Assembly: GCF_019649055.1 (NCBI RefSeq)
Contig: NW_026570298.1
Span: forward strand, 310,001 to 374,000
Source of the DNA: Paramacrobiotus metropolitanus
Taxonomy: Eukaryota > Tardigrada > Eutardigrada > Parachela > Macrobiotidae
DNA: 64,000 bases
Direction: 5' to 3'
Notes under the pieces: model-generated
Seen by the model: only the letters and a program-made list of their open reading frames with translations
The model's database searches: none
Told to the model about the DNA's origin: nothing
Program-made: the position numbers and the translations under genes
Shown: positions 1 to 64,000 of the stretch, one piece after another
How the letters are laid out: every line of letters starts with the position of its first letter
Position numbering within the stretch: the stretch's first letter is position 1

Positions 1-421
1 GAACTATTTTTCGTAGCATTAGAGACATTATTAAACAGAAGAATTTATTTTAGTATCGACGATTGGAAAGCGTTTTGTTTGATATTCCAATTTCATTATA
101 CAAATAGGTCACTAGCATGCACACCTAGATTTTGCGTCTTCTCCAACTAAGAACTGCTATATGATGCTAAAGCATTTGCCACTGAAGTAAATTTTTGTTT
201 TCAGAGTTGGCTCACTGCCAAAATTTCAGGATGTAAGCTGAACTCTGAACCGCTTGTTCACAACGTATCTAAACCAAGCTCGTAATAATGTTAACCTACT
301 GCTTGAAAGATTCCTTTCTTTCAAACTGAATCATATTCTTCATAAAACTGGATACCAAACCCTTAAAATTTATATGCAAAAACCACTTTAAACTACCCTT
401 GCTCAATTTGTTAGCATATAG

Positions 422-3400
422 TGAGTTTTGGATTGGGTTGACCTATGAGAATAATCAATGGGAGTGGACCGACGGCGACACTTTCAAACCATATACTGCA
501 ATTCCAGGCTTGTATGACAATTTCATATTTTGTCAACTTAGGCGTTGCTTGTAGGTGTAATTACGGTACGAGTATATATGTATTCTTAATTTTGTAATAC
601 AGAAACGTTCAACCTCCAACAAACAGGCCGGAATTACAACGTGGAATTTTAAATTACATTGCCAACAGAACATTCCAGGGATTTATCTTCAAAGCTGATA
701 GCAGGCAAGAATCTAATGGATTCGTTTGCAAAGGAGACTGGAGTACGTGGCACAGCGAACAAAAAACAAAAAACCGGCCAAAAAATACAATTTTATCGAC
801 AGACCACATTTATTACAAAAACGGTTCACATGATTTGAGTATTTTTGTAGGCGGCCGTCCATGGTGCAAAACGGAAGAAGGCTACGTTTATCATGATGGT
901 CGCTGTTTCCGCCCAGTGTACGAGCCTTCAGGATTCGTCGAAGCAGAAGCACAGTGTCTGTATGTTCGCTTGATTACGTGAAACTTATAAGAAAAAAATT
1001 GATTATGCCCTGATAAACAGCGCCGACGGAGGATATCTTCCCGTTCCACGAACAGCAGCAATAAACAGTCGATTGGCGTACTGGTTTCGTGCCTACTTCA
1101 AAGTCAAGCAAACGTGGCTGGGAATTAAGATCTGGAATAAAACCGACTTAGTGACAGCCGATAATCTTCATTGGATGGATGGCACTCCAATGAAAAACAC
1201 ATCAGCAGATCTTTGGCGAAGTCACCCTGACTCCTACGTTAGGTACATATTATGTATATAACTTTTTCGTATCGAAGTTTTTTGGACTAATTAAACTGCC
1301 TTTCCAAAATTGTGAGTATAACTACAGTAAACATTTAGGTTTAAGGCATACTGTATGCTAAATAATGAGATTAAACCTGTATAAAATACAAGTTTGGACT
1401 GTTGGTGATAGGGATATACCAAACGGGGAGAATTACTGCGGTGAATACACCACACAGGCTGGCTATTACGGTGGACCATTTGGCTTTATCTGGATCGAAG
1501 CAATAGCGGAATGGGCCTTTACCACTGACTGCACCTCGCCTAGACCATACGTGTGCGAATCACCTTTAAGTAAACAAACGAAAGCAGAATTTATATCACA
1601 GAAAATTAGTATTTATGAACAAAACGAAAAGCAACGGTTTTTTGTAATATCAATGTGTAACGCCTGTGACCGGTTTGCAGATAAATGCCCCTGTGGATGG
1701 CATCAATCCGGAGCCATGTGTTATCAAATCAATTTAGGAGACGAGAGCCTGAAAAACTGGACGAATGCTCAAGCCACCTGTCGGCAGAAAGGAGGCGAGT
1801 TAGTGGCCATTCAAGAGTAAGTGGAAAGAGTCATCACGAGCGACAAAAGGTCGTTCTTGTAAATCTAACGTGTGGTCGACATGAACATTGCACAGTGCAT
1901 CGAAAAACATTTACATCGCGGACTTGATCTGGAAGTACGGCATCCACGACTGGGAAGACGGAACACAGCACGAATACTACTGGATTGGCTTGAAAGGTAA
2001 GTTAAGTCCTTTTGAGAACGGTGTAATCGATGCACCGTAAATATGTACTCAGTAGATATAATGGTATTCGTCGCTAAAACTGCTACATTCCAGGCAGCAA
2101 TAACGGCTACATTTGGCCAGATGGATCGGCTACGAATTACACGGATTGGTATAGTCAGGTCCAACCGGCGAATGACCCAAACATGTGTGCTTACATTGCC
2201 TTTGATCGGAGCAGTAAGTACTGCAACAGCACTCACAATGTGTAAAACAAATTATGCCTAAAGCGTTACTGGCGTTCAATAAATATTAATCGAATTTAAT
2301 CACCTTTCAGCCAATGCAACGGGAAGTTGGCAAGTCACGCAGTGTACGCAACCGCAAGGCTTCATTTGCGAAGCGCATTATACGGCAGATATCCAGCCAG
2401 AAGAAGTCGTCATCAGTAAGAAAAACCTAGTTCTGGCTTTGCTAATATTTTATACACTTTTCGTTTTGGCACAGGTGCACACACCTGCGAGGCACCATTT
2501 GTCTTCTTCCATGAAGGATGCTTCCTAGCCGTGGCAGATGAGAAAACATACGACGAAGCCAGCCAGGACTGCATCAGCAAACAATCCCGATTGGCCATTA
2601 TTCGCAACCGTGGAGAAAACGCTTTTCTTTCCGGTATTGCGTTCGCGTAACATCCATGGTGTGTTTCGTTACTATACGGTTGCCCTTCATCCAGGCACCG
2701 TAACCAAAGACTCGTGGATTGGTATGCGAGTCAGCGGGCCTGACACAACCGGATTCGCTTCCGGATTCCAGTATTCGTACAGCAACGGTGATATTGTAAG
2801 ACTACAACCTTGGCGATACACACTTTATAATATGCTTTAACCGGCAACAGCCATCAAAACAATAACAAGTGCAAGCGCGGCCTCACTACGTGACAGTTGA
2901 ACTTATACATTAAAAAACAACCAAAATCTGTAGCTCGGCTGTAGCGTTTCCCTTGGAAGCTCGATAGAACTTCTCCAGTAACAGCCGAAGCAATCACTGC
3001 AAGAACAAGATACAACATACTACTCGAGTGCGTACGATATTTTTTATTTTCAGGCTGGCGCTGGATTTTACCAAGACTTCGCGGATATTTTCGATATAAC
3101 AGTGGAAGGCAGTTCCGACCAAATTTGCGTAGCTATAGCGGGCCCCGGAAGCTCATTCCAATATGGACCACATTACCTCATCCCGGATCGAGGGGAGTGG
3201 TATCATACCAACTGCAACCTGACGCGGGGCTATGTGTGTTGGCATGAAGGAAGTAAGCTCGCCTGTATTAAATTTTTGTGATCGTTCAGCATCGTGGGTA
3301 CCCAATATCCAAAATTATTTTGAATCGGGTGCAGCGAGATGCTGCAGTTAAGCCTTCGTTTAGAGCATAAAATTTGTCTGACGCCACAGAGAGCGTAACG

Positions 3401-6400
3401 AGGCAATTTTCCAGTCCCACAAATCCAATCGTAATGGTCTGGTTAAGGACCACCGCTAGTTTTTGTGCTACTGGCCCACCGTATGTACAATACAGCCAGT
3501 CCAGATGTAGCTGGAAAGACTGTTTTGTCTACCGTATATCGCAAATTTCTGCCCTTTAATTCCCAGTAAATTACCAGATACCTACACAACCGGCTTCCGC
3601 CTGTATCTATAACAGTGCACAGTACTTAATGCAGTAACCGGTACTTATCCCATAATTTAACATTAAATTGTTCTAGCCCCTATCGAGGCCCCTGTAACGG
3701 AGGACCCATCCGATCCTTATTGTGGAGCGGGATGGTTTCGCCATGGACCGCACTGTTACCAGGTGATGCCCGAGGCGTCCACATGGCGCTCAGCCAAAGC
3801 CACGTGTCGAAAAATGAGCAACAACGCCGATCTCGTATGGTTTACTACCCAAGAAGAAGAATCGTTTGTCAGAAGTATGTCCGGAGCGTTGTTTATAAAA
3901 ACTTAGAAGGTGGAATAGTTCTTGTGTTTTTCAGCACATCTTCAACGACACTATTCACATATACCACACAGTGTGTGGATCAATCTGTACACCGAACAAG
4001 CCAATGCGTGGCACATACCATACCGAGATTATGGTAACGGTAACGAAGACTTTCTCCCGTTTGCGGTGAGCAATTGGGCGGAAGGTAAGCATGAGCTGGC
4101 GACATTTACCCATACGGTGGAAACATGAGATGCTGGTTTACAGGCCAACCAACTCCGGACACGGAAGTAGACGGCCCTTACTACACCCAGTGTGCACGAA
4201 TTACATCAATCTCTTCCGGTACGTGGGTTTCCTCCCACTGCATACAATGGCACGCATCAATCTGCAAGAAGACCATCGAAGACCTGGTGACACCGGCGCC
4301 AACAACGGCTCTGCCCTCTCTTGCCCCAGGTTGGTACTCTCATGATTAAATTTTTTTTTATTTCTAAATTGCGCAGAATGCTAAACCTTTCGATTGCACT
4401 TTAGACTACGCCTTCAGTTTAAACTCTGCATGATGCATGATTTAGAAAACTTCTGATGGATATAGGAATACTTACAATTTTTATACAGACCAACAACTGG
4501 GATGCCCTCCGCACTGGCACGCCGTTACCGGCCGATGTGTTTGGGTCAGCGTTATTCCGGCCGATTGGGCCACTGCCAGTCAAGCATGCCGAAACGAAGG
4601 AGGATACTTGACTGATTTCAGAGACGAAAGCGAATTCATGTATTTCAAAGAATTTTTCATCGGCAGCTGGATCGGCCTAAACAGTATTACCGCCCCGAGT
4701 AATCCCCGAGCGTTCACGTGGTCTAGTGGTGCAGTCGTCACCTACCTTCACTGGGATATTCAGTCGCCTAACAGTCATGGTGTTGGAGCGTGGGCCAACG
4801 ACACCAACTGCGCCGCGATCAGCCCAGGAGTAAGAAACCTAACGCTCATCTTTAGCCTAGGTTTCTTAGGTTTCTTGGGTTTCGTACCATTCTTAGGTTT
4901 CTTGACCTTCTTAGGTTTCTTCATGTTTTCGTGCAAAAGTGTCTTATATTCTACTTCTGGTTTTCTTAGGTTTCTTAGCTCTTCATGATTTTTCGTGTAG
5001 AAGTGTCTAACGTCCTACTTTTGGTTTTAGGGCGTTACGGTATATCCATGCCATGAAAGAAAACCTTACGTCTGCGAAAAAGAAATGATCCCCGTAACCG
5101 GTAGTGCAACGGTGGAGATCCCCCACTCACGGGGCTGTCTACGCTGGGGTGTCGGCTTCCACGAGTCCTGCTACTATTTCGGACAGGATCCCAGTACCTC
5201 CCAGATCGGCACCAAACCGCTAATGGATTTCGACAGCGCGCGGGCGTTCTGCCGTCAACACTTTGGTGCAACGGCTGACCTGGTCATCCTGAACGATGGT
5301 GCGGAAGAGAGGGAGTTTATCAACGCCCATATCGCTCGCACCGGGGAGGAGTACTGGATTGGACTGAGAGAAGACCGTGAACCGCGGAACGCGTTTAGAA
5401 AATGGGTGGACGGGTCCAGTGTTGGCTCGACGAACTGGGCGTTCGGCCAGCCGGCCTTGACGAACGACGGGTTCAAGGGATGTGTGGCCATGCACGGTTC
5501 CATGGCCGAGCACGGAACGATTATGCCGGGCGATTGGTATGTAACGGCTTGTACCGAGCGGAAGGTGGCTCTTTGCAAAGCTGACAGCACTTTCCATCCG
5601 TCTCACCCAACGACCAACCCTTCTACGCCGTCGCCCAACGGGTGTCCTCAGGGATGGAGCACGAAACCGGAAATTGGAACGTGCTTTAAGGTGACGTACT
5701 GTACAGTATATTTTAGCACTTTAAATAAATCTTTTTGCCAATATCCAACCAACTAAGAAAATGCAAGCGCTTGTACAATATTTGATAGTTAAAATATAAA
5801 CATTAAAAAAGAACCAAAGTCTCGGTCTTCTCTTGGGTAAAAAGGAAACGCGTCAAATCAGTCGCGGCATTTCCTTTTACTAAAATGCTGCTTAAGAAAG
5901 GCAGTAAAACGCGCTTCTCCAGTTAACTCTCAAATTTAACGACCCATGAAATGTACAGTTCACTTAAAGCCGCACCAAAAATTCCAAAGCAGTTTAAATC
6001 ATACAGTTATGGCTAGCAACACCCTTAACCGTGATCACACTTTTGTAGAGTTACCGTGGAGACCAAGGAAATAACGGGATACACAAATTACCTTGGCACG
6101 AAGCCGAAAACTTCTGCAGACAGTTCAAAGGGGGTCATCTGGCGTCGATAAACAGTGAGGCCGAGCAAAGCACAGTGTACGCGCTGGTTAACGGTGACAT
6201 GAACTGGATTGGACTACGACAAAATCCCAACGCTCAGAACCGTTGGGAGTGGTCCGATGGGAAAGGTCTAACGACGGCTAACTGGCATGCGGAAATCAGC
6301 CACACCAACCCCTTCACGTCCAACTGCGTGGGATTCCGTTCCAGTGGACAATGGGTCCCACAAAGCTGTGATCTGGGCAACGGATGGCTCTGTGAAGTAC

Positions 6401-9400
6401 CCAAGGATGTCTACTATCCGGGTCAGATAGTGGAAGAGTTTCCAACCGGCATTCCTATCAACCGTAAGTTCAGCAATACTTCAGATTTTGACGCACTTAC
6501 TGCTTACAAAATTCGAAGCAATGCAGCTGAATTACTGTCTTTCGTGTTTTTCAGATACTTGTGGTACATCGTCTAGTGAAGGAGCCTGGTACTTCGATTC
6601 GCAGTCGGAGGAATGTGTCTTTATTTCTTTGAGAACCGATAGCTGGGACAACGCACAAGCTACTTGCGAAAGCATTAACACTAACTTGATAACGGTGACC
6701 AGTACAAATTATCCGTTCCTGCTGCTGAAAATTGCCCAAACCATCACTTCCAATACATTCAGCAACGGGCAAGACTATTGGATTGGCTTGAGAATGACGG
6801 ATTTCGCGAATAAGGAGTATGGATGGGTCGATGGATATACGTCCTTCTTCCGACCGTGGGATGCCAATGAGCCTAACGGCCGCGGCACGGAACGATGCGT
6901 ATGCCAGAACTCCGTCAGTGGCAAATGGCGCGATCACAACTGTGCTCGAAATCTCTATTTCATCTGTGCCAAGACGAATCGGATAAGGCCTGTTACAACG
7001 CCAAGTCCCGTTGGTGGAAATTGTCGCACTGGTTGGACAGAGAATGGTAAGCAATGAGTATGTTTACCCCATGCCGTAACGATCAATAAGATACTAATGG
7101 GCGTATTTCTTTACTTTAGGAGACAATTGCTACTACCTCTCCAAGAACGAGAATAAAACCTGGCAAGAAGCTCATCAAGCCTGCGTACAACTGGTCCCGG
7201 GATCCAGTGATCTGGCTTCGATACACAGTTCTATTGAGAACGATTTCATCGTGACAAAGATGAAAGGTCAACACGACAGGGGTTACTGGATTGGTTTGCA
7301 TGAGGTGCCGGTCGATACATACTCGTTTTCCTTCGTGTGGTCCGATCAAAGCCCGATACGTTACAATAACTGGCATTTCTCCGAGCCCTTGTATGAATAC
7401 AGCACGTCCCGGGTAAGTGAAATTCCTGAGTATGTACTAGTACAATACTGAGTACGTTACAGCCTACAGTGTGACTCTGCGTGAATGACTTACCGTAATC
7501 TGCGAACAGAACCTCTCTGACAGTGTCAGCTGATTATGTACATAAACGAGTATGATTGCTGAGTATGTAAACGAAAGAACTAGCCGAATCAAGTGATCGC
7601 ATACTTCGTAGTACGGCTGCGTTTTTTTAAGCCTGTCATGCTGAGTTTTGAAACTCTGATCCAGGTTTGTTCATTGACGTAATTAAAACAGCGACGTAAT
7701 TGCTTATAAGCGTTCGTACTATTTTAATTGCAACAGGACAGAGCCATTGAAATTCGCGGTGATCATAACCGTGCCGGAAAGTGGCAGGTACTCAAGGCAG
7801 ATCAAACGCGGGATTACATCTGTAAAGCAAAAAAAGGTACTGTCTAGTTTAGGCCAAAACGATAAGCACAGCACATGGTTATCGAAAACTCAGTATGTAG
7901 CTAACGAAGACTGTATGTTGAAGATCCCAGTGCACCAGCGCAACCCGTAACGAATAACTGTCGATCCGGTTATTCCCAACTGGGAGAGAACGGCACGTGC
8001 TTCTCAGTGATACCATTGCCAGCTGGACGGGACAACTGGCAAAACGCCAAGGACGCTTGCGCCACCGTTGATGGCTATGGCAAGCTGGCGACGGCAATCG
8101 ATGTATACGACAACGCCCAATTCCGTGTGCTGCTGCACCAGGCCTATCGCACCAACAACCACAGCGGTCACGCTTGGATCGGCATGCAGTGTCACGTGCA
8201 CAACTTCGCCTGGTACAATGGGTGTCCAGTGGTATACTCCAACTTTCTGACGATGCTGCCGCCTGGGAATAATTCGGACCACTGTGTGGCCATGAACCAC
8301 GACGGCAAATGGATCGTTCAGAACTGTACGGATAGCGCTCACTATGCTGTTTGTGAGCACCGAACAGGTGCGTCCTTCATTTTAGCTGGAGTAACAATTA
8401 AGGGAAGTGACCCGGTACATGCTACCAAATTAGTGTTCATGCACGAAAACATCCACTTCGCGCACTCCCAAACACTTTTCGGCATTGCTTTATCGCAGTC
8501 TGTAGCCAGATGATTATACACACTTAGCGCGGTAGGCGTAATATGCCTGTACTTTGTACGTGCGTTGTAGTTCACGTACGATTTACTTGTTCTTAGATTT
8601 ACTTACCTGTTCTTATCTTAAGCTTTTGATCGATAATTTCATCAACGATTCTGTTGGTGTCGATTAGTAGGAGTCTGAGTTTAGGTCTTGGTCTTGGCAG
8701 ATCTGAATGCAGTGCGTGCAGATTTGATAGTGTTGGCTGGAGAGTCTGTATGCAGTGTTTGCAGTCTTCAGATTATGATTAACGGTTATGAGATCCTGAG
8801 TGACCTTCTTGTGGCGAAAGCATTAGTGTGTACCTGCAGGAAGTCACATAGGATCTGGATAACAACATCATCCAGATATTTGGTTGTGAGCGTAGGAGCA
8901 GGTCACCTTTCAGAATAAAGATTCCCACTCTACCGACTGTGTGGTTGGTCATCTAGTACGGTAGTCGAAGTGCGACTGCCGTATAGCATGTCGCACTGGC
9001 GTGAAAACCGTTTGTTATGAAGATCCGTTGTACACCGAAACAGTGCTGCAACGTTTTTTTCGAAATTTAAAGTGAAGTTTAAAATCCGAAAAAACACTAC
9101 ACTACCGAGGTTTGATGTAAAAACGGTTTACTAGCCAATGTGCATTTATGTGCAGAATTTAAAGAAGATCGGTTCATAATGAGACTTTCGGTAAAACGTT
9201 TTAGTTTAAGCTTTTTGTAATTTTTTCCCAGCACTAACTGAGGCTATAACTCCACAATCGGATGCTGCGCACACAAACGGTTTTCTTGGCAACGTACACA
9301 AATCATCTGGCTACAGAATGTCAGAAAAGTGAAAACACTGCGAAAACGTTCTCGGAATAGCTCGAAAATGAAAGTTTTCGTACATTATTCGAATTCGGTA

Positions 9401-10604
9401 CTAGTACCAGGTCACTTCCCTGAGTACGTACGCGTATACGTCACACGGAACAGTATTGTGCCAGTGTACACTATCTATACATTACTCTCCTTCAGAACCA
9501 TGTCCGGCGGCTTTCAACATTACCGACTCCAACATGTACTGCCCGGTCGATTTTCCAACGGAATGCAGCACCATGTGCTACCGTGTTCAGACTAGATCCC
9601 ATCAAAACAACCAGTCCGTCCACCTGGATACCTTTGAAAGAGCCAAGCAACAGTGCGAAAGGATGGGTGGACGGCTGGCATCAATCCGCAATGAAGAAGA
9701 ACAGAAATGTCTAGAGAAATATATTCATCACTCCACGGAAGGCATGTGGATTGGTTTGTACGAAGCGTTAGATCCATCCGGACAATATGTCTGGAAATGG
9801 GAAGACGAAGGAGCCGGATTCGGATTTTCATCGTACACTAACTGGGAGAGCGGTATACACATAAACGCATAAACTTTGATGCGTAGTGGATAGTGGATAC
9901 TTAGTGGTGTGACGTGGACTTATCGTAGGCTTTATTATGAACACATGTTAATGCGGATGTATCGTAGTTAGAACGATACATGATGTAGCGAATGCAACAG
10001 CCCAGTATATGTACAATATATGCATGTGCTAACGACACATAAGGTAGTCATCAGACAGAAAAGTTCATGAGCATGGAATAAGTCATGATGAACGGATACG
10101 TAGTGAATACTTAGCTGTGGCTGTGTGGTATAATTTTCATATTTTTCCATTACGCTAGGCAAACCCACGAACAACAGTGGCCTAATCTACACAGCCAAAC
10201 GCTGTGCGGAAATGTTTCCCAATGGGACTTGGAGCAATTTGGCCTGTGATAGTTATGATTCCCGTGGCATGATCTGCGAAATCCACAAAGTGCGTTCGGA
10301 GATGGGCCGCTTAACCACCAGTCGACCATTCGGCGTGACTGAACCACCCACCATACCCGGGATATCCGGCGGTTCAGTGGCCGGTATTGTCATCGGTGTG
10401 TTGCTGGGTGTGGCTGTGGTAGGAGGTGTAGCGTATGTGGTCATAACCGGCAAGACGGGAGCGATGGTTGGATCCGTTCGGCACGCCGGAAATCGTTTTA
10501 AGTCGACCGTTGCGGAGAAATGGTCCGGAAACAGCCGGTACGACAATGACCAGAATCCGGTCGTGAACAAGGACGGCTATATCGGTGGTGGCGTGTATAC
10601 TTGA
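422..10604 (+). CDS. Multi-C-type-lectin-domain transmembrane receptor (5' end missing)
   Basis: A mannose-receptor-like chain of about twelve C-type lectin domains, the first partial, then one membrane helix and a short tail; about 1,960 residues are visible. Exons by eye: 422-550, 603-959, 1021 to about 1242, about 1391-1569, 1681-1816, 1896-1996, 2094-2213, 2311-2414, 2475-2633, 2695-2795, 3054-3252, 3677-3874, 3935-4084, 4144-4329, 4489-4829, 5031-5690, 6049-6463, 6555-7046, 7120-7412, 7737-7836, 7924-8367, 9496-9852, 10159-10604. Domains show the WIGL core (e.g. 5355, 6205, 6778) and paired cysteines ending in patterns such as YVCE or FICA. Only the domain at 6555-6985 has a clear EPN sugar/calcium motif (near 6870); most others lack EPN/QPD, so their ligands are uncertain. 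The last exon has a Gly/Val-rich helix (about 10370-10450) and a basic tail. Likely surface recognition or adhesion (inference). The junction near 1242/1391 is uncertain. Confidence 0.88.
2867..2935. repeat. Short dispersed repeat, copy 1
   Basis: Segment running from GCAAGCGC to ACATTAAAAAA plus AACC. Related copies lie at 5761-5820 (another lectin intron) and 13931-13980 (a ZP gene intron). All three are intronic; the 5' and 3' ends are better conserved than the middle. Type unknown. Confidence 0.45.
3333..3475. repeat. Dispersed repeat shared with 48076-48240
   Basis: The lectin intron 3253-3676 holds a stretch (AAGCCTTCGT, AGAGCATAAAATTTGTCTGA, then CGCCAC, TTTTCCAGT and ACCACCGCTA) repeated in the same order and orientation at 48076-48240. 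No terminal repeats were recognised, so the element type is unknown. Confidence 0.6.
4850..5030 (+). repeat. Repetitive intron with a duplicated 3' splice region
   Basis: A lectin intron made of repeats of a TTAGGTTTCTT-like motif (4850-4925) followed by two related units of about 50 bases (about 4919-4971 and 4980-5030). Each unit runs from TTCATG through a GTG.(A/G)AAGTGTCT core to a pyrimidine-rich end with TTAG; the second provides the acceptor of the next exon. The first ends in a similar, probably unused acceptor. Confidence 0.6.
5761..5820. repeat. Short dispersed repeat, copy 2
   Basis: Same core as 2867-2935 and 13931-13980, in the 358-base lectin intron 5691-6048. The rest of that intron shows no coding potential. 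Confidence 0.45.
8396..9335. mobile_element. Fold-back MITE in a lectin intron, interrupted copy
   Basis: Two separated arms of the element seen whole at 39399-40084. The left arm (8396 to about 8545) has a GGTACAT..TACCAAATT landmark and GCGCACTCCCAAACACTTTT; the right arm (about 9005-9335) is inverted and includes TCATAATGAGACTTT and GATGCTGCGC. About 450 bases of unrelated sequence separate them, so this copy is old or was itself invaded. It fills most of intron 8368-9495. Confidence 0.6.
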
Positions 10605-10765
10605 TCGCGTGGCACTCTCTGATTCTCTTGATGCCTTTGATGCAAATCTTTGTAATTATCAGAAGTCTATTTTTACCTGAGCAATTAACTAGTCAAAGTT
10701 CTGATAAGAGGCAAGTCGACCATGAAAAATTGTAGGTGAACGGTCTTGACCATGTAAAAGCCGAA

Positions 10766-10771
10766 AATAAA
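10766..10771 (+). promoter_or_regulatory. Poly(A) signal of the lectin receptor gene
   Basis: AATAAA lies 162 bases after the lectin stop codon, with no other gene between. It is the likely 3' processing signal. Confidence 0.5.
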
Positions 10772-11353
10772 GTAGAAAGTGCCCATCTTTGTCTTCTTAG
10801 CCGATTAGCATTTAGCAACGGTGCCTTCATGGGCATACTTTCGTGTGCCTGGTACAGCACAAAGTAATGTCCAATTTAAACGGCTAAGAGCGGTAAAATT
10901 CCGGAAAATTTTCGTTAGATTGCACATGCCGCCACTGACCTTTTACAGACTGCACTTTGCAAATGTTCTGACAATGACTCATGAAAACTGAAATTTAACA
11001 TTGTAACTAAACCGAATAATTCAGGGCACCTGAAAAGTATTACTGCACCTAAATGGCGTGAACTGTATCGACATTTACTGGTAAGTGGTAACCATGGGTA
11101 ATGGTGGTAACCATGGAGGTCATGTCTGACTATTTTTTTGGGCGTACTCTATTGTTACTCTGTCATCCTGTAAAAAATGAAATTTTTCTGAGAGGGGAGC
11201 CGGTGACGCTGCCCTGGTAAACATCTCATTTGCACTGGAGCTCTTTATAACCCTTAATGCCAAGTGGCAACCGCAGATGTAAACCTCATTGATAGGCGAT
11301 TAGGCGAGTAGCTGTACGCGACGATATAGTATCAGTAAGAAACGTTTTAATTC

Positions 11354-11359
11354 TTTATT
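11354..11359 (-). promoter_or_regulatory. Poly(A) signal of the ZP-domain gene
   Basis: AATAAA on the minus strand about 150 bases after the ZP stop codon. The interval 10772-11353 between the convergent lectin and ZP genes shows nothing else I can support. Confidence 0.4.
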
Positions 11360-11507
11360 AATAACAAATTTCCCTGGTGCACCAGAGAGCGCATACATTC
11401 TGTCAGAGTTTTGGCAGCAATTTGGCAACAACATGGGTCATTTAGCACACACAACCAGCGGCATTATCGACCGCCGGTACCAAGCGCAGAGGAACAATGC
11501 AGTCCCG

Positions 11508-14500
11508 CTAATGTGATGTTTCCGAGCGGTACGTCCGCGGCGGCTGCTGGCTACCGGCATGCGAGCGCCCATTAACCGACTGCCCGTTCCCCGAGTAGTT
11601 CTGCGAATCCCCATACTGGTCCATGTAGTAGTAATTCGTGCTGGGATTGTACAGACTGTTGGTCTGTGTTCCGTACGAGTCGTCCATCTGTTTGCGACGA
11701 CGTTGACGCCGGTTCCACCAGAAACAAATAGCGAGGATTAGAGCGATTAACAAGATGGCCGCCAGGATCCCGATGGCGGTCATGAGGTTCTTCAACGGCC
11801 AACAGATGCGGTTCTCGTCTTTCTCCTCCAGAGCGTACGGATCGGCTGCCACTTGACCTTCCAGATCGGAGTTGACGACTTGGACGGAGTTGGCCACGTC
11901 CAGTTCGGTTACTTGGTTGGCTGGTTTCCAGCCGTCATTAGGACCAACTACCTGACGGGGTTTCCGCGTACACCGTGGCTGCACAGAAACACAAAAATAA
12001 ATAGCACGAAAGGTCATGCACACAAAAATTACAAGTAGATATATTAATACAAAAACTTGTATTTATTTTCGATGTTTGTTAAAAAAAACCTTTAGTGCAG
12101 GACTGGAAGAAAATGGAAAGCCTGTCGGTCCTCTGCTAAAACTTTATTAACAAATGACCTACAGTGTGTAACAAATTAAAAACCGTATGATTTCAAATAA
12201 ATGGAATTTTTAAAAAAATTTTAAAATTACAATTATAACAAATAACAACTCCGGGAATAACACCATTGCAAAATAAATATTCTCACTCTTGCTTTTTGCC
12301 TAATTTTACCGGTTACGCTTAATTTGAATGCGCACTTAAATTCTGTCATTGAAGTATCGTTGTAATGTACCGTGTCAGTTCAACATTGACTATACAGTAT
12401 ACTGCCTGAAATACTTAGCCAGCGAACAGGCTTTAACTAAGCTGTACTTCATTGGTTAATCATTTATGCGCCGTGTGATTGAGGTAACGCGTTACATAAG
12501 TGTGTCGCGGCCATGAATTATTCATACCACGTACCTGCGGACAGGTGCCATCGCAAATGACCACCTGACACGTCAGATACAAGCGCTGCCGGTCGGGGAA
12601 CTTGAACGCCGGGAATTTCGTCCAAAAGGTCAACGGGCCGGTGTTGCCGGAGATCTTGGCAAACGCTGGGACGATGGAGTTATCCGTTGCACACCTAATG
12701 CAAAATTCCGATTACTGCATTAACCTTTTCAGGAAATTAATCTCTTCTTAAACGCACCCATCGTCACCAATCAGCAATTCCGGATCCGACGATGTCCCGT
12801 CGCTGGCTAAGCAGTGCGTAACTAAAGCGTCTTGTCCTTCTGTAAAAGTATTTAAACGGCTTTAATTAAACGAGCATGTCTGAGAAGTGTGAGTGGAATG
12901 GAAAATCGTTTAGGACTAATTTGTTTTATTAATCGTTCGTGACAGCTAATATGAACTTCTGTCGCAGACACTGAACATTTGCCCGAAAGGCACGATAAAG
13001 CATAAGTAATATTCTCGAGCGCTCAAATGCGACCCAGCCAACAGAAAGCCGGCTGCAAAAATTACATAAGTACTAATAAAATTTTCTAACGATTCCGTTC
13101 TCTATTAATGCATTACCAGCTTCATTGAAAAATTATTTAATCATTAGTATCAAACATTAAGAAAAGAACCGAACTTAGAAAATATAATTAAGTTCGGAAC
13201 GGCCGAAATTATTTTTTCCTGTAGTCACTCACGTTTGGCATTGACTTTAGTCAGTACACTGATGGTCTCGCCCAGCACGACTGGTCCGCGGATTTTCGGC
13301 CCGTCGGCCTGTGCACCGCGCACAATCTCCATCCAGGCCGGAGCAATGACTTCCACGGTGTTGGCCGCGTCGCTGATGAAGCCCTCGCCCACCGCTGACG
13401 GATCCGACGCGGCGACGCACTCCTCAATGGACCGCTGGTCTTTCTCCATCTGCAGCATGGGATGATGCTGCACGTAGATCTGCACTTTGTGGACTACTTT
13501 GTTGGCATCCGTCTACAAAGATGCATAACAAATTATTACACGACACAACAAACTTGTGACAAGATCCACGAAAAAAACAGGAATTATTCTGCTCTTTAAT
13601 TTTTTATAAAACAGTAATAACCCTTCTACAAAAAAAACTTATTTCTGGAATCTGTGAACCAACCATATTCATGCCGAAAAAAAAATTTGAAGTCGGGCGA
13701 AAAAAATTCATTTCGAAAATACTTAAGAAGAATTATTAACATGATATTTATAAGGAAATTCAATTGTTATTAATTATTCCTCCTGTTAACTTATTACGAA
13801 GAATTTTATATATTAAAAAATTATGAATGACTGATGTACTAGTTTTACAAACTATGCAGAATCAATTTAGCGAATATAAACTTTTCGGGAACTTAAGTTT
13901 AATGGGCAATAGCCGCCAAGGTAACAATGATTGCAAGCGCCGGTGGACTACATGAAAGTTAAAATTTAAACATTAAAAAATTTCGGGAACTTAATTTGGT
14001 GATACGGGTAATATATCTGCCGTATCACTTTTTATTTTTTTTAGCATGATTGCATTTTTTGTTTCTAGTAATGTAATTGCTGGAGCAATTTTCGATCGAT
14101 TAGGAGAGCTAAAAAGCATCTGCAGATAGGCAATTATTTTTTTCCGAAACCGCGAGTTTTTTACCGGTGATTTAACGGTAACAATGCCGCACTGCTTAAC
14201 CGGCAACGAGAACTCCAGCTTCTTCTGTCCTTTCCCCAGCATCCGGCATTCCTTATTGTGCAGTCCCACATATAGTACCCCGTTGAATTCCCCCTCGGTC
14301 TTCAGCGTTACGGACACCACGCGATTGGTGCATTGAACTTGTACAACTAGAGCAACATACAGTGTATTCACCATCATAAAAGAGCTGCACTTTAATTGCT
14401 GTGGCGCTCTCGCATAAGTGGTCATGCATGACTCAGCTGTCGACAGAAGCATAGAGAAAAATATGCCTTTTTTAGACAGACGTGTTACACAACGCTGCTA

Positions 14501-14619
14501 ACTGCTTCCGACAGAAAATATGACAACTAACCTGCGGGACTGATCACGGCATTGGAAAGACAGGAACATACATCACAAAATATCAGGAACACAATTCCCA
14601 GAAGAATATTCCGCTCCAT
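11508..14619 (-). CDS. ZP-domain type I membrane protein (cuticlin-like)
   Basis: Six exons give an unbroken 420-residue protein: 14532-14619, 14165-14346, 13233-13512, 12758-12839, 12535-12694, 11508-11978; all junctions keep frame with GT..AG sites. Exon 1 encodes a signal peptide starting MERNILLGIVFLIF. Exons 2-5 encode ZP-N and ZP-C: a CTNRVVSV..F.G strand, KQCGIV, then a THCLAS..GDDGCAT stretch and the hallmark CQVVICDGTCPQ. Exon 6 has a basic RKPR site (11955-11966) just after the ZP module, matching a furin-type consensus cleavage site, a hydrophobic helix (about 11735-11800), a basic stop-transfer stretch and a Tyr/Ser/Asn-rich tail. ZP proteins polymerise in extracellular matrices such as cuticle, here probably after cleavage (family knowledge). 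The start codon is set by the signal peptide. Confidence 0.88.
13931..13980. repeat. Short dispersed repeat, copy 3
   Basis: Third copy of the GCAAGCGC...ACATTAAAAAA segment, inside ZP-gene intron 2 (13513-14164). Confidence 0.4.
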
Positions 14620-15826
14620 CGATGCGAAATAATAATTCCCGAATAAATCCCGCAAAATACAGGTTAAGGAGATAATTTCCTTACTATCGAGCGGACGCTG
14701 ATTAATCCAAGAAAATAAAAATAAATCGCGCGATGTACTCCCGGATGTTGTCCGACTCGCGAAGCGGTCACATAGCGGCGGTTGAATTTGGGTGGAAATT
14801 TGTAAATGAATGTAGGTGTTTTATTGTATATGTGCGCGCTGTGAATTGAGGAAGGACGGACGGACTGTGTAATTCACAAGGTATGCCTCACCCTCACACG
14901 CGAGATTCGGCCGCAGCGCGGAAAAGAAAATGTTCAGCTATTGCAGACGCGCGGTGTGTGTAGCAAAACCGTGGGCTTAAAGAACGTAGCCGCAGGCTAC
15001 ACGCATTATGCATCAATGCGTAACCAATTTGCGCGCCTGCGCTGCTGTTGTGTTACTGAGCTTATGTACCGGTAGTTGGACTGTAGTAAACGCGCGTTTA
15101 TATCGTTGGCGTTTTCTGAATTTCAATTAGTTTGTCAACATAAACTTACCGGTATCTTTATTTTCATATACTGAGTAAATACGACGAATGTAGCTGTCGC
15201 GTTTTTCCACCGAATTAACATACACCATATGGATACTTAGCTTTTATGGTCTTCAGGTTTTCTTAGTTAGTAATAGCACAAAGAATTGCAGAGCCGTTAA
15301 CGCGTATACAACGCTAATGCAGAAACCTTTAACTCCAATAACTAGACATTTATGCAAGTAAAACTCCCACCGTTATGGCAACGCTGTGTACTGCATTATC
15401 GAGGAGACTGCATACAACTGTACTGTCCAGTGTCCCGTACCAGTTAAAGGTCATCGTGAATTGTAAGGTACTCAAAATACGCTGGTTCTGACAAACTGCA
15501 ATTATTAAGTTTCTTCCTTTGATTTTTTATGCTTTAAATTAACACAGCTGCTTCGCTGCAGACATCAGAACAGGTTTGCAAAGTTCTGATAAGCCTACGA
15601 TGTCTGCCAATGTTTAGAACATGCTCAGAATAACACAGCTGATGCAGGACTACAAGAGACGGACGAATAAAACAACCGTGACACGAAAACGAAGCACTGA
15701 ACCGCGTTGTGTTGTATCCCGCACTTCCAGCAACCGTAAAACAACAACAAACAGCAATTAGACAACAACCAAGAACCCTGCATCCATGCCACAGAATCTA
15801 GGAACGCGTCCCAAAGCTTCGGCTTG
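14620..15826. other. Intergenic region 5' of the ZP gene
   Basis: About 1.2 kb between the ZP start and the stop of the next minus-strand gene. It should hold the ZP promoter. I see no convincing gene, tRNA or repeat. Confidence 0.4.
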
Positions 15827-16756
15827 TCAGCGGAAGTGAACATATGCCGATTGCACGAAATATTTCTCCGTGTTGCGATCCGTCCGGACCCAGCACTGTA
15901 CACGCAGCGGCGGATGGCCACGTCCCTCCACCATGGTTACACGAAGCGTTGTTTCGCAGAAGGGCTCTTTGTGGTCACGCGGTGATGTATTAGAAGAAAC
16001 GTCGACATTAGCGACATCTGGCATCGGCCAGTTCGTCATGTCCCTTAAGTAATGTTTCTTGAGACTCACGACGAAACTGTCCCGTAGTTTCCAGATGAAA
16101 AACGCGCCGGTTCCCGGATAATCGCAATAAAAGCGCGCTGTACACGTAAAGGCGAACTTGCCATACGGCGCCGTAAGGTTCATAAATGCCCCAATAAACA
16201 AGTCCTTCGCTTTTGTCATCACCGGTTCCAGGTCGTACTTTTTGATCAAGCACAGTCCATGACTGCAGTACTGCCAGCATTCAACTTTGCCGGCACTTTC
16301 GCGGGTCACGTTGAGAATAAGTAGGTGCATATCACCGGAGGATTTTACGTTACCGTATGCGACGTTACCCGATTTGCTGGTGGCCACCAGTGGGGTATTA
16401 TTGGCGTACACGGTGACGTTTTGATGCTTCCACACAAGACGCTCGACAGCTTTATTAGGTGGTTGGCAGAAAAATTTAGCCATGGTTCCAATGGGTGCTT
16501 GTACCACGTCAGCGGGGAGTGGAGTTTGGGGCGCCCTTGCCTCGACAACAGGCAGCGTAATCACGCCGTCTTTCATGTCGTCTTCGGCAGCTTGTACACG
16601 GGCTGGCAGCAGCTGAACTGCAATTAATTGCTATGAAGTTATGCTCGTAACTGCTTTGAAAAGAAGTTTTCCATGCGACTTACTTTGGGTTAGCTCTCGC
16701 GAAACCGTGCATCCTCTCCCGGCAGTGAAGAGCAGAAACATCCAGTACAATTGCAT
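15827..16756 (-). CDS. Secreted two-Ig-domain protein
   Basis: Two exons (16684-16756 and 15827-16617) give 287 residues. Exon 1 carries a signal peptide (MQLYWMFLLFTAGRG) and a strong donor; exon 2 begins after a TTAATTGCAG acceptor. Two Ig-like units are visible: FFCQPPN...LVWKHQN...SAGKVECW, then FAFTCTARF...FIWKLRD...LRVQCW. The C-terminus (CWVRTDRNTEKYFVQSAYVH) matches the tandem proteins at 49.3-54.3 kb (CWFRTDDRLDEWIVQEAYLH), so this is a more distant member of the same family. No membrane helix or GPI signal is apparent. The function is unknown; a soluble recognition or adhesion role is only suggested by the fold. Confidence 0.8.
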
Positions 16757-17912
16757 CTGAAACCGTTGGCATCCTCTCGATATGTACTTACTGAAGTACT
16801 TCGTTACAGAAATACTTGACAATTGTCTGAATCGTTAGCGTTACCATTCAGTGTCTTGCCAGTGCTCAGGTAGGTTGATTATCAGTTCGTCGTGACGCTT
16901 ATTATGCCTACATAAATGCGACAGGAAAAGTTTGGTGACGGTGTATTGAACCATAGCAACCGTTCTTTTCCATGTGCCGTTTACATATTATAATATTATT
17001 TTGGAAAGACGAAGACGTGTCGAACTCGATACTGTATTGCAAATACATAATTTCTGTACTATTGTATCCTTCTAATGTTTAAAGTAGCACCACAGCCCAA
17101 TATTAAGCTCAGAAATTTACGTCCGCAGGTAATTATCTTGAGTCGGACCTTTAGGGAAAGCGTCCCGATACATGGCACAAAATTCGTGCATGTACATCAG
17201 TACTGTACATGCACGGAAACCTCGCTTTTGTGACCTCACAAAATATTTTTTGCACTAATATTTTATAACATCGTACAGTACATGGTTTGATACGTTTATG
17301 TATCCTGAAAACCGTTCATGTACCGTGTACGCAACATTTGGCTGTATAGTTATGACTTATGGGTAAAATAAACAGATGCACTAAGACCCTAGACCGATTC
17401 TCTTCAAAGTTCACGGACGTCACGTACCGTAGAGAATACCGGCAGTTATGGGCACGGTTTTTCCATGCTTTCTCCGGCTTTCTCCGGATCTGCAGCACAG
17501 CTGCGGATGATACAGTTTCCGTGCCGATTCTGGATTCAGTTGGAGAGAGTTTGTTGTTATAAGCAGAAACCCCAACACAGTCGATACGTTCGGGTTATGG
17601 AGTCGTAAGCGCATGGCTACGGGGCACGGGACACCAGCAAGTAATAATAATGTTATCCTCACTCAGCCGGCATTAATACACCGTACGCAGCAATAAGAAC
17701 ATTTTAGAACCAACAACTAGAAAACAAAACGCTTTCACATCAACAGCTTGATTCAGCATCTAACGGGTGGTCGACAGATAAAACGGGCACCAGCTACACA
17801 TTATCCACACAGGGTAACGGGAAATAAGTTTTATCTGGTGCTTAAAATTAAACGCGCTGGTTTTGCACAACCAGCGCGGTAAATTTTAAGCGCCGGATAA
17901 GAATAACATGGT
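16757..17912. other. Intergenic region, nothing recognised
   Basis: Contains the presumed promoter of the Ig-like gene and an imperfect inverted repeat at 17838-17895 (see that entry). No credible coding region. Confidence 0.4.
17838..17895. repeat. Nested inverted repeat (hairpin)
   Basis: CGCGCTGGTT faces AACCAGCGCG across a short spacer, and outer arms CTTAAAATT / AATTTTAAG extend it. It could be the core of a small MITE. It lies just beyond the 3' end of the candidate exon 17913-18207. Confidence 0.5.
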
Positions 17913-18207
17913 TCAGTTATTCCGAATTGGACTCTCCATTGGGCCATCCGGAAAGTGGGAAAATGTGCTTCTTCCGCGGGTGGATATCGGCGGCAGATGG
18001 TGGCCGGGCCGGAGGGCTCGCGTTACGAAGCGGAAAGTATAGTTACCGTCCTCCTGTAGGAGGGTATCTTCACTTTGCGCGTCGTGACGGGTAACCACGC
18101 CGAATCCGATCCGGGCAAGGTCGGCAGTACCGATCAGGGCCACAACCATGTTCAGGACATCCAGATAAGACTGGACGGCTTGAATATGGTCTGTACCGTA
18201 GTATTCC
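17913..18207 (-). CDS. Candidate terminal exon of a small membrane protein
   Basis: An open frame follows a good acceptor (pyrimidine tract then TTACAG before 18207) and ends in TGA at 17913. It encodes EYYGTDHIQAVQSYL, then a hydrophobic segment (DVLNMVVALIGTADLARIGF) and a polar tail. The shape resembles the last exon of the gene at 20821, and DNA islands to either side recur about 3.0 kb further on, so this may be a tandem paralogue. No upstream exons could be placed, so it may be a partial gene or pseudogene. Confidence 0.35.
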
Positions 18208-18807
18208 CTGTAATTACAGGGAAGGGTAAAGTACAAACCATATTCAAACCATGGAGGTAATTTTCCCTTATACAGAGTAAGGGAAAGTTGCTTCGATGTA
18301 TGTAGCTACAGTCTACAGATGGTGGCTCAGACTCAGAGAGTCAGTCTGTTTACTGGATTGTAGGCCGATCTGCCGGCAACGGCTTCTAACAAGTACGACA
18401 AGAAATCACACTGTGCTAGAAATCAAAGAAAGCCGGATGGAAATAAAGGCCAAGACTGGATCCGGTGAAAGGCCAGCCCAAGAAACTTTTTGCGTTATAT
18501 TTGATCAAGCGCTTCACAGTGCTGTATCGGGTGGATTGTTAGCAGCCTCCGGGTATATATCAGATTACCCGCATCATGCATACGTGACTCCAGTAAATTA
18601 GATCGTGATGGGGGAATGCACTTTTCCCATCCCTAATGCTGCCTCCTACCGTTCAGGGAGGTGCCTTTATTCGGGAAATGTGCAAAAAGGTGCTACCATA
18701 TCAGTTACAGCGAACCGGCGGAAGCAAATTTCTTGGCCTTGATATCAAATGATATATAAACGTAGGATAACGGCATCACAACGTATCTGCACATCAGCAA
18801 GGCCAAG

Positions 18808-19130
18808 GCCAACTACCAGGTATATTCTGTCCACGATCGATTGATTCATATGAAAGCAATCCATGCACCTAAATCCCGTCCGTGAACGCATTCTGTTGAA
18901 CGGCCCAACCTGGAGAATATAATGCTATCTGTTGACTCATCCGGGATGCGCTGCGTGAGTGTTCTTTGGCCACCGCAGAGTACTACTGCCTATGTTCGGG
19001 AATTGTACAGAAGCGGGCAAACATGGTAAAGTTTATGAGTAACCAGAAGCCGCTGCACGCCGATTAATTCCCACATCAAATTTTCCACCGTGCTGCATTT
19101 TGGATCGATAACGAGCACTTTGAAAAAGAG
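18808..19130. pseudogene. Decayed tandem copy of 21.8-22.1 kb sequence
   Basis: Islands such as ACGATCGATT.ATTCATATG (18833), ACTCATCCGGG, ACCGCAGAGT.CT (about 18930-18985) and TTGGATCGATAA (19094) recur in the same order at 21843, 21950-21995 and 22105, offset by about 3.0 kb. The copy has no intact frame. The rest of 18208-20820 shows no gene I can support; a weak minus-strand open stretch at 19430-19570 is the best of a poor set. Confidence 0.4.
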
Positions 19131-20820
19131 GAAGACTGATTTTGCCGGTGCACTTGCCAAGGATTCTGCCGGTACACTTAATTATTTTACTGCTGTGTGG
19201 AGGGATGGTACTGTGTGTGTTGAAATTGTCAGGGCGTGCCACTTTTCCGCAGTACTCAACGTATGTTGGAAAACTGAAAGCCGGATTGTCCACAGGACAG
19301 CAACTCGTGTCGGTGTACCGTACACCACTGACGATTATAAATGGTGCCCTTGTCTAGATACTGTATTACGATATAAACTTTCTTTTTCAGAAAAAGGTTA
19401 AGGCAGAAAGTTTCGGTCTTTCCACTGATCGTGAAAAATCTTTTACCTTTGTTTAACGATGCAGCCATATTCACATAGTCAATGCCGGCAGTAGTACTTA
19501 TACTGGCGTTGCCCAGCCATACTGTTACGGAAAGCGCCACATGTGGTGCGAAATATGCAAACGCTACTTTACCGTATTTCTTACCTTAGGCATAAGGGAA
19601 GGCATACGGAACTGACTGGGAAAATCTGTCTATTATTGCAGTCATGCACTTTACTTACTTCATCAAAAAATAGAGTAGGACCTGGAGCTGCTATTTGCGA
19701 CGGTGAAAGACGTGTGTATTGACACGTATTGACAACGTGACTGCTCTGTTTGGCATATTCGTCTTAACGTGTAGCCACGTACAGTGCTGCGAACATCCAT
19801 GAAGCGGGCGATGTTTTATATCGAAAACTAAGGACAGCTTTTCTGTGATTTTCAGCAATCACTATTCAAAAAAAACATGCCGATCGTGACGAGTAACGGA
19901 GCTCTTCACATAATATTTTCAAAGGCGTGTACTGTGTAGCTATGTGCATAATGCATCTGTACGTCTACTACAAATTAGTTGTTATAAAGGTGATAAAGGC
20001 GAAAAACATGAGTACTTTGCATTACTGAAATCCACGAAATAGCAATTCTTTTTATCAAATAGGAGCCGAAATTCGGCAGCAAGCGCTTCTTGACAAAATT
20101 AAAACACTAATCAGCCACGTCGTACGGTGTACCCAGGTCAATGCGAACACACTGCTGTCAACCAACGTCTTGTAAAGGTCACGTTGCAAATGACATAAAT
20201 ACAGCATCGCTAATGTAAAAACAAACAGTGATTTGTCATTCAATTGGCGACTCTTTTATGCAGACACGACTGTTATTCCGCTTCATGGTCCGGTTAGCGA
20301 AAGATGTTTCTTTGGTCAAAGTGGTAGGTAGACGCAAGCGTACATCGTACCAGAACTGGGCAGTTAAAAAGATGCAGTGAAGTTACTTGGAGCGTGCGAT
20401 ACGCCATACTTTTACAAATAAACCAAAGCGTGAGTTATACCGGAAATTGGGGCTATCATATAAAATACGCCGATTTTCCTTGTATTTGGGTCGGTATTAG
20501 TATCATTAATATTAGTAAAATACTTCGCTGATGAAAGTTCAACTCAATAAACTGCGCAGATCATCAATAGGTTTTTATTATGAAAACGTACTAAAATTAG
20601 AAAACGCGAGATCAGTGACCGATGGTCAGTACATGAACACGTGCACGCGAAGCACCAAAAATACATGGAAAAAATCCGGAGTATCGGTACGTTTTATTTG
20701 AGCTAAGTTGTTTGGTTAACGAGTTACGCGTCAGGATTGTTCTAGCTTGTTGAGTGATAACAAATCGCGTAAAGCGATAAATGACGGAAAGACTAACTGC
20801 CCAGCTCTGGTACGTACAGA

Positions 20821-21499
20821 TTAAATGCCCAGCGGCATCGCCATTGGGTGGCCGGTAGGGACTGCTGGTGGAACACCATAAGGCCCATAACGAATCCTAT
20901 TGGCAATCTTGTACCCCAGATCAACGGTTGCCTTGATGGTGGCCAGGATGAGCAGCCCATCCATCACGAGAATCCTGATCCAACTGCCGTCGTCCATGGC
21001 ACGAGTGGCGCTGGGTCCTCCCGAAACATCTGCTGCTCGGTAGCGCATCAGGAGGAAAATCAAAATATGTAAGGACAAGGAGTAGCTGGCCATGGTAATA
21101 GCTACAAGGATAACGAATGTTATTAAATCTCGCAGAGGGAGTGCGTCAGTGTGCCGTCTCCAGCTGGAAGCGTACTGTGACCGTTATTGGCTTTGCTAAC
21201 CATATCTATGACCTATAGCGTAAAATATGACCAACCTGAATGTGGCCGACAGAGAAGAACCTGGAGATCGGCTGGATTGTCGACTTCCCCGGATGCAGAC
21301 AATGCAGCTGAGTCGCTGACTAACACACAAGGAATACCAGCTTATAATTTCCGCCCAGGTACCCACTGCTTGTCGTAAATGCACTGCAGCATCAACAAGA
21401 TCCAGATGATGTTAATCGCTTTAATCACACTGATCTTCACTCCACCGAAATCCAAAGTCGACTGCCCGATTCTTGCCGACGAAGCGCAGCTTACAGATC
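20821..21499 (-). CDS. Small multi-pass membrane protein, 5' end unresolved
   Basis: Three in-frame exons can be chained: up to about 21499 to 21363, 21236-21319, and 20821-21174. The first encodes STLDFGGVKISVIKAINIIW plus more hydrophobic residues, the last encodes ITFVILVAITMASYSL and, after a loop, ILVMDGLLILATIKATVDLG, then a Pro/Gly/Met-rich tail. Three or four membrane helices and the LDFGGVK start suggest a MARVEL- or tetraspan-like protein, but I cannot assign a family with confidence. No start codon was found in frame (a stop lies just upstream), so a further 5' exon is missing or the gene is damaged. The middle exon is not hydrophobic and is the least certain. Confidence 0.4.
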
Positions 21500-22269
21500 A
21501 GCCAAGGAATACGTCATCGCTAATACAAACAGGGAACACGCGGCCGTCCCTGTGCAGTGGAATTTCAACGAAAGTCCCACCCCAGATCTGCTGGATGCAT
21601 CAGCGGGGATATTGGGTTCGGTCTTTTTGACCATCTCCGGATTTATTTTAGGAAGCACTTCCAGTACTATTTTTTGTGTATGGTGGTGTAGTCAACTATG
21701 CAACAGAGTGGAACCTTCGTTAACTGGCAGCATGTGCAATGGCAGCAGCTCGAAATGAGTCACTACTCATATTTACAATCCGAGGGTCTCAATTTCAACG
21801 CTGCCGGCTTCAGTGTTTGTTATTAATAGCAATCAGCAGGTAGACGATCGATTCATCCATATGGATCCCTGTATCAACAAGATGTGCTCCAGCCGTTGGG
21901 CAGGGTTCTGCCGAACGCCTAACCCGGAAGTTTTTACGTCTCTGTTGGATCATCCGGGTACATGTGCTCTTTTTTGCCTACCGCAGAGTGCTGCTCCGGT
22001 TTGGGAACCGTGCAAAATCCGGCTAACCTGCCCGATTTAACGAGCAGCTGGAAGAGATGCACCCAGATTAACTTCCATAACTAATTTATAACCATCGCGC
22101 AGCTTGGATCGATAAGTAATACCCTTTGCAAACAAGAAAATGATGGTCTGCACACCTTATTAATTCAGTCTGGTGTTTGCACAGACTTTTCCGTGTGTTG
22201 ACATCCGGATCATAATTTTCTAACCTGATCTGATAGATTTTTACCCGCACTGAACCGATGCACATAGTT
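21500..22269. other. Region 5' of the small membrane protein gene, with duplicated islands
   Basis: No intact coding region. Contains the islands shared with 18808-19130 (about 21840-22135). An additional 5' exon of the neighbouring gene may lie here but could not be fixed. Confidence 0.35.
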
Positions 22270-22414
22270 TGTTGATTTTATTGTTAAATTTCTGAACCGC
22301 CCACAAACTGACCGATTTAAACTGCTTTGAATCCTGTACTATACATGGCTCAAAGCTACACAAATTGTCATCAAGACATACGCAAAAATTCAAGAAAACT
22401 AACGCTTAACAAGA

Positions 22415-25400
22415 TTAGCTGGCAATGGTGGAGGGCAGGTTCTCCTCGTCGTCGCTGATGAGTCCCTCCATCCCGACGCCCGCGGAGTTGTCGGTGACGT
22501 TGAGATCCATGGCGCTGACGTCGCTGTTGACGCTGCGCTCGTGCTCCGTCTTCCCGTCGACGCGCTGGAGGAACTCGGAGACGGCCTTGGCCATCCCGCT
22601 GATCCCCAGCGCCTTCCTGGCCCAGGCCCTGGCCTCCGCCGTGTTCCCGGCCTCCAGCTGCTGTCGGGCCAAGAACAAGTAGGCCTCGCCCAGCTCCGCC
22701 GCGAAGACACTGCGATTAACGTCCTCCTTGCCTTTGACGACCACCTCCTCGCAGGCGGCGATGTAGCGCTGGAACGCGATGGCCGCCTTCGCAGCATCGC
22801 TCTTAATCAACACCCGACCCAGCTTCCCCATGGCCCCGTCCTCCTTGTCGCCGTTCTGGTACGACTGCGAAACAGAAGCACCATATCAGTGATCTGCGTT
22901 TCGTATGGCTTCCGATGACATCATGACGGCAGGTATCTTATGTTTACACTAAATGTTAAAGTAGACTGTTCATAATCATCATACAATAAAAAATCCATGC
23001 TATTTGCAAATGAAACCGTGAAACCAATCAGAGTCACAGAAATTTACTCAATAAAAGAAGAATTTCAGCAACCTTGTCATACTGTTAGAGTAACCCTGCA
23101 CTTGACAGCTTTTTTCGTACGATATGAGCTGTACGGCACTGTAGTACTGGCAAACGTTCAGCTGGCTCAGAGCCGACTTAGCTGCACTCACTCATGTGCT
23201 GCCTGCCTAGTCACAGGCAGCATGTGTGAATGGTGAATGTGCTCGTACAACGTACGTCTCTTTGAGCTGTAAAATAGCTGTCAAGGGCAGGGTTACTCTA
23301 CAGTACTCCTTTCAAAAGAAGTTAGCAAGCTAATGATTGTATAAAAATAAATGCAGTAAAACGGAAAACTAAATATCTGTAAATGTAAATTATGTAATGA
23401 CTGGCGCAAAGGCGACGTAGAAATTGATGGAAAATAACCAGGCGTACCTGCCAGTAGGCGCGAGCGGCGTCTTCCGGCTGGTTGAGCTTGACGAAGACAT
23501 CCCCGAGCGCACACCAGGGCTTGGGGTCGTGGAAGGCGTTGTCGGCTGATCGCTGGAAGTACAAAATGGCCAGCGAGTACTTCTTGTCGCTCTCGTGCAC
23601 CTTGCCCAGTCCGAACCAGGCCCTGTAATCGCGCGGGTCCACCTGCACGGCCCGCTGCAGGCAGGCCACCGCCCGCGGCTGGTTCTTCAGCTCCAGATAC
23701 TCGTGCCCCAGGAAGAGCCAGGCCTGGGCTAAATCGGGGACGGCGCGGATCGCCAGCGTCAAGTGCTCGACGGCGCGGTCGTGCTGGTCGCGCAGACCCA
23801 GGTAGTTGCCCACCGCCACGTTCGTCTCCGGCGCCAACCGGTCAATCTCGTGCAGATCGCGCGCTAAACGCGCCAGTCGCGTCTGTCAACAGACACAATC
23901 TATACAAACGACTATTTCCAGCTATTGCTGACGAGAGAATCGGTATGAAACAATTACGTATAAAAATCTCCTACCGCTCACACAAGAAAATAAGATGTAA
24001 AAAAATTTTCTTGGGTAAAATGATTGACTGTGTTTGCATAGTTTTCAAGCCGAATAGTTTGCATAAGTTTTTAACTCAAACCCGCCTGAGGTATACTGCC
24101 ACTCTTCTACGATACCACATCAAACGTGCAAATCGGTGCGATGGCCGAAAATATATTAATTTTATTTTATAATGATTAACAGTTTAACAACTTTGCACGC
24201 GTTACGGCGGCTAAGCCGGCCAGCCGCTTTACCTTTATAAAATCTCCACAACTTAAGATGAAAAAAACACGCATCTTAGCCAAAAATTATCGGTTTCCTT
24301 TGCACGGGGAAATGATCACTTGTGCTGTTTTCAATTTGCACGGCTTATTTTACCCGTAAGCTGGAGAGAACACACTGCCATTCTTCTACGATGTCACCCG
24401 AACGCTCGAATACTGCATACCTGGATTCATATTACGTATATTACTGTGGTAAGCAGTTCAGCAACACAGATTTGCGGATGTGCGGATCTCTCTGAGCAGC
24501 AATTGTATTCTATCAAGTGAGAAAAATCTGCAACCGCATAGAGCAGAAATGAATAAAAATAAAAAATAATTATAAAGAACTACAAATAAAAAATAGGTAA
24601 ACGCAGAGCCAAAAATAACTATAATACCGCAATTAATATAAACTGTAATTAATCATAAATATTATATACTACAACAACGAGCGCCACTCAGTATAATACA
24701 ATCAAATGAAGAACTTGTCCCAGTTTAAATAACATGAGAAGGGACTGTACATAATATGCTCATAGCGTTACCTCGCATAATCTCCAAACTTAAACGCTGA
24801 AACAAAAATATATATATATACTTGCTTCAAGTTGCTTGTACATACTTTTACAGGTATGTACATATGTTGGCAATTGAAGCATCATCGAACTACTTTGTAC
24901 TTTACCACTCCACTACGATATCCTTCAAAAAAAAACCAACCGGAAACGCAAGAAATAATTAAAAAAAATCCCGACTCACGACGCAGTTGTATTTTGACGA
25001 TCCCTTTTATCTTCAACCGGATCCCATTGAAGAATTTCATCTTTTTGTAAAAATCGTTTTGTAAAAATCGTTTTGTAAAGAATCGTTTTGTAAAAAAGTT
25101 TAGAGCTTTTTAATATAAGAAAATGAAAATTATAATTAATCAAGATAATACCAATTGATTAAGAAAGCCCACCCTACTTTCATTTTTGCGCTTCCATAAT
25201 GCTGTTTCAACTAATCACCCTGCTCTTTACTACGAAATCAACTGTATGTTACCGTGTTCCAGGTTTGCTGGTTGTATGAGTGGCAAAGTAAAAATAAATC
25301 TGTAAAGCTTTGATGTTCAACTATAGAAGCGCTCACTATTGGAAATCAGTCATTATGCGCTTTGATTACATTTGATTATTATTTTTAGAAAACCGTTTCC

Positions 25401-28400
25401 GTACCTAATCGTCGCGCACATACATGTAGTTGGAGTACATTACAATTTACAAAGTATTATTAACTACTGTTACTGCTATTACTTTATTGGAATATCTTTA
25501 AAATTTGATGTAACAGAATGGTTGCTGGTTTAAGACAAACTATACGGACTTCAAATACGTATACTTCGCAGTGCATTTCTTAAATAAAATTCTTAAATAA
25601 AAACGTGACTGGCTTAATGGGCTAATAAAACTCAATGAAATTTATTCAAGAATTAAACCGTTATTTAATAACGGTACTTGTCAGCGCGGACATTATTATA
25701 TTATTTTTATGTTTGTTTTTTTTATTTACGATTTAATATTATCAAGTATCATCACTGCCATTTCCTAGTCCGTTAATAACTTAATTCGTTCATTTCGCTT
25801 TTTTAGTGCTCTCCATCGTAATCTCACTGCGATTTACCACAGTATGAGAAAAATAAAACATAAAATCCCCGTGTAGTGTGACTTTGCGCACTGTTACGTC
25901 TGCACCGAGCTGCTTTCAAAACCACGTGACTTACAGCCACAACTCACTACACTACGAAAACACCTGCATGTCACCGTATTCCTCCTTATTCTCCAATAGT
26001 TGTATGATAAGCAAAGTGCAACGTACAGCTGCTCAATTTCCAGTGTTCACTTTAACTATGATCAAATTATTACAACTATAATTTTCATTAGTAGCCTTTT
26101 TAAAACAATTCTTTCCGTACCCTTTCGCCGCGCGCACCGACCACGAATTAATTCGTATTCATTTAAAATTAAGTCGAACGTACAAGTCGTGCCATATTAA
26201 ACCGCGCATACCAAATACTCTTACCATATTTATTTTATGCTGTTAGATAATTCGTAACATAATACGATTTGGTTTAATAATTGTTTTTTAATAATCTTAA
26301 AAGCATACTCGTAGTATAAACTAAAATTATATTATTCAAAAAATAGCACAAAATAACAAAAATTAAAAAAACATAGTGCTATAGATAATAACAGTCTTAA
26401 ATTTTAAAAACAGTGCGCACCTTATCGCCGTGGACGTAGAAGGACGTTGGAGTATATTATTAACTGTTATTAAATAACAAATAAAATGAAATAAATAAAA
26501 TGAAATTTTCATTTTAAAACACTAACTTTAAGATTAGATTTGATATAATTCTTATTTATTCACGGGTAGGTATTAAATAAACGCACCTTGTCGCCGCGGA
26601 CGTTTGAGTACGTTATTAACGATTGTTATTGCTATTACTATATTATTTATCTTTAAAATTAAATTTAGAGATACCGTAATTCTTAATTATTCAAGAATTA
26701 AATGAACGCACCTTATCGCCGCGGACGTCGGAGTACATTATTATTAATAATTGTTATTATTAAAAACGTCAACTTTGAAAGCAGATTCGATAAAATTCTT
26801 ATTCAGGAATTAAACAAACATACCTTGTCGCCACGAACGTATAGTACGTTGGAGTAGAAGTCCATGTCGTCCAGCCGGGCCGGATACAAATGCCGGAGCT
26901 TGTCCATGAGTTTGACGGTGTCGAGGGTGTCCTTGCGGTTGTAGGCGACGCGGGCCAGTTGGGCCAGGACGGGGGGCGTGTTGGCCAGCAAGGAGCGGCG
27001 CAGGTACTTGCAGACGCCCAGGGCCTCCTCGGTCATGTTCAGCAAGTAGTAGCAACGCCCCAGGAACAGGTCCCGCATCCAGTGGGGTCTCAACCGCGGC
27101 AGGATTAATTCCAGATCGCGCCGCGTCAAAATGCAGTCGGCCAGTTCGAACCAGAAGCACCACAGGCGCGGCTCATGAGAGATGGCCTCCATCAACTGCT
27201 CACAGGCCAAGGAATGCGAGCCCAACTGCCGCAGGATCACCGCGTATAAATACCGCATCAACGGGTCCAGTCCGCGCTGCACCAGCTCTTCTTTGATCTC
27301 ACCACGGAGATTCTGCGAAAATCGATTTCTATTGCTAATTATATTGCTAATATTTTCACGTGATTTTAAATAAACGATCGGACTAAATCACCCCGAAAAA
27401 GCACACGGTGGATTTTTCATGATTTGCAATTGTTTATTCACAATTTGCTAATTGCGTAAATACGTTAACTACTAATTAATTTCATAATTCACAATCTGCT
27501 TACATAAAAACTGCCAAATGATGCCTACGGCTTTCCCCAGAAAAATTAATCTGTTATTCGTTTCTCATCTTCCGCACGTTTCTTCAGAGTTGCTATACAA
27601 AATAACACCCGTGCGAGGAAAGCCATTTTACTACGAAATTCCACTAAAGTATGCCGATTAATGACCATAATATGGTTACTGGTTTAACGAAATAAAAAAA
27701 TTAGGAAAATAACAACGTAATAAAAAACGAAATACAACAGTATGAATGACTGACGGAAAATTTATCGCCAGAACAAAAAAGCAGCCACCAGGAAATAAAG
27801 TACTCTGTACATCGAACTACTCAAGTACATCGATTTGGAAGAAAACCATGCAAACGCCAACCAGAAATATCGAAAAAAATTAAAAACAAATTTGCATTAG
27901 TACGTAAAGTACAAGCACGAGAGCTGAAAAATCCAAAAAAAATGTCAAATATTTGGAAAAACAAACAACCAACGCTAAGAAAATTAACAGTTGAAAATTA
28001 TCACAGCAAATATAAAATCATGCTGACGCATTTAGAGGATAATCGGTAAATGTAGGATATTTTCAACTATTAAAGATGAATAAATTTTTTAAAAAACGCC
28101 AAAATTCCATTTCGTTACAATTAATACATAATTCAATTTCAGTTAAAGGCTTTTCTTCAAACCCGAGAGGGGCAACTAATAAGCCATCCCACTACGAAAC
28201 TCTCCGTCTAATTATATTAGTACACAATCACAAAAAGGCAACCGACCTGCAAATACAGCACATCGGTCTCGGCGACGGATTCAAATTCGAGGGGATGCGG
28301 GGCATTCTGGAGCCACTGCGCCTGGCCGTGGAGGTACTTGTTGAAGAAGTAGAAGAAGCGGAGCACGGGGAAGTGGCGGAACTCGCTCCTGCGCATCCGG

Positions 28401-28768
28401 GCGTATCCCATCGCTTCCCCGTACTGGAAGCGGCGCATGGCGTTGAGGATGGCGGGGTAGGCGGAGTGCTTGGCGCAGAACTTGGCCTCCCCCTGCTCGC
28501 CCTCCACGGGGCTCTTGATCCCCGCCAGCACCCCGGGGCGCAGCTTGATCTTGTGGAGGGGCCGCAGCATCTCCGCCGCCCACTTCTGCGACTGCAGCAG
28601 GCACAGGCGGGAGGAGCGCCGCATGGAGTGCAACAGGTCCGTCTTGATGTCGGCGTAGGAGGACTGCCGCAGGATTAAAGGCAGCGGGATCTCCTCCACG
28701 GAGGGGTCCCCGGGGGAGGGCAGACTCAGGCTCAGGGAGGAGGCCGAAAGGGACTTCTTCTTGCTCAT
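22415..28768 (-). CDS. CDC23: APC/C subunit CDC23 (APC8), left copy
   Basis: Four exons (28247-28768, 26824-27312, 23448-23882, 22415-22864), 631 residues, all in frame with consensus splice sites. CDC23 is a TPR scaffold subunit of the anaphase-promoting complex, the ubiquitin ligase for cyclin B and securin. Family marks: the LYVRGDK stretch before the TPR superhelix, then HEIDRLAPETNVAVGNYLGL, GHEYLELKNQPRAV, DYRAWFGLGKVHE and LGDVFVKLNQPEDA, aligning with animal CDC23 in order; vertebrate CDC23 is about 600 residues. The Ser/Leu-rich N-terminus and acidic C-terminus (ISDDEENLPSTIAS) look lineage-specific. The ATG at 28768 is chosen because upstream frame offers only GTG. An almost identical inverted copy lies at 42664-47805. 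Intron 2 is 2.9 kb and contains repeated exon-2 ends. Confidence 0.95.
23080..23305. mobile_element. TA-flanked MITE in CDC23 intron 3, left arm
   Basis: About 226 bases with near-perfect inverted ends of about 30 bases (GAGTAACCCTGC.CTTGACAG and its reverse complement), TA at each outer edge, and an internal hairpin around GCTGCCTGCCTAGTCACAGG. The short length, long TIRs and TA target duplication suit a Tc1/mariner-type MITE. The same insertion is at 46914-47138, so it predates the inverted duplication. Confidence 0.75.
26405..26850 (-). repeat. Tandem copies of the CDC23 exon 2/intron 2 junction
   Basis: Starting from the real exon end (26824) and going into intron 2, the junction sequence (reads TACGTCCGCGGCGATAAG then GTGCG on the gene strand) recurs at about 26703, 26584 and 26412, each followed by similar AT-rich sequence, with spacing of roughly 120, 120 and 170 bases. 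More degenerate traces are visible near 26120 and 25409. The right CDC23 copy has only the true junction (44324). Confidence 0.65.
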
Positions 28769-28898
28769 CTTGGAGTCGGAGGAGCGATCAGAAGGGAAAA
28801 CACCGCGTGCGACAGATAAAAAAATGGGTTGCACAGTTAACGTTCCAGGGGAAGATCAGGAGGTCTCCATGTTATGACTGCTGTCAGACGAAAATCAG

Positions 28899-30671
28899 AG
28901 CTGCAGAACCTTCCACTTTCCAGTACCCTTGCTGATTGTGTACACAACGTGATTGACGTGACTGGAATCGCTCCGAGAAAAAAGAGCCGTTCTCAACACT
29001 ATCAACATGCAGCAAAGCGAATAAATCCAAAATTTACTACCGAAAAGTACGAAGTTTCAAAGTCAGAAAACTGAAAAAGTACTGTACCTTGTACACAAAC
29101 AACAGATTCGCAAGGAACAGAAAGTGAGATTGCTTTGGTGTAAAGCTAAGTGCAGCCGGCATCCGGGGGGCGGTCGCCAATAGCGCAGACGCCAGCCGCT
29201 CCGCGTCGGCGGTGGCGCTAGCTTACCGGGCGTTTTAATCCGCTCACCGGAAGTGCGGCGTGACGTCACAACCGGAAACCGCTGCCGCAGAACACGGAGT
29301 GCACGGATTAGTCGCTTCATCCATCCGACTGATATTGATTCCGGGACAGGTATGCGACCGTACTTTTTTTCGGCCAGGAATATCAGTGGTTCCTAAAGGA
29401 CTGCATCGGTTATAAACCAGATACTGTACTTGCAAATCGTTATGCTTCGGGATATACATTTTATATGTATTGCGAATGTCTATGTAACGTTATTTTGGAT
29501 TAGAGAAAATGGACACGAGTTTGCAACAAATGTCCGTGAAGCTGATATGTTTCGGGTGTTTCTTGGCACCTAGTTTTGTACGCAAGATTTATTACAGTAG
29601 TTGTTAATTAACGTACGTGTGTTAATGTACGTTGCACACGTACACTTAACAATTAACATTTCTGCATGGGGTACTCGTACTAACTGTTAGTTGTGGCTGG
29701 TGGCTTGGTATATAAGTAGCATCCGTTGGACAATTCAGCAATCACAAATTTGTGGCTCTCATATCGGCAGTTATTCGATCGGGATGAGGTATCTTTCATG
29801 GTCCTCGTATATTTACAGTATTGTATATTTAATGTATATTTTACAAAAAAAGGCCGATAAATTCGGAAGTGCAGGTTAAATTTTCTGTCAGTTATTAATT
29901 AGTAGACGTAGACAGGTAGTGTATAGTGGCAATCGTTCACAGAGAACTTAAATATGTACTTAGTTGATGTGTAAGTACATACCTTTACATGACTGCTTCT
30001 ACCTACATTAGATAACCCGTGAATACGGCATTCTCTGCATCCTTCCACATTAGAAAACTTGATAAATGTTTTTAATCTCATATATAGATGCTTGTGTAGA
30101 AACAAGCAATTAATCGTTTAAGCAATTTTTGAGTGGTATTTGCTGCCAAATGCATGTAGCGTACGTGTATTGTACATGGTAAGGAAATTGGCGTATAACC
30201 CGTAAATTTACATTTGTCGTTGCGGAAATTACGGGACAAGCTTCTACCTCCGGCGTCCGGTACACAAATTCATATTGTGAAAGTATCCGGATCTTGCGAA
30301 AATCGTCGAACCATAATTATGCAATGTCCAGTATATGAAATAAATACTTAACATTTTATTAGTTAATATTATTATTGCGGTTAAAAAATATTATGACATC
30401 ATTAAAAGATACGCTTATAATAACGACGTTCAATAAGCACAACATCACGGCATCTCACCTGCTTAACATTAACACCAGGGCAACAAGGAAACTGCGAACA
30501 AATCGACGTACATCGGTACAAACGTTAAGTATTGACACATCCACCAGAAAAAAAATATAATTATGATTATCACATAATCCCGATATTATTCACCATCACG
30601 TACTGAATGTTGACACTGTAGTCTACTGCACCTGCACACCCTGACCCTCCCCCCTATGCTCGTTGTGGAGC
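28899..30671. promoter_or_regulatory. Upstream region between left CDC23 and the MARCH-like gene, with CRE and ETS motifs
   Basis: The divergent genes start at 28768 (minus) and 30672 (plus). A GC-rich patch at about 29155-29285 contains an ETS-type ACCGGAAGTG (29246-29255) and, six bases on, a palindromic CRE TGACGTCA (29261-29268). Such pairs are typical of housekeeping promoters. The patch is outside the duplicated arm, so it can serve the left CDC23 but not the right one. No coding region is supported in the remainder. Confidence 0.5.
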
Positions 30672-33407
30672 ATGTCCAAGGGGAGTGCGGTGAATGTACC
30701 CGGTAATGTCTATCCCGATCTGCAGTATCTAACCTCCAGCTACGACATCACCGCCCTCGCGCACCAGCCTCTCATTCCCGTGCCCGTGGCCCCCCTGGCC
30801 CCCGCGCTGCCCCCGTCGGCTGCCTCGCAGCATAGTCTGCACGGTCCCGCGGCGCCCAAGACCCGCGAGAGCGTGGTGTTCAGTGGGACGAAGATCCCGG
30901 AAAAGGTCACGCCGTCCGGGAACCCCTCACTGTTGATAGCGCTGCAGGGCGGGAAGCACAAGGACGTCCTCGATGATGATCCGCTGCTGGATCTGCCGGA
31001 GGCCGCCGCGGGCGACTGCCATTCCACGCGGAATCGGCTGACGTCCAATACGTCGCGGATGTCGGCGGCGCAGTGCCGGATATGCTTCTCCGGTAATTCG
31101 GCGTTAATCTACAGATCTTAACTGCAGTTTCTTATAACTCAAGCATTTTGTTATTTTTTTATTCCCATAGCTCGAAATTAAAACAGATAAAGCAGCGCTG
31201 GACAAATTAAAGCAAACTTTATGTAAAGCGCATTTAACTTGACCTTTAATATATAATAATTTACGAAGCGTTAACTCGACAATTCGTGTGTTAAATAATC
31301 AATCCTACACATTTCTAATACTAAAGGATCGAGGCTGACCAATAAAGGAATACTGCGCTGTTAACAATTCTCGATTTTATTCACAGGTGCGTTATGAAAT
31401 GCCATTATTTTAATTTTGTTGTAAATAAGGCTATGTGACTTTTTTCTGTCTTTTTTTTGTTGCGATAATTCTGTATCCTGACACGTAAAATAATTATTAC
31501 GTGGACTGCATATAAAGGAATGTGCAGAACGTAGACGTGACCTTTGCGGCGCGCGGTATATTTCGTCAACCGTTTTTCTGTTATTCACAGCATCCGGGGA
31601 TAATCTGGCCACCGGCAACACCCCGATCCTGGTGCATCCGTGCGCCTGCGATGGCAGTATCCGTTTCTGTCATCCCGAGTGTCTCCTGCAGTGGGTGCGG
31701 CAGAGCGGTTCCTTCGTGTGTGAACTGTGCAAGACGCGCTACCGTATCAAACGGAGCGGCCTCAAGCGTTGTACACAGGTGAATTATAGAAACCAGATTA
31801 CAATTCCTACCAGTTAATCACACCAAATATTAATATAGAAAAATCAGTGACGAACATGGCAATATGGAAAAAAAATATTACTATTGAAAGACTCCAAATT
31901 TTTATATGTACGGTGTAAATAATGTATATTTGGCTCGTAAAGTTATTCAAATTAAACGGCACTTCAAGACAAGTTCAAGTATTTAGAAATGATAGAGCCG
32001 TCACACTACGATTGGCTACTATTCGCAGTAGACATGCTATCACAAGCATAATTTTTTTGCACATGCAAAAAAATACGATAAAATACAATAACAGGCATTT
32101 TATAGTTTTATTGCCAAAAATTAATGTATCACATATAACGCGGAACATAAAGCAACGCTAAACTGCGACGGGCCTTATTATTAATTTATTACTTAACAAC
32201 TGCATCATCAGATAAATAAAAGATTAACAAAATGTGATAAGTCATAAGCGCATAATATGTGCTTATGGCGTATTTAAATTATATTGTATCAACGTCTAAT
32301 AAACAAGTATATTGTATGTACAGCAAGTGCTGATTCCATGTGAATATTGCACCGTTGATCGCACTCTGGACACTTTCACAATATGGGACTGGCGTACCGG
32401 ACCCTACAGACACGGTATTCTTTGCGCTGTTCTACATTAAAAAACTTGATAATTTTTTATTATTCGCATGCAGAAACTTGTATAAAAACACTGCTTATCA
32501 TGTAACCAATTTTTAAAAGTTTTTGTCATGTGGAACAACACAGAGGATACCGTGTCTCTGGTGTCCGGTACGCGAATCCACATTAAAACAATGTCCGGAA
32601 TGTTAACAACATCGTTAAGGGAAGTGGCCTGGTACATATAGTACCAAATTCTTGTACACGGGCGAAAACTTCCCTTTCGCGCACTCCCAAGCACTTCTTT
32701 GCTTTGTTTTATGACATTCTATAGCCAGATGATTTGTACACACATTCGTAAAAAAATCTTTTGTGCGCGCAACATCCGGTTCGGGAGTTATAGCTGTTAG
32801 ACAATTCCAAAAAGTATAAAGGCATTCCGGTGTATCAGAAATAACCTCGCTTAATTACGTGCTGCATGTCATATTGTAGTGGCGTATGCCGGCGACGGAC
32901 TCCATCGACTGGATCCACATGGTCATCTTCTTCTTCTCCGTGGCCTTCATCGTCGGCTCCATCGTCTGGATGACGTGGCTGGGATTGGGCCAGCGCCTCG
33001 TCCACCCGGCCGCCGAAGCCGTCATGGTCAACTACCGCGCCCACGAAGCGGCCGCTCCCCCGGACGCCGGTGTCGCCTCCCCCACGGTCTCGGCGCTGGG
33101 CGACTTCATGGTGCCGGCCTTCATCCTGTACAGTATCATCGACGTCCTCTTCCTCTTCATCGCCGGCATGGAGCTGGTCTTCACCATCACGCCACTGCTG
33201 CGCAAATGGTACCGGATGAACCAGAAACTGATTATCGAGAATCATGATGTGCATGTCACGCACTCGTTGCCGCGCTATGTTAACGCCAATATGATTGCGG
33301 CGTCGGCGAACGGGGATGGGAATCATGTCCTGGGTGTCCAGGCGTCTATACCGTGTGTTAATGAAGAACGCGAGCGCATGGTACAAGAACATAACAACAT
33401 GCTGTGA
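30672..33407 (+). CDS. MARCH-family membrane-bound RING-CH E3 ubiquitin ligase
   Basis: Three exons (30672-31092, 31591-31778, 32880-33407) give 378 residues. The RING-CH (C4HC3) finger spans the exon 1/2 junction: CRIC, then CAC, seven residues, H, PEC, 12 residues and CELC, exactly the C-x-C-x7-H-x2-C spacing of MARCH ligases. Exon 3 begins WRMP after a TTGTAG acceptor and supplies two hydrophobic helices (MVIFFFSVAFIVGSIVWMTW and PAFILYSIIDVLFLFIAGM), as in MARCH proteins, which ubiquitinate membrane cargo for endocytosis. The Pro/Ala-rich N-terminal 130 residues are not conserved that I can tell. ATG 30672 is the first in the frame. Intron 2 holds half a fold-back MITE. Which MARCH subtype it is cannot be told by eye. 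Confidence 0.88.
32614..32820. mobile_element. Half copy of the fold-back MITE in MARCH intron 2
   Basis: Same order of landmarks as the left arm of 39399-40084: GGTACAT..TAGTACCAAATT, TCGCGCACTCCCAAGCACTT, TAGCCA.A.GATT and GCGCGCAACATCCGGTTCGG. Only one arm is present. Confidence 0.7.
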
Positions 33408-34351
33408 TTCGATATCGTGTAATATGCCCTAACAGATATTAATGCGCAGATGACCTTTAGGAAATATTTAAAAGCGCACGTAGTACTGTACATACAGAGT
33501 ACATGTAGAGCGCCACTCAGATACCGCTCCACTAAATTTTACGGCGGCGTACTATGTAACTTAAGAAATTAAGAAAACCGCGCATTCTAAAAAAATATTA
33601 ATTAAATTTAATAATGCATATTACAATGTATTAATTTTTCCTTTACTAAAAACTATTAACTTGGTTTTAACAATTATTACCTTGAGTGGTCCGATTTAAC
33701 ATTATCAAGTTACTGTCAAACTTAGTTGTCGAATTATTTCAACTACAATCGGCCAGACCAATAAATATTAAAGTAACTTCGGTATTTTAAGAAAACCTGG
33801 AATTTATTTCGATTAAAGCACCAAACGAAACTACTTACGGATATTCGTGGAAACGAATATCCGTACGAGCATTTATTAGTTGTTAACTTGTTTATAGTAG
33901 TAACTGAATTCCAGGAATAAATCAGGTCATAAAGAAAACGGTTAAATAAACTGCCTGGTGAAAAATAAAAATCAAACTGCCCGAAACTATCTGGCGCATT
34001 TAAAAACAGACGACCGTATAAAAAACAAACAGAAAATAATCAGTGTGTAAAAGTACTAGTATGTACAGTACATACACGCGACGTGTTATCCTGATCATGC
34101 ATCGTTAAATTCCGTACTGCTTTGGGCGATCAGGTTACGATGGTACTGTTCTACGATTGCCGACGTTGGCATCTCTATTGCATTCGCTGTACATAGACAC
34201 TCCGACACAGTAATAAACCACCCACAACACACAAGAAACCCCGTCAAAAATAAAAAAAAACTTCAAAAATATATTTCCAATCAACCCCTTCCCAACCACA
34301 CCTCTGACCACATCCTACCGGTAAAACAACAGTTTCATACGTCGAATCATC
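33408..34351. other. Convergent intergenic region with one perfect hairpin
   Basis: No gene. Perfect 12-bp stem TACGGATATTCG / CGAATATCCGTA at 33836-33847 and 33854-33865 with a six-base loop; role unknown. Confidence 0.5.
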
Positions 34352-34753
34352 TCATAAAAACTTCAATTTCTCCCTGACCGCCGTCTCCTCGGCGCGCGAC
34401 GCATTACAGCACCAGTAGGCCAGCTGCGAGCACCGGCAGTCCCACGCCACCGAATCCACGACACTCCGCGCCGCACTGACCACCGGGAAGGTCGGCGGGG
34501 TCCGCGGGAGCGGCGGCGCCGGTCGCCCGCCCTCGGCGGACAGTTTCAGCGGGTGGAGGTGGTACGGCGGGTTGATCACCAACTGCGTGATGCTGATGAG
34601 GAGGAAGAAGACGAGCGCGGTGATCTGGCGGTCCAGCTTGAAGAGAGTAGCACAGGAACGCGGGATACTGCAGGATGTCAGCGAGTACACCAGGCTGCGG
34701 TACAGACGGCGCGCCCGCGGCGACACCGTCACTTCGTACATGTACAGCTTCAT
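34352..34753 (-). CDS. Unknown single-helix membrane protein
   Basis: GC-rich open frame of 133 residues starting MKLYMYEVTVSPRARRLYRS and ending in TGA at 34352. It has a Cys/Ser-rich stretch, one clear hydrophobic helix (ITALVFFLLISITQLVI), a Pro-rich linker and a Cys-rich C-terminal part (DCRCSQLAYWCCN). The base composition matches neighbouring real exons and not the AT-rich background, which is the main reason to accept it. The ATG at 34753 is preferred over an upstream GTG. I do not recognise a family; it could also be the last exon of a longer gene. Confidence 0.55.
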   Translation of the reverse strand: MKLYMYEVTVSPRARRLYRSLVYSLTSCSIPRSCATLFKLDRQITALVFFLLISITQLVINPPYHLHPLKLSAEGGRPAPPLPRTPPTFPVVSAARSVVDSVAWDCRCSQLAYWCCNASRAEETAVREKLKFL

Positions 34754-35289
34754 TATATGATTCCCCGGAATTTTTTCAATAATTGTCACGGTAAATAATT
34801 TTTTACAACAGCAAAATCCTTCTCACTGAGTACCACAAAGCGAAGAATATATTTTACTGGGAAAATTACGATATTTAATAAAACAAATACACATACCAGG
34901 ATTTATTAAGATTCAGGAAGAAAGTAATACAAATCACTGCGCTGGTAAATTAGTACAGTTTTCATGCTGTCCCGACCACGTTACTAAGCAAACACTCAGA
35001 CGAAAATATTTGGAAACATATTTGTGAATTAAATAAATACAGTAAAACTCGGAAAAAATATCTAAAATTAAGCAAATAATTTTTATTTAATTGAAAGTAG
35101 GTAGGTAAAACAGTAAAATAAACGCTGAATTATAACCAGCCAAAGCAGCGATCACATTAAGACAGGCAGAAGACAAACCGAAGCATCACAATGCCAAGTA
35201 AGGATTATTATTTTAATTTATTGCTAATAAATATGGCGATTTAAAAATACTGATGCCAAGCGTCGGGATGAAGTGGCTGATTCAGCGCA

Positions 35290-38200
35290 TTACAATTCCA
35301 CCGTCGCGATGCCGGCCAGCTCCCGCGCGTAGCCACTCAGAGCCGGACGCACTTCCATATTCAAAAACTCGGTCACCTACGCCGAAGCATAACCGCGTGC
35401 TGAGATTTTGTACATGAACAGTATTGTATAAAATCGGAACATTTTCCAACCTGAAAATCGTGGATCAAACCGGCATCAACGTTCCGATACATCAAAAATT
35501 ACATTAATGAACTGTTTTTCTACACTTAAACACCAGACAAAAATTGGATGAAAATAAATTTCGCATTAATGGAACACAGTTCCCCCTTCTGCACTAAAGA
35601 GCTTCCTGTGAGCCGAAAAATAACCAAATAAAAAAGTGAAATTTTACAAGTAAACCTACTAGTAAATGGTGCGTTTCGTTTGTCATTTGTTACTGTATAC
35701 AATTACTGCAGGGTTGATATTCTGGGTCACAGCAAGCCACTACACTAAACTCCCCTATTTTTATACAACACATCTCAAAATATAAAATAACTCTATTTAT
35801 TGTCCGCAGTAGACTGCGGGAGATTCTGCTATGAAAATTTTTCTTCCGATTATTCCTCAAAATTTTTCATTATCGACAAAAGTAACCCGAGTGGAATAAT
35901 AATTTTTTTCGATAAAGGAATAACCCGGTAAGGCGCAAATGTCATCAAGTAAATCCCCTGATAACGTCAACGTCGTAACCGACGTAACGTAGTACAGTGG
36001 CCAGTTGGGTGAACAAAAACAAACGACTGGTTGTTTTCCCACAGTAAAGGAAACGAAAGAACACCAACTCACATTTTTACCCGAGAGAAGAATACTAAGT
36101 TTGCTGACTACTGTTCTACCATTAATTCAATTTTAAAAACATAAAAATAAACAGAAAATTTTACAATGCCTTTGGCTGTCTACGTCGTACCTGTTTATCA
36201 GCGCGTCCGGTGAAGAGCGTGGGATTCATCAGTTCGTCGAGCTCGTTGTGGATCTTGGCGAAATAAGCATCGCTGCGGATGCGCTGCAGCAAATCATTGT
36301 CCTTTCCCTCCTGCTTGACAACATTCCCGGCTAGTTGCGACAGCTCGCGCAGTTTTTCATGGCACTCCTGTCGATTCCCGCCGGCCTTCACGACGGCCAT
36401 GATGATGTTCTCCGTGGCCATGAAGGGCAGTTCCGCGCCGATACGCCGACTGATCACGTTCGGATAGACCACCAAGCCTTCGCAGATGTTCTGCAGCGTG
36501 ATCAACAGAGCGTCCGCGATCAGGAACGCCTCCGGAATACAGATACGCCTGTGAAAAGGAAGGAAAAAATATTTTGCTCATTTATTCAATGTGATTAATA
36601 ATAAAATGTCAGCAATAAATGGCACCAAAACTATCCAAATCAAGTCATTAAAGATCAACACAACCATTTTATTTACTGATCCCAATTAAAATTAATTAAA
36701 TCAGAATTTTCTTCCTATTATTATACAGATAAGAAACCATTTTAATGTTGGTTGTTTACTGAACGTAAATTCGTAACTGCTATAACTTATTACAGATAGA
36801 ACCAGTAGAACTAGAAAAACACAGAACGTTCTTTAAATTAACGGGTATGGTACAATTTAACTGGTGTTAAAAATACCGAAAAAGAGACTGTTTTTTCAGC
36901 AGCGCCAAGAAAGTTTTTCTATTCGTTTTAAACGGAATAAAATCGATTTTTCCGACTGAATAGCGTAATGTTAATGGAAAAGTAGTTAAATCGCACGGAT
37001 ACAGTGTGACCTTTGTCAGGATGACAAGCGCGTGCTTACCGGTTAGCACTGTCGTCCAGCGTCCGCTCCATCCACTGCACGGAGTGCGTCTGCAGCGCAT
37101 CATTAACCAGCGTCATGAGATGGCGCGCCAGACTGCAGCAGCGCTCGCTGCGCATCGGATTGCGCTTGTAGGGCATCGCGCTCGACCCGATCTGCTCCGC
37201 CTCGAAGGGCTCCTCCACCTCCTTGAAACTGGCCAGCAGCCGGATGTCCGTGCAGATCTACATACGATCGCAGTAGATTTTTGTTACTAACAGCGCAATT
37301 TACAGTCTACACTGGCTAAATCCCTATACCGACTATCGTAGAGTAATGGCTTATTAAATCCTCGCGTCATGGTGAGATCGTGCGCCAAAATTTAAATTAT
37401 TACAGCGCGAATACAGAAAATATCAATTTTTTACATACTGTTCGTAAGTGAAACCGTGAAACGATCTACATTCTATCGCTTCATAATATCACAGAAACAA
37501 GTACTGCATTTTAAAATAAAACATATCCGCAAAGGCAATGAAAGACAGTTTTTTTACACAATATTAACTGCTTTACAATAATAATGCAGGAATACAGACG
37601 CTACACTACAAAATCCTTCAGAAATATTTTAACAGCAAAAATACATAAATATATGTGCACCGACAGTCAATAACAATCTGTCCGCACTGCTTTGAAGACC
37701 GCTTATCTTAGTTATCTATACATTGTTACCGCTACATAATAATTAATACAATAATTAATAAAAATTAATAATAATTATTGGTATTATTAATAATTAATAA
37801 TAATAATTATTATTAAAAATTTTATAATAATTATTTATAATAATAATAATAATTTTATAATAATTATTATTATTATAAAATCATTATTAACAATTATTAC
37901 AAATTATACTGAAGAGAAAAATAGGAAATTTATCGAACTAGTTTAACATTTCTGTGTCCACTGCGAAATTATGGTACATATACAAAAATCAAAGTTGACC
38001 TCCAACGTGCATGCATGATTTGATCATTACTCTACCTTATGAACGGACGCTCCGAGTCCAGCCAACACCGATAAAACCTCCAAATCCTGTTTACGCGTGT
38101 ATGTCTGGCCGCAAATGATGAAGCACCTGAAAAAAAATGGCCAAAAAAATTACGGCACGCCGGTCGAACTTCACAATAAAAAATAAATAGCAATCAATAA

Positions 38201-41200
38201 TAAAAATAAATATGAATAAAAAATGCAAAATTCGGTGCGAACTCCGCAATAAAAGATAAATAACAAAAAAAAATAAATATATCAATGAAAATGGAATTAA
38301 ATGTCAAATTCGGTGTGTGCGCTGACTTCTTGAAGCCGGCATAATCGCAGACGAGGACATCCAGCATGTGGGCCTTGTCGGCGTTGCCGAACAACTGCAC
38401 GAAGCTGGCCTGCGTCCCGGTGGTGCCCTTGACGCCGCGGAAGCGCAGATCGGTCTTGATGCGCTCGAAATTGTGCAGATCCATCACCAGATCCCCCGTC
38501 CACAGCGCCGCCCGCTTTCCGACCGTTGTCAACTGCGCTGGTCTACAAATGCAAAAATAAAAACTTGCGATTACCGTAAAACAACCGAACACGGACGAAA
38601 TTCTCCTTCATCTTCAAGAAGTATTACATCAAATTCGGACGATACGATTCTGTAACATACCCTTGCACTACGTTCAGTGTCAAGAGTCATGACAGGAACG
38701 ATCCTTCAACTGCTCAGAAAAACAGTATTTTATCGGATTTTATCAATTATTACAGATTTCTACATGCATTAGAATCATTTTTATTTATTTCATAAGTTCA
38801 CAAGAATATTACAAATGAATACAATTGTTTTTATTTTTTTATTGATGTATTTTGCTACGCTTCCATACAATGACAACGAGGCTAAGAAACCTACAAAGCT
38901 TCCAATCGCTTCCTAGTAAAATTAAAAATACACTGGCTTTTATTACGTAATTATTAATTCATCAAAGACATGACATAAGGAAATCCTTTCATGACGGGAG
39001 ATATTACGTCAAACACAGCAAATTGCCCTTACACTACGTTCACACACAAGACATTACAAACAACTGTGTATAATGTTCACAAGGAGTAACTGATTTAAAT
39101 TTTATTAATTTGATTTGTTACGCGTTCATATATTTAAGATTAAAAATAAGTACACTATTTTCACTTTCATAAGTTCATTCATTTCAAAGGCGAAATTTTA
39201 AAACTATGCTTTCTTTTAATATTTAACTGGATTTACGCTACCGTGAATCCTCAGTGAGGTTACAAATAAATAAATTATTATGAATTTCATTCACCGAAAA
39301 ATAAAAATAATTTCGCTTTATTCAGAATTTAGTGATTTAATTTCAATCGCTTCCACACATGCTTGATGCGTTTAAAAATCCCCATATTAAGTTTTTAATT
39401 AAGGGATTTGGCCCGGTACATAGTACCAAATTGGGGAACATACACGGGAACTTTCTCTCTCGCGCACTCCTAAACACTTTTTTGCATTGCTTTATGATAT
39501 TTTGTAGCCAAAGGATTCGTATATATAGGCGAGAAAACCGTTTGTGCGCGCAACATCCGGTTCGGGAGTTATTAATGAAATAAAATTGCAAAAGCTTAAA
39601 CGCGCGGAGGTGTACCAAAAGTCTCGTTATGAACCCATGCTCTTCAAATTTTGCACGAAAACACACATTACTATGAAGATCGTTTTGGTACCGAATCAGC
39701 TTTCTACCATTTTTTTCAAATTTTAAAATGAATTTCAAAACTTTTAAAAATTAATTTAAAATTTGAAAAAAATGGTAGAAAGGTGGTTCGGTACCAAAAC
39801 GCTCTTCATAGTAATGTGCCTTTTTGTGCAAAATTTGAAGAGCATCGGTTCATAATGAGACTTTTGGTACACCTCCGCGCGTTTAAACTTTTGGAATTTT
39901 ATTTCACTAATAACTTCCGAACCGGATGTTGCGCGCAGGAACGGTTTTTTCGCCTGTGCATAAGAATCCTTTGGCTACATATTTCCATAAAGCCATGCAA
40001 AAGAAGTGTTTGGGAGTGCGCGACAGCGAAAGTTGCAGTGGATGTATACAAATTTGGTGCTATGTACCGGGCCAAATCCCTTAAACGCTTTTGAGATTTA
40101 CCACGCAAAACATGTACTTAACAGTTTTTATTAAAAACCGTAAAAATTGCAATAATTTTCCTGCCATCTTTTAATAGTTTAGAAATAGATACAAAATTAG
40201 CAACTTACTGCAGATGTGTATATCCCAGCGTCGGCAACGCCTTGTAATCATCCGCAAATTTGCTCAGACGATCAATGCACCGTGCCAGCTAAATACAAGA
40301 AATAATTCACCAAATGCACGCAATTTCCGCCAACAAATTGCACAATCTCAAACTGTTAATGGAAAAGTAATTTACCTTCGGCAAGAGTATTTGCAGTCCA
40401 TCGCGTATACAAATAAGATCCTGGCAAAATAAAAACACCGGTAAAATCAGTGCACACTGACTGCGGAAATGGCGGAGGAAGTCTCGATTGTTATGGTGGA
40501 AATCGTACGGTATTGTCCGTCACGTAGCAGGAAGTGGCGCCCAGATGGATGATGCCCTCGGCCTTCTTGCACTCTTTCCCGAACGTCCGCACATGCGCCA
40601 TCACATCGTGCCGCACCCGCTTCTCCTCCGCCAACGCGAAATCCCAGTCAATACGCTCCACATTCGCCTCCATTTCCGCAATCTGGTCTTCTTGAATATT
40701 CAAACCCAGTTTCTATAAAAATCCCAAATAAAATTGAGAAAAAGTCATTTTAATAAATAAAATATCCACCACATACAACCAAAATAATATAAGAAATTTA
40801 TTAAACGAGAAAATTTATTAAAAATGGGGGGAAAATTCCAAATAATTATCCGTTTAACAAGAGCAGTACCACTCTCAACCGAATGGCCAGACTGCCACTG
40901 TTCTACGCTTTCCGGTAATCTTAACGTGAGTAAGTAATGGGGAAATGTGCATTGTACACTACACATCAACCCACTTGACGTATCCAGAAACTTAAACTCG
41001 CAGGAAAAATAAAAATCGGCAGTTTCTTCATAGAAAAACTAACAAGAAAATATAAAATCAGCTACATTCGTTAATGTTTTCTGATGACAAATCTTAAACA
41101 AATACTGTTTCACTGTATTACTGCAACTGCAAGTCTGGAACTGTGTACCAATATACTGATTAACGTAGTGCAGTGGCGATGACTAACGGCGTGCTCAAAC

Positions 41201-41873
41201 GATTCGTTTGTTGGCATGTAATCTGATTTAATGTTTTCTGCTAAACGATCAGTTGTACAAGAACTCGCAGCCTTTTTTAAATGTTTCAATATTATATTTA
41301 TAAATTACATAAAACGCAAGCTCACTTCGCTCGCATGCTTGATAATGGCTTTTTACAATAAAAAATTAGGCTTTTCATTGATCGGAATTTTCCATACTTC
41401 CATTGATCGGAATTACAGTATCACCCAATAAACACAATCGAATCATTGGCGAATGAGAAATAAAATAATTACTAAGAAAATGCCGAAAATAAAATCGGTA
41501 AAATAAAAACACAATAACAATTCAAAGAATAAAATTAATAATAATTATTAATTTTTTTATGGTTATTCAATTAATACAGTTGTGAATAATTATTAGTTTT
41601 TTTATTATTAAATAATAAAATATCAGCGAGTCAGCGACTGATACGACTGACTGTACGTGTCAGTGACAGTATCCCGGGTAAACGGGAAAACAGCACACCA
41701 GCAGAGACTGTTATGCGCACCTGTTGCGATTTGGCCAGCCAGACCCAGAGTTTCCTCCAGGTGATGATGCGTTTGCGCTCGCTGAAGTTGTAGCACATCT
41801 CCTCGCTGGCGTAGCGCTGCGTCAACGGCGTCTGGTAGCGGGACTTCTCGCGGTCCTTCTCGTTCGTCGCCAT
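35290..41873 (-). CDS. ADSL: Adenylosuccinate lyase
   Basis: Nine exons: 41721-41873, 40509-40712, 40376-40420, 40209-40288, 38327-38542, 38036-38126, 37040-37257, 36191-36548, 35290-35376; 483 residues, the length of animal ADSL (human 484). The enzyme makes two eliminations in purine synthesis: SAICAR to AICAR plus fumarate, and adenylosuccinate to AMP plus fumarate. Motifs in order: YRTPL-like start with [62 protein letters not shown], and the fumarase-superfamily signature loop [15 protein letters not shown] in exon 7. The last exon ([13 protein letters not shown]) restores the usual C-terminus; reading on past exon 8 instead gives a short alternative tail ending near 36161. It lies in the spacer of the CDC23 inverted duplication. 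Confidence 0.96.
37736..37905. repeat. TAA/ATT microsatellite
   Basis: About 170 bases of nearly pure AATAATAATTATT-type repeats in ADSL intron 6. Confidence 0.9.
39399..40084. mobile_element. Complete fold-back MITE in ADSL intron 4
   Basis: About 686 bases forming one long imperfect palindrome centred near 39741. Outer ends TTAAGGGATTTGGCCCGGTA and its reverse complement; arms of about 330 bases share GCGCGCAACATCCGGTTCGG, TCGCGCACTCC and TCATAATGAGACTTTTGGTA. No protein is encoded. A TTAA at the border would suit a piggyBac-like target, but this cannot be proved here. Related copies lie at 8396-9335 and 32614-32820. Confidence 0.85.
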
Positions 41874-42663
41874 GATGGAAATTGGACGGGGAATCTTCAC
41901 AGGGAACAAAGAATAGGCGACTGCTATGCGTGACAGAACGTGAATGCAGGCCCGCAGCACTCCGTAGTTTGCCAGTCAAAATGTGCGCAACTAGATGCCA
42001 AGATGCTGTTGCAAGCAGCCCCTTTTATAGCTTATCCCGCTGTAAAATTATTTGCACTGGATATCAAAGAAGCGGAAGAACAGAGCTACCAAATAAACAA
42101 CGCAATAAAAGTTGGAAAAACTCAACGGCATTGAAGCGACAAGACGAGAGAGAGAAATTTGACAGGAAGTTTTGCAGTCATCACTGCACACACAACTTCC
42201 GGTAAGCGGTAAGTAATCGCCCAATCTGAGCGGTCAATGTGCGCGCTGTTGCCCACCGCCCCTTGACGCAGATTACAGTTGTCATTACACATAGCAGCCA
42301 CTTGCCAGTGCTGCTGCCATTTAGCAAGCGAAGCTGGTGTTTGTGACTTTGACTGGTAGGTGATTTGGAAATAAAACCGAATCGCACGCATGATGCCTAG
42401 AAGCCGCTGCCTGGATTAACAGTTTGTGTTTCTCGATTTTCCGTTTTTGACTAGGTTTCTAGTAATTTTTCCAGCTTCTTCACTTTTCCGAATGTTTAGT
42501 CTTTGAACACAGCTCTCATTTGTGGAGCGAGTTCTGATTTTCGTCTGACAGCAGTCATAACATGGAGACCTCCTGATCTTCCCCTGGAACGTTAACTGTG
42601 CAACCCATTTTTTTATCTGTCGCACGCGGTGTTTTCCCTTCTGATCGCTCCTCCGACTCCAAG
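41874..42663. promoter_or_regulatory. Divergent promoter region between ADSL and right CDC23
   Basis: 790 bases between the two start codons. It contains two ETS-type sites, ACAGGAAGT (42162-42170) and ACTTCCGGT (42195-42203). Duplicated CDC23 sequence starts only at 42534, so the right CDC23 relies on sequence that belonged to the ADSL side. Confidence 0.45.
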
Positions 42664-45600
42664 ATGAGCAAGAAGAAGTCCCTTTCGGCCTCCTCCCTGA
42701 GCCTGAGTCTGCCCTCCCCCGGGGACCCCTCCGTGGAGGAGATCCCGCTGCCTTTAATCCTGCGGCAGTCCTCCTACGCCGACATCAAGACGGACCTGTT
42801 GCACTCCATGCGGCGCTCCTCCCGCCTGTGCCTGCTGCAGTCGCAGAAGTGGGCGGCGGAGATGCTGCGGCCCCTCCACAAGATCAAGCTGCGCCCCGGG
42901 GTGCTGGCGGGGATCAAGAGCCCCGTGGAGGGCGAGCAGGGGGAGGCCAAGTTCTGCGCCAAGCACTCCGCCTACCCCGCCATCCTCAACGCCATGCGCC
43001 GCTTCCAGTACGGGGAAGCGATGGGATACGCCCGGATGCGCAGGAGCGAGTTCCGCCACTTCCCCGTGCTCCGCTTCTTCTACTTCTTCAACAAGTACCT
43101 CCACGGCCAGGCGCAGTGTCTCCAGAATGCCCCGCATCCACTGGAATTTGAATCCGTCGCCGAGACCGATGTGCTCTATTTGCAGGTATGGATGCCGCTC
43201 TTTTCTATTGATTATGTATTGAGATATTTATGAAAATGTTCTCTGTTCGACTTAGTGGTGTTTCGTAGTAAGATGGCTTCTATTAGTGTGCTCTACCTTT
43301 GGCCAGAACAGTTTGGGAAATAAAAGCAACCGACCACAAATTTGGTTTATACTTTTTGTTCGTTATTTTGTTTTTGACAAAAAAAACTTACTGCTTAAAC
43401 TGCGTAAAGGTTTTTCAGTGTACCTTGATACAGTTTCTATCTTCGTAACTGATAACAATTTTAGTTGATGTCGGCTCGCCGCGACTATATTTTTTCGTTT
43501 TTTTGTTATTGTTACCTGTCATTTTACTTTTAATTCGGAGTTGTTATTTCCTGAAGTTGCTGCATTTTTTAGTTCTCTTCGTTTTACATTTTATCGTGTA
43601 AAATAATTTGTGTCCAATACCAGAAATTTGCTGTAATCTTTTTCATCTGTAATCTGTAATTTGCTGTAATCTTTGCTGTAATCGTTAATTGTACGATGTT
43701 AATATGTAATTGTAATTTTGATCTTGTTGAATTTCTTTCTGGTTATTTACCGGGCAGCATTTGATATTACGGTTATTGATTATTTGTTCTTCGAGTATTA
43801 TCAATATCTCGATTTAATATTTTTATTTTCTGCAGAATCTCCGTGGTGAGATCAAAGAGGAGCTGGTGCAGCAGGGACTGGACCCGTTGATGCGCTATTT
43901 GTACGCGGTGATCCTGCGGCAGTTGGGCTCGCATTCGTTGGCCTGCGAGCAGTTGATCGAAGCCATCTCTCATGAGCCGCGCCTGTGGTGTTTCTGGTTC
44001 GAGTTGGCCGACTGCATTTTAACCCGTCGTGATCTGGAGTTGATCCTGCCGCGGTTGAGACCCCACTGGATGCGGGACGTGTTCCTGGGGCGTTGCTACT
44101 ACTTGCTGAACATGACCGAGGAGGCCTTGGGCGTCTGCAAGTACCTGCGCCGCTCCTTGCTGGCCAACACGCCCCCCGTCCTGGCCCAACTGGCCCGCGT
44201 CGCCTACAACCGCAAGGACACCCTCGACACCGTCAAACTCATGGACAAGCTCAGGCATTTGTATCCGGCCCGGCTGGACGACATGGACTTCTACTCCAAC
44301 GTCCTCTACGTCCGCGGCGATAAGGTGCGCACCGAAAAAGTAAAACTCTTATTATCTATAGCAGTATGTTTTTAATTTTTCTATAACTATTAGAGAATAA
44401 GGAGGAATACTGTGACATGCAGGTGTTTTCGTAGTGTAGTGAGTTGTGGCCGTAAATCACGTGGTTTGGAAGCAGCTCGGTGCAGAAGTAACAGTGCGCA
44501 AAGAATATCACAGAGGGATTTTTCTGTTTTATTTTTCTCATACGATTAGGTACGGAAAAGGTTTTCTAAAAATAATAATCAAATGTAATCAAAGCGCATA
44601 ATGACTGATATCCCATAGTGAGCGCTTCTATAGTGAACATCAAAACTTTACAGATTTATTTTTACTTTGCCTCTCATACAACCGGGTACCAGTACACCTG
44701 GAACACTGTAATCATACAGTTGATTTCGTAGTGTAGTGAGCTCACTGAGTTGTAACCGGAAATGTTATTATGAGCGTTCTACGTGTATTTTAAGCAGGTT
44801 CATACCATAGCCGCCACGTGCACAGTCATTTGCTTTAGATGTTTTTTTATCTGTTTTCTTGTATTTAATACTGCGTGAATTGTAAAGAGCAGTGTGATTA
44901 GTTGAAACAGCATTATGGGAAGCGCAAAAAGGAAAGTAGGGTGGGCTTGCTTAATTAATTGGTATTATTTTGATTAATTATAATTTTTTCATTCTCTTAT
45001 ACAGATATTAAAAAGTTCTAAACTTTTTTACAAAACGATTCTTGGTGGGGCAAAAGATGAAATTCTTCAATGGGATCCGGTTGAAGAGAAAAGGGATCGT
45101 CAAAATATAACTGCGTCGTGAGGCGGGATTTTTTTAAGTATATCTTGCGTTTCCGGTTGGTTTTTTTTTGAAGGACATCGTAGTGGAGTGGTAAAGTACA
45201 AAGATGTTCGATGATGCTTCAAATGCCGACATATGTACATACCTGTAAAAGTATGTACAAGCAAGTATATAATATTTATGATTAATTACAGTTTATATTA
45301 ATTGCGGTATTATAGTTATTTTTGGCTCTGCGTTTACCTATTTTTTATTTGTAGTTCTTTATAATTATTTTTTATTTTTATACATTTCTGCTCTATGCGG
45401 TTGCAGATTTTTCTCACTTGATAGAATACAATTGCTGCTCAGAGAGATCCGCACATCCGCAAATCTGTGTTGCTGAACTGCTTACCACAGTAATATACGT
45501 AATATGAATCCAGGTATGCAGTATTCGAGCGTTCGGGTGACATCGTAGAAGAATGGCAGTGTGTTCTCTCCAGCTTACGGGTAAAATAAGCCGTGCAAAT

Positions 45601-47805
45601 TGAAAACAGCACAAGTGATCATTTCCCCGTGCAAAGGAAACCGATAATTTTTGGCTAAGATGCGTGTTTTTTACATCTTAAGTTGTGTTCTAAGATTGTG
45701 GAGATTTTTATAAAGGTAAAGCGGCTGGCCGGCTTAGCCGTCGTAACGCGTGCGACGTGTGTTAAATTGTTAATCATTGTAAAATTAATATATCTTCGGC
45801 CATGTTACCGATTCGATCGTACGTTTGATGTGGCATCGTAGAAGAGTGGCAATGTGTCGGCGGACTCGGCTTATGTGCAAACTATTCGGCTTTCAATTTA
45901 CACCTATCAGTTTAATTTATCATTTTTATTTACACCTATCAATTTAATTTATTAATTGAATTTAATTTATCAATTTACACCTATCAGTTTACACCTATCA
46001 ATTTAATTTATCATTTTTATTTACACCTATCAATTTAATTTATTAATTTAATTTAATTTATCAATTTACACCTATCAATTTAATTTATCATTTTTATTTA
46101 CACCTATCAATTTAATTTATTAATTTAATTTAATTTATCAATTTACACCTATCAATTTACACCTATCAATTTTTTCAGTTTTCAATTTCAGTCGATCAAT
46201 TTACACCAAATAATTTTTGTGCATCTTATTTTCTTGTGTGAGCGGTTGGCGATTTTTATACGTAATTTTTTCATACCGATTCTCTTGTCAGCAATAGCTG
46301 GAAATAGTCGTTTGTATAGATTGTGTCTGTTGACAGACGCGACTGGCGCGTTTAGCGCGCGATCTGCACGAGATTGACCGGTTGGCGCCGGAGACGAACG
46401 TGGCGGTGGGCAACTACCTGGGTCTGCGCGACCAGCACGACCGCGCCGTCGAGCACTTGACGCTGGCGATCCGCGCCGTCCCCGATTTAGCCCAGGCCTG
46501 GCTCTTCCTGGGGCACGAGTATCTGGAGCTGAAGAACCAGCCGCGGGCGGTGGCCTGCCTGCAGCGGGCCGTGCAGGTGGACCCGCGCGATTACAGGGCC
46601 TGGTTCGGACTGGGCAAGGTGCACGAGAGCGACAAGAAGTACTCGCTGGCCATTTTGTACTTCCAGCGATCAGCCGACAACGCCTTCCACGACCCCAAGC
46701 CCTGGTGTGCGCTCGGGGATGTCTTCGTCAAGCTCAACCAGCCGGAAGACGCCGCTCGCGCCTACTGGCAGGTACGCCTGGTTACTTTCCATCAATTTCT
46801 ACGTCGCCTTTGCGCCAGTCATTACATAATTTACATTTACAGATATTTAGTTTTCCGTTTTACTGCATTTATTTTTATACAATCATTAGCTTGCTAACTT
46901 CTTTTGAAAGGAGTACTGTAGAGTAACCCTGCCCTTGACAGCTATTTTTACAGCTCAAAGAGACGTACGTTGTACGAGCACATTCACCATTCACACATGC
47001 TGCCTGTGACTAGGCAGGCAGCACATGAGTGAGTGCAGCTAAGTCGGCTCTGAGCCAGCTGAACGTTTGCCAGTACTACAGTGCCGTACAGCTCATATCG
47101 TACGAAAAAGCTGTCAAGTGCAGGGTTACTCTACAGTACATGACAAGGTTGCTGAAATTCTTCTTTTATTGAGTAAATTTCTGTGACTCTGATTGGTTTC
47201 ACGGTTTCATTTGCAAATAGCATGGATTTTTTATTGTATGATGATTATGAACAGTCTACTTTAACATTTAGTGTAAACATAAGATACCTGCCGTCATGAT
47301 GTCATCGGAAGCCATACGAAACGCAGATCACTGATATGGTGCTTCTGTTTCGCAGTCGTACCAGAACGGCGACAAGGAGGACGGGGCCATGGGGAAGCTG
47401 GGTCGGGTGTTGATTAAGAGCGATGCTGCGAAGGCGGCCATCGCGTTCCAGCGCTACATCGCCGCCTGCGAGGAGGTGGTCGTCAAAGGCAAGGAGGACG
47501 TTAATCGCAGTGTCTTCGCGGCGGAGCTGGGCGAGGCCTACTTGTTCTTGGCCCGACAGCAGCTGGAGGCCGGGAACACGGCGGAGGCCAGGGCCTGGGC
47601 CAGGAAGGCGCTGGGGATCAGCGGGATGGCCAAGGCCGTCTCCGAGTTCCTCCTGCGCGTCGACGGGAAGACGGAGCACGAGCGCAGCGTCAACAGCGAC
47701 GCCAGCGCCATGGATCTCAACGTCACCGACAACTCCGCGGGCGTCGGGATGGAGGGACTCATCAGCGACGACGAGGAGAACCTCCCCTCCACCATTGCCA
47801 GCTAA
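42664..47805 (+). CDS. CDC23: APC/C subunit CDC23 (APC8), right copy
   Basis: Exons 42664-43185, 43836-44324, 46337-46771 and 47356-47805 have exactly the same lengths (522, 489, 435, 450) as those of the left copy and give another intact 631-residue CDC23. Reading both, I find six differences, left to right: W152C, R187Q, M215I, L256V, Q582L, V598A. None breaks a TPR motif obviously. Introns 1 (650 versus 934 bases) and 2 (2,012 versus 2,941) differ greatly, while intron 3 (584 versus 583) is nearly identical. Its 5' side faces the adenylosuccinate lyase gene, so it sits in a divergent promoter arrangement that the left copy lacks. Both copies look functional; one could be an assembly duplicate of a second allele (see findings). 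Confidence 0.93.
45895..46205. repeat. AT-rich tandem repeat in intron 2 of right CDC23
   Basis: Many tandem units built from TTTACACCTATCAATTTAAT with longer period substructure. The left intron lacks this array at the matching position. Confidence 0.85.
46914..47138. mobile_element. TA-flanked MITE in CDC23 intron 3, right arm
   Basis: Partner of 23080-23305: same position in intron 3, same TIRs (CTGTAGAGTAACCCTGC / GCAGGGTTACTCTACAG), flanked by TA. Confidence 0.75.
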
Positions 47806-47945
47806 TCTACTTGCTGTAATTTTTGTACTCGTACTTGTCATGATGGCACTTCGTTCAGCTTTTAAGCCATGTACAGCGTAAGACCAAAGCTGTTGCCATC
47901 GGTCAGTTTGTGTGCGGTTCGAAAATCTAAGAAACTGTTAACGAA

Positions 47946-49323
47946 AGCACAACAAAATTCACCTAATCCTTCCAGTCCAGTGTATAGAGCCGCAGAGGTG
48001 TGTATGTGAAAGTCACTCGGTGCGTGCCGCTTTTCGCAGTAGTAATCAAAGTATGTTAGGAAATGTTTGCACCGAGCGCGAGGCGCTGCAATAAGCCTTC
48101 GTCAAGAGCATAAAATTTGTCTGACGCCACGAAGTGCGTACTTCACGCTTTTCCAGTTCCACAATCCCAGTACCATTTCGCAGTTGTACTGGCGCTCGCG
48201 CTCGTGCAATAATGTGGTTCGCAACCACCGCTATTTAACTAGGAAAGTGCACTCGCTTTTTGCGGGCACTGCTTGACCAAAGCGTAGCCGCTCTCGCCCC
48301 GGGTAGTAGAAGTTTTAGGACAAGGGCAAAGTGAAATCTCGGCTTCTGCCCCGGTACGCATTTACGTGAAATTTCGCAAATAAGTATGTTTCGGATACAT
48401 GTTTCGAAACTGATAATTTCTTCAGCTCTTGTGAAATACCTTTTGCCGGTTTATGCAGTGCTATGGGAGGTCACCGCTACCATATGCACCTGTGCAAAGT
48501 AATCAATGGCAGAATTATCTCCTGAATACGGCTGAATGCCGGATTTGGGAACGCTGGTGACGCTTTATAAAAGGCCAAAGATTGATCTAAAAAGCAGCAA
48601 TCCCATATAGGCCCATTATGTCAAAAAACTGGTGACACCAAGTCACCAACCTAGCCAGAGGGTGACGATTTTCACGAAATTGCGCATAGCAATGCTGACC
48701 GATTGCGATTACCTACTCGGTAAGCAACTTAAGCAATTCTAGCAACTTAAGCGGTAGGCAGCCTCCGATCCGCAGCTGCGATGGAACATCGTGCAATGTG
48801 ATTAACGTGATAATTTCATAGTCTGGATCCTGATTCTTCCTATGACGTCATTGACGTGTCTGCTGCCTGGAATTAGGTTTAACCCAGACTGTGTGCGGAC
48901 GTTAAACCATTTAAGAAACCTTTAACTGCTTTTGTGTCACTGTGCAGGGTGCGGGGCTCCGTCAGTAGTGCGTACCTAGGCGGAAGTCAGGTGTTAGTGT
49001 TGCGTCGTATTAAAGCACGGACGTAAAGAGTAGGAAAGGAGACAAACAAAGTACTCATCTGTACACTGCCGACGATGACTAGACTCCAACCGCCACAGGG
49101 CGCCACCCGCGGCGAGAATCATCAACTGACGGTTGAAACTTCTTGACACTTGACAGTTGCGTCTTGACATTTGCAGTAGAAAATTGAAAATAACGAGAAA
49201 CCTGGAAGCGCTCCATGCGATAATCACTATCATCCTGCGACAGTAAGAACGGTTTCTCACGAAATTTTCACACTGGTTGTATTTTCTCTATTTTATCATT
49301 TTATTGCTTTCATCCTGCCGAGA
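47946..49323. other. Intergenic region before the tandem Ig-like genes
   Basis: Apart from the dispersed repeat at 48076-48240, no gene is supported. The last 200 bases (about 49130-49323) match 52190-52372 and are the duplicated 5' flank of the Ig-like genes. Confidence 0.45.
48076..48240. repeat. Dispersed repeat shared with 3333-3475
   Basis: Second copy of the repeat described at 3333, located 3' of the right CDC23 gene. The shared landmarks occur in the same order with small indels. Confidence 0.6.
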
Positions 49324-50875
49324 ATGGATCGTCTTCTTGTAACTGCAGCTATTGTTTGTGTGCTAGCTTATTCCTTACCCGTTTATCGTGCCTGCGGCAC
49401 ACGGCCGAAATTCACTATCGAGAAAAGTAGGTAAACTAGGGCGCATGTGCACAGAATATTTCAGAGGAATATAGCATGGGGTTCCATGGCTGAAATCTTA
49501 ATTTTTTTTGTCATAACGATGTGCGGAAAGATTGTGGCTGTCAGATATATAATGAAATGTACTGAATTTCTTTCTCTAAATTTCGATGTAGAATTCGTCA
49601 TGTAAAAGCGTTATTATGGAGTTCCAGTAAAACGAAAGTGTTGTACTGCATCACAGCAACGAACTGTCACACAAGGGTGCTCGCAAGGTGATTTAACAGT
49701 TGACATTTTGGCATTTTTTGGTAAAATTTATGTGCGGTTCTGTTGAGAGCATCAGCTGCCGAACGAGGTGTCGGGTGGTCAGTTCATTGCATATAAATTA
49801 CAACTATTTCCTCTACATAGTCAATCAGATCCTGGACGAAGCTAAACAATGCAGCCACAACGGAACCCTCCATCTGAACGGATACGGGAGCCCTGCGAAC
49901 CCTGACGAATATCCTTCGGCGGAATTCCCGCCGTCGACCAAGATTTTTCGAGCGCCCGAAGGCGGCACCGTGGTGATTCCCTGCGACAACCGCGTCAACC
50001 AGAACAACTCGCAGGTATGGTAAGTGTAGTATAATAACATTAATAATAATGATAAACTACTTATATGAATGGTTTCACTGACAGCAGAATCTGAGCAGAT
50101 ATAGCCATATTGCCCCCCATATAGGTACACGACTTGTCGCTCGTTCGCAGGATTTGCTAACTAAAAGTAACTGCTAACTAAAAGTAACTGTCGGTACTAC
50201 ACACAGGTTTCCCACGTCAAGATTCCGCCGGCGTTTACGAAAAACGGATATCACATCCCTATCCCAACTGTCGACAAAATCGCCGGCCCAGACGTGCCGA
50301 GAGCGCCCATGTACATCTGCAACTGCGGAAAAAAATACGATCCTCTGGATCTCGTTGGGTGGGAGAACAAGACGGTGCGAGAGTACGATCTGGCAACCGG
50401 CGCGTTCTCCATCCATCTACCCGCGTTCTCGCACGCCTACACCGGGCTGTACGAGTGCCTGCATTCCGACGGGCAGCAGCTGGTGGTGACGCAGCGCTAC
50501 TGGGTCACGCCGCAGCTCTCCCGCAACGAAGTCTTCACGCCGCCCATGAACAACGTCAGTGTCCGCCTCGGCGACCCCGCGGAGATGGCGTGTGTAGTGC
50601 GCTTTCATGCGCTTCCTGGATTACTGGGCGACCGGTTTCTATGGCGCAAGGGACACGACCTGCTCTACGCGCGATCCGTCAAGGACTTCGCCAGCAGAGT
50701 CACGCATTTCAGCGGGATCTTTCAGTTCGGCTTGCATGACCACTGCTCGTGCAATTCGACTATGAAGATTGTCCGCGTAGGTCGGGAACATGCCGGACGC
50801 TATGATTGCTGGTTCCGCACCGACGATCGTCTCGACGAATGGATTGTGCAGGAAGCGTATCTGCACTTAGTTTAA
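49324..50875 (+). CDS. Secreted two-Ig-domain protein, tandem copy 1 (intact)
   Basis: Exons 49324-49426, 49821-50014 and 50207-50875 give 321 residues. Signal peptide MDRLLVTAAIVCVLAYS, then CGTRPKF. Ig unit 1: GGTVVIPCDN with partner Cys in YTGLYECL. Ig unit 2: PAEMACVVRF, FLWRKG and HAGRYDCWF. An extra C-x-C pair (YICNCGKKYD) lies in unit 1. N-glycosylation sites are present (NNS, NKT, NVS, NST). No membrane helix, so secreted. The next gene is a tandem duplicate and the gene at 15827 a distant relative. Function unknown; a soluble Ig-type recognition protein is the cautious reading. Confidence 0.82.
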
Positions 50876-52372
50876 CTGGTGGATCTTGTCAGCGAATTGC
50901 TGACTGCTGGTTGACTTTTTTCTTTATACGAGAAGGAACTCTGACTTCATTTGGTCTACCTTCGGCGCTGTTGAATGCACTTTGATGACATGTACAACTG
51001 TACAAGTACGGTGTTTTTTCGTTCTATCGGAGACGGGTGTGTCAGTTGAGCATGTTGGACTTAATGTGCTACTTAGTTTGCAAACTGAGTTACCGGTAAG
51101 TAGCAGCTTGGTTGGGTGAATTATGCGTGCTAAATAATTAGAGTAATGCATAAAACTAAGTTATTGTTACAACTAACCGGCGCAGTTAAACTACCTACCA
51201 CTCTACCAGTATGTGAATCCATTATAATATGTAATTGCTAATTTCGTACTACACTTTTTGCCGCTTTGACAAGTCTGAATATCGAAAACGTACACAGTAG
51301 ATCGTTTTGTAAGACTATCTTTTTCCTTATATAAAACTCAAAAATAAATATTATGTGTTTAACCGTGTAATCACACGAGGTGGGGGGGGGGTGCGTTTTA
51401 AATTCGCATTTTAAAACAATATGCCTGCATTTGAAGGGTAAAGCGTGTTGCAAAACCATTCAAAAAATTGAGATGGAGAAAATCTAAAAGAATCTTAGAA
51501 CGTTGATCGTATACCGTACAGCCGCAGACGCCTGCGAAAACACAAGACGCTTGCCGGTGCACTTCCGGTGTGGTCGTCACTCACCGTATATGGTCAGGGT
51601 AGTCCCGTAGCGTCACGGGCTTTTTCTGTCACTTTTTGAGCAGCGCGCGTTCGGTAAATATTATGTCTGCTACTGCGACATTCGCATGAAAATTTTCATA
51701 AAATCCTCCATGTATAGAGCAACATAGATTGGATAAAAAGGTGTGAAGTATTCTGACACTGAACAGTGGGGCTGAGGCCACGATAATACAGGATGTTTAA
51801 CATGCGCCCAGTTTACGTATTTTTGCGCATGCGTATTTCACCTATTGGCACGCTGCAAAATTTCTGTAGGTTGGTGACGTGGCAAGCAAGTTCAAGCAAC
51901 GTCTCCGGCGGTTGCCACTCGGCCGGCAGTCCTGCCGGTGATGCAGCACTCCAGCGACAAGATAGCTGACAGCTTTTTCCGATTGCCGTCGTAAGGCGGG
52001 GTCCGGAAGTCAGCTCCTGACAACATGCGTGTGGTAGTAAAATTTCCTCCAATCGGTTGATATCAGCTGGTCTTAAACGCCGCCCACCTGCCGACCTCAC
52101 TGCTGACATCTCCAGTCTGCACTTACGCTTACAACGTTTCGCAGCCGGTAGCACGAATGCTCGTATCTGTACTTACAATAGCAGCTGAGTAGCTTGACAC
52201 AAGTTGACAGTTGCGTCTCGACGTTTGAAGTAATAAAATAACGAGAAATCTGAAAGCGTTGAGTGTGTTCAATCACTAACGTCCAACGACAGTTACGTCT
52301 ACGCACGAAATTTTTACACCTGTTGTTTTTTACACTTCTTTTATCATTTTTATTGCTTTGGTCTTGCCGAGA
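50876..52372. other. Spacer between tandem Ig-like genes
   Basis: Begins with a 3' flank also found after copy 2 (50876-51340 versus 54325-54770) and ends with the shared 5' flank. AATAAA occurs at 51343-51348. No other gene is supported. Confidence 0.5.
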
Positions 52373-54324
52373 ATGGATCGTCTTCTTGTAACTGCAGTTA
52401 TTGTTTGTGTGCTAGCTTGTTCCTTACCTGTTTATCGTACCTGCGGCACACGGCCCAAATTCACCATCGAGAAAAGTAGGTAAATATCCTCTACACATAC
52501 GCCTTCGAGAACAAGGCGTATGTGTACAGGATTTTGCAGAGGAAATATAGCATGGCTTCTATGGCTGAGCATGGCTTCTATTAGCATTGTTAGCAGCTGA
52601 GATTTTGACATTTTCGATAGAACCCTTGCATTGCTCAGCTGACGTTATCCTGGATAAGTTGCTTTCTGAACTGTATAGAAACAAAATTCTCTGCGTGTTG
52701 GTATGCGGATAACTACCGAAATAGCTTAAGTAAACATAATAAGGCCTCTCCGCGGCCTCTGTACATGCTTATTTACAATTCAGGATGCTCTCTTCTGAAG
52801 TAATTTTAAGTATTAACTAAATATTTAGCTGCGCAAGTGTTGTACGAGGATTTTCTTCCTTGAAATGTTGGCGGGGCACGATCAGTGGCCCAACTGCGTG
52901 TCGATGCCACATGTTTGCGCCGTATTAAGGCAGCCATTTTTGTACTTTATTCACTTCCCTTGCTATTAAAAATTTTTTCGGAGGGAATAATTTGCCGCAT
53001 CGTCGGGTGCAATTAGTATTACAGATGCGTTTTCAAAGCGCTAGTTCATAATGGAATAAATGGATTCTGTATTTATTGTGCTGCATAAGGGAGCGAGCGA
53101 GTGTTTCCAAGTTTTGCCGGGTGGTCAACTTATTGCATATCAATCATAATTGTTTGATGTAGTCAACCAGATCTTGGACGAAGCCAAACACCGCAGTGAC
53201 AACGGAACCCTCCATCTGAACGGTTACGGTCGCCCTGCCAAGTCTGACCGATATCCTCCAGCGGAATTGCCGCCGTTTACCGAGATTTTTCGAGCGCCCG
53301 AAGGCGGCACCCTGCTGGTTCCCTGCGACAATCGGCACAATCAGAACAACTCGCAGGTATGTGCATGGGAAGATAACAGCTGATGATCGATGATCGACTG
53401 GTCCTGGAGCGGCTACAAAGCAGTTACGAATAATGCTTATTAATTATTATGAATATAAAAATAATTCTGCATTTTTTATAGATATTCCAAGCCGTAAAAT
53501 TATAAATGCCAAAATGATGCAACACAGTGACAAAAACATCTGGTAAAAATGTAGTTTGGTGGCCTTCAGCTGTGAGATTTGTGGTGTGCTACATGCATTC
53601 GGGCTCGAACTGCGAAGCATAAGAATTAATGCACATGTACATACATGGCGCATTTGTGCACGTTTCCCACGCAAAGATTCCTCCTGCGTTTACGGTTAAC
53701 GGTCGTCACATTTCTGTCCCAACGGCCGACAAAATCAGGGACCTATCCGGAATGAAATACTACTGCTGCAACTGCGCGAGAAAATACGATCCACTGAATT
53801 CGATTGTCTGGAATAATCTGTCGGTGCCCGCGTACGACCTGGCCACCGGCGCGTTCTCCATTCGTCTCCTGGACTTCTCGCACGCCCACGTCGGGCTGTA
53901 AGAGTGCCTGCTTTCCGACGGGCAGCAGCTGGTGGTAACGCAGCGCTATTGGGTTACTCCGCAGCTCTTCGGCAATGAAGTCTTCACGCCGCCCATGAAC
54001 AACGTCAGCGTCCGCCTCGGCGACCCCGCGGAGATGGTGTGCATGGTGCGCTTTCATGCACTCCCCGGCTACCTGTCCGACCGGTTCCTGTGGCGCAAGG
54101 GACAACAGTTGCTGTACGCGCAATCCATCAGGGACTTCGATAGCCACGTCGCAGATTTCAAGGGACGCTTTCAATCTGGCATGCAGGACCATTGTTCGTG
54201 CAATTCGACCATTAAGATTGACCGCGTAGATCGGGAACATGCCGGACGCTATGAATGCTGGTTCCGCATCAATGATCGCCTCGACGAGTGGATTGTGCAG
54301 GAAGCGTATCTGCACTTAGTGTAA
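52373..54324 (+). pseudogene. Tandem copy 2 of the Ig-like gene, broken
   Basis: Matches copy 1 exon by exon: 52373-52475, 53163-53356 and 53662-54324; the first two have the same lengths (103, 194) and good splice sites. Two lesions are visible in exon 3. The acceptor dinucleotide AG before GTTTCCCAC is AC here (53660-53661), although an in-frame AG five codons on (53676) could replace it. A Tyr codon of copy 1 in LYECL is TAA here (53899-53901), which would remove all of Ig unit 2. After the stop the frame stays open to a normal end, so the damage is recent. Could be a truncated-product gene if transcribed. Confidence 0.8.
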
Positions 54325-54887
54325 CTGGTGGATCTTGTCAGCAAAGTGCTGACTGCTGGTTGACTTTTTTTATACGAGAGGGAACTCTTGCTTCTTTTTG
54401 GTCTACCTTCGGTGCTAACCGTGCTATTGAATGCACTTTAATGGTATGAAAAAGTACGGTATTTCGTTCTACTCTGGATTGGAGTGAATGTTGAGCATGT
54501 GGGATAAAATACTTTGCTGGTTTGCAAATTGAGTTAAGTAGCGGCTTGGTTAGGTTTATACGATACATGCTAAAAAATCAGTAACGGATAAAACTACATA
54601 TAAAACTAAGTCCATGCTAATGTCGTACTAGAGTACCTGCTAATTTGACAAGTTTGTATCTGCTGTTTTGGCAAGTTTGGATGTCGTGAAAGTACACAAT
54701 AAATCGATTTATGAAACTGTCTTTTTATTTATATGAAATTCAAAAGTACATATTAATGATATTATGTGGTAAACCGTGTAAATCAAATGAATATCCCAAA
54801 ATCAATCCTAAGCTCTCGTCCTTATTGGTCAAATCAAAATGCAGTACAAAATTATTAGAAAAGCACACAAATTACAACAGAAAAATT

Positions 54888-55225
54888 TCATTTAGTTTGT
54901 GCAGCCCTTCCATCGCGCCCAGCACGGACGCCGCTTTCCCCGTTGAATTTCTATAGACAAGCGTTAACATAGAAATTCATGCGAACGTTCTCCGGTGTGT
55001 TGTTGTATTCTTCCCAGTTCTTTAACGATTGCGATCGCCGACGGACCCCACGTGCCCACTGTCTCGAAAGCGATGGAACGAAAAGGTAGCGGCCGACCAA
55101 ACAGGAGTACAATCTGGATTTCTTTTCCTCTGCTTGCACAGCGGCCCACCCGCGGTAGCGGAAGTGGCTTTAACATGCGACGGTGCGACCGTAGCTACGC
55201 AAGTTACGTCCCATGCGAGACACAA
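54888..55225 (-). mobile_element. Fossil 3' end of a non-LTR retrotransposon ORF
   Basis: Minus-strand frames show IAFETVGTWGPSAIAIVKEL (about 55015-55074) then HTGERSHEFL and RLSIEIQRGK, the pattern found at the C-terminus of many animal non-LTR reverse-transcriptase ORFs (a VETLG.WGPSA..F..E.G motif followed by QRLS.AIQRGNAAS). It is dead: a frame change between the upstream QAEEKKSRLYSCLVGRYLFV stretch and the core, an in-frame TAA at 54964-54966, and a further shift after QRGK. Confidence 0.65.
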
Positions 55226-55371
55226 TCCGTGCTTCCAAGCAAATGTCGTGCAGCCGTCCGTTGTATGAGGGGTACCGCGCGGCTCAAGTTTCGCCGGGAC
55301 ACCTGACTTCTACATAAGATACTGTTTAACCCTCCGTTTATCCTAAGCAATCCTAACTGTATAATTGGCAG

Positions 55372-55684
55372 GCGTAACAGAGCGGCGACAAAGAGAACGG
55401 CGCCATCAGAACTAGGCAAAGTCTTAAGCCGGAGGGAGCCTTTAAGGGCGAAGATCGCGTCCCAGCGCTACATCGCCGCCTGCGAGGAGGTGGTCGTCAA
55501 AGGCAACGAGGACGTCGGCCGCAGTGCTTTCGCGGCGGAGCTGGGCGAGGTCTACCTCTTCCTGGCCCGACAGCAGCAGGACGCCGAGAACACGGCGGAA
55601 GCCAAGGTGTTAGGGAGGAAGGCGGGGCTGGTCAGCGGGATGGTCAAGGCCGCCTCCGAGTTCCTGCAGCGCGTCGACGGGCAG
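55372..55684 (+). pseudogene. CDC23 exon 4 fragment, 5' two thirds
   Basis: Clear match to the start of CDC23 exon 4 (AACGGCGACAA.GA..ACGG, CGCTACATCGCCGCCTGCGA, GGCGAGG.CTACCT.TTC), with many substitutions and indels in its first 80 bases. Older than the split between the two full CDC23 copies. The last exon third is missing from this strand and sits inverted just downstream. Confidence 0.8.
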
Positions 55685-55742
55685 GCGTCATCATGACAAC
55701 TGCAACAAATAAGAAAAACTACCGCTTAACACAGGTGAAGAT

Positions 55743-55855
55743 TAGCTGGAAATGGTGGAGGGGAGGTTCTCCTCGTCCTCACTGATCAGTCCCTCCATCC
55801 CGGCCCCCGCGGAGTTGTCGGTGGCGCTGAGATCCGCTGCGCTCGTGTTCCGTGT
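55743..55855 (-). pseudogene. CDC23 exon 4 fragment, 3' end, inverted
   Basis: Minus strand encodes TDNSAGAGMEGLISEDEENL then PSTISS and a stop, the CDC23 C-terminus, followed by the 3' flank AGATTAGCT..GCTTAA like that of the left gene. The CDC23 3' flank with AGCCATGTACAG then appears on the plus strand at 55866-55914. The exon piece has therefore been inverted inside the fragment. Confidence 0.8.
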
Positions 55856-55915
55856 TCCAGTTTGTATAGCTTTGAGCCATGTACAGTATAGGATCAAACC
55901 AGTGGAAATCGGTTG

Positions 55916-56112
55916 TAGCCGGCAGGAAGGTGGACGGGTGGATGGTGGATCTTCAATGAAGGTCATCCACCTTTCTGTAAAGGTCATCCACCTTTCTCAT
56001 CCACCTTTTTGTAAAGGTTATCCACCTTTCTGCAAAGGTCATCCACCTTTCTCATCCACCTTTTTGTAAAGGTTATCCACCTTTCTTCAAAGGTCATCCA
56101 CCTTTTTGTCGA
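55916..56112. repeat. Transposon end plus 21-bp minisatellite (CATCCACCTTTC units)
   Basis: Starts with TAGCCGGCAGGAAGGTGGAC, the same terminus as the elements at 59142 and 60425, and continues as tandem AAAGGTCATCCACCTTTCTG units. No matching opposite terminus was found nearby, so this may be a solo end or the edge of a larger disrupted element. It interrupts the CDC23 3' flank after ATCGGT. Confidence 0.65.
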
Positions 56113-56446
56113 ACGTGTTAACTTGCTGCTGTCTTATCATTTATAAGCTGATTATAAAACTGATTCATCACAACTTTGCTGAACTTCTAATCATTGATAT
56201 CCATCTGATAAATAACTCTCGGAGCGATATGTTGTTATCTTTCGCCCAATCCCAGACACATTTTATGCCAAGCCGTTTGTGTTATCCCATGATTTAAAAC
56301 CGGGGCCATGGTGTACATTTGGGGACATTTCCTCCGTATGAATACTAATTCCCCTCAGAATATGGCTTCAGAGTGCCGAAGCCATACTGTGGACTGAGTG
56401 TAGAGTCTGTCGTGCTTAGTAGCTCCTACCAGTTAGATGTGCCTAA

Positions 56447-56556
56447 TTAGTTTCTGGCAGAACGGAGCGCAGCTCTACGAGCTAAGCAAAAACTCGGTAA
56501 CTTAGTTTCTGGCAGAACCGAGCGCAGCTCTACGAGCTAAGCGAAAACTCGGTAAC
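56447..56556. repeat. Two 55-bp direct repeats
   Basis: Units 56447-56501 and 56502-56556, starting TTAGTTTCTGGCAGAAC and ending AAAACTCGGTAAC, differ at two positions. Confidence 0.85.
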
Positions 56557-56718
56557 GTCCTCGTTTCGTGCCCTGTTCGCACGGGTTGTTTGTGCATTTT
56601 ATTACTAACAGTTTTGCAACGTTCTGTGCTCTAGGATTCTCAGTTCTGGACCGTGGACAGCAAAGCAAGTTGAAGTAAAAGACATTAAAGCACCTTTATT
56701 GAATGCTGCTATGGTAGT

Positions 56719-56895
56719 CCATCTGTCTGCAACGCTCATCCACCTTTATCCAAAGGTCATCCACCTTTTCGCAAAGGGCATCCACCTTTCTGTAAAGGTC
56801 ATCCACCTTTCTGTAAAGGTCATCCACCTTTCTTCAAAGGTCATCCACCTTTCTGTAAAGGTCATCCACCTTTCAGCAAAGGTCATCAAGCCTTT
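56719..56895. repeat. Minisatellite of 21-bp CATCCACCTTT units
   Basis: About eight tandem AAAGGTCATCCACCTTTCTG-type units, the same family as 55956-56112. The remainder of 56113-57273 shows no gene. Confidence 0.85.
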
Positions 56896-57273
56896 CTGCC
56901 CAAGATTGTCCACCACTCTGCCTCAATTAGTTTATGCTTGATGCAATTGCATCCGCTTTTTACTTCGAACAAAAGTATTATTTGCACAAAAAAGTTTGTG
57001 ATGCAATCGTCCAAAGGCTGTTGATGAGCTAAGATACTGGTGAACTACGATACTGATTAGCTTTGGAAATTCTTAGCTTTTACGCGGACTCCGACTATTT
57101 TATAACTGCGCAAACCATTTTTCGCACATTTGTTCGCAAAAAATTATTGGATAAGAGTTAGGTAACGAAATAATATGACAGTAACTACATTGCATAAGAA
57201 AAAAGGGACGCACAGCAAAATAAATTTCACGGTCTTCAGCATGTTGTCACAAAAAATCAGCTTGGAGAATGTT

Positions 57274-60200
57274 TTAATTTGCAACTTTGCAGAGGTCACA
57301 TACGAATGATCCCGCCATCGTGCGCTGGTTTGAAACACAGGCGCGATGAAACTGCTTGACAGGGCATCTGGGGAAACGACATTTCACGATATTCCTTGTG
57401 GAAGCTGGAGCTGGAAGTCTGCAGCTGCAAATAATGGGAAAGCGGTGAAAAAATCTCTCTGCGTTGGTACATGGTTCCAGGGCGTCATGAGATGCGGACA
57501 AACTGGGAAAAGGAACGACGAGTTTTTTGACGATGCAGGTATGTAAGTGTTGCCGCATCTGAAAAGAAAAAATATTCCCATGTCAAAGTAATGGAGCGAC
57601 GTGATGTCACCAGAAGCATAAGGTTCAATTTAAAACAGTGCGCTGCAACGTATACGTCCGGAAATTTTAACTGCCTTGCAAAAGCATAATAATTTTTTGG
57701 TTTTGTTGTATGCTATGACTCTACTTTTTTCTAACAAGTGAGATAAGTTAAGAAATCAAACTGCAGTACAGGTTTTTAAAAATTCCATATGCCAGCAAGC
57801 ACGCATTGCGGTTATGCGAATTACTTTCTAATGGAAAGTAATTCGCATAATCACAACCACTGAAAGTTTCCATTTATTATAAAGTAGATCACTGATGAAC
57901 ACAGTGGGACTTCTTTAAAGTCACTTATAACTGGTGTACTCACCTCGGATCGCAAAAATGTAAGCGAACGTAACTCGTGACCGTAGCATACTGCTGTAGC
58001 AAACGCCGAGACGTAGATGCCGCAGTCCGTCCCATTAGGCTGTTGATCACAAGGTTGCATACGAATCTCGATTTCTGACGACGTTGCGTTTGCGAGTGCA
58101 GCACATAGTCTAATTAGCTCAGCATCGTTTGCTTGGCCCATCTCAACCGCAAGACTATCGAAGACATTAACAATGAAAGGCGATTTCGTCCCCTCTTCAC
58201 ATCCTACTCCTTGGAGGAGAACAAAGTGATTGTGATGGATATACACAATCTGAAGGAAACGACGGTCACGAAAAAACAGAGACTTTCGTGTAGCGGACAA
58301 TGCGCTCTTTTCGTTTAAATATTCAACTGATTCCAGCCCATCGACATTGGGAAACTGGGCTTTTAGAATTTCCATTACCGCGGAAATAATAAACGTTGTC
58401 AACCGTCCTCTAGGGTCAAGAATGGTGGATAAATCATTTTCAGTTAAAGCCAGTTCGTTTAGCAGGGAACGCAAACGGGAAGGTGAACAGTCTTCGGGCT
58501 CTGGTTCTTTTGGTTCGTCTGCAGAGTTCTCTTCCAGCATCACAGCAAACTCCTAAGAAATTAAACCAGCGCTATTTTACCCAGAACGTAATTATCCCGC
58601 GTATTAAGGTATCGGTAAATCGAATGATCTGGTCCCACGAATCGTCTTCGAAGAATCTCTTGCGAAGTCTACAATTAATGTTTGCGCTACAAAATCTTTA
58701 CGTCACAAAATTTTCTAAGGTGATTATTTGGGTGGCAAAGGATGATCTGCAAAATGATGAGTGAACATCATCTTTCGTGCCACTGCCAGCTGAATTGAAG
58801 AAACTTGCTACGAGTACATAATTGTACGAGTAACGTAAATTTCCTGGTTTCTTAATCTCCTTACCGTTCTGGAATTGTTTTCTGCCTATGCTCTTCGCTG
58901 TTAACGTTTCAGCTGATTAAAAGTCCGTGCGACTTTGGATAAGGGTTAACATGCAAAATAAGTGGTTGGTTTCGAGTGTTTTGCTATGATTGCCAACCAA
59001 CACTGACGTTCATCACCTGTAACCATTAAAACTCCTCTTATAGTCTTGTGCAGGCTACTCCACTAGGGGCTGCATCGAAGAAGCCCTTGTAATAATAAAT
59101 GCATTTTGGCTGCGTGTGTAGCCGGCAGAAAGGTGGACGGGTGTAGCCGGCAGAAAGGTGGACGGGTGGATGGTGGATGTTCAATGAAATCGCATCCACC
59201 AATCTGCCGACCTTCGGCAGATTGGTGGATGAGCCGTCCACCTTTTTGCCGGATCGCATCCACCTTTCTGCCGAAGGTCGGCAGATTGGTGGATGATCCA
59301 TCCATCTTTCTGCCGGAACACATCCACCTTTCTAAAGGTCATCCACCTTTCTGCCGAATCAACCCGTCGGCGTTGATTGGTCTGGCAATGACGCCATTGA
59401 GTATTGTAAGATCAATGCATGTGAACTCTGATCCGGCAGAAAGGTGGATGCAGTCACTCAGAGATATCTATCACTCTGTCTGAATATGCCATCCTACTCG
59501 TTTTCGTTCTCCGGAGAGATTTGTTTTCGTTTTCAAAATTCAAATTAAACTTAGAGCTAGACGAGGAGCCCGTATTCTTCGTTGGTCCGCAAGTCATCTG
59601 GCTGTCTTCGAAGACAAAAAAATGAGAACCAAATCCTTTCCTCTCGTTCTGTTTTGGGTAAATCCACCCAATCAACTTTCCAAACGTTCGTAAAAACATA
59701 TGGAAGCATTCAGAAGTATTTCACACGGAGTAAGTTTCTGTTTGTTACAAATATTGTTAATTAGAGAGCACTATGAGTTTGCCATAAACTTGGGACAGCC
59801 ATGGGTTCCCGCAGAGAAGCAATGCTAGTTTCTGTTATTCGCCACAAACAATATACCAAATAACTTCTAAAAGTTTTTATACCTTTTGGAATGTTGGCTG
59901 GGTCGAATTACCCAAAACTGAACGGAAGGAATGGATTTGGTCTTCACTTTTGCGTCTGGGGAGACAGCCAGCTGACTGGCTCATCGACGACGTGACTACC
60001 TTGCTCCTCGTGAACCTCTAGGGGTTTTATTTACATTTTAAAAATAAAACAAAATCACTCCGAAGAAGAAAAGCGGGTAGGGTGACATGCTCCGACAGAG
60101 TGATAGAAATATCTGAGTGGCTGCATCCACCTTTCTGCCGGAGCAGTGTTCACATGCATTGATCTTACAATGAGCCCAAATGCACTCAATGGCGTCATTG

Positions 60201-63200
60201 CCAGATTAAACAACGCCGACGGGTTGGTTCGCAGAATGGTGGATGACCTTTAGAAAGGTGGATGTGTTCCGCCAGAAAGATGGATGGCTCATCCACCAAT
60301 CTGCCGACCTTCGGCAGAAAGGTGGATGCGATCCGGCAAAAAGGTGGACGGCTCATCCACCAATCTGCCGAAGGTCGGCAGATTGGTGGATGCGATTTCA
60401 TTGAACATCCACCATCCACCCGTCTAGCCGGCAGGAAGGTTGACGGGTTGATGGTTGACGTTCAATGAAGGTCATCAACCTTTCTGCCAGACCTCGTCAA
60501 CCTTTCCCTAAAGGTCATCAACCTTTCTGCCAGACCTCGTCAACCTTTCTCTAAAGGTCATCATCCTTTTTGCCCGAGCACAGCAACCTTTCTCTAATGG
60601 TCATCAACCTTTCTGCTGAAGGCTTCGTCTTTTAACAGAAGTCGTGCACATGTTTTGCTAAAAACACAGCACGTTTTGGCTAAACGTTTATTGTTACTGC
60701 GTTATAAAAAAATTATTATTTCGGTATTTCATTTCGACAAACTGTTGTTTCGTTTGCTTAATATGCAAAATGGATATAAGGGTAAGGCTACCAAGTATCA
60801 TCCTGGCGTCGTAGCTGATTACCGCACCAGTATCCGGCAGGAAGGTGGACGGGTTGATGGTTGACTTTTGTAACCGAGAGGAAGGTAGATTGAAGAATGG
60901 TGGGCAGACAATGAAATCGCATCCACCTTCCTGCTGAAGCCAGGCAGAATGTTGGACGACTCATCCACGAATCAGCCCAAGCGCGTTCACCTTTTCTGCC
61001 AAATCATTGTTGGTTTCAACTGATCCAACAACGATGCCATTGTTTGCATTCTGGCCCATTGTGAGATGAGTGCTTGCCGCCACTTCTTCGGCAGAAAAGT
61101 AGACGCAGACATGTCAATCTATCGCTCTGCCTGTACAGCTTATAATTATAATACCTAGGGTAGTCGCTTTCTCATATCCCGAATGAATTATTTATTTTGG
61201 ATATTTAAACGGAACGTTTACTAGGTACTTGAGATGTACGAAGAGCAAATTATTTACTAGAAACAAATTATTTAGGCTTGCCATGCACCTACTCAGCTGA
61301 CTAATTAGTTTTTAGTAAATATTTTGTTTTCTCGCACAACGCAATGGTTAACTTTCAATTTAAATTCCCGAAATGTGCACAATTCAATTTGGATATAGAA
61401 AAACGACTAATATGGTATAGAAACTGTACAAGTAGAACAATAGACATATCTACGTCCACCTCTCTGCTAGAGCAGTGACGGCATGCATTGATCTCACAAT
61501 GGGCCTGAATGCACACAATGGCGTCATTGTTCGATCAGTTAAAGCCGGCAATAATACGGCAAACAGACAGGCGCGCTCCGGCAGATTGGTGGATGCGATT
61601 TGATTGTAAGTCACCTATCATTAGTGCGGGTTAAGGACGTTCAATGAAGGTAATCTACTTTTCTGCAAAGGCAATCAACCATTCCGCCAAGGTCAGCAAC
61701 CTTTTCGTAAAGGGCATCAACCTTTTTGAAAGGTCATCAACCTTTTTTTAAAGGTCATCCACTAATCTACTGGCGGCATCCATTGATGAGTATGAGGCCA
61801 TTGTACTCCTTTTGTTGTTTCATTGTGAGTAACACCACTGAATATGACTGTCTCGTGTACTCTCGGCTGTATGAATGATAAATATTTGCTTACACATTAA
61901 GCCTGCTGCTTGTATGTTTGATTAAACAAGCAGAATGGTTTTTCTGATGCAAGAACCAAACTAATGATATCAGTGATCAATGGTGCAGTACTCCGATCAA
62001 AGAATGCCGTCATTTGTTCCGCAGACATCACTGTTATCGTCAGTTCGAGGCGGGTTCAGTGAATCAGTTCGCTTGCTTAGTCAACATCCAGGCCAAGTGC
62101 TTATGAAAACCATTAATTTGCTTTTCAACGAGCGAGAGGAGCGATAAGCAAAATGAACTACAATGGGTGCATTGTCAGGGTGGGTGCATGGTACGTCAGT
62201 TCTCGGAGTAAGAGATGCCGTCGGCAGATTCGTGGATAACCTCTGGCAGAAAATTAAGTGTCCTCTCCAGTAAGCAGATGACCTCTGGCAGAAAGTAAAC
62301 AACCTTTCCAAAAATGTTGATAATTCTCGGCAGAAATGTGGATTACTTCTGGTGGAAAGGTTGATGACCTTTAGAGAAAGGTTGACGAGGTCTGGCAGAA
62401 AGGTTGATGACCTTCATTGAACGTCAACCATCAACCCGTCAACCTTCCTGCCGGCTACACGCGCTGCATCGTCCTAATTAACATATGTAGTCCGCACAGG
62501 ATAATGCACCAAAGATGCCTAACACGTAGCCAGTAGGTACTAATACGACTTTAACTGTGCTACAATAGATCCTCCTAAATTTCTTCCAAACGAGCGTGAA
62601 TTATTGACTGTGCTGAATAATTTTAACTGAAATAACACACAGTTTCATACCTCTTGCCTTCGGCGAAATGCTTTCTGAATAGCCATTTGCTCGTTATACA
62701 GGTTTGTGGTAGCAATTTCCAGCCTTTCTTTATCGATAACAGTTGTGGTCGTTTTGGAAAAAACATCAGCTTTTCGTGATCCATGAACATATGGAGGCAA
62801 TGAAAAATGACCAACCGCTGCGCATTTCTTAAACCAGGTCATTAATTCCTTCTTGGAAGCGTACTGTGAAGCCGCTATGGGAGCGGCAGCAAGGCATTCC
62901 GCAGCAAATAGTACGCTGTATAATCCCGTACAATCAGCCGATAAAGGCACGCTCTGGAATTGTATTTCAAGATCCCTATCGTCTGATCCAAACAGCTGCC
63001 AAAATCGTTCGACCTTTTCGTCAGTCAACTGGGAATTTGAAGAGTCGTAAACAGTTACTTGGCCCAAGTTTGAAGAGACCGCAAGCACAATCGCGTCGTC
63101 GTCAAAGCGAATTAACTGCACCCATCGTTTTCCAGTGCCAAGGTCTTTCCTTGCGTACTTAAACACTTGTCGGCTTAAACCTTTAACGTCGGGATACAGA

Positions 63201-64000
63201 AATCCGCATACATTTCTGGGTATGCTTTTCTTCATGCAGTCGTAGAACAGACACACCAATTCCGTTGAATCTTTCATCGTCAAGCTCGTCAGCTTTTCTG
63301 GAGCCACGAGTACCGGCTGCACAGCGGCAGCTTTTGTGTCCGGTACAAATTTGAAAAAATCGGAATCCCCTTCCTCTTTTTCCTTTGGGATGTTGGTAAC
63401 CTTTTCTTGGCGGGAGTTATGTTGGGCGGAGTAAACCTGCGTGAGATCAATTACTTCTACATGGCTCGCTACTGCAGCGACTGCTGTTTTCGCTCTTCTC
63501 GTCATTTGGCCGTATGGCGGTAAAACCAGTTGCTTGTTCCTGATGCATTTTTCAAACCATTTCAACAGTTGATGCTCACTCGCATACCGCTCCTCAGATA
63601 CTGGTGATCTAGTTAAGGCTTCCGAAGCAAACACTATACTTGTTAGAGCTGTGTTCTTATAGGGAAAAGGAATGGTATGAAATTCCACCTCCAAACTGCC
63701 TGCTTCAGGTTCAAACATCTGCCAGTAACTGTCCACCATGCTGGGCGACATTTGAACGGTATTTGTGCAGTCATACACAGTGACTTTTCCAAGCCGATCA
63801 CAAACGGCAGCAACGTAACGGCTGTCATCCGCTAGCAGGATCTGAACCCAACGCCTACCGCTTAAAACGCCCTGCCGCATGTCGTAGAATGAGCTACGCG
63901 GAAGTCCGGTGACATCAGAGCGAAAAAGTGTGCACGTGTTTTTCGGAAGTGCATGCTTTAGCAGGCGATGTAACCAATCCACAAGGCTAGGTCCTTCTGA
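57274..64000 (-). CDS. Triple Ulp1/C48-like protease domain protein with PHD-like finger (5' end outside)
   Basis: Three exons: 62651-64000 (open to the edge), 57944-58552 and 57274-57558, all phase 0. Exon A holds two related domains (RRWVQILLADDSRYVAAV..VTVYDC and KRWVQLIRFDDDAIVLAV..VTVYDS, each ending KWFEKC or TWFKKC then LPPY). Exons B and C hold a third that keeps the C48 triad: His in HNHFVLL (about 58226), Asp in NVFDSL (58157), Gln in CDQQPN (58040) and Cys in GTDCGIYV (58022); its end MRQHLHTCIVKKLVVPFP crosses the B/C junction. Exon C then encodes a Cys/His cluster (CSC, CRFPRCPVKQFHRAC, CDLC) like a PHD finger. Ulp1 enzymes cleave SUMO-type conjugates; Ulp1 plus PHD proteins are common in DNA transposons, so this may be a TE gene or a domesticated one. 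Confidence 0.75.
57812..57850. repeat. Perfect 17-bp hairpin in the Ulp1 gene intron
   Basis: TTATGCGAATTACTTTC pairs perfectly with its reverse complement across a five-base loop, in the intron 57559-57943. Role unknown; too short for a typical miRNA precursor. Confidence 0.7.
59118..60428. mobile_element. Non-coding TIR element A in the Ulp1 gene intron
   Basis: Inverted arms of about 339 and 335 bases (59142-59480 and 60094-60428) around a 0.6-kb core. Ends read TAGCCGGCAGAAAGGTGGAC then GGGTGGATGGTGGATG; the terminal 25 bases are duplicated at 59118-59141. The arms are packed with ATCCACC and GGCAGAAAGGTGG motifs in both directions. No transposase frame was seen. Type undetermined; Mutator-like or fold-back are options. 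Confidence 0.75.
60425..62457. mobile_element. Non-coding TIR element B in the Ulp1 gene intron
   Basis: TIRs of about 105 bases (60425-60533 and about 62340-62457) beginning TAGCCGGCAGGAAGGTTGAC. Same terminus as element A except that GGTGGA-type units are GGTTGA (GTCAACC instead of GTCCACC) through both ends. Lies directly next to element A, sharing its TAGCCGG edge. Internal sequence holds scattered GGTCATCAACC units and no coding region. Confidence 0.75.

Follow-up and report, generated by a model that had tools for sequence, protein, structure and literature searches.

The window analysed here, a 64-kb stretch of Paramacrobiotus metropolitanus DNA, carries two oppositely oriented copies of CDC23 (APC8) around a 13.6-kb spacer: 13,627 nt lie between the inner edges, and the whole inverted structure spans 25.6 kb. 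Both copies have four exons, three introns and 631 codons in intact frames; their exon lengths are the same; and the proteins differ at exactly six residues (from the left copy, CDC23-L, to the right copy, CDC23-R: W152C, R187Q, M215I, L256V, Q582L and V598A). The protein length, the equal exon lengths and the number of differences agree with the original prediction. The inner edge is as sharp as had been claimed, with the first long identical run starting at 28899 in L and at 42533 in R. The arms, exons and first introns are as follows:

22289..28902, minus strand: left arm, CDC23-L including roughly 130 bp 5′ of the ATG and roughly 125 bp 3′ of the stop
28247..28768, minus strand: CDC23-L exon 1, 522 nt
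27313..28246, minus strand: CDC23-L intron 1, 934 bp
26824..27312, minus strand: CDC23-L exon 2, 489 nt, dS 0.224 against R
23448..23882, minus strand: CDC23-L exon 3, 435 nt, identical to R
22415..22864, minus strand: CDC23-L exon 4, 450 nt with stop
42530..47925, plus strand: right arm, CDC23-R
42664..43185, plus strand: CDC23-R exon 1, 522 nt
43186..43835, plus strand: CDC23-R intron 1, 650 bp
43836..44324, plus strand: CDC23-R exon 2, 489 nt
46337..46771, plus strand: CDC23-R exon 3, 435 nt
47356..47805, plus strand: CDC23-R exon 4, 450 nt with stop

By homology, with an N-terminal domain and TPR repeats, we assign the duplicated gene to the APC/C subunit CDC23 (APC8): human CDC23 chains in the PDB align with residues 40-528 of the protein (best E 4e-61); the exon 2 frame scores above the Pfam ANAPC8 cut-off (E 7.8e-12) and exon 1 slightly below it (23.4 vs. 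23.8 bits); and exon 3 matches TPR families. An Rfam scan of the 64-kb window gave no matches at gathering scores. A retrocopy was rejected, as three introns are present in both copies; a large chromosomal palindrome with long, collinear, near-identical arms was likewise rejected, as each arm holds one gene and several segments are unalignable.

The spacer had been called unique, with each of its genes (MARCH, ADSL and a small one) present once; this holds within the window but not genome-wide, since the ADSL sequence has a relative at C78:565060-569244, 213 kb away on the same contig. For the half on the MARCH side (28903-36180), short dispersed repeats were the only matches listed among the 40 of 1,547 candidates scored. 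The ADSL region is:

36186..41889, minus strand: ADSL region of the spacer, its last exon alone matching Pfam ADSL_C

The remaining exons of this region are presumably ADSL as well.

Divergence between the arms is a mosaic and does not have the form of a uniform duplication: identity drops from 100% to unalignable over short distances. Across 4,041 alignable columns there are 157 mismatches, and dS for exons 1, 2, 3 and 4 is 0.025, 0.224, 0 and 0.010, respectively, with 22.5 synonymous changes in exon 2 vs. 4 in exons 1, 3 and 4 combined. The diverged parts are intron 1, exon 2, portions of intron 2 and the 3′ flank; the others include the following:

28314..28899, minus strand: identical tract 1, 586 bp, spanning the 5′ region and most of exon 1 (R counterpart 42533-43118)
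24262..24551, minus strand: identical tract 2, 290 bp within intron 2 (pairs with 45383-45672)
22415..23932, minus strand: near-identical stretch 3, from exon 3 through intron 3 and its MITE to exon 4 (runs of 498, 348 and 514 bp)
23086..23305, strand not assigned: MITE within L intron 3 (in R at about 46914-47134)

Identical runs of 586, 514, 498 and 348 bp each exceed the longest run (321 bp) among all 5,000 column permutations, a procedure that takes all sites as exchangeable; tract 2, at 290 bp, is the weakest, lying above the 99% quantile (237) and below the permutation maximum. The tracts end abruptly: exon 1 is the same in both copies as far as its last 70 bases, whereas the adjacent intron 1 can be brought to 48% identity only by forced alignment (46% for L intron 1 against the third copy described below) and is in effect unalignable; and at the other end a 100-column block with 1 mismatch (22536-22437) is followed by one with 28 (22436-22330), which starts just 5′ of the stop codon. 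Silent sites within the tracts are homogenized beyond what constraint explains, and coding constraint cannot account for the tracts because they take in introns and the MITE. Gene conversion, which the original prediction had named as a possible consequence of the arrangement, gains support from both the per-exon dS and the identical tracts; inversion of the spacer, named there as well, is conceivable in principle.

A recent duplication that involved no conversion would require that intron 1 underwent rapid local change or was replaced, and that substitutions in exon 2 clustered by chance. Intron 1 of L resembles neither that of R nor that on C288, so replacement of that intron alone is conceivable; however, exon 2 holds the excess of synonymous changes given above, the longest change-free run of 201.7 synonymous sites is matched by 0 of 20,000 random placements (maximum 173.3), and divergence extends to the 3′ flank and portions of intron 2. 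We regard this explanation as strongly disfavored, with hardly any probability left to it.

A broken third CDC23 copy (C288/C470) and a relic add outside reference points. The exons of the third copy are 7-10% diverged from those of the arms, its splice sites are kept where they could be compared with R, and it is about equidistant from L and R in exons and so favors neither direction of copying between the arms. Measured against the third copy (C), exon 2 has sites of every kind (L=R at 36, L=C at 11, R=C at 11), whereas in exons 3 and 4 the corresponding counts are 73, 0 and 3, a contrast that speaks for conversion. L and R are nonetheless nearer to each other than to C in exon 2 too, so either they parted, or an earlier conversion took place, after C had branched off. 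The relic is:

55365..55849, plus strand: decayed CDC23 exon-4 relic in two pieces, the second inverted

The existence of these sequences allows an opposite reading, in which L and R arose by a recent duplication and near-identity is the baseline. One arm would then have received its diverged segments, namely intron 1, exon 2, portions of intron 2 and the 3′ flank, from older, diverged CDC23 copies to which the C288/C470 copy is related. Two observations speak for it: R intron 1 is 92% identical to that on C288 (496 of 538 columns), although the exon pieces next to it have an R-C dS of 0.19-0.41, and at the 3′ end of intron 2 L-C identity is 88%, compared with 79% for L-R and 78% for R-C. Because of these two similarities, the third copy may have exchanged sequence with an arm, or the relations among the copies may be more tangled than a two-gene story; some exchange with the third copy is likely. 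Yet exon 2 of neither arm is near the third copy (dS 0.30-0.45, with shared sites evenly divided), and past the stop codon the three copies have all drifted apart (identity L-R 69%, L-C 66%, R-C 57%). Import would need further donors, and the protein search, with all 22 candidates scored, listed no CDC23 beyond L, R, the third copy and the relic. We consider import an improbable source of the diverged patches.

The MITE in intron 3, which occurs in at least 33 other genomic places, had been taken as a sign that the duplication postdates its insertion. That conclusion does not follow: the element sits in a near-identical stretch through which conversion could have transferred it from one arm to the other, and intron 3 of the third copy on C470 does not contain it. 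We therefore rejected it as a clock for the duplication; more generally, where conversion acts, a common insertion at one place in two paralogs cannot date their duplication.

The structure could also have been created in silico, either by joining alleles or paralogous contigs head to head or by homogenizing the arms during Canu correction, Pilon polishing or HaploMerger2 merging. The published assembly, if it is the same one, is described as having used Canu, nanopolish, Pilon and HaploMerger2 (PMC8277472); the reported ONT read N50 of about 17 kb (PMC11191345) is shorter than the 25.6-kb structure; and a one-base misassembly has been reported in a DMRT gene (PMC11191345). Alleles, however, would have common flanks and introns, whereas the two arms have unrelated flanks and first introns and their divergence is not uniformly low; the third copy stands as a distinct sequence in the same assembly and escaped homogenization; exon 2, between identical tracts, retains 26 differences; and introns are among the homogenized stretches. 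The join of two alleles raised by the original prediction is thus unlikely on sequence grounds, and an assembly artefact of any of these kinds appears very improbable. Near-identical duplicates need not signal an allele join.

General homogenization of duplicates in this assembly was considered and rejected, as three other pairs, chosen non-randomly and more diverged than the CDC23 arms, contain no such tracts: the longest identical run is 97 bp in the ADSL pair (392 of 3,162 columns mismatched), 46 bp in a DM-domain pair on C5 (468 of 2,298) and 33 bp in the pair at 49-51.5 and 52-55 kb of the window (269 of 1,621).

Exon 2 also bears on the functional status of the copies. Its 26 L-R differences comprise 22.5 synonymous and 3.5 nonsynonymous changes; the probability of at most 4 nonsynonymous changes among 26 is 1.7e-6 at an omega of 0.5 (one copy free) and 3.7e-4 at 0.3. 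This pattern indicates that purifying selection acted on both CDC23 copies.

We propose that the locus is probably an old inverted duplication of one gene, later reshaped by ectopic gene conversion between its arms. CDC23 alone would have been duplicated in inverted orientation, as a unit reaching from roughly 130 bp 5′ of the ATG to roughly 125 bp 3′ of the stop. The event would be old enough to account for a dS of 0.22 in exon 2 and for an intron 1 that no longer aligns; purifying selection would have kept both L and R; and breaks in one arm would then have been repaired from the other in cis, a plausible route given that the inverted repeats are linked and their inner edges lie 13.6 kb apart. 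At least three stretches (exon 1 and the sequence 5′ of it, a portion of intron 2, and the segment from exon 3 to exon 4) would have been overwritten and are now about 99.5-100% identical, including silent sites, introns and the MITE, with the rest of the arms retaining the older divergence. That conversion was responsible, that repair ran in cis and that the duplication predates the tracts are all inferred. It is a highly speculative extension, and one to which we give little credence, that in a desiccation-tolerant animal breaks caused by drying may drive repair of CDC23 from its inverted neighbor, such that conversion is a maintenance route for two working copies and the patchwork of tracts a record of repair.

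Conversion between duplicates is a known process, encountered here at an unusual gene. If real, the locus offers a legible tardigrade case of conversion between inverted paralogs encoding an APC/C subunit, in which an exon left unconverted and a third copy serve as reference points. Among the titles listed for tardigrades and gene conversion, none concerned conversion between tardigrade paralogs, and a search for Cdc23 and tardigrades found no paper.

Within P. metropolitanus, which is described as gonochoristic, not parthenogenetic (PMC11191345), the closest parallel is PmDmrt3090/3093, also linked duplicates; as described in that paper, residues 30-180 are extremely similar, the introns are completely different, and nanopore reads span each gene. 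The DM-domain pair on C5, which we take for these genes, lies on one strand about 28 kb apart, with one exon stretch at 91% identity and others at 72%; unlike CDC23, it gives no sign of recent conversion, given the shortness of its longest identical run. Two CDC23 genes per genome are reported for rice and grape (PMC3095333), exceptions to the rule, invoked in the original prediction, that APC/C subunits are normally single copy; the rice pair, however, is placed on chromosomes 2 and 6 and attributed to segmental duplications, and is not a local inverted pair (PMC3095333). The palindromes of Y chromosomes, Adineta vaga and Folsomia candida are likewise inverted repeats on one chromosome for which conversion between arms has been proposed, but they are described as reverse collinear gene blocks (PMC7953838), whereas the CDC23 arms hold one gene each and are unalignable over large parts. 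The CDC23 copies, as linked, oppositely oriented and intact paralogs, have the arrangement of an Amy/Hsp70-type inverted pair: Drosophila Amy-p/Amy-d and Hsp70Aa/Ab are reported to be linked palindromic gene pairs, conserved, under purifying selection and homogenized by ectopic gene conversion (PMC3924832). This likeness is drawn within one genome; unlike in the Drosophila pairs, the CDC23 tracts also take in intron and MITE sequence, exon 2 escaped, and the gene is a core subunit of the APC/C.

Our analysis places both inverted arms at the coordinates of the original prediction; its count of 631 residues per CDC23 protein and its sharp inner edge are likewise correct. The genome searched comprises 169,799,020 bases in 533 contigs, and the window is C78:310001-374000. 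A DM-domain search of this genome hit five places, including 2.135 and 2.163 Mb on C5, in agreement with the five DMRT genes, and the 3090/3093 pair on scaffold 5, that PMC11191345 gives for P. metropolitanus.

28902-22289, minus strand: left arm (L), inverted relative to R, with one CDC23 gene (CDC23-L)
42530-47925, plus strand: right arm (R), inverted relative to L, with one CDC23 gene (CDC23-R)

By their matches to human CDC23 chains and to Pfam ANAPC8, the arm genes are assigned to CDC23/APC8. Each comprises 631 codons in four exons (522, 489, 435 and 450 nt long), with six amino-acid differences between the two proteins.

The arms, compared with each other, are a mosaic: the 5' region and exon 1 are identical over 586 bp, down to 28314; the final 70 bases of exon 1 differ at four sites; intron 1, 934 bp long in L against 650 bp in R, is unalignable; exon 2 differs at 26 of 489 positions; similarity at the start of intron 2 is patchy, with insertions; 290 bp of intron 2 (24551-24262) are identical, followed by divergence; exon 3, intron 3 with its MITE, and exon 4 (23932-22415) are nearly identical, with runs of 498, 348 and 514; 28 columns differ in the 100-column block starting just before the stop codon; and similarity stops near 22289/47925. 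The alignable blocks hold 157 mismatches in 4,041 columns. Four identical runs exceed the longest run in every one of 5,000 permutations (maximum 321), and the 290-bp run falls between the 99% quantile (237) and that maximum. At the start of intron 2 of CDC23-L (26440-26868), the end of exon 2 and its splice donor are repeated in tandem several times in degenerate form. Part of this stretch also aligns with contig C288; R is without most of it, perhaps through deletion between copies.

Synonymous divergence between L and R is 0.025, 0.224, 0 and 0.010 in exons 1 to 4, and the longest change-free stretch of silent sites (201.7) exceeds the maximum of 20,000 random placements (173.3). The identity is not due to constraint: long stretches of silent sites are unchanged, and the tracts extend into introns. 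The exon 2 differences divide into 22.5 synonymous and 3.5 nonsynonymous; under omega 0.5, the expectation if one copy had escaped selection, four or fewer nonsynonymous among 26 has P 1.7e-6. This low count indicates that, as far as exon 2 tells, both genes have been maintained as working genes since they diverged.

Most likely, CDC23 was duplicated long ago as a single-gene inverted pair, both copies of which would be under selection, and patches were later overwritten through ectopic gene conversion. Because diverged sequence separates the converted stretches, there would have to be three or more of them. A serious rival holds that the duplication is recent and that older CDC23 copies wrote the diverged patches into it; it likewise invokes conversion, with the order of ages reversed. 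The shared position of the MITE in intron 3 had been read as placing the duplication after that insertion, which is not borne out: the element lies within a near-identical, convertible stretch, and conversion carries over everything inside its tract, so its shared position is no evidence of a later duplication. The MITE is absent from intron 3 of the copy on contig C470.

A six-frame genome search gave 19 matches to the CDC23 protein: eight fall on the exons of the two arms; another six, on C288 and C470, are taken together as a third copy (C); two form a relic at 55365-55849; and contig C4 has three weak ones (30-38% identity). The relic corresponds to exon 4 in two pieces, the second inverted, ~7.4 kb past the right arm. 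The third copy begins at residue 96 on C288, with exons 3 and 4 on C470, and its exon 2 is interrupted by a ~9.2 kb LTR retrotransposon (C288:1796-11060) with gag, protease, RT, RNase H and integrase domains and 294-bp end repeats that are 96% identical. It carries stops and small frame breaks, some of which single-base assembly errors could explain, and keeps the splice sites that were compared; its exons are 7-10% from L and from R.

Sites at which two copies agree against the third (L=R, L=C, R=C)
Exon 1, end: 13, 1, 2
Exon 2: 36, 11, 11
Intron 2, 3' end: 12, 22, 5
Exons 3 and 4: 73, 0, 3
Intron 3: 85, 4, 0
3' flank: 21, 19, 11

Even in exon 2, therefore, L and R are nearer each other than either is to C. 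Intron 1 on C288 matches that of R (43186-43835) at 92% identity and cannot be aligned with that of L; its likeness to R, despite R-C silent-site differences of 0.19-0.41 in the adjoining exon pieces, suggests that the third copy took part in sequence exchange. Its intron 2 end is 88% identical to L versus 78% to R. With intron 1 near R and the intron 2 end near L, sequence exchange probably involved more than the two arms.

The arms might instead be an assembly artefact, either alleles or copies homogenised by polishing. The assembly of P. metropolitanus published under the name Paramacrobiotus sp. TYO, as outlined in the relevant portion of PMC8277472, used Canu preserving heterozygous variation, nanopolish, Pilon and HaploMerger2, a pipeline that applies here if the window's assembly is the published one. 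Alleles, however, are expected to share flanks and introns, whereas L and R share neither flanks nor intron 1; polishing would need to homogenise exons 1, 3 and 4 and parts of introns while sparing exon 2 and the third copy. DMRT3090 and DMRT3093 of the same species, like the CDC23 pair, have similar exons and different introns, and each gene is spanned by nanopore reads (PMC11191345, in excerpt). These points argue against an artefact at CDC23 and do not amount to proof.

The spacer between the arms was predicted to carry its genes once each, which is true inside the window but not genome-wide for ADSL: the sequence at 36186-41889 has a relative at C78:565060-569244, ~213 kb off in opposite orientation, with 78-97% identity in the larger pieces (97% in a 173-bp piece at the 5' end, 78-89% in the others). 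The MARCH side gave short dispersed repeats only, among the 40 of 1,547 candidates scored, a result that does not establish this side as single copy. A RING-variant domain match backs the name MARCH; ADSL is named from a Pfam ADSL_C match in its last exon, and we take the remaining exons to belong to it. A foldback element at 39399-40084 (686 bp; 261-nt arms, 89% complementary, 1 nt between) has many copies in the genome and is absent from the ADSL relative. Beyond the right arm, 49142-50969 and 52193-54416 form a tandem duplicated stretch with pieces 82-86% identical and no Pfam match in the one frame searched.

The kind of structure is already known; what is new, as far as literature searches go, is CDC23 as the gene, a tardigrade as the host and the legible patchwork. 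Our searches found no work joining Cdc23 with tardigrades, and those on Cdc23 duplication or paralogs in the anaphase-promoting complex returned plant work only. Rice and grape, by the passage seen in PMC3095333, resemble this genome in having more than one CDC23 gene, with two each. As for the proposed conversion of an old inverted pair, the break may have been repaired in cis from the neighbouring arm, by analogy with the Drosophila Amy and Hsp70 genes, which in the account excerpted from PMC3924832 have the same layout as the CDC23 pair.
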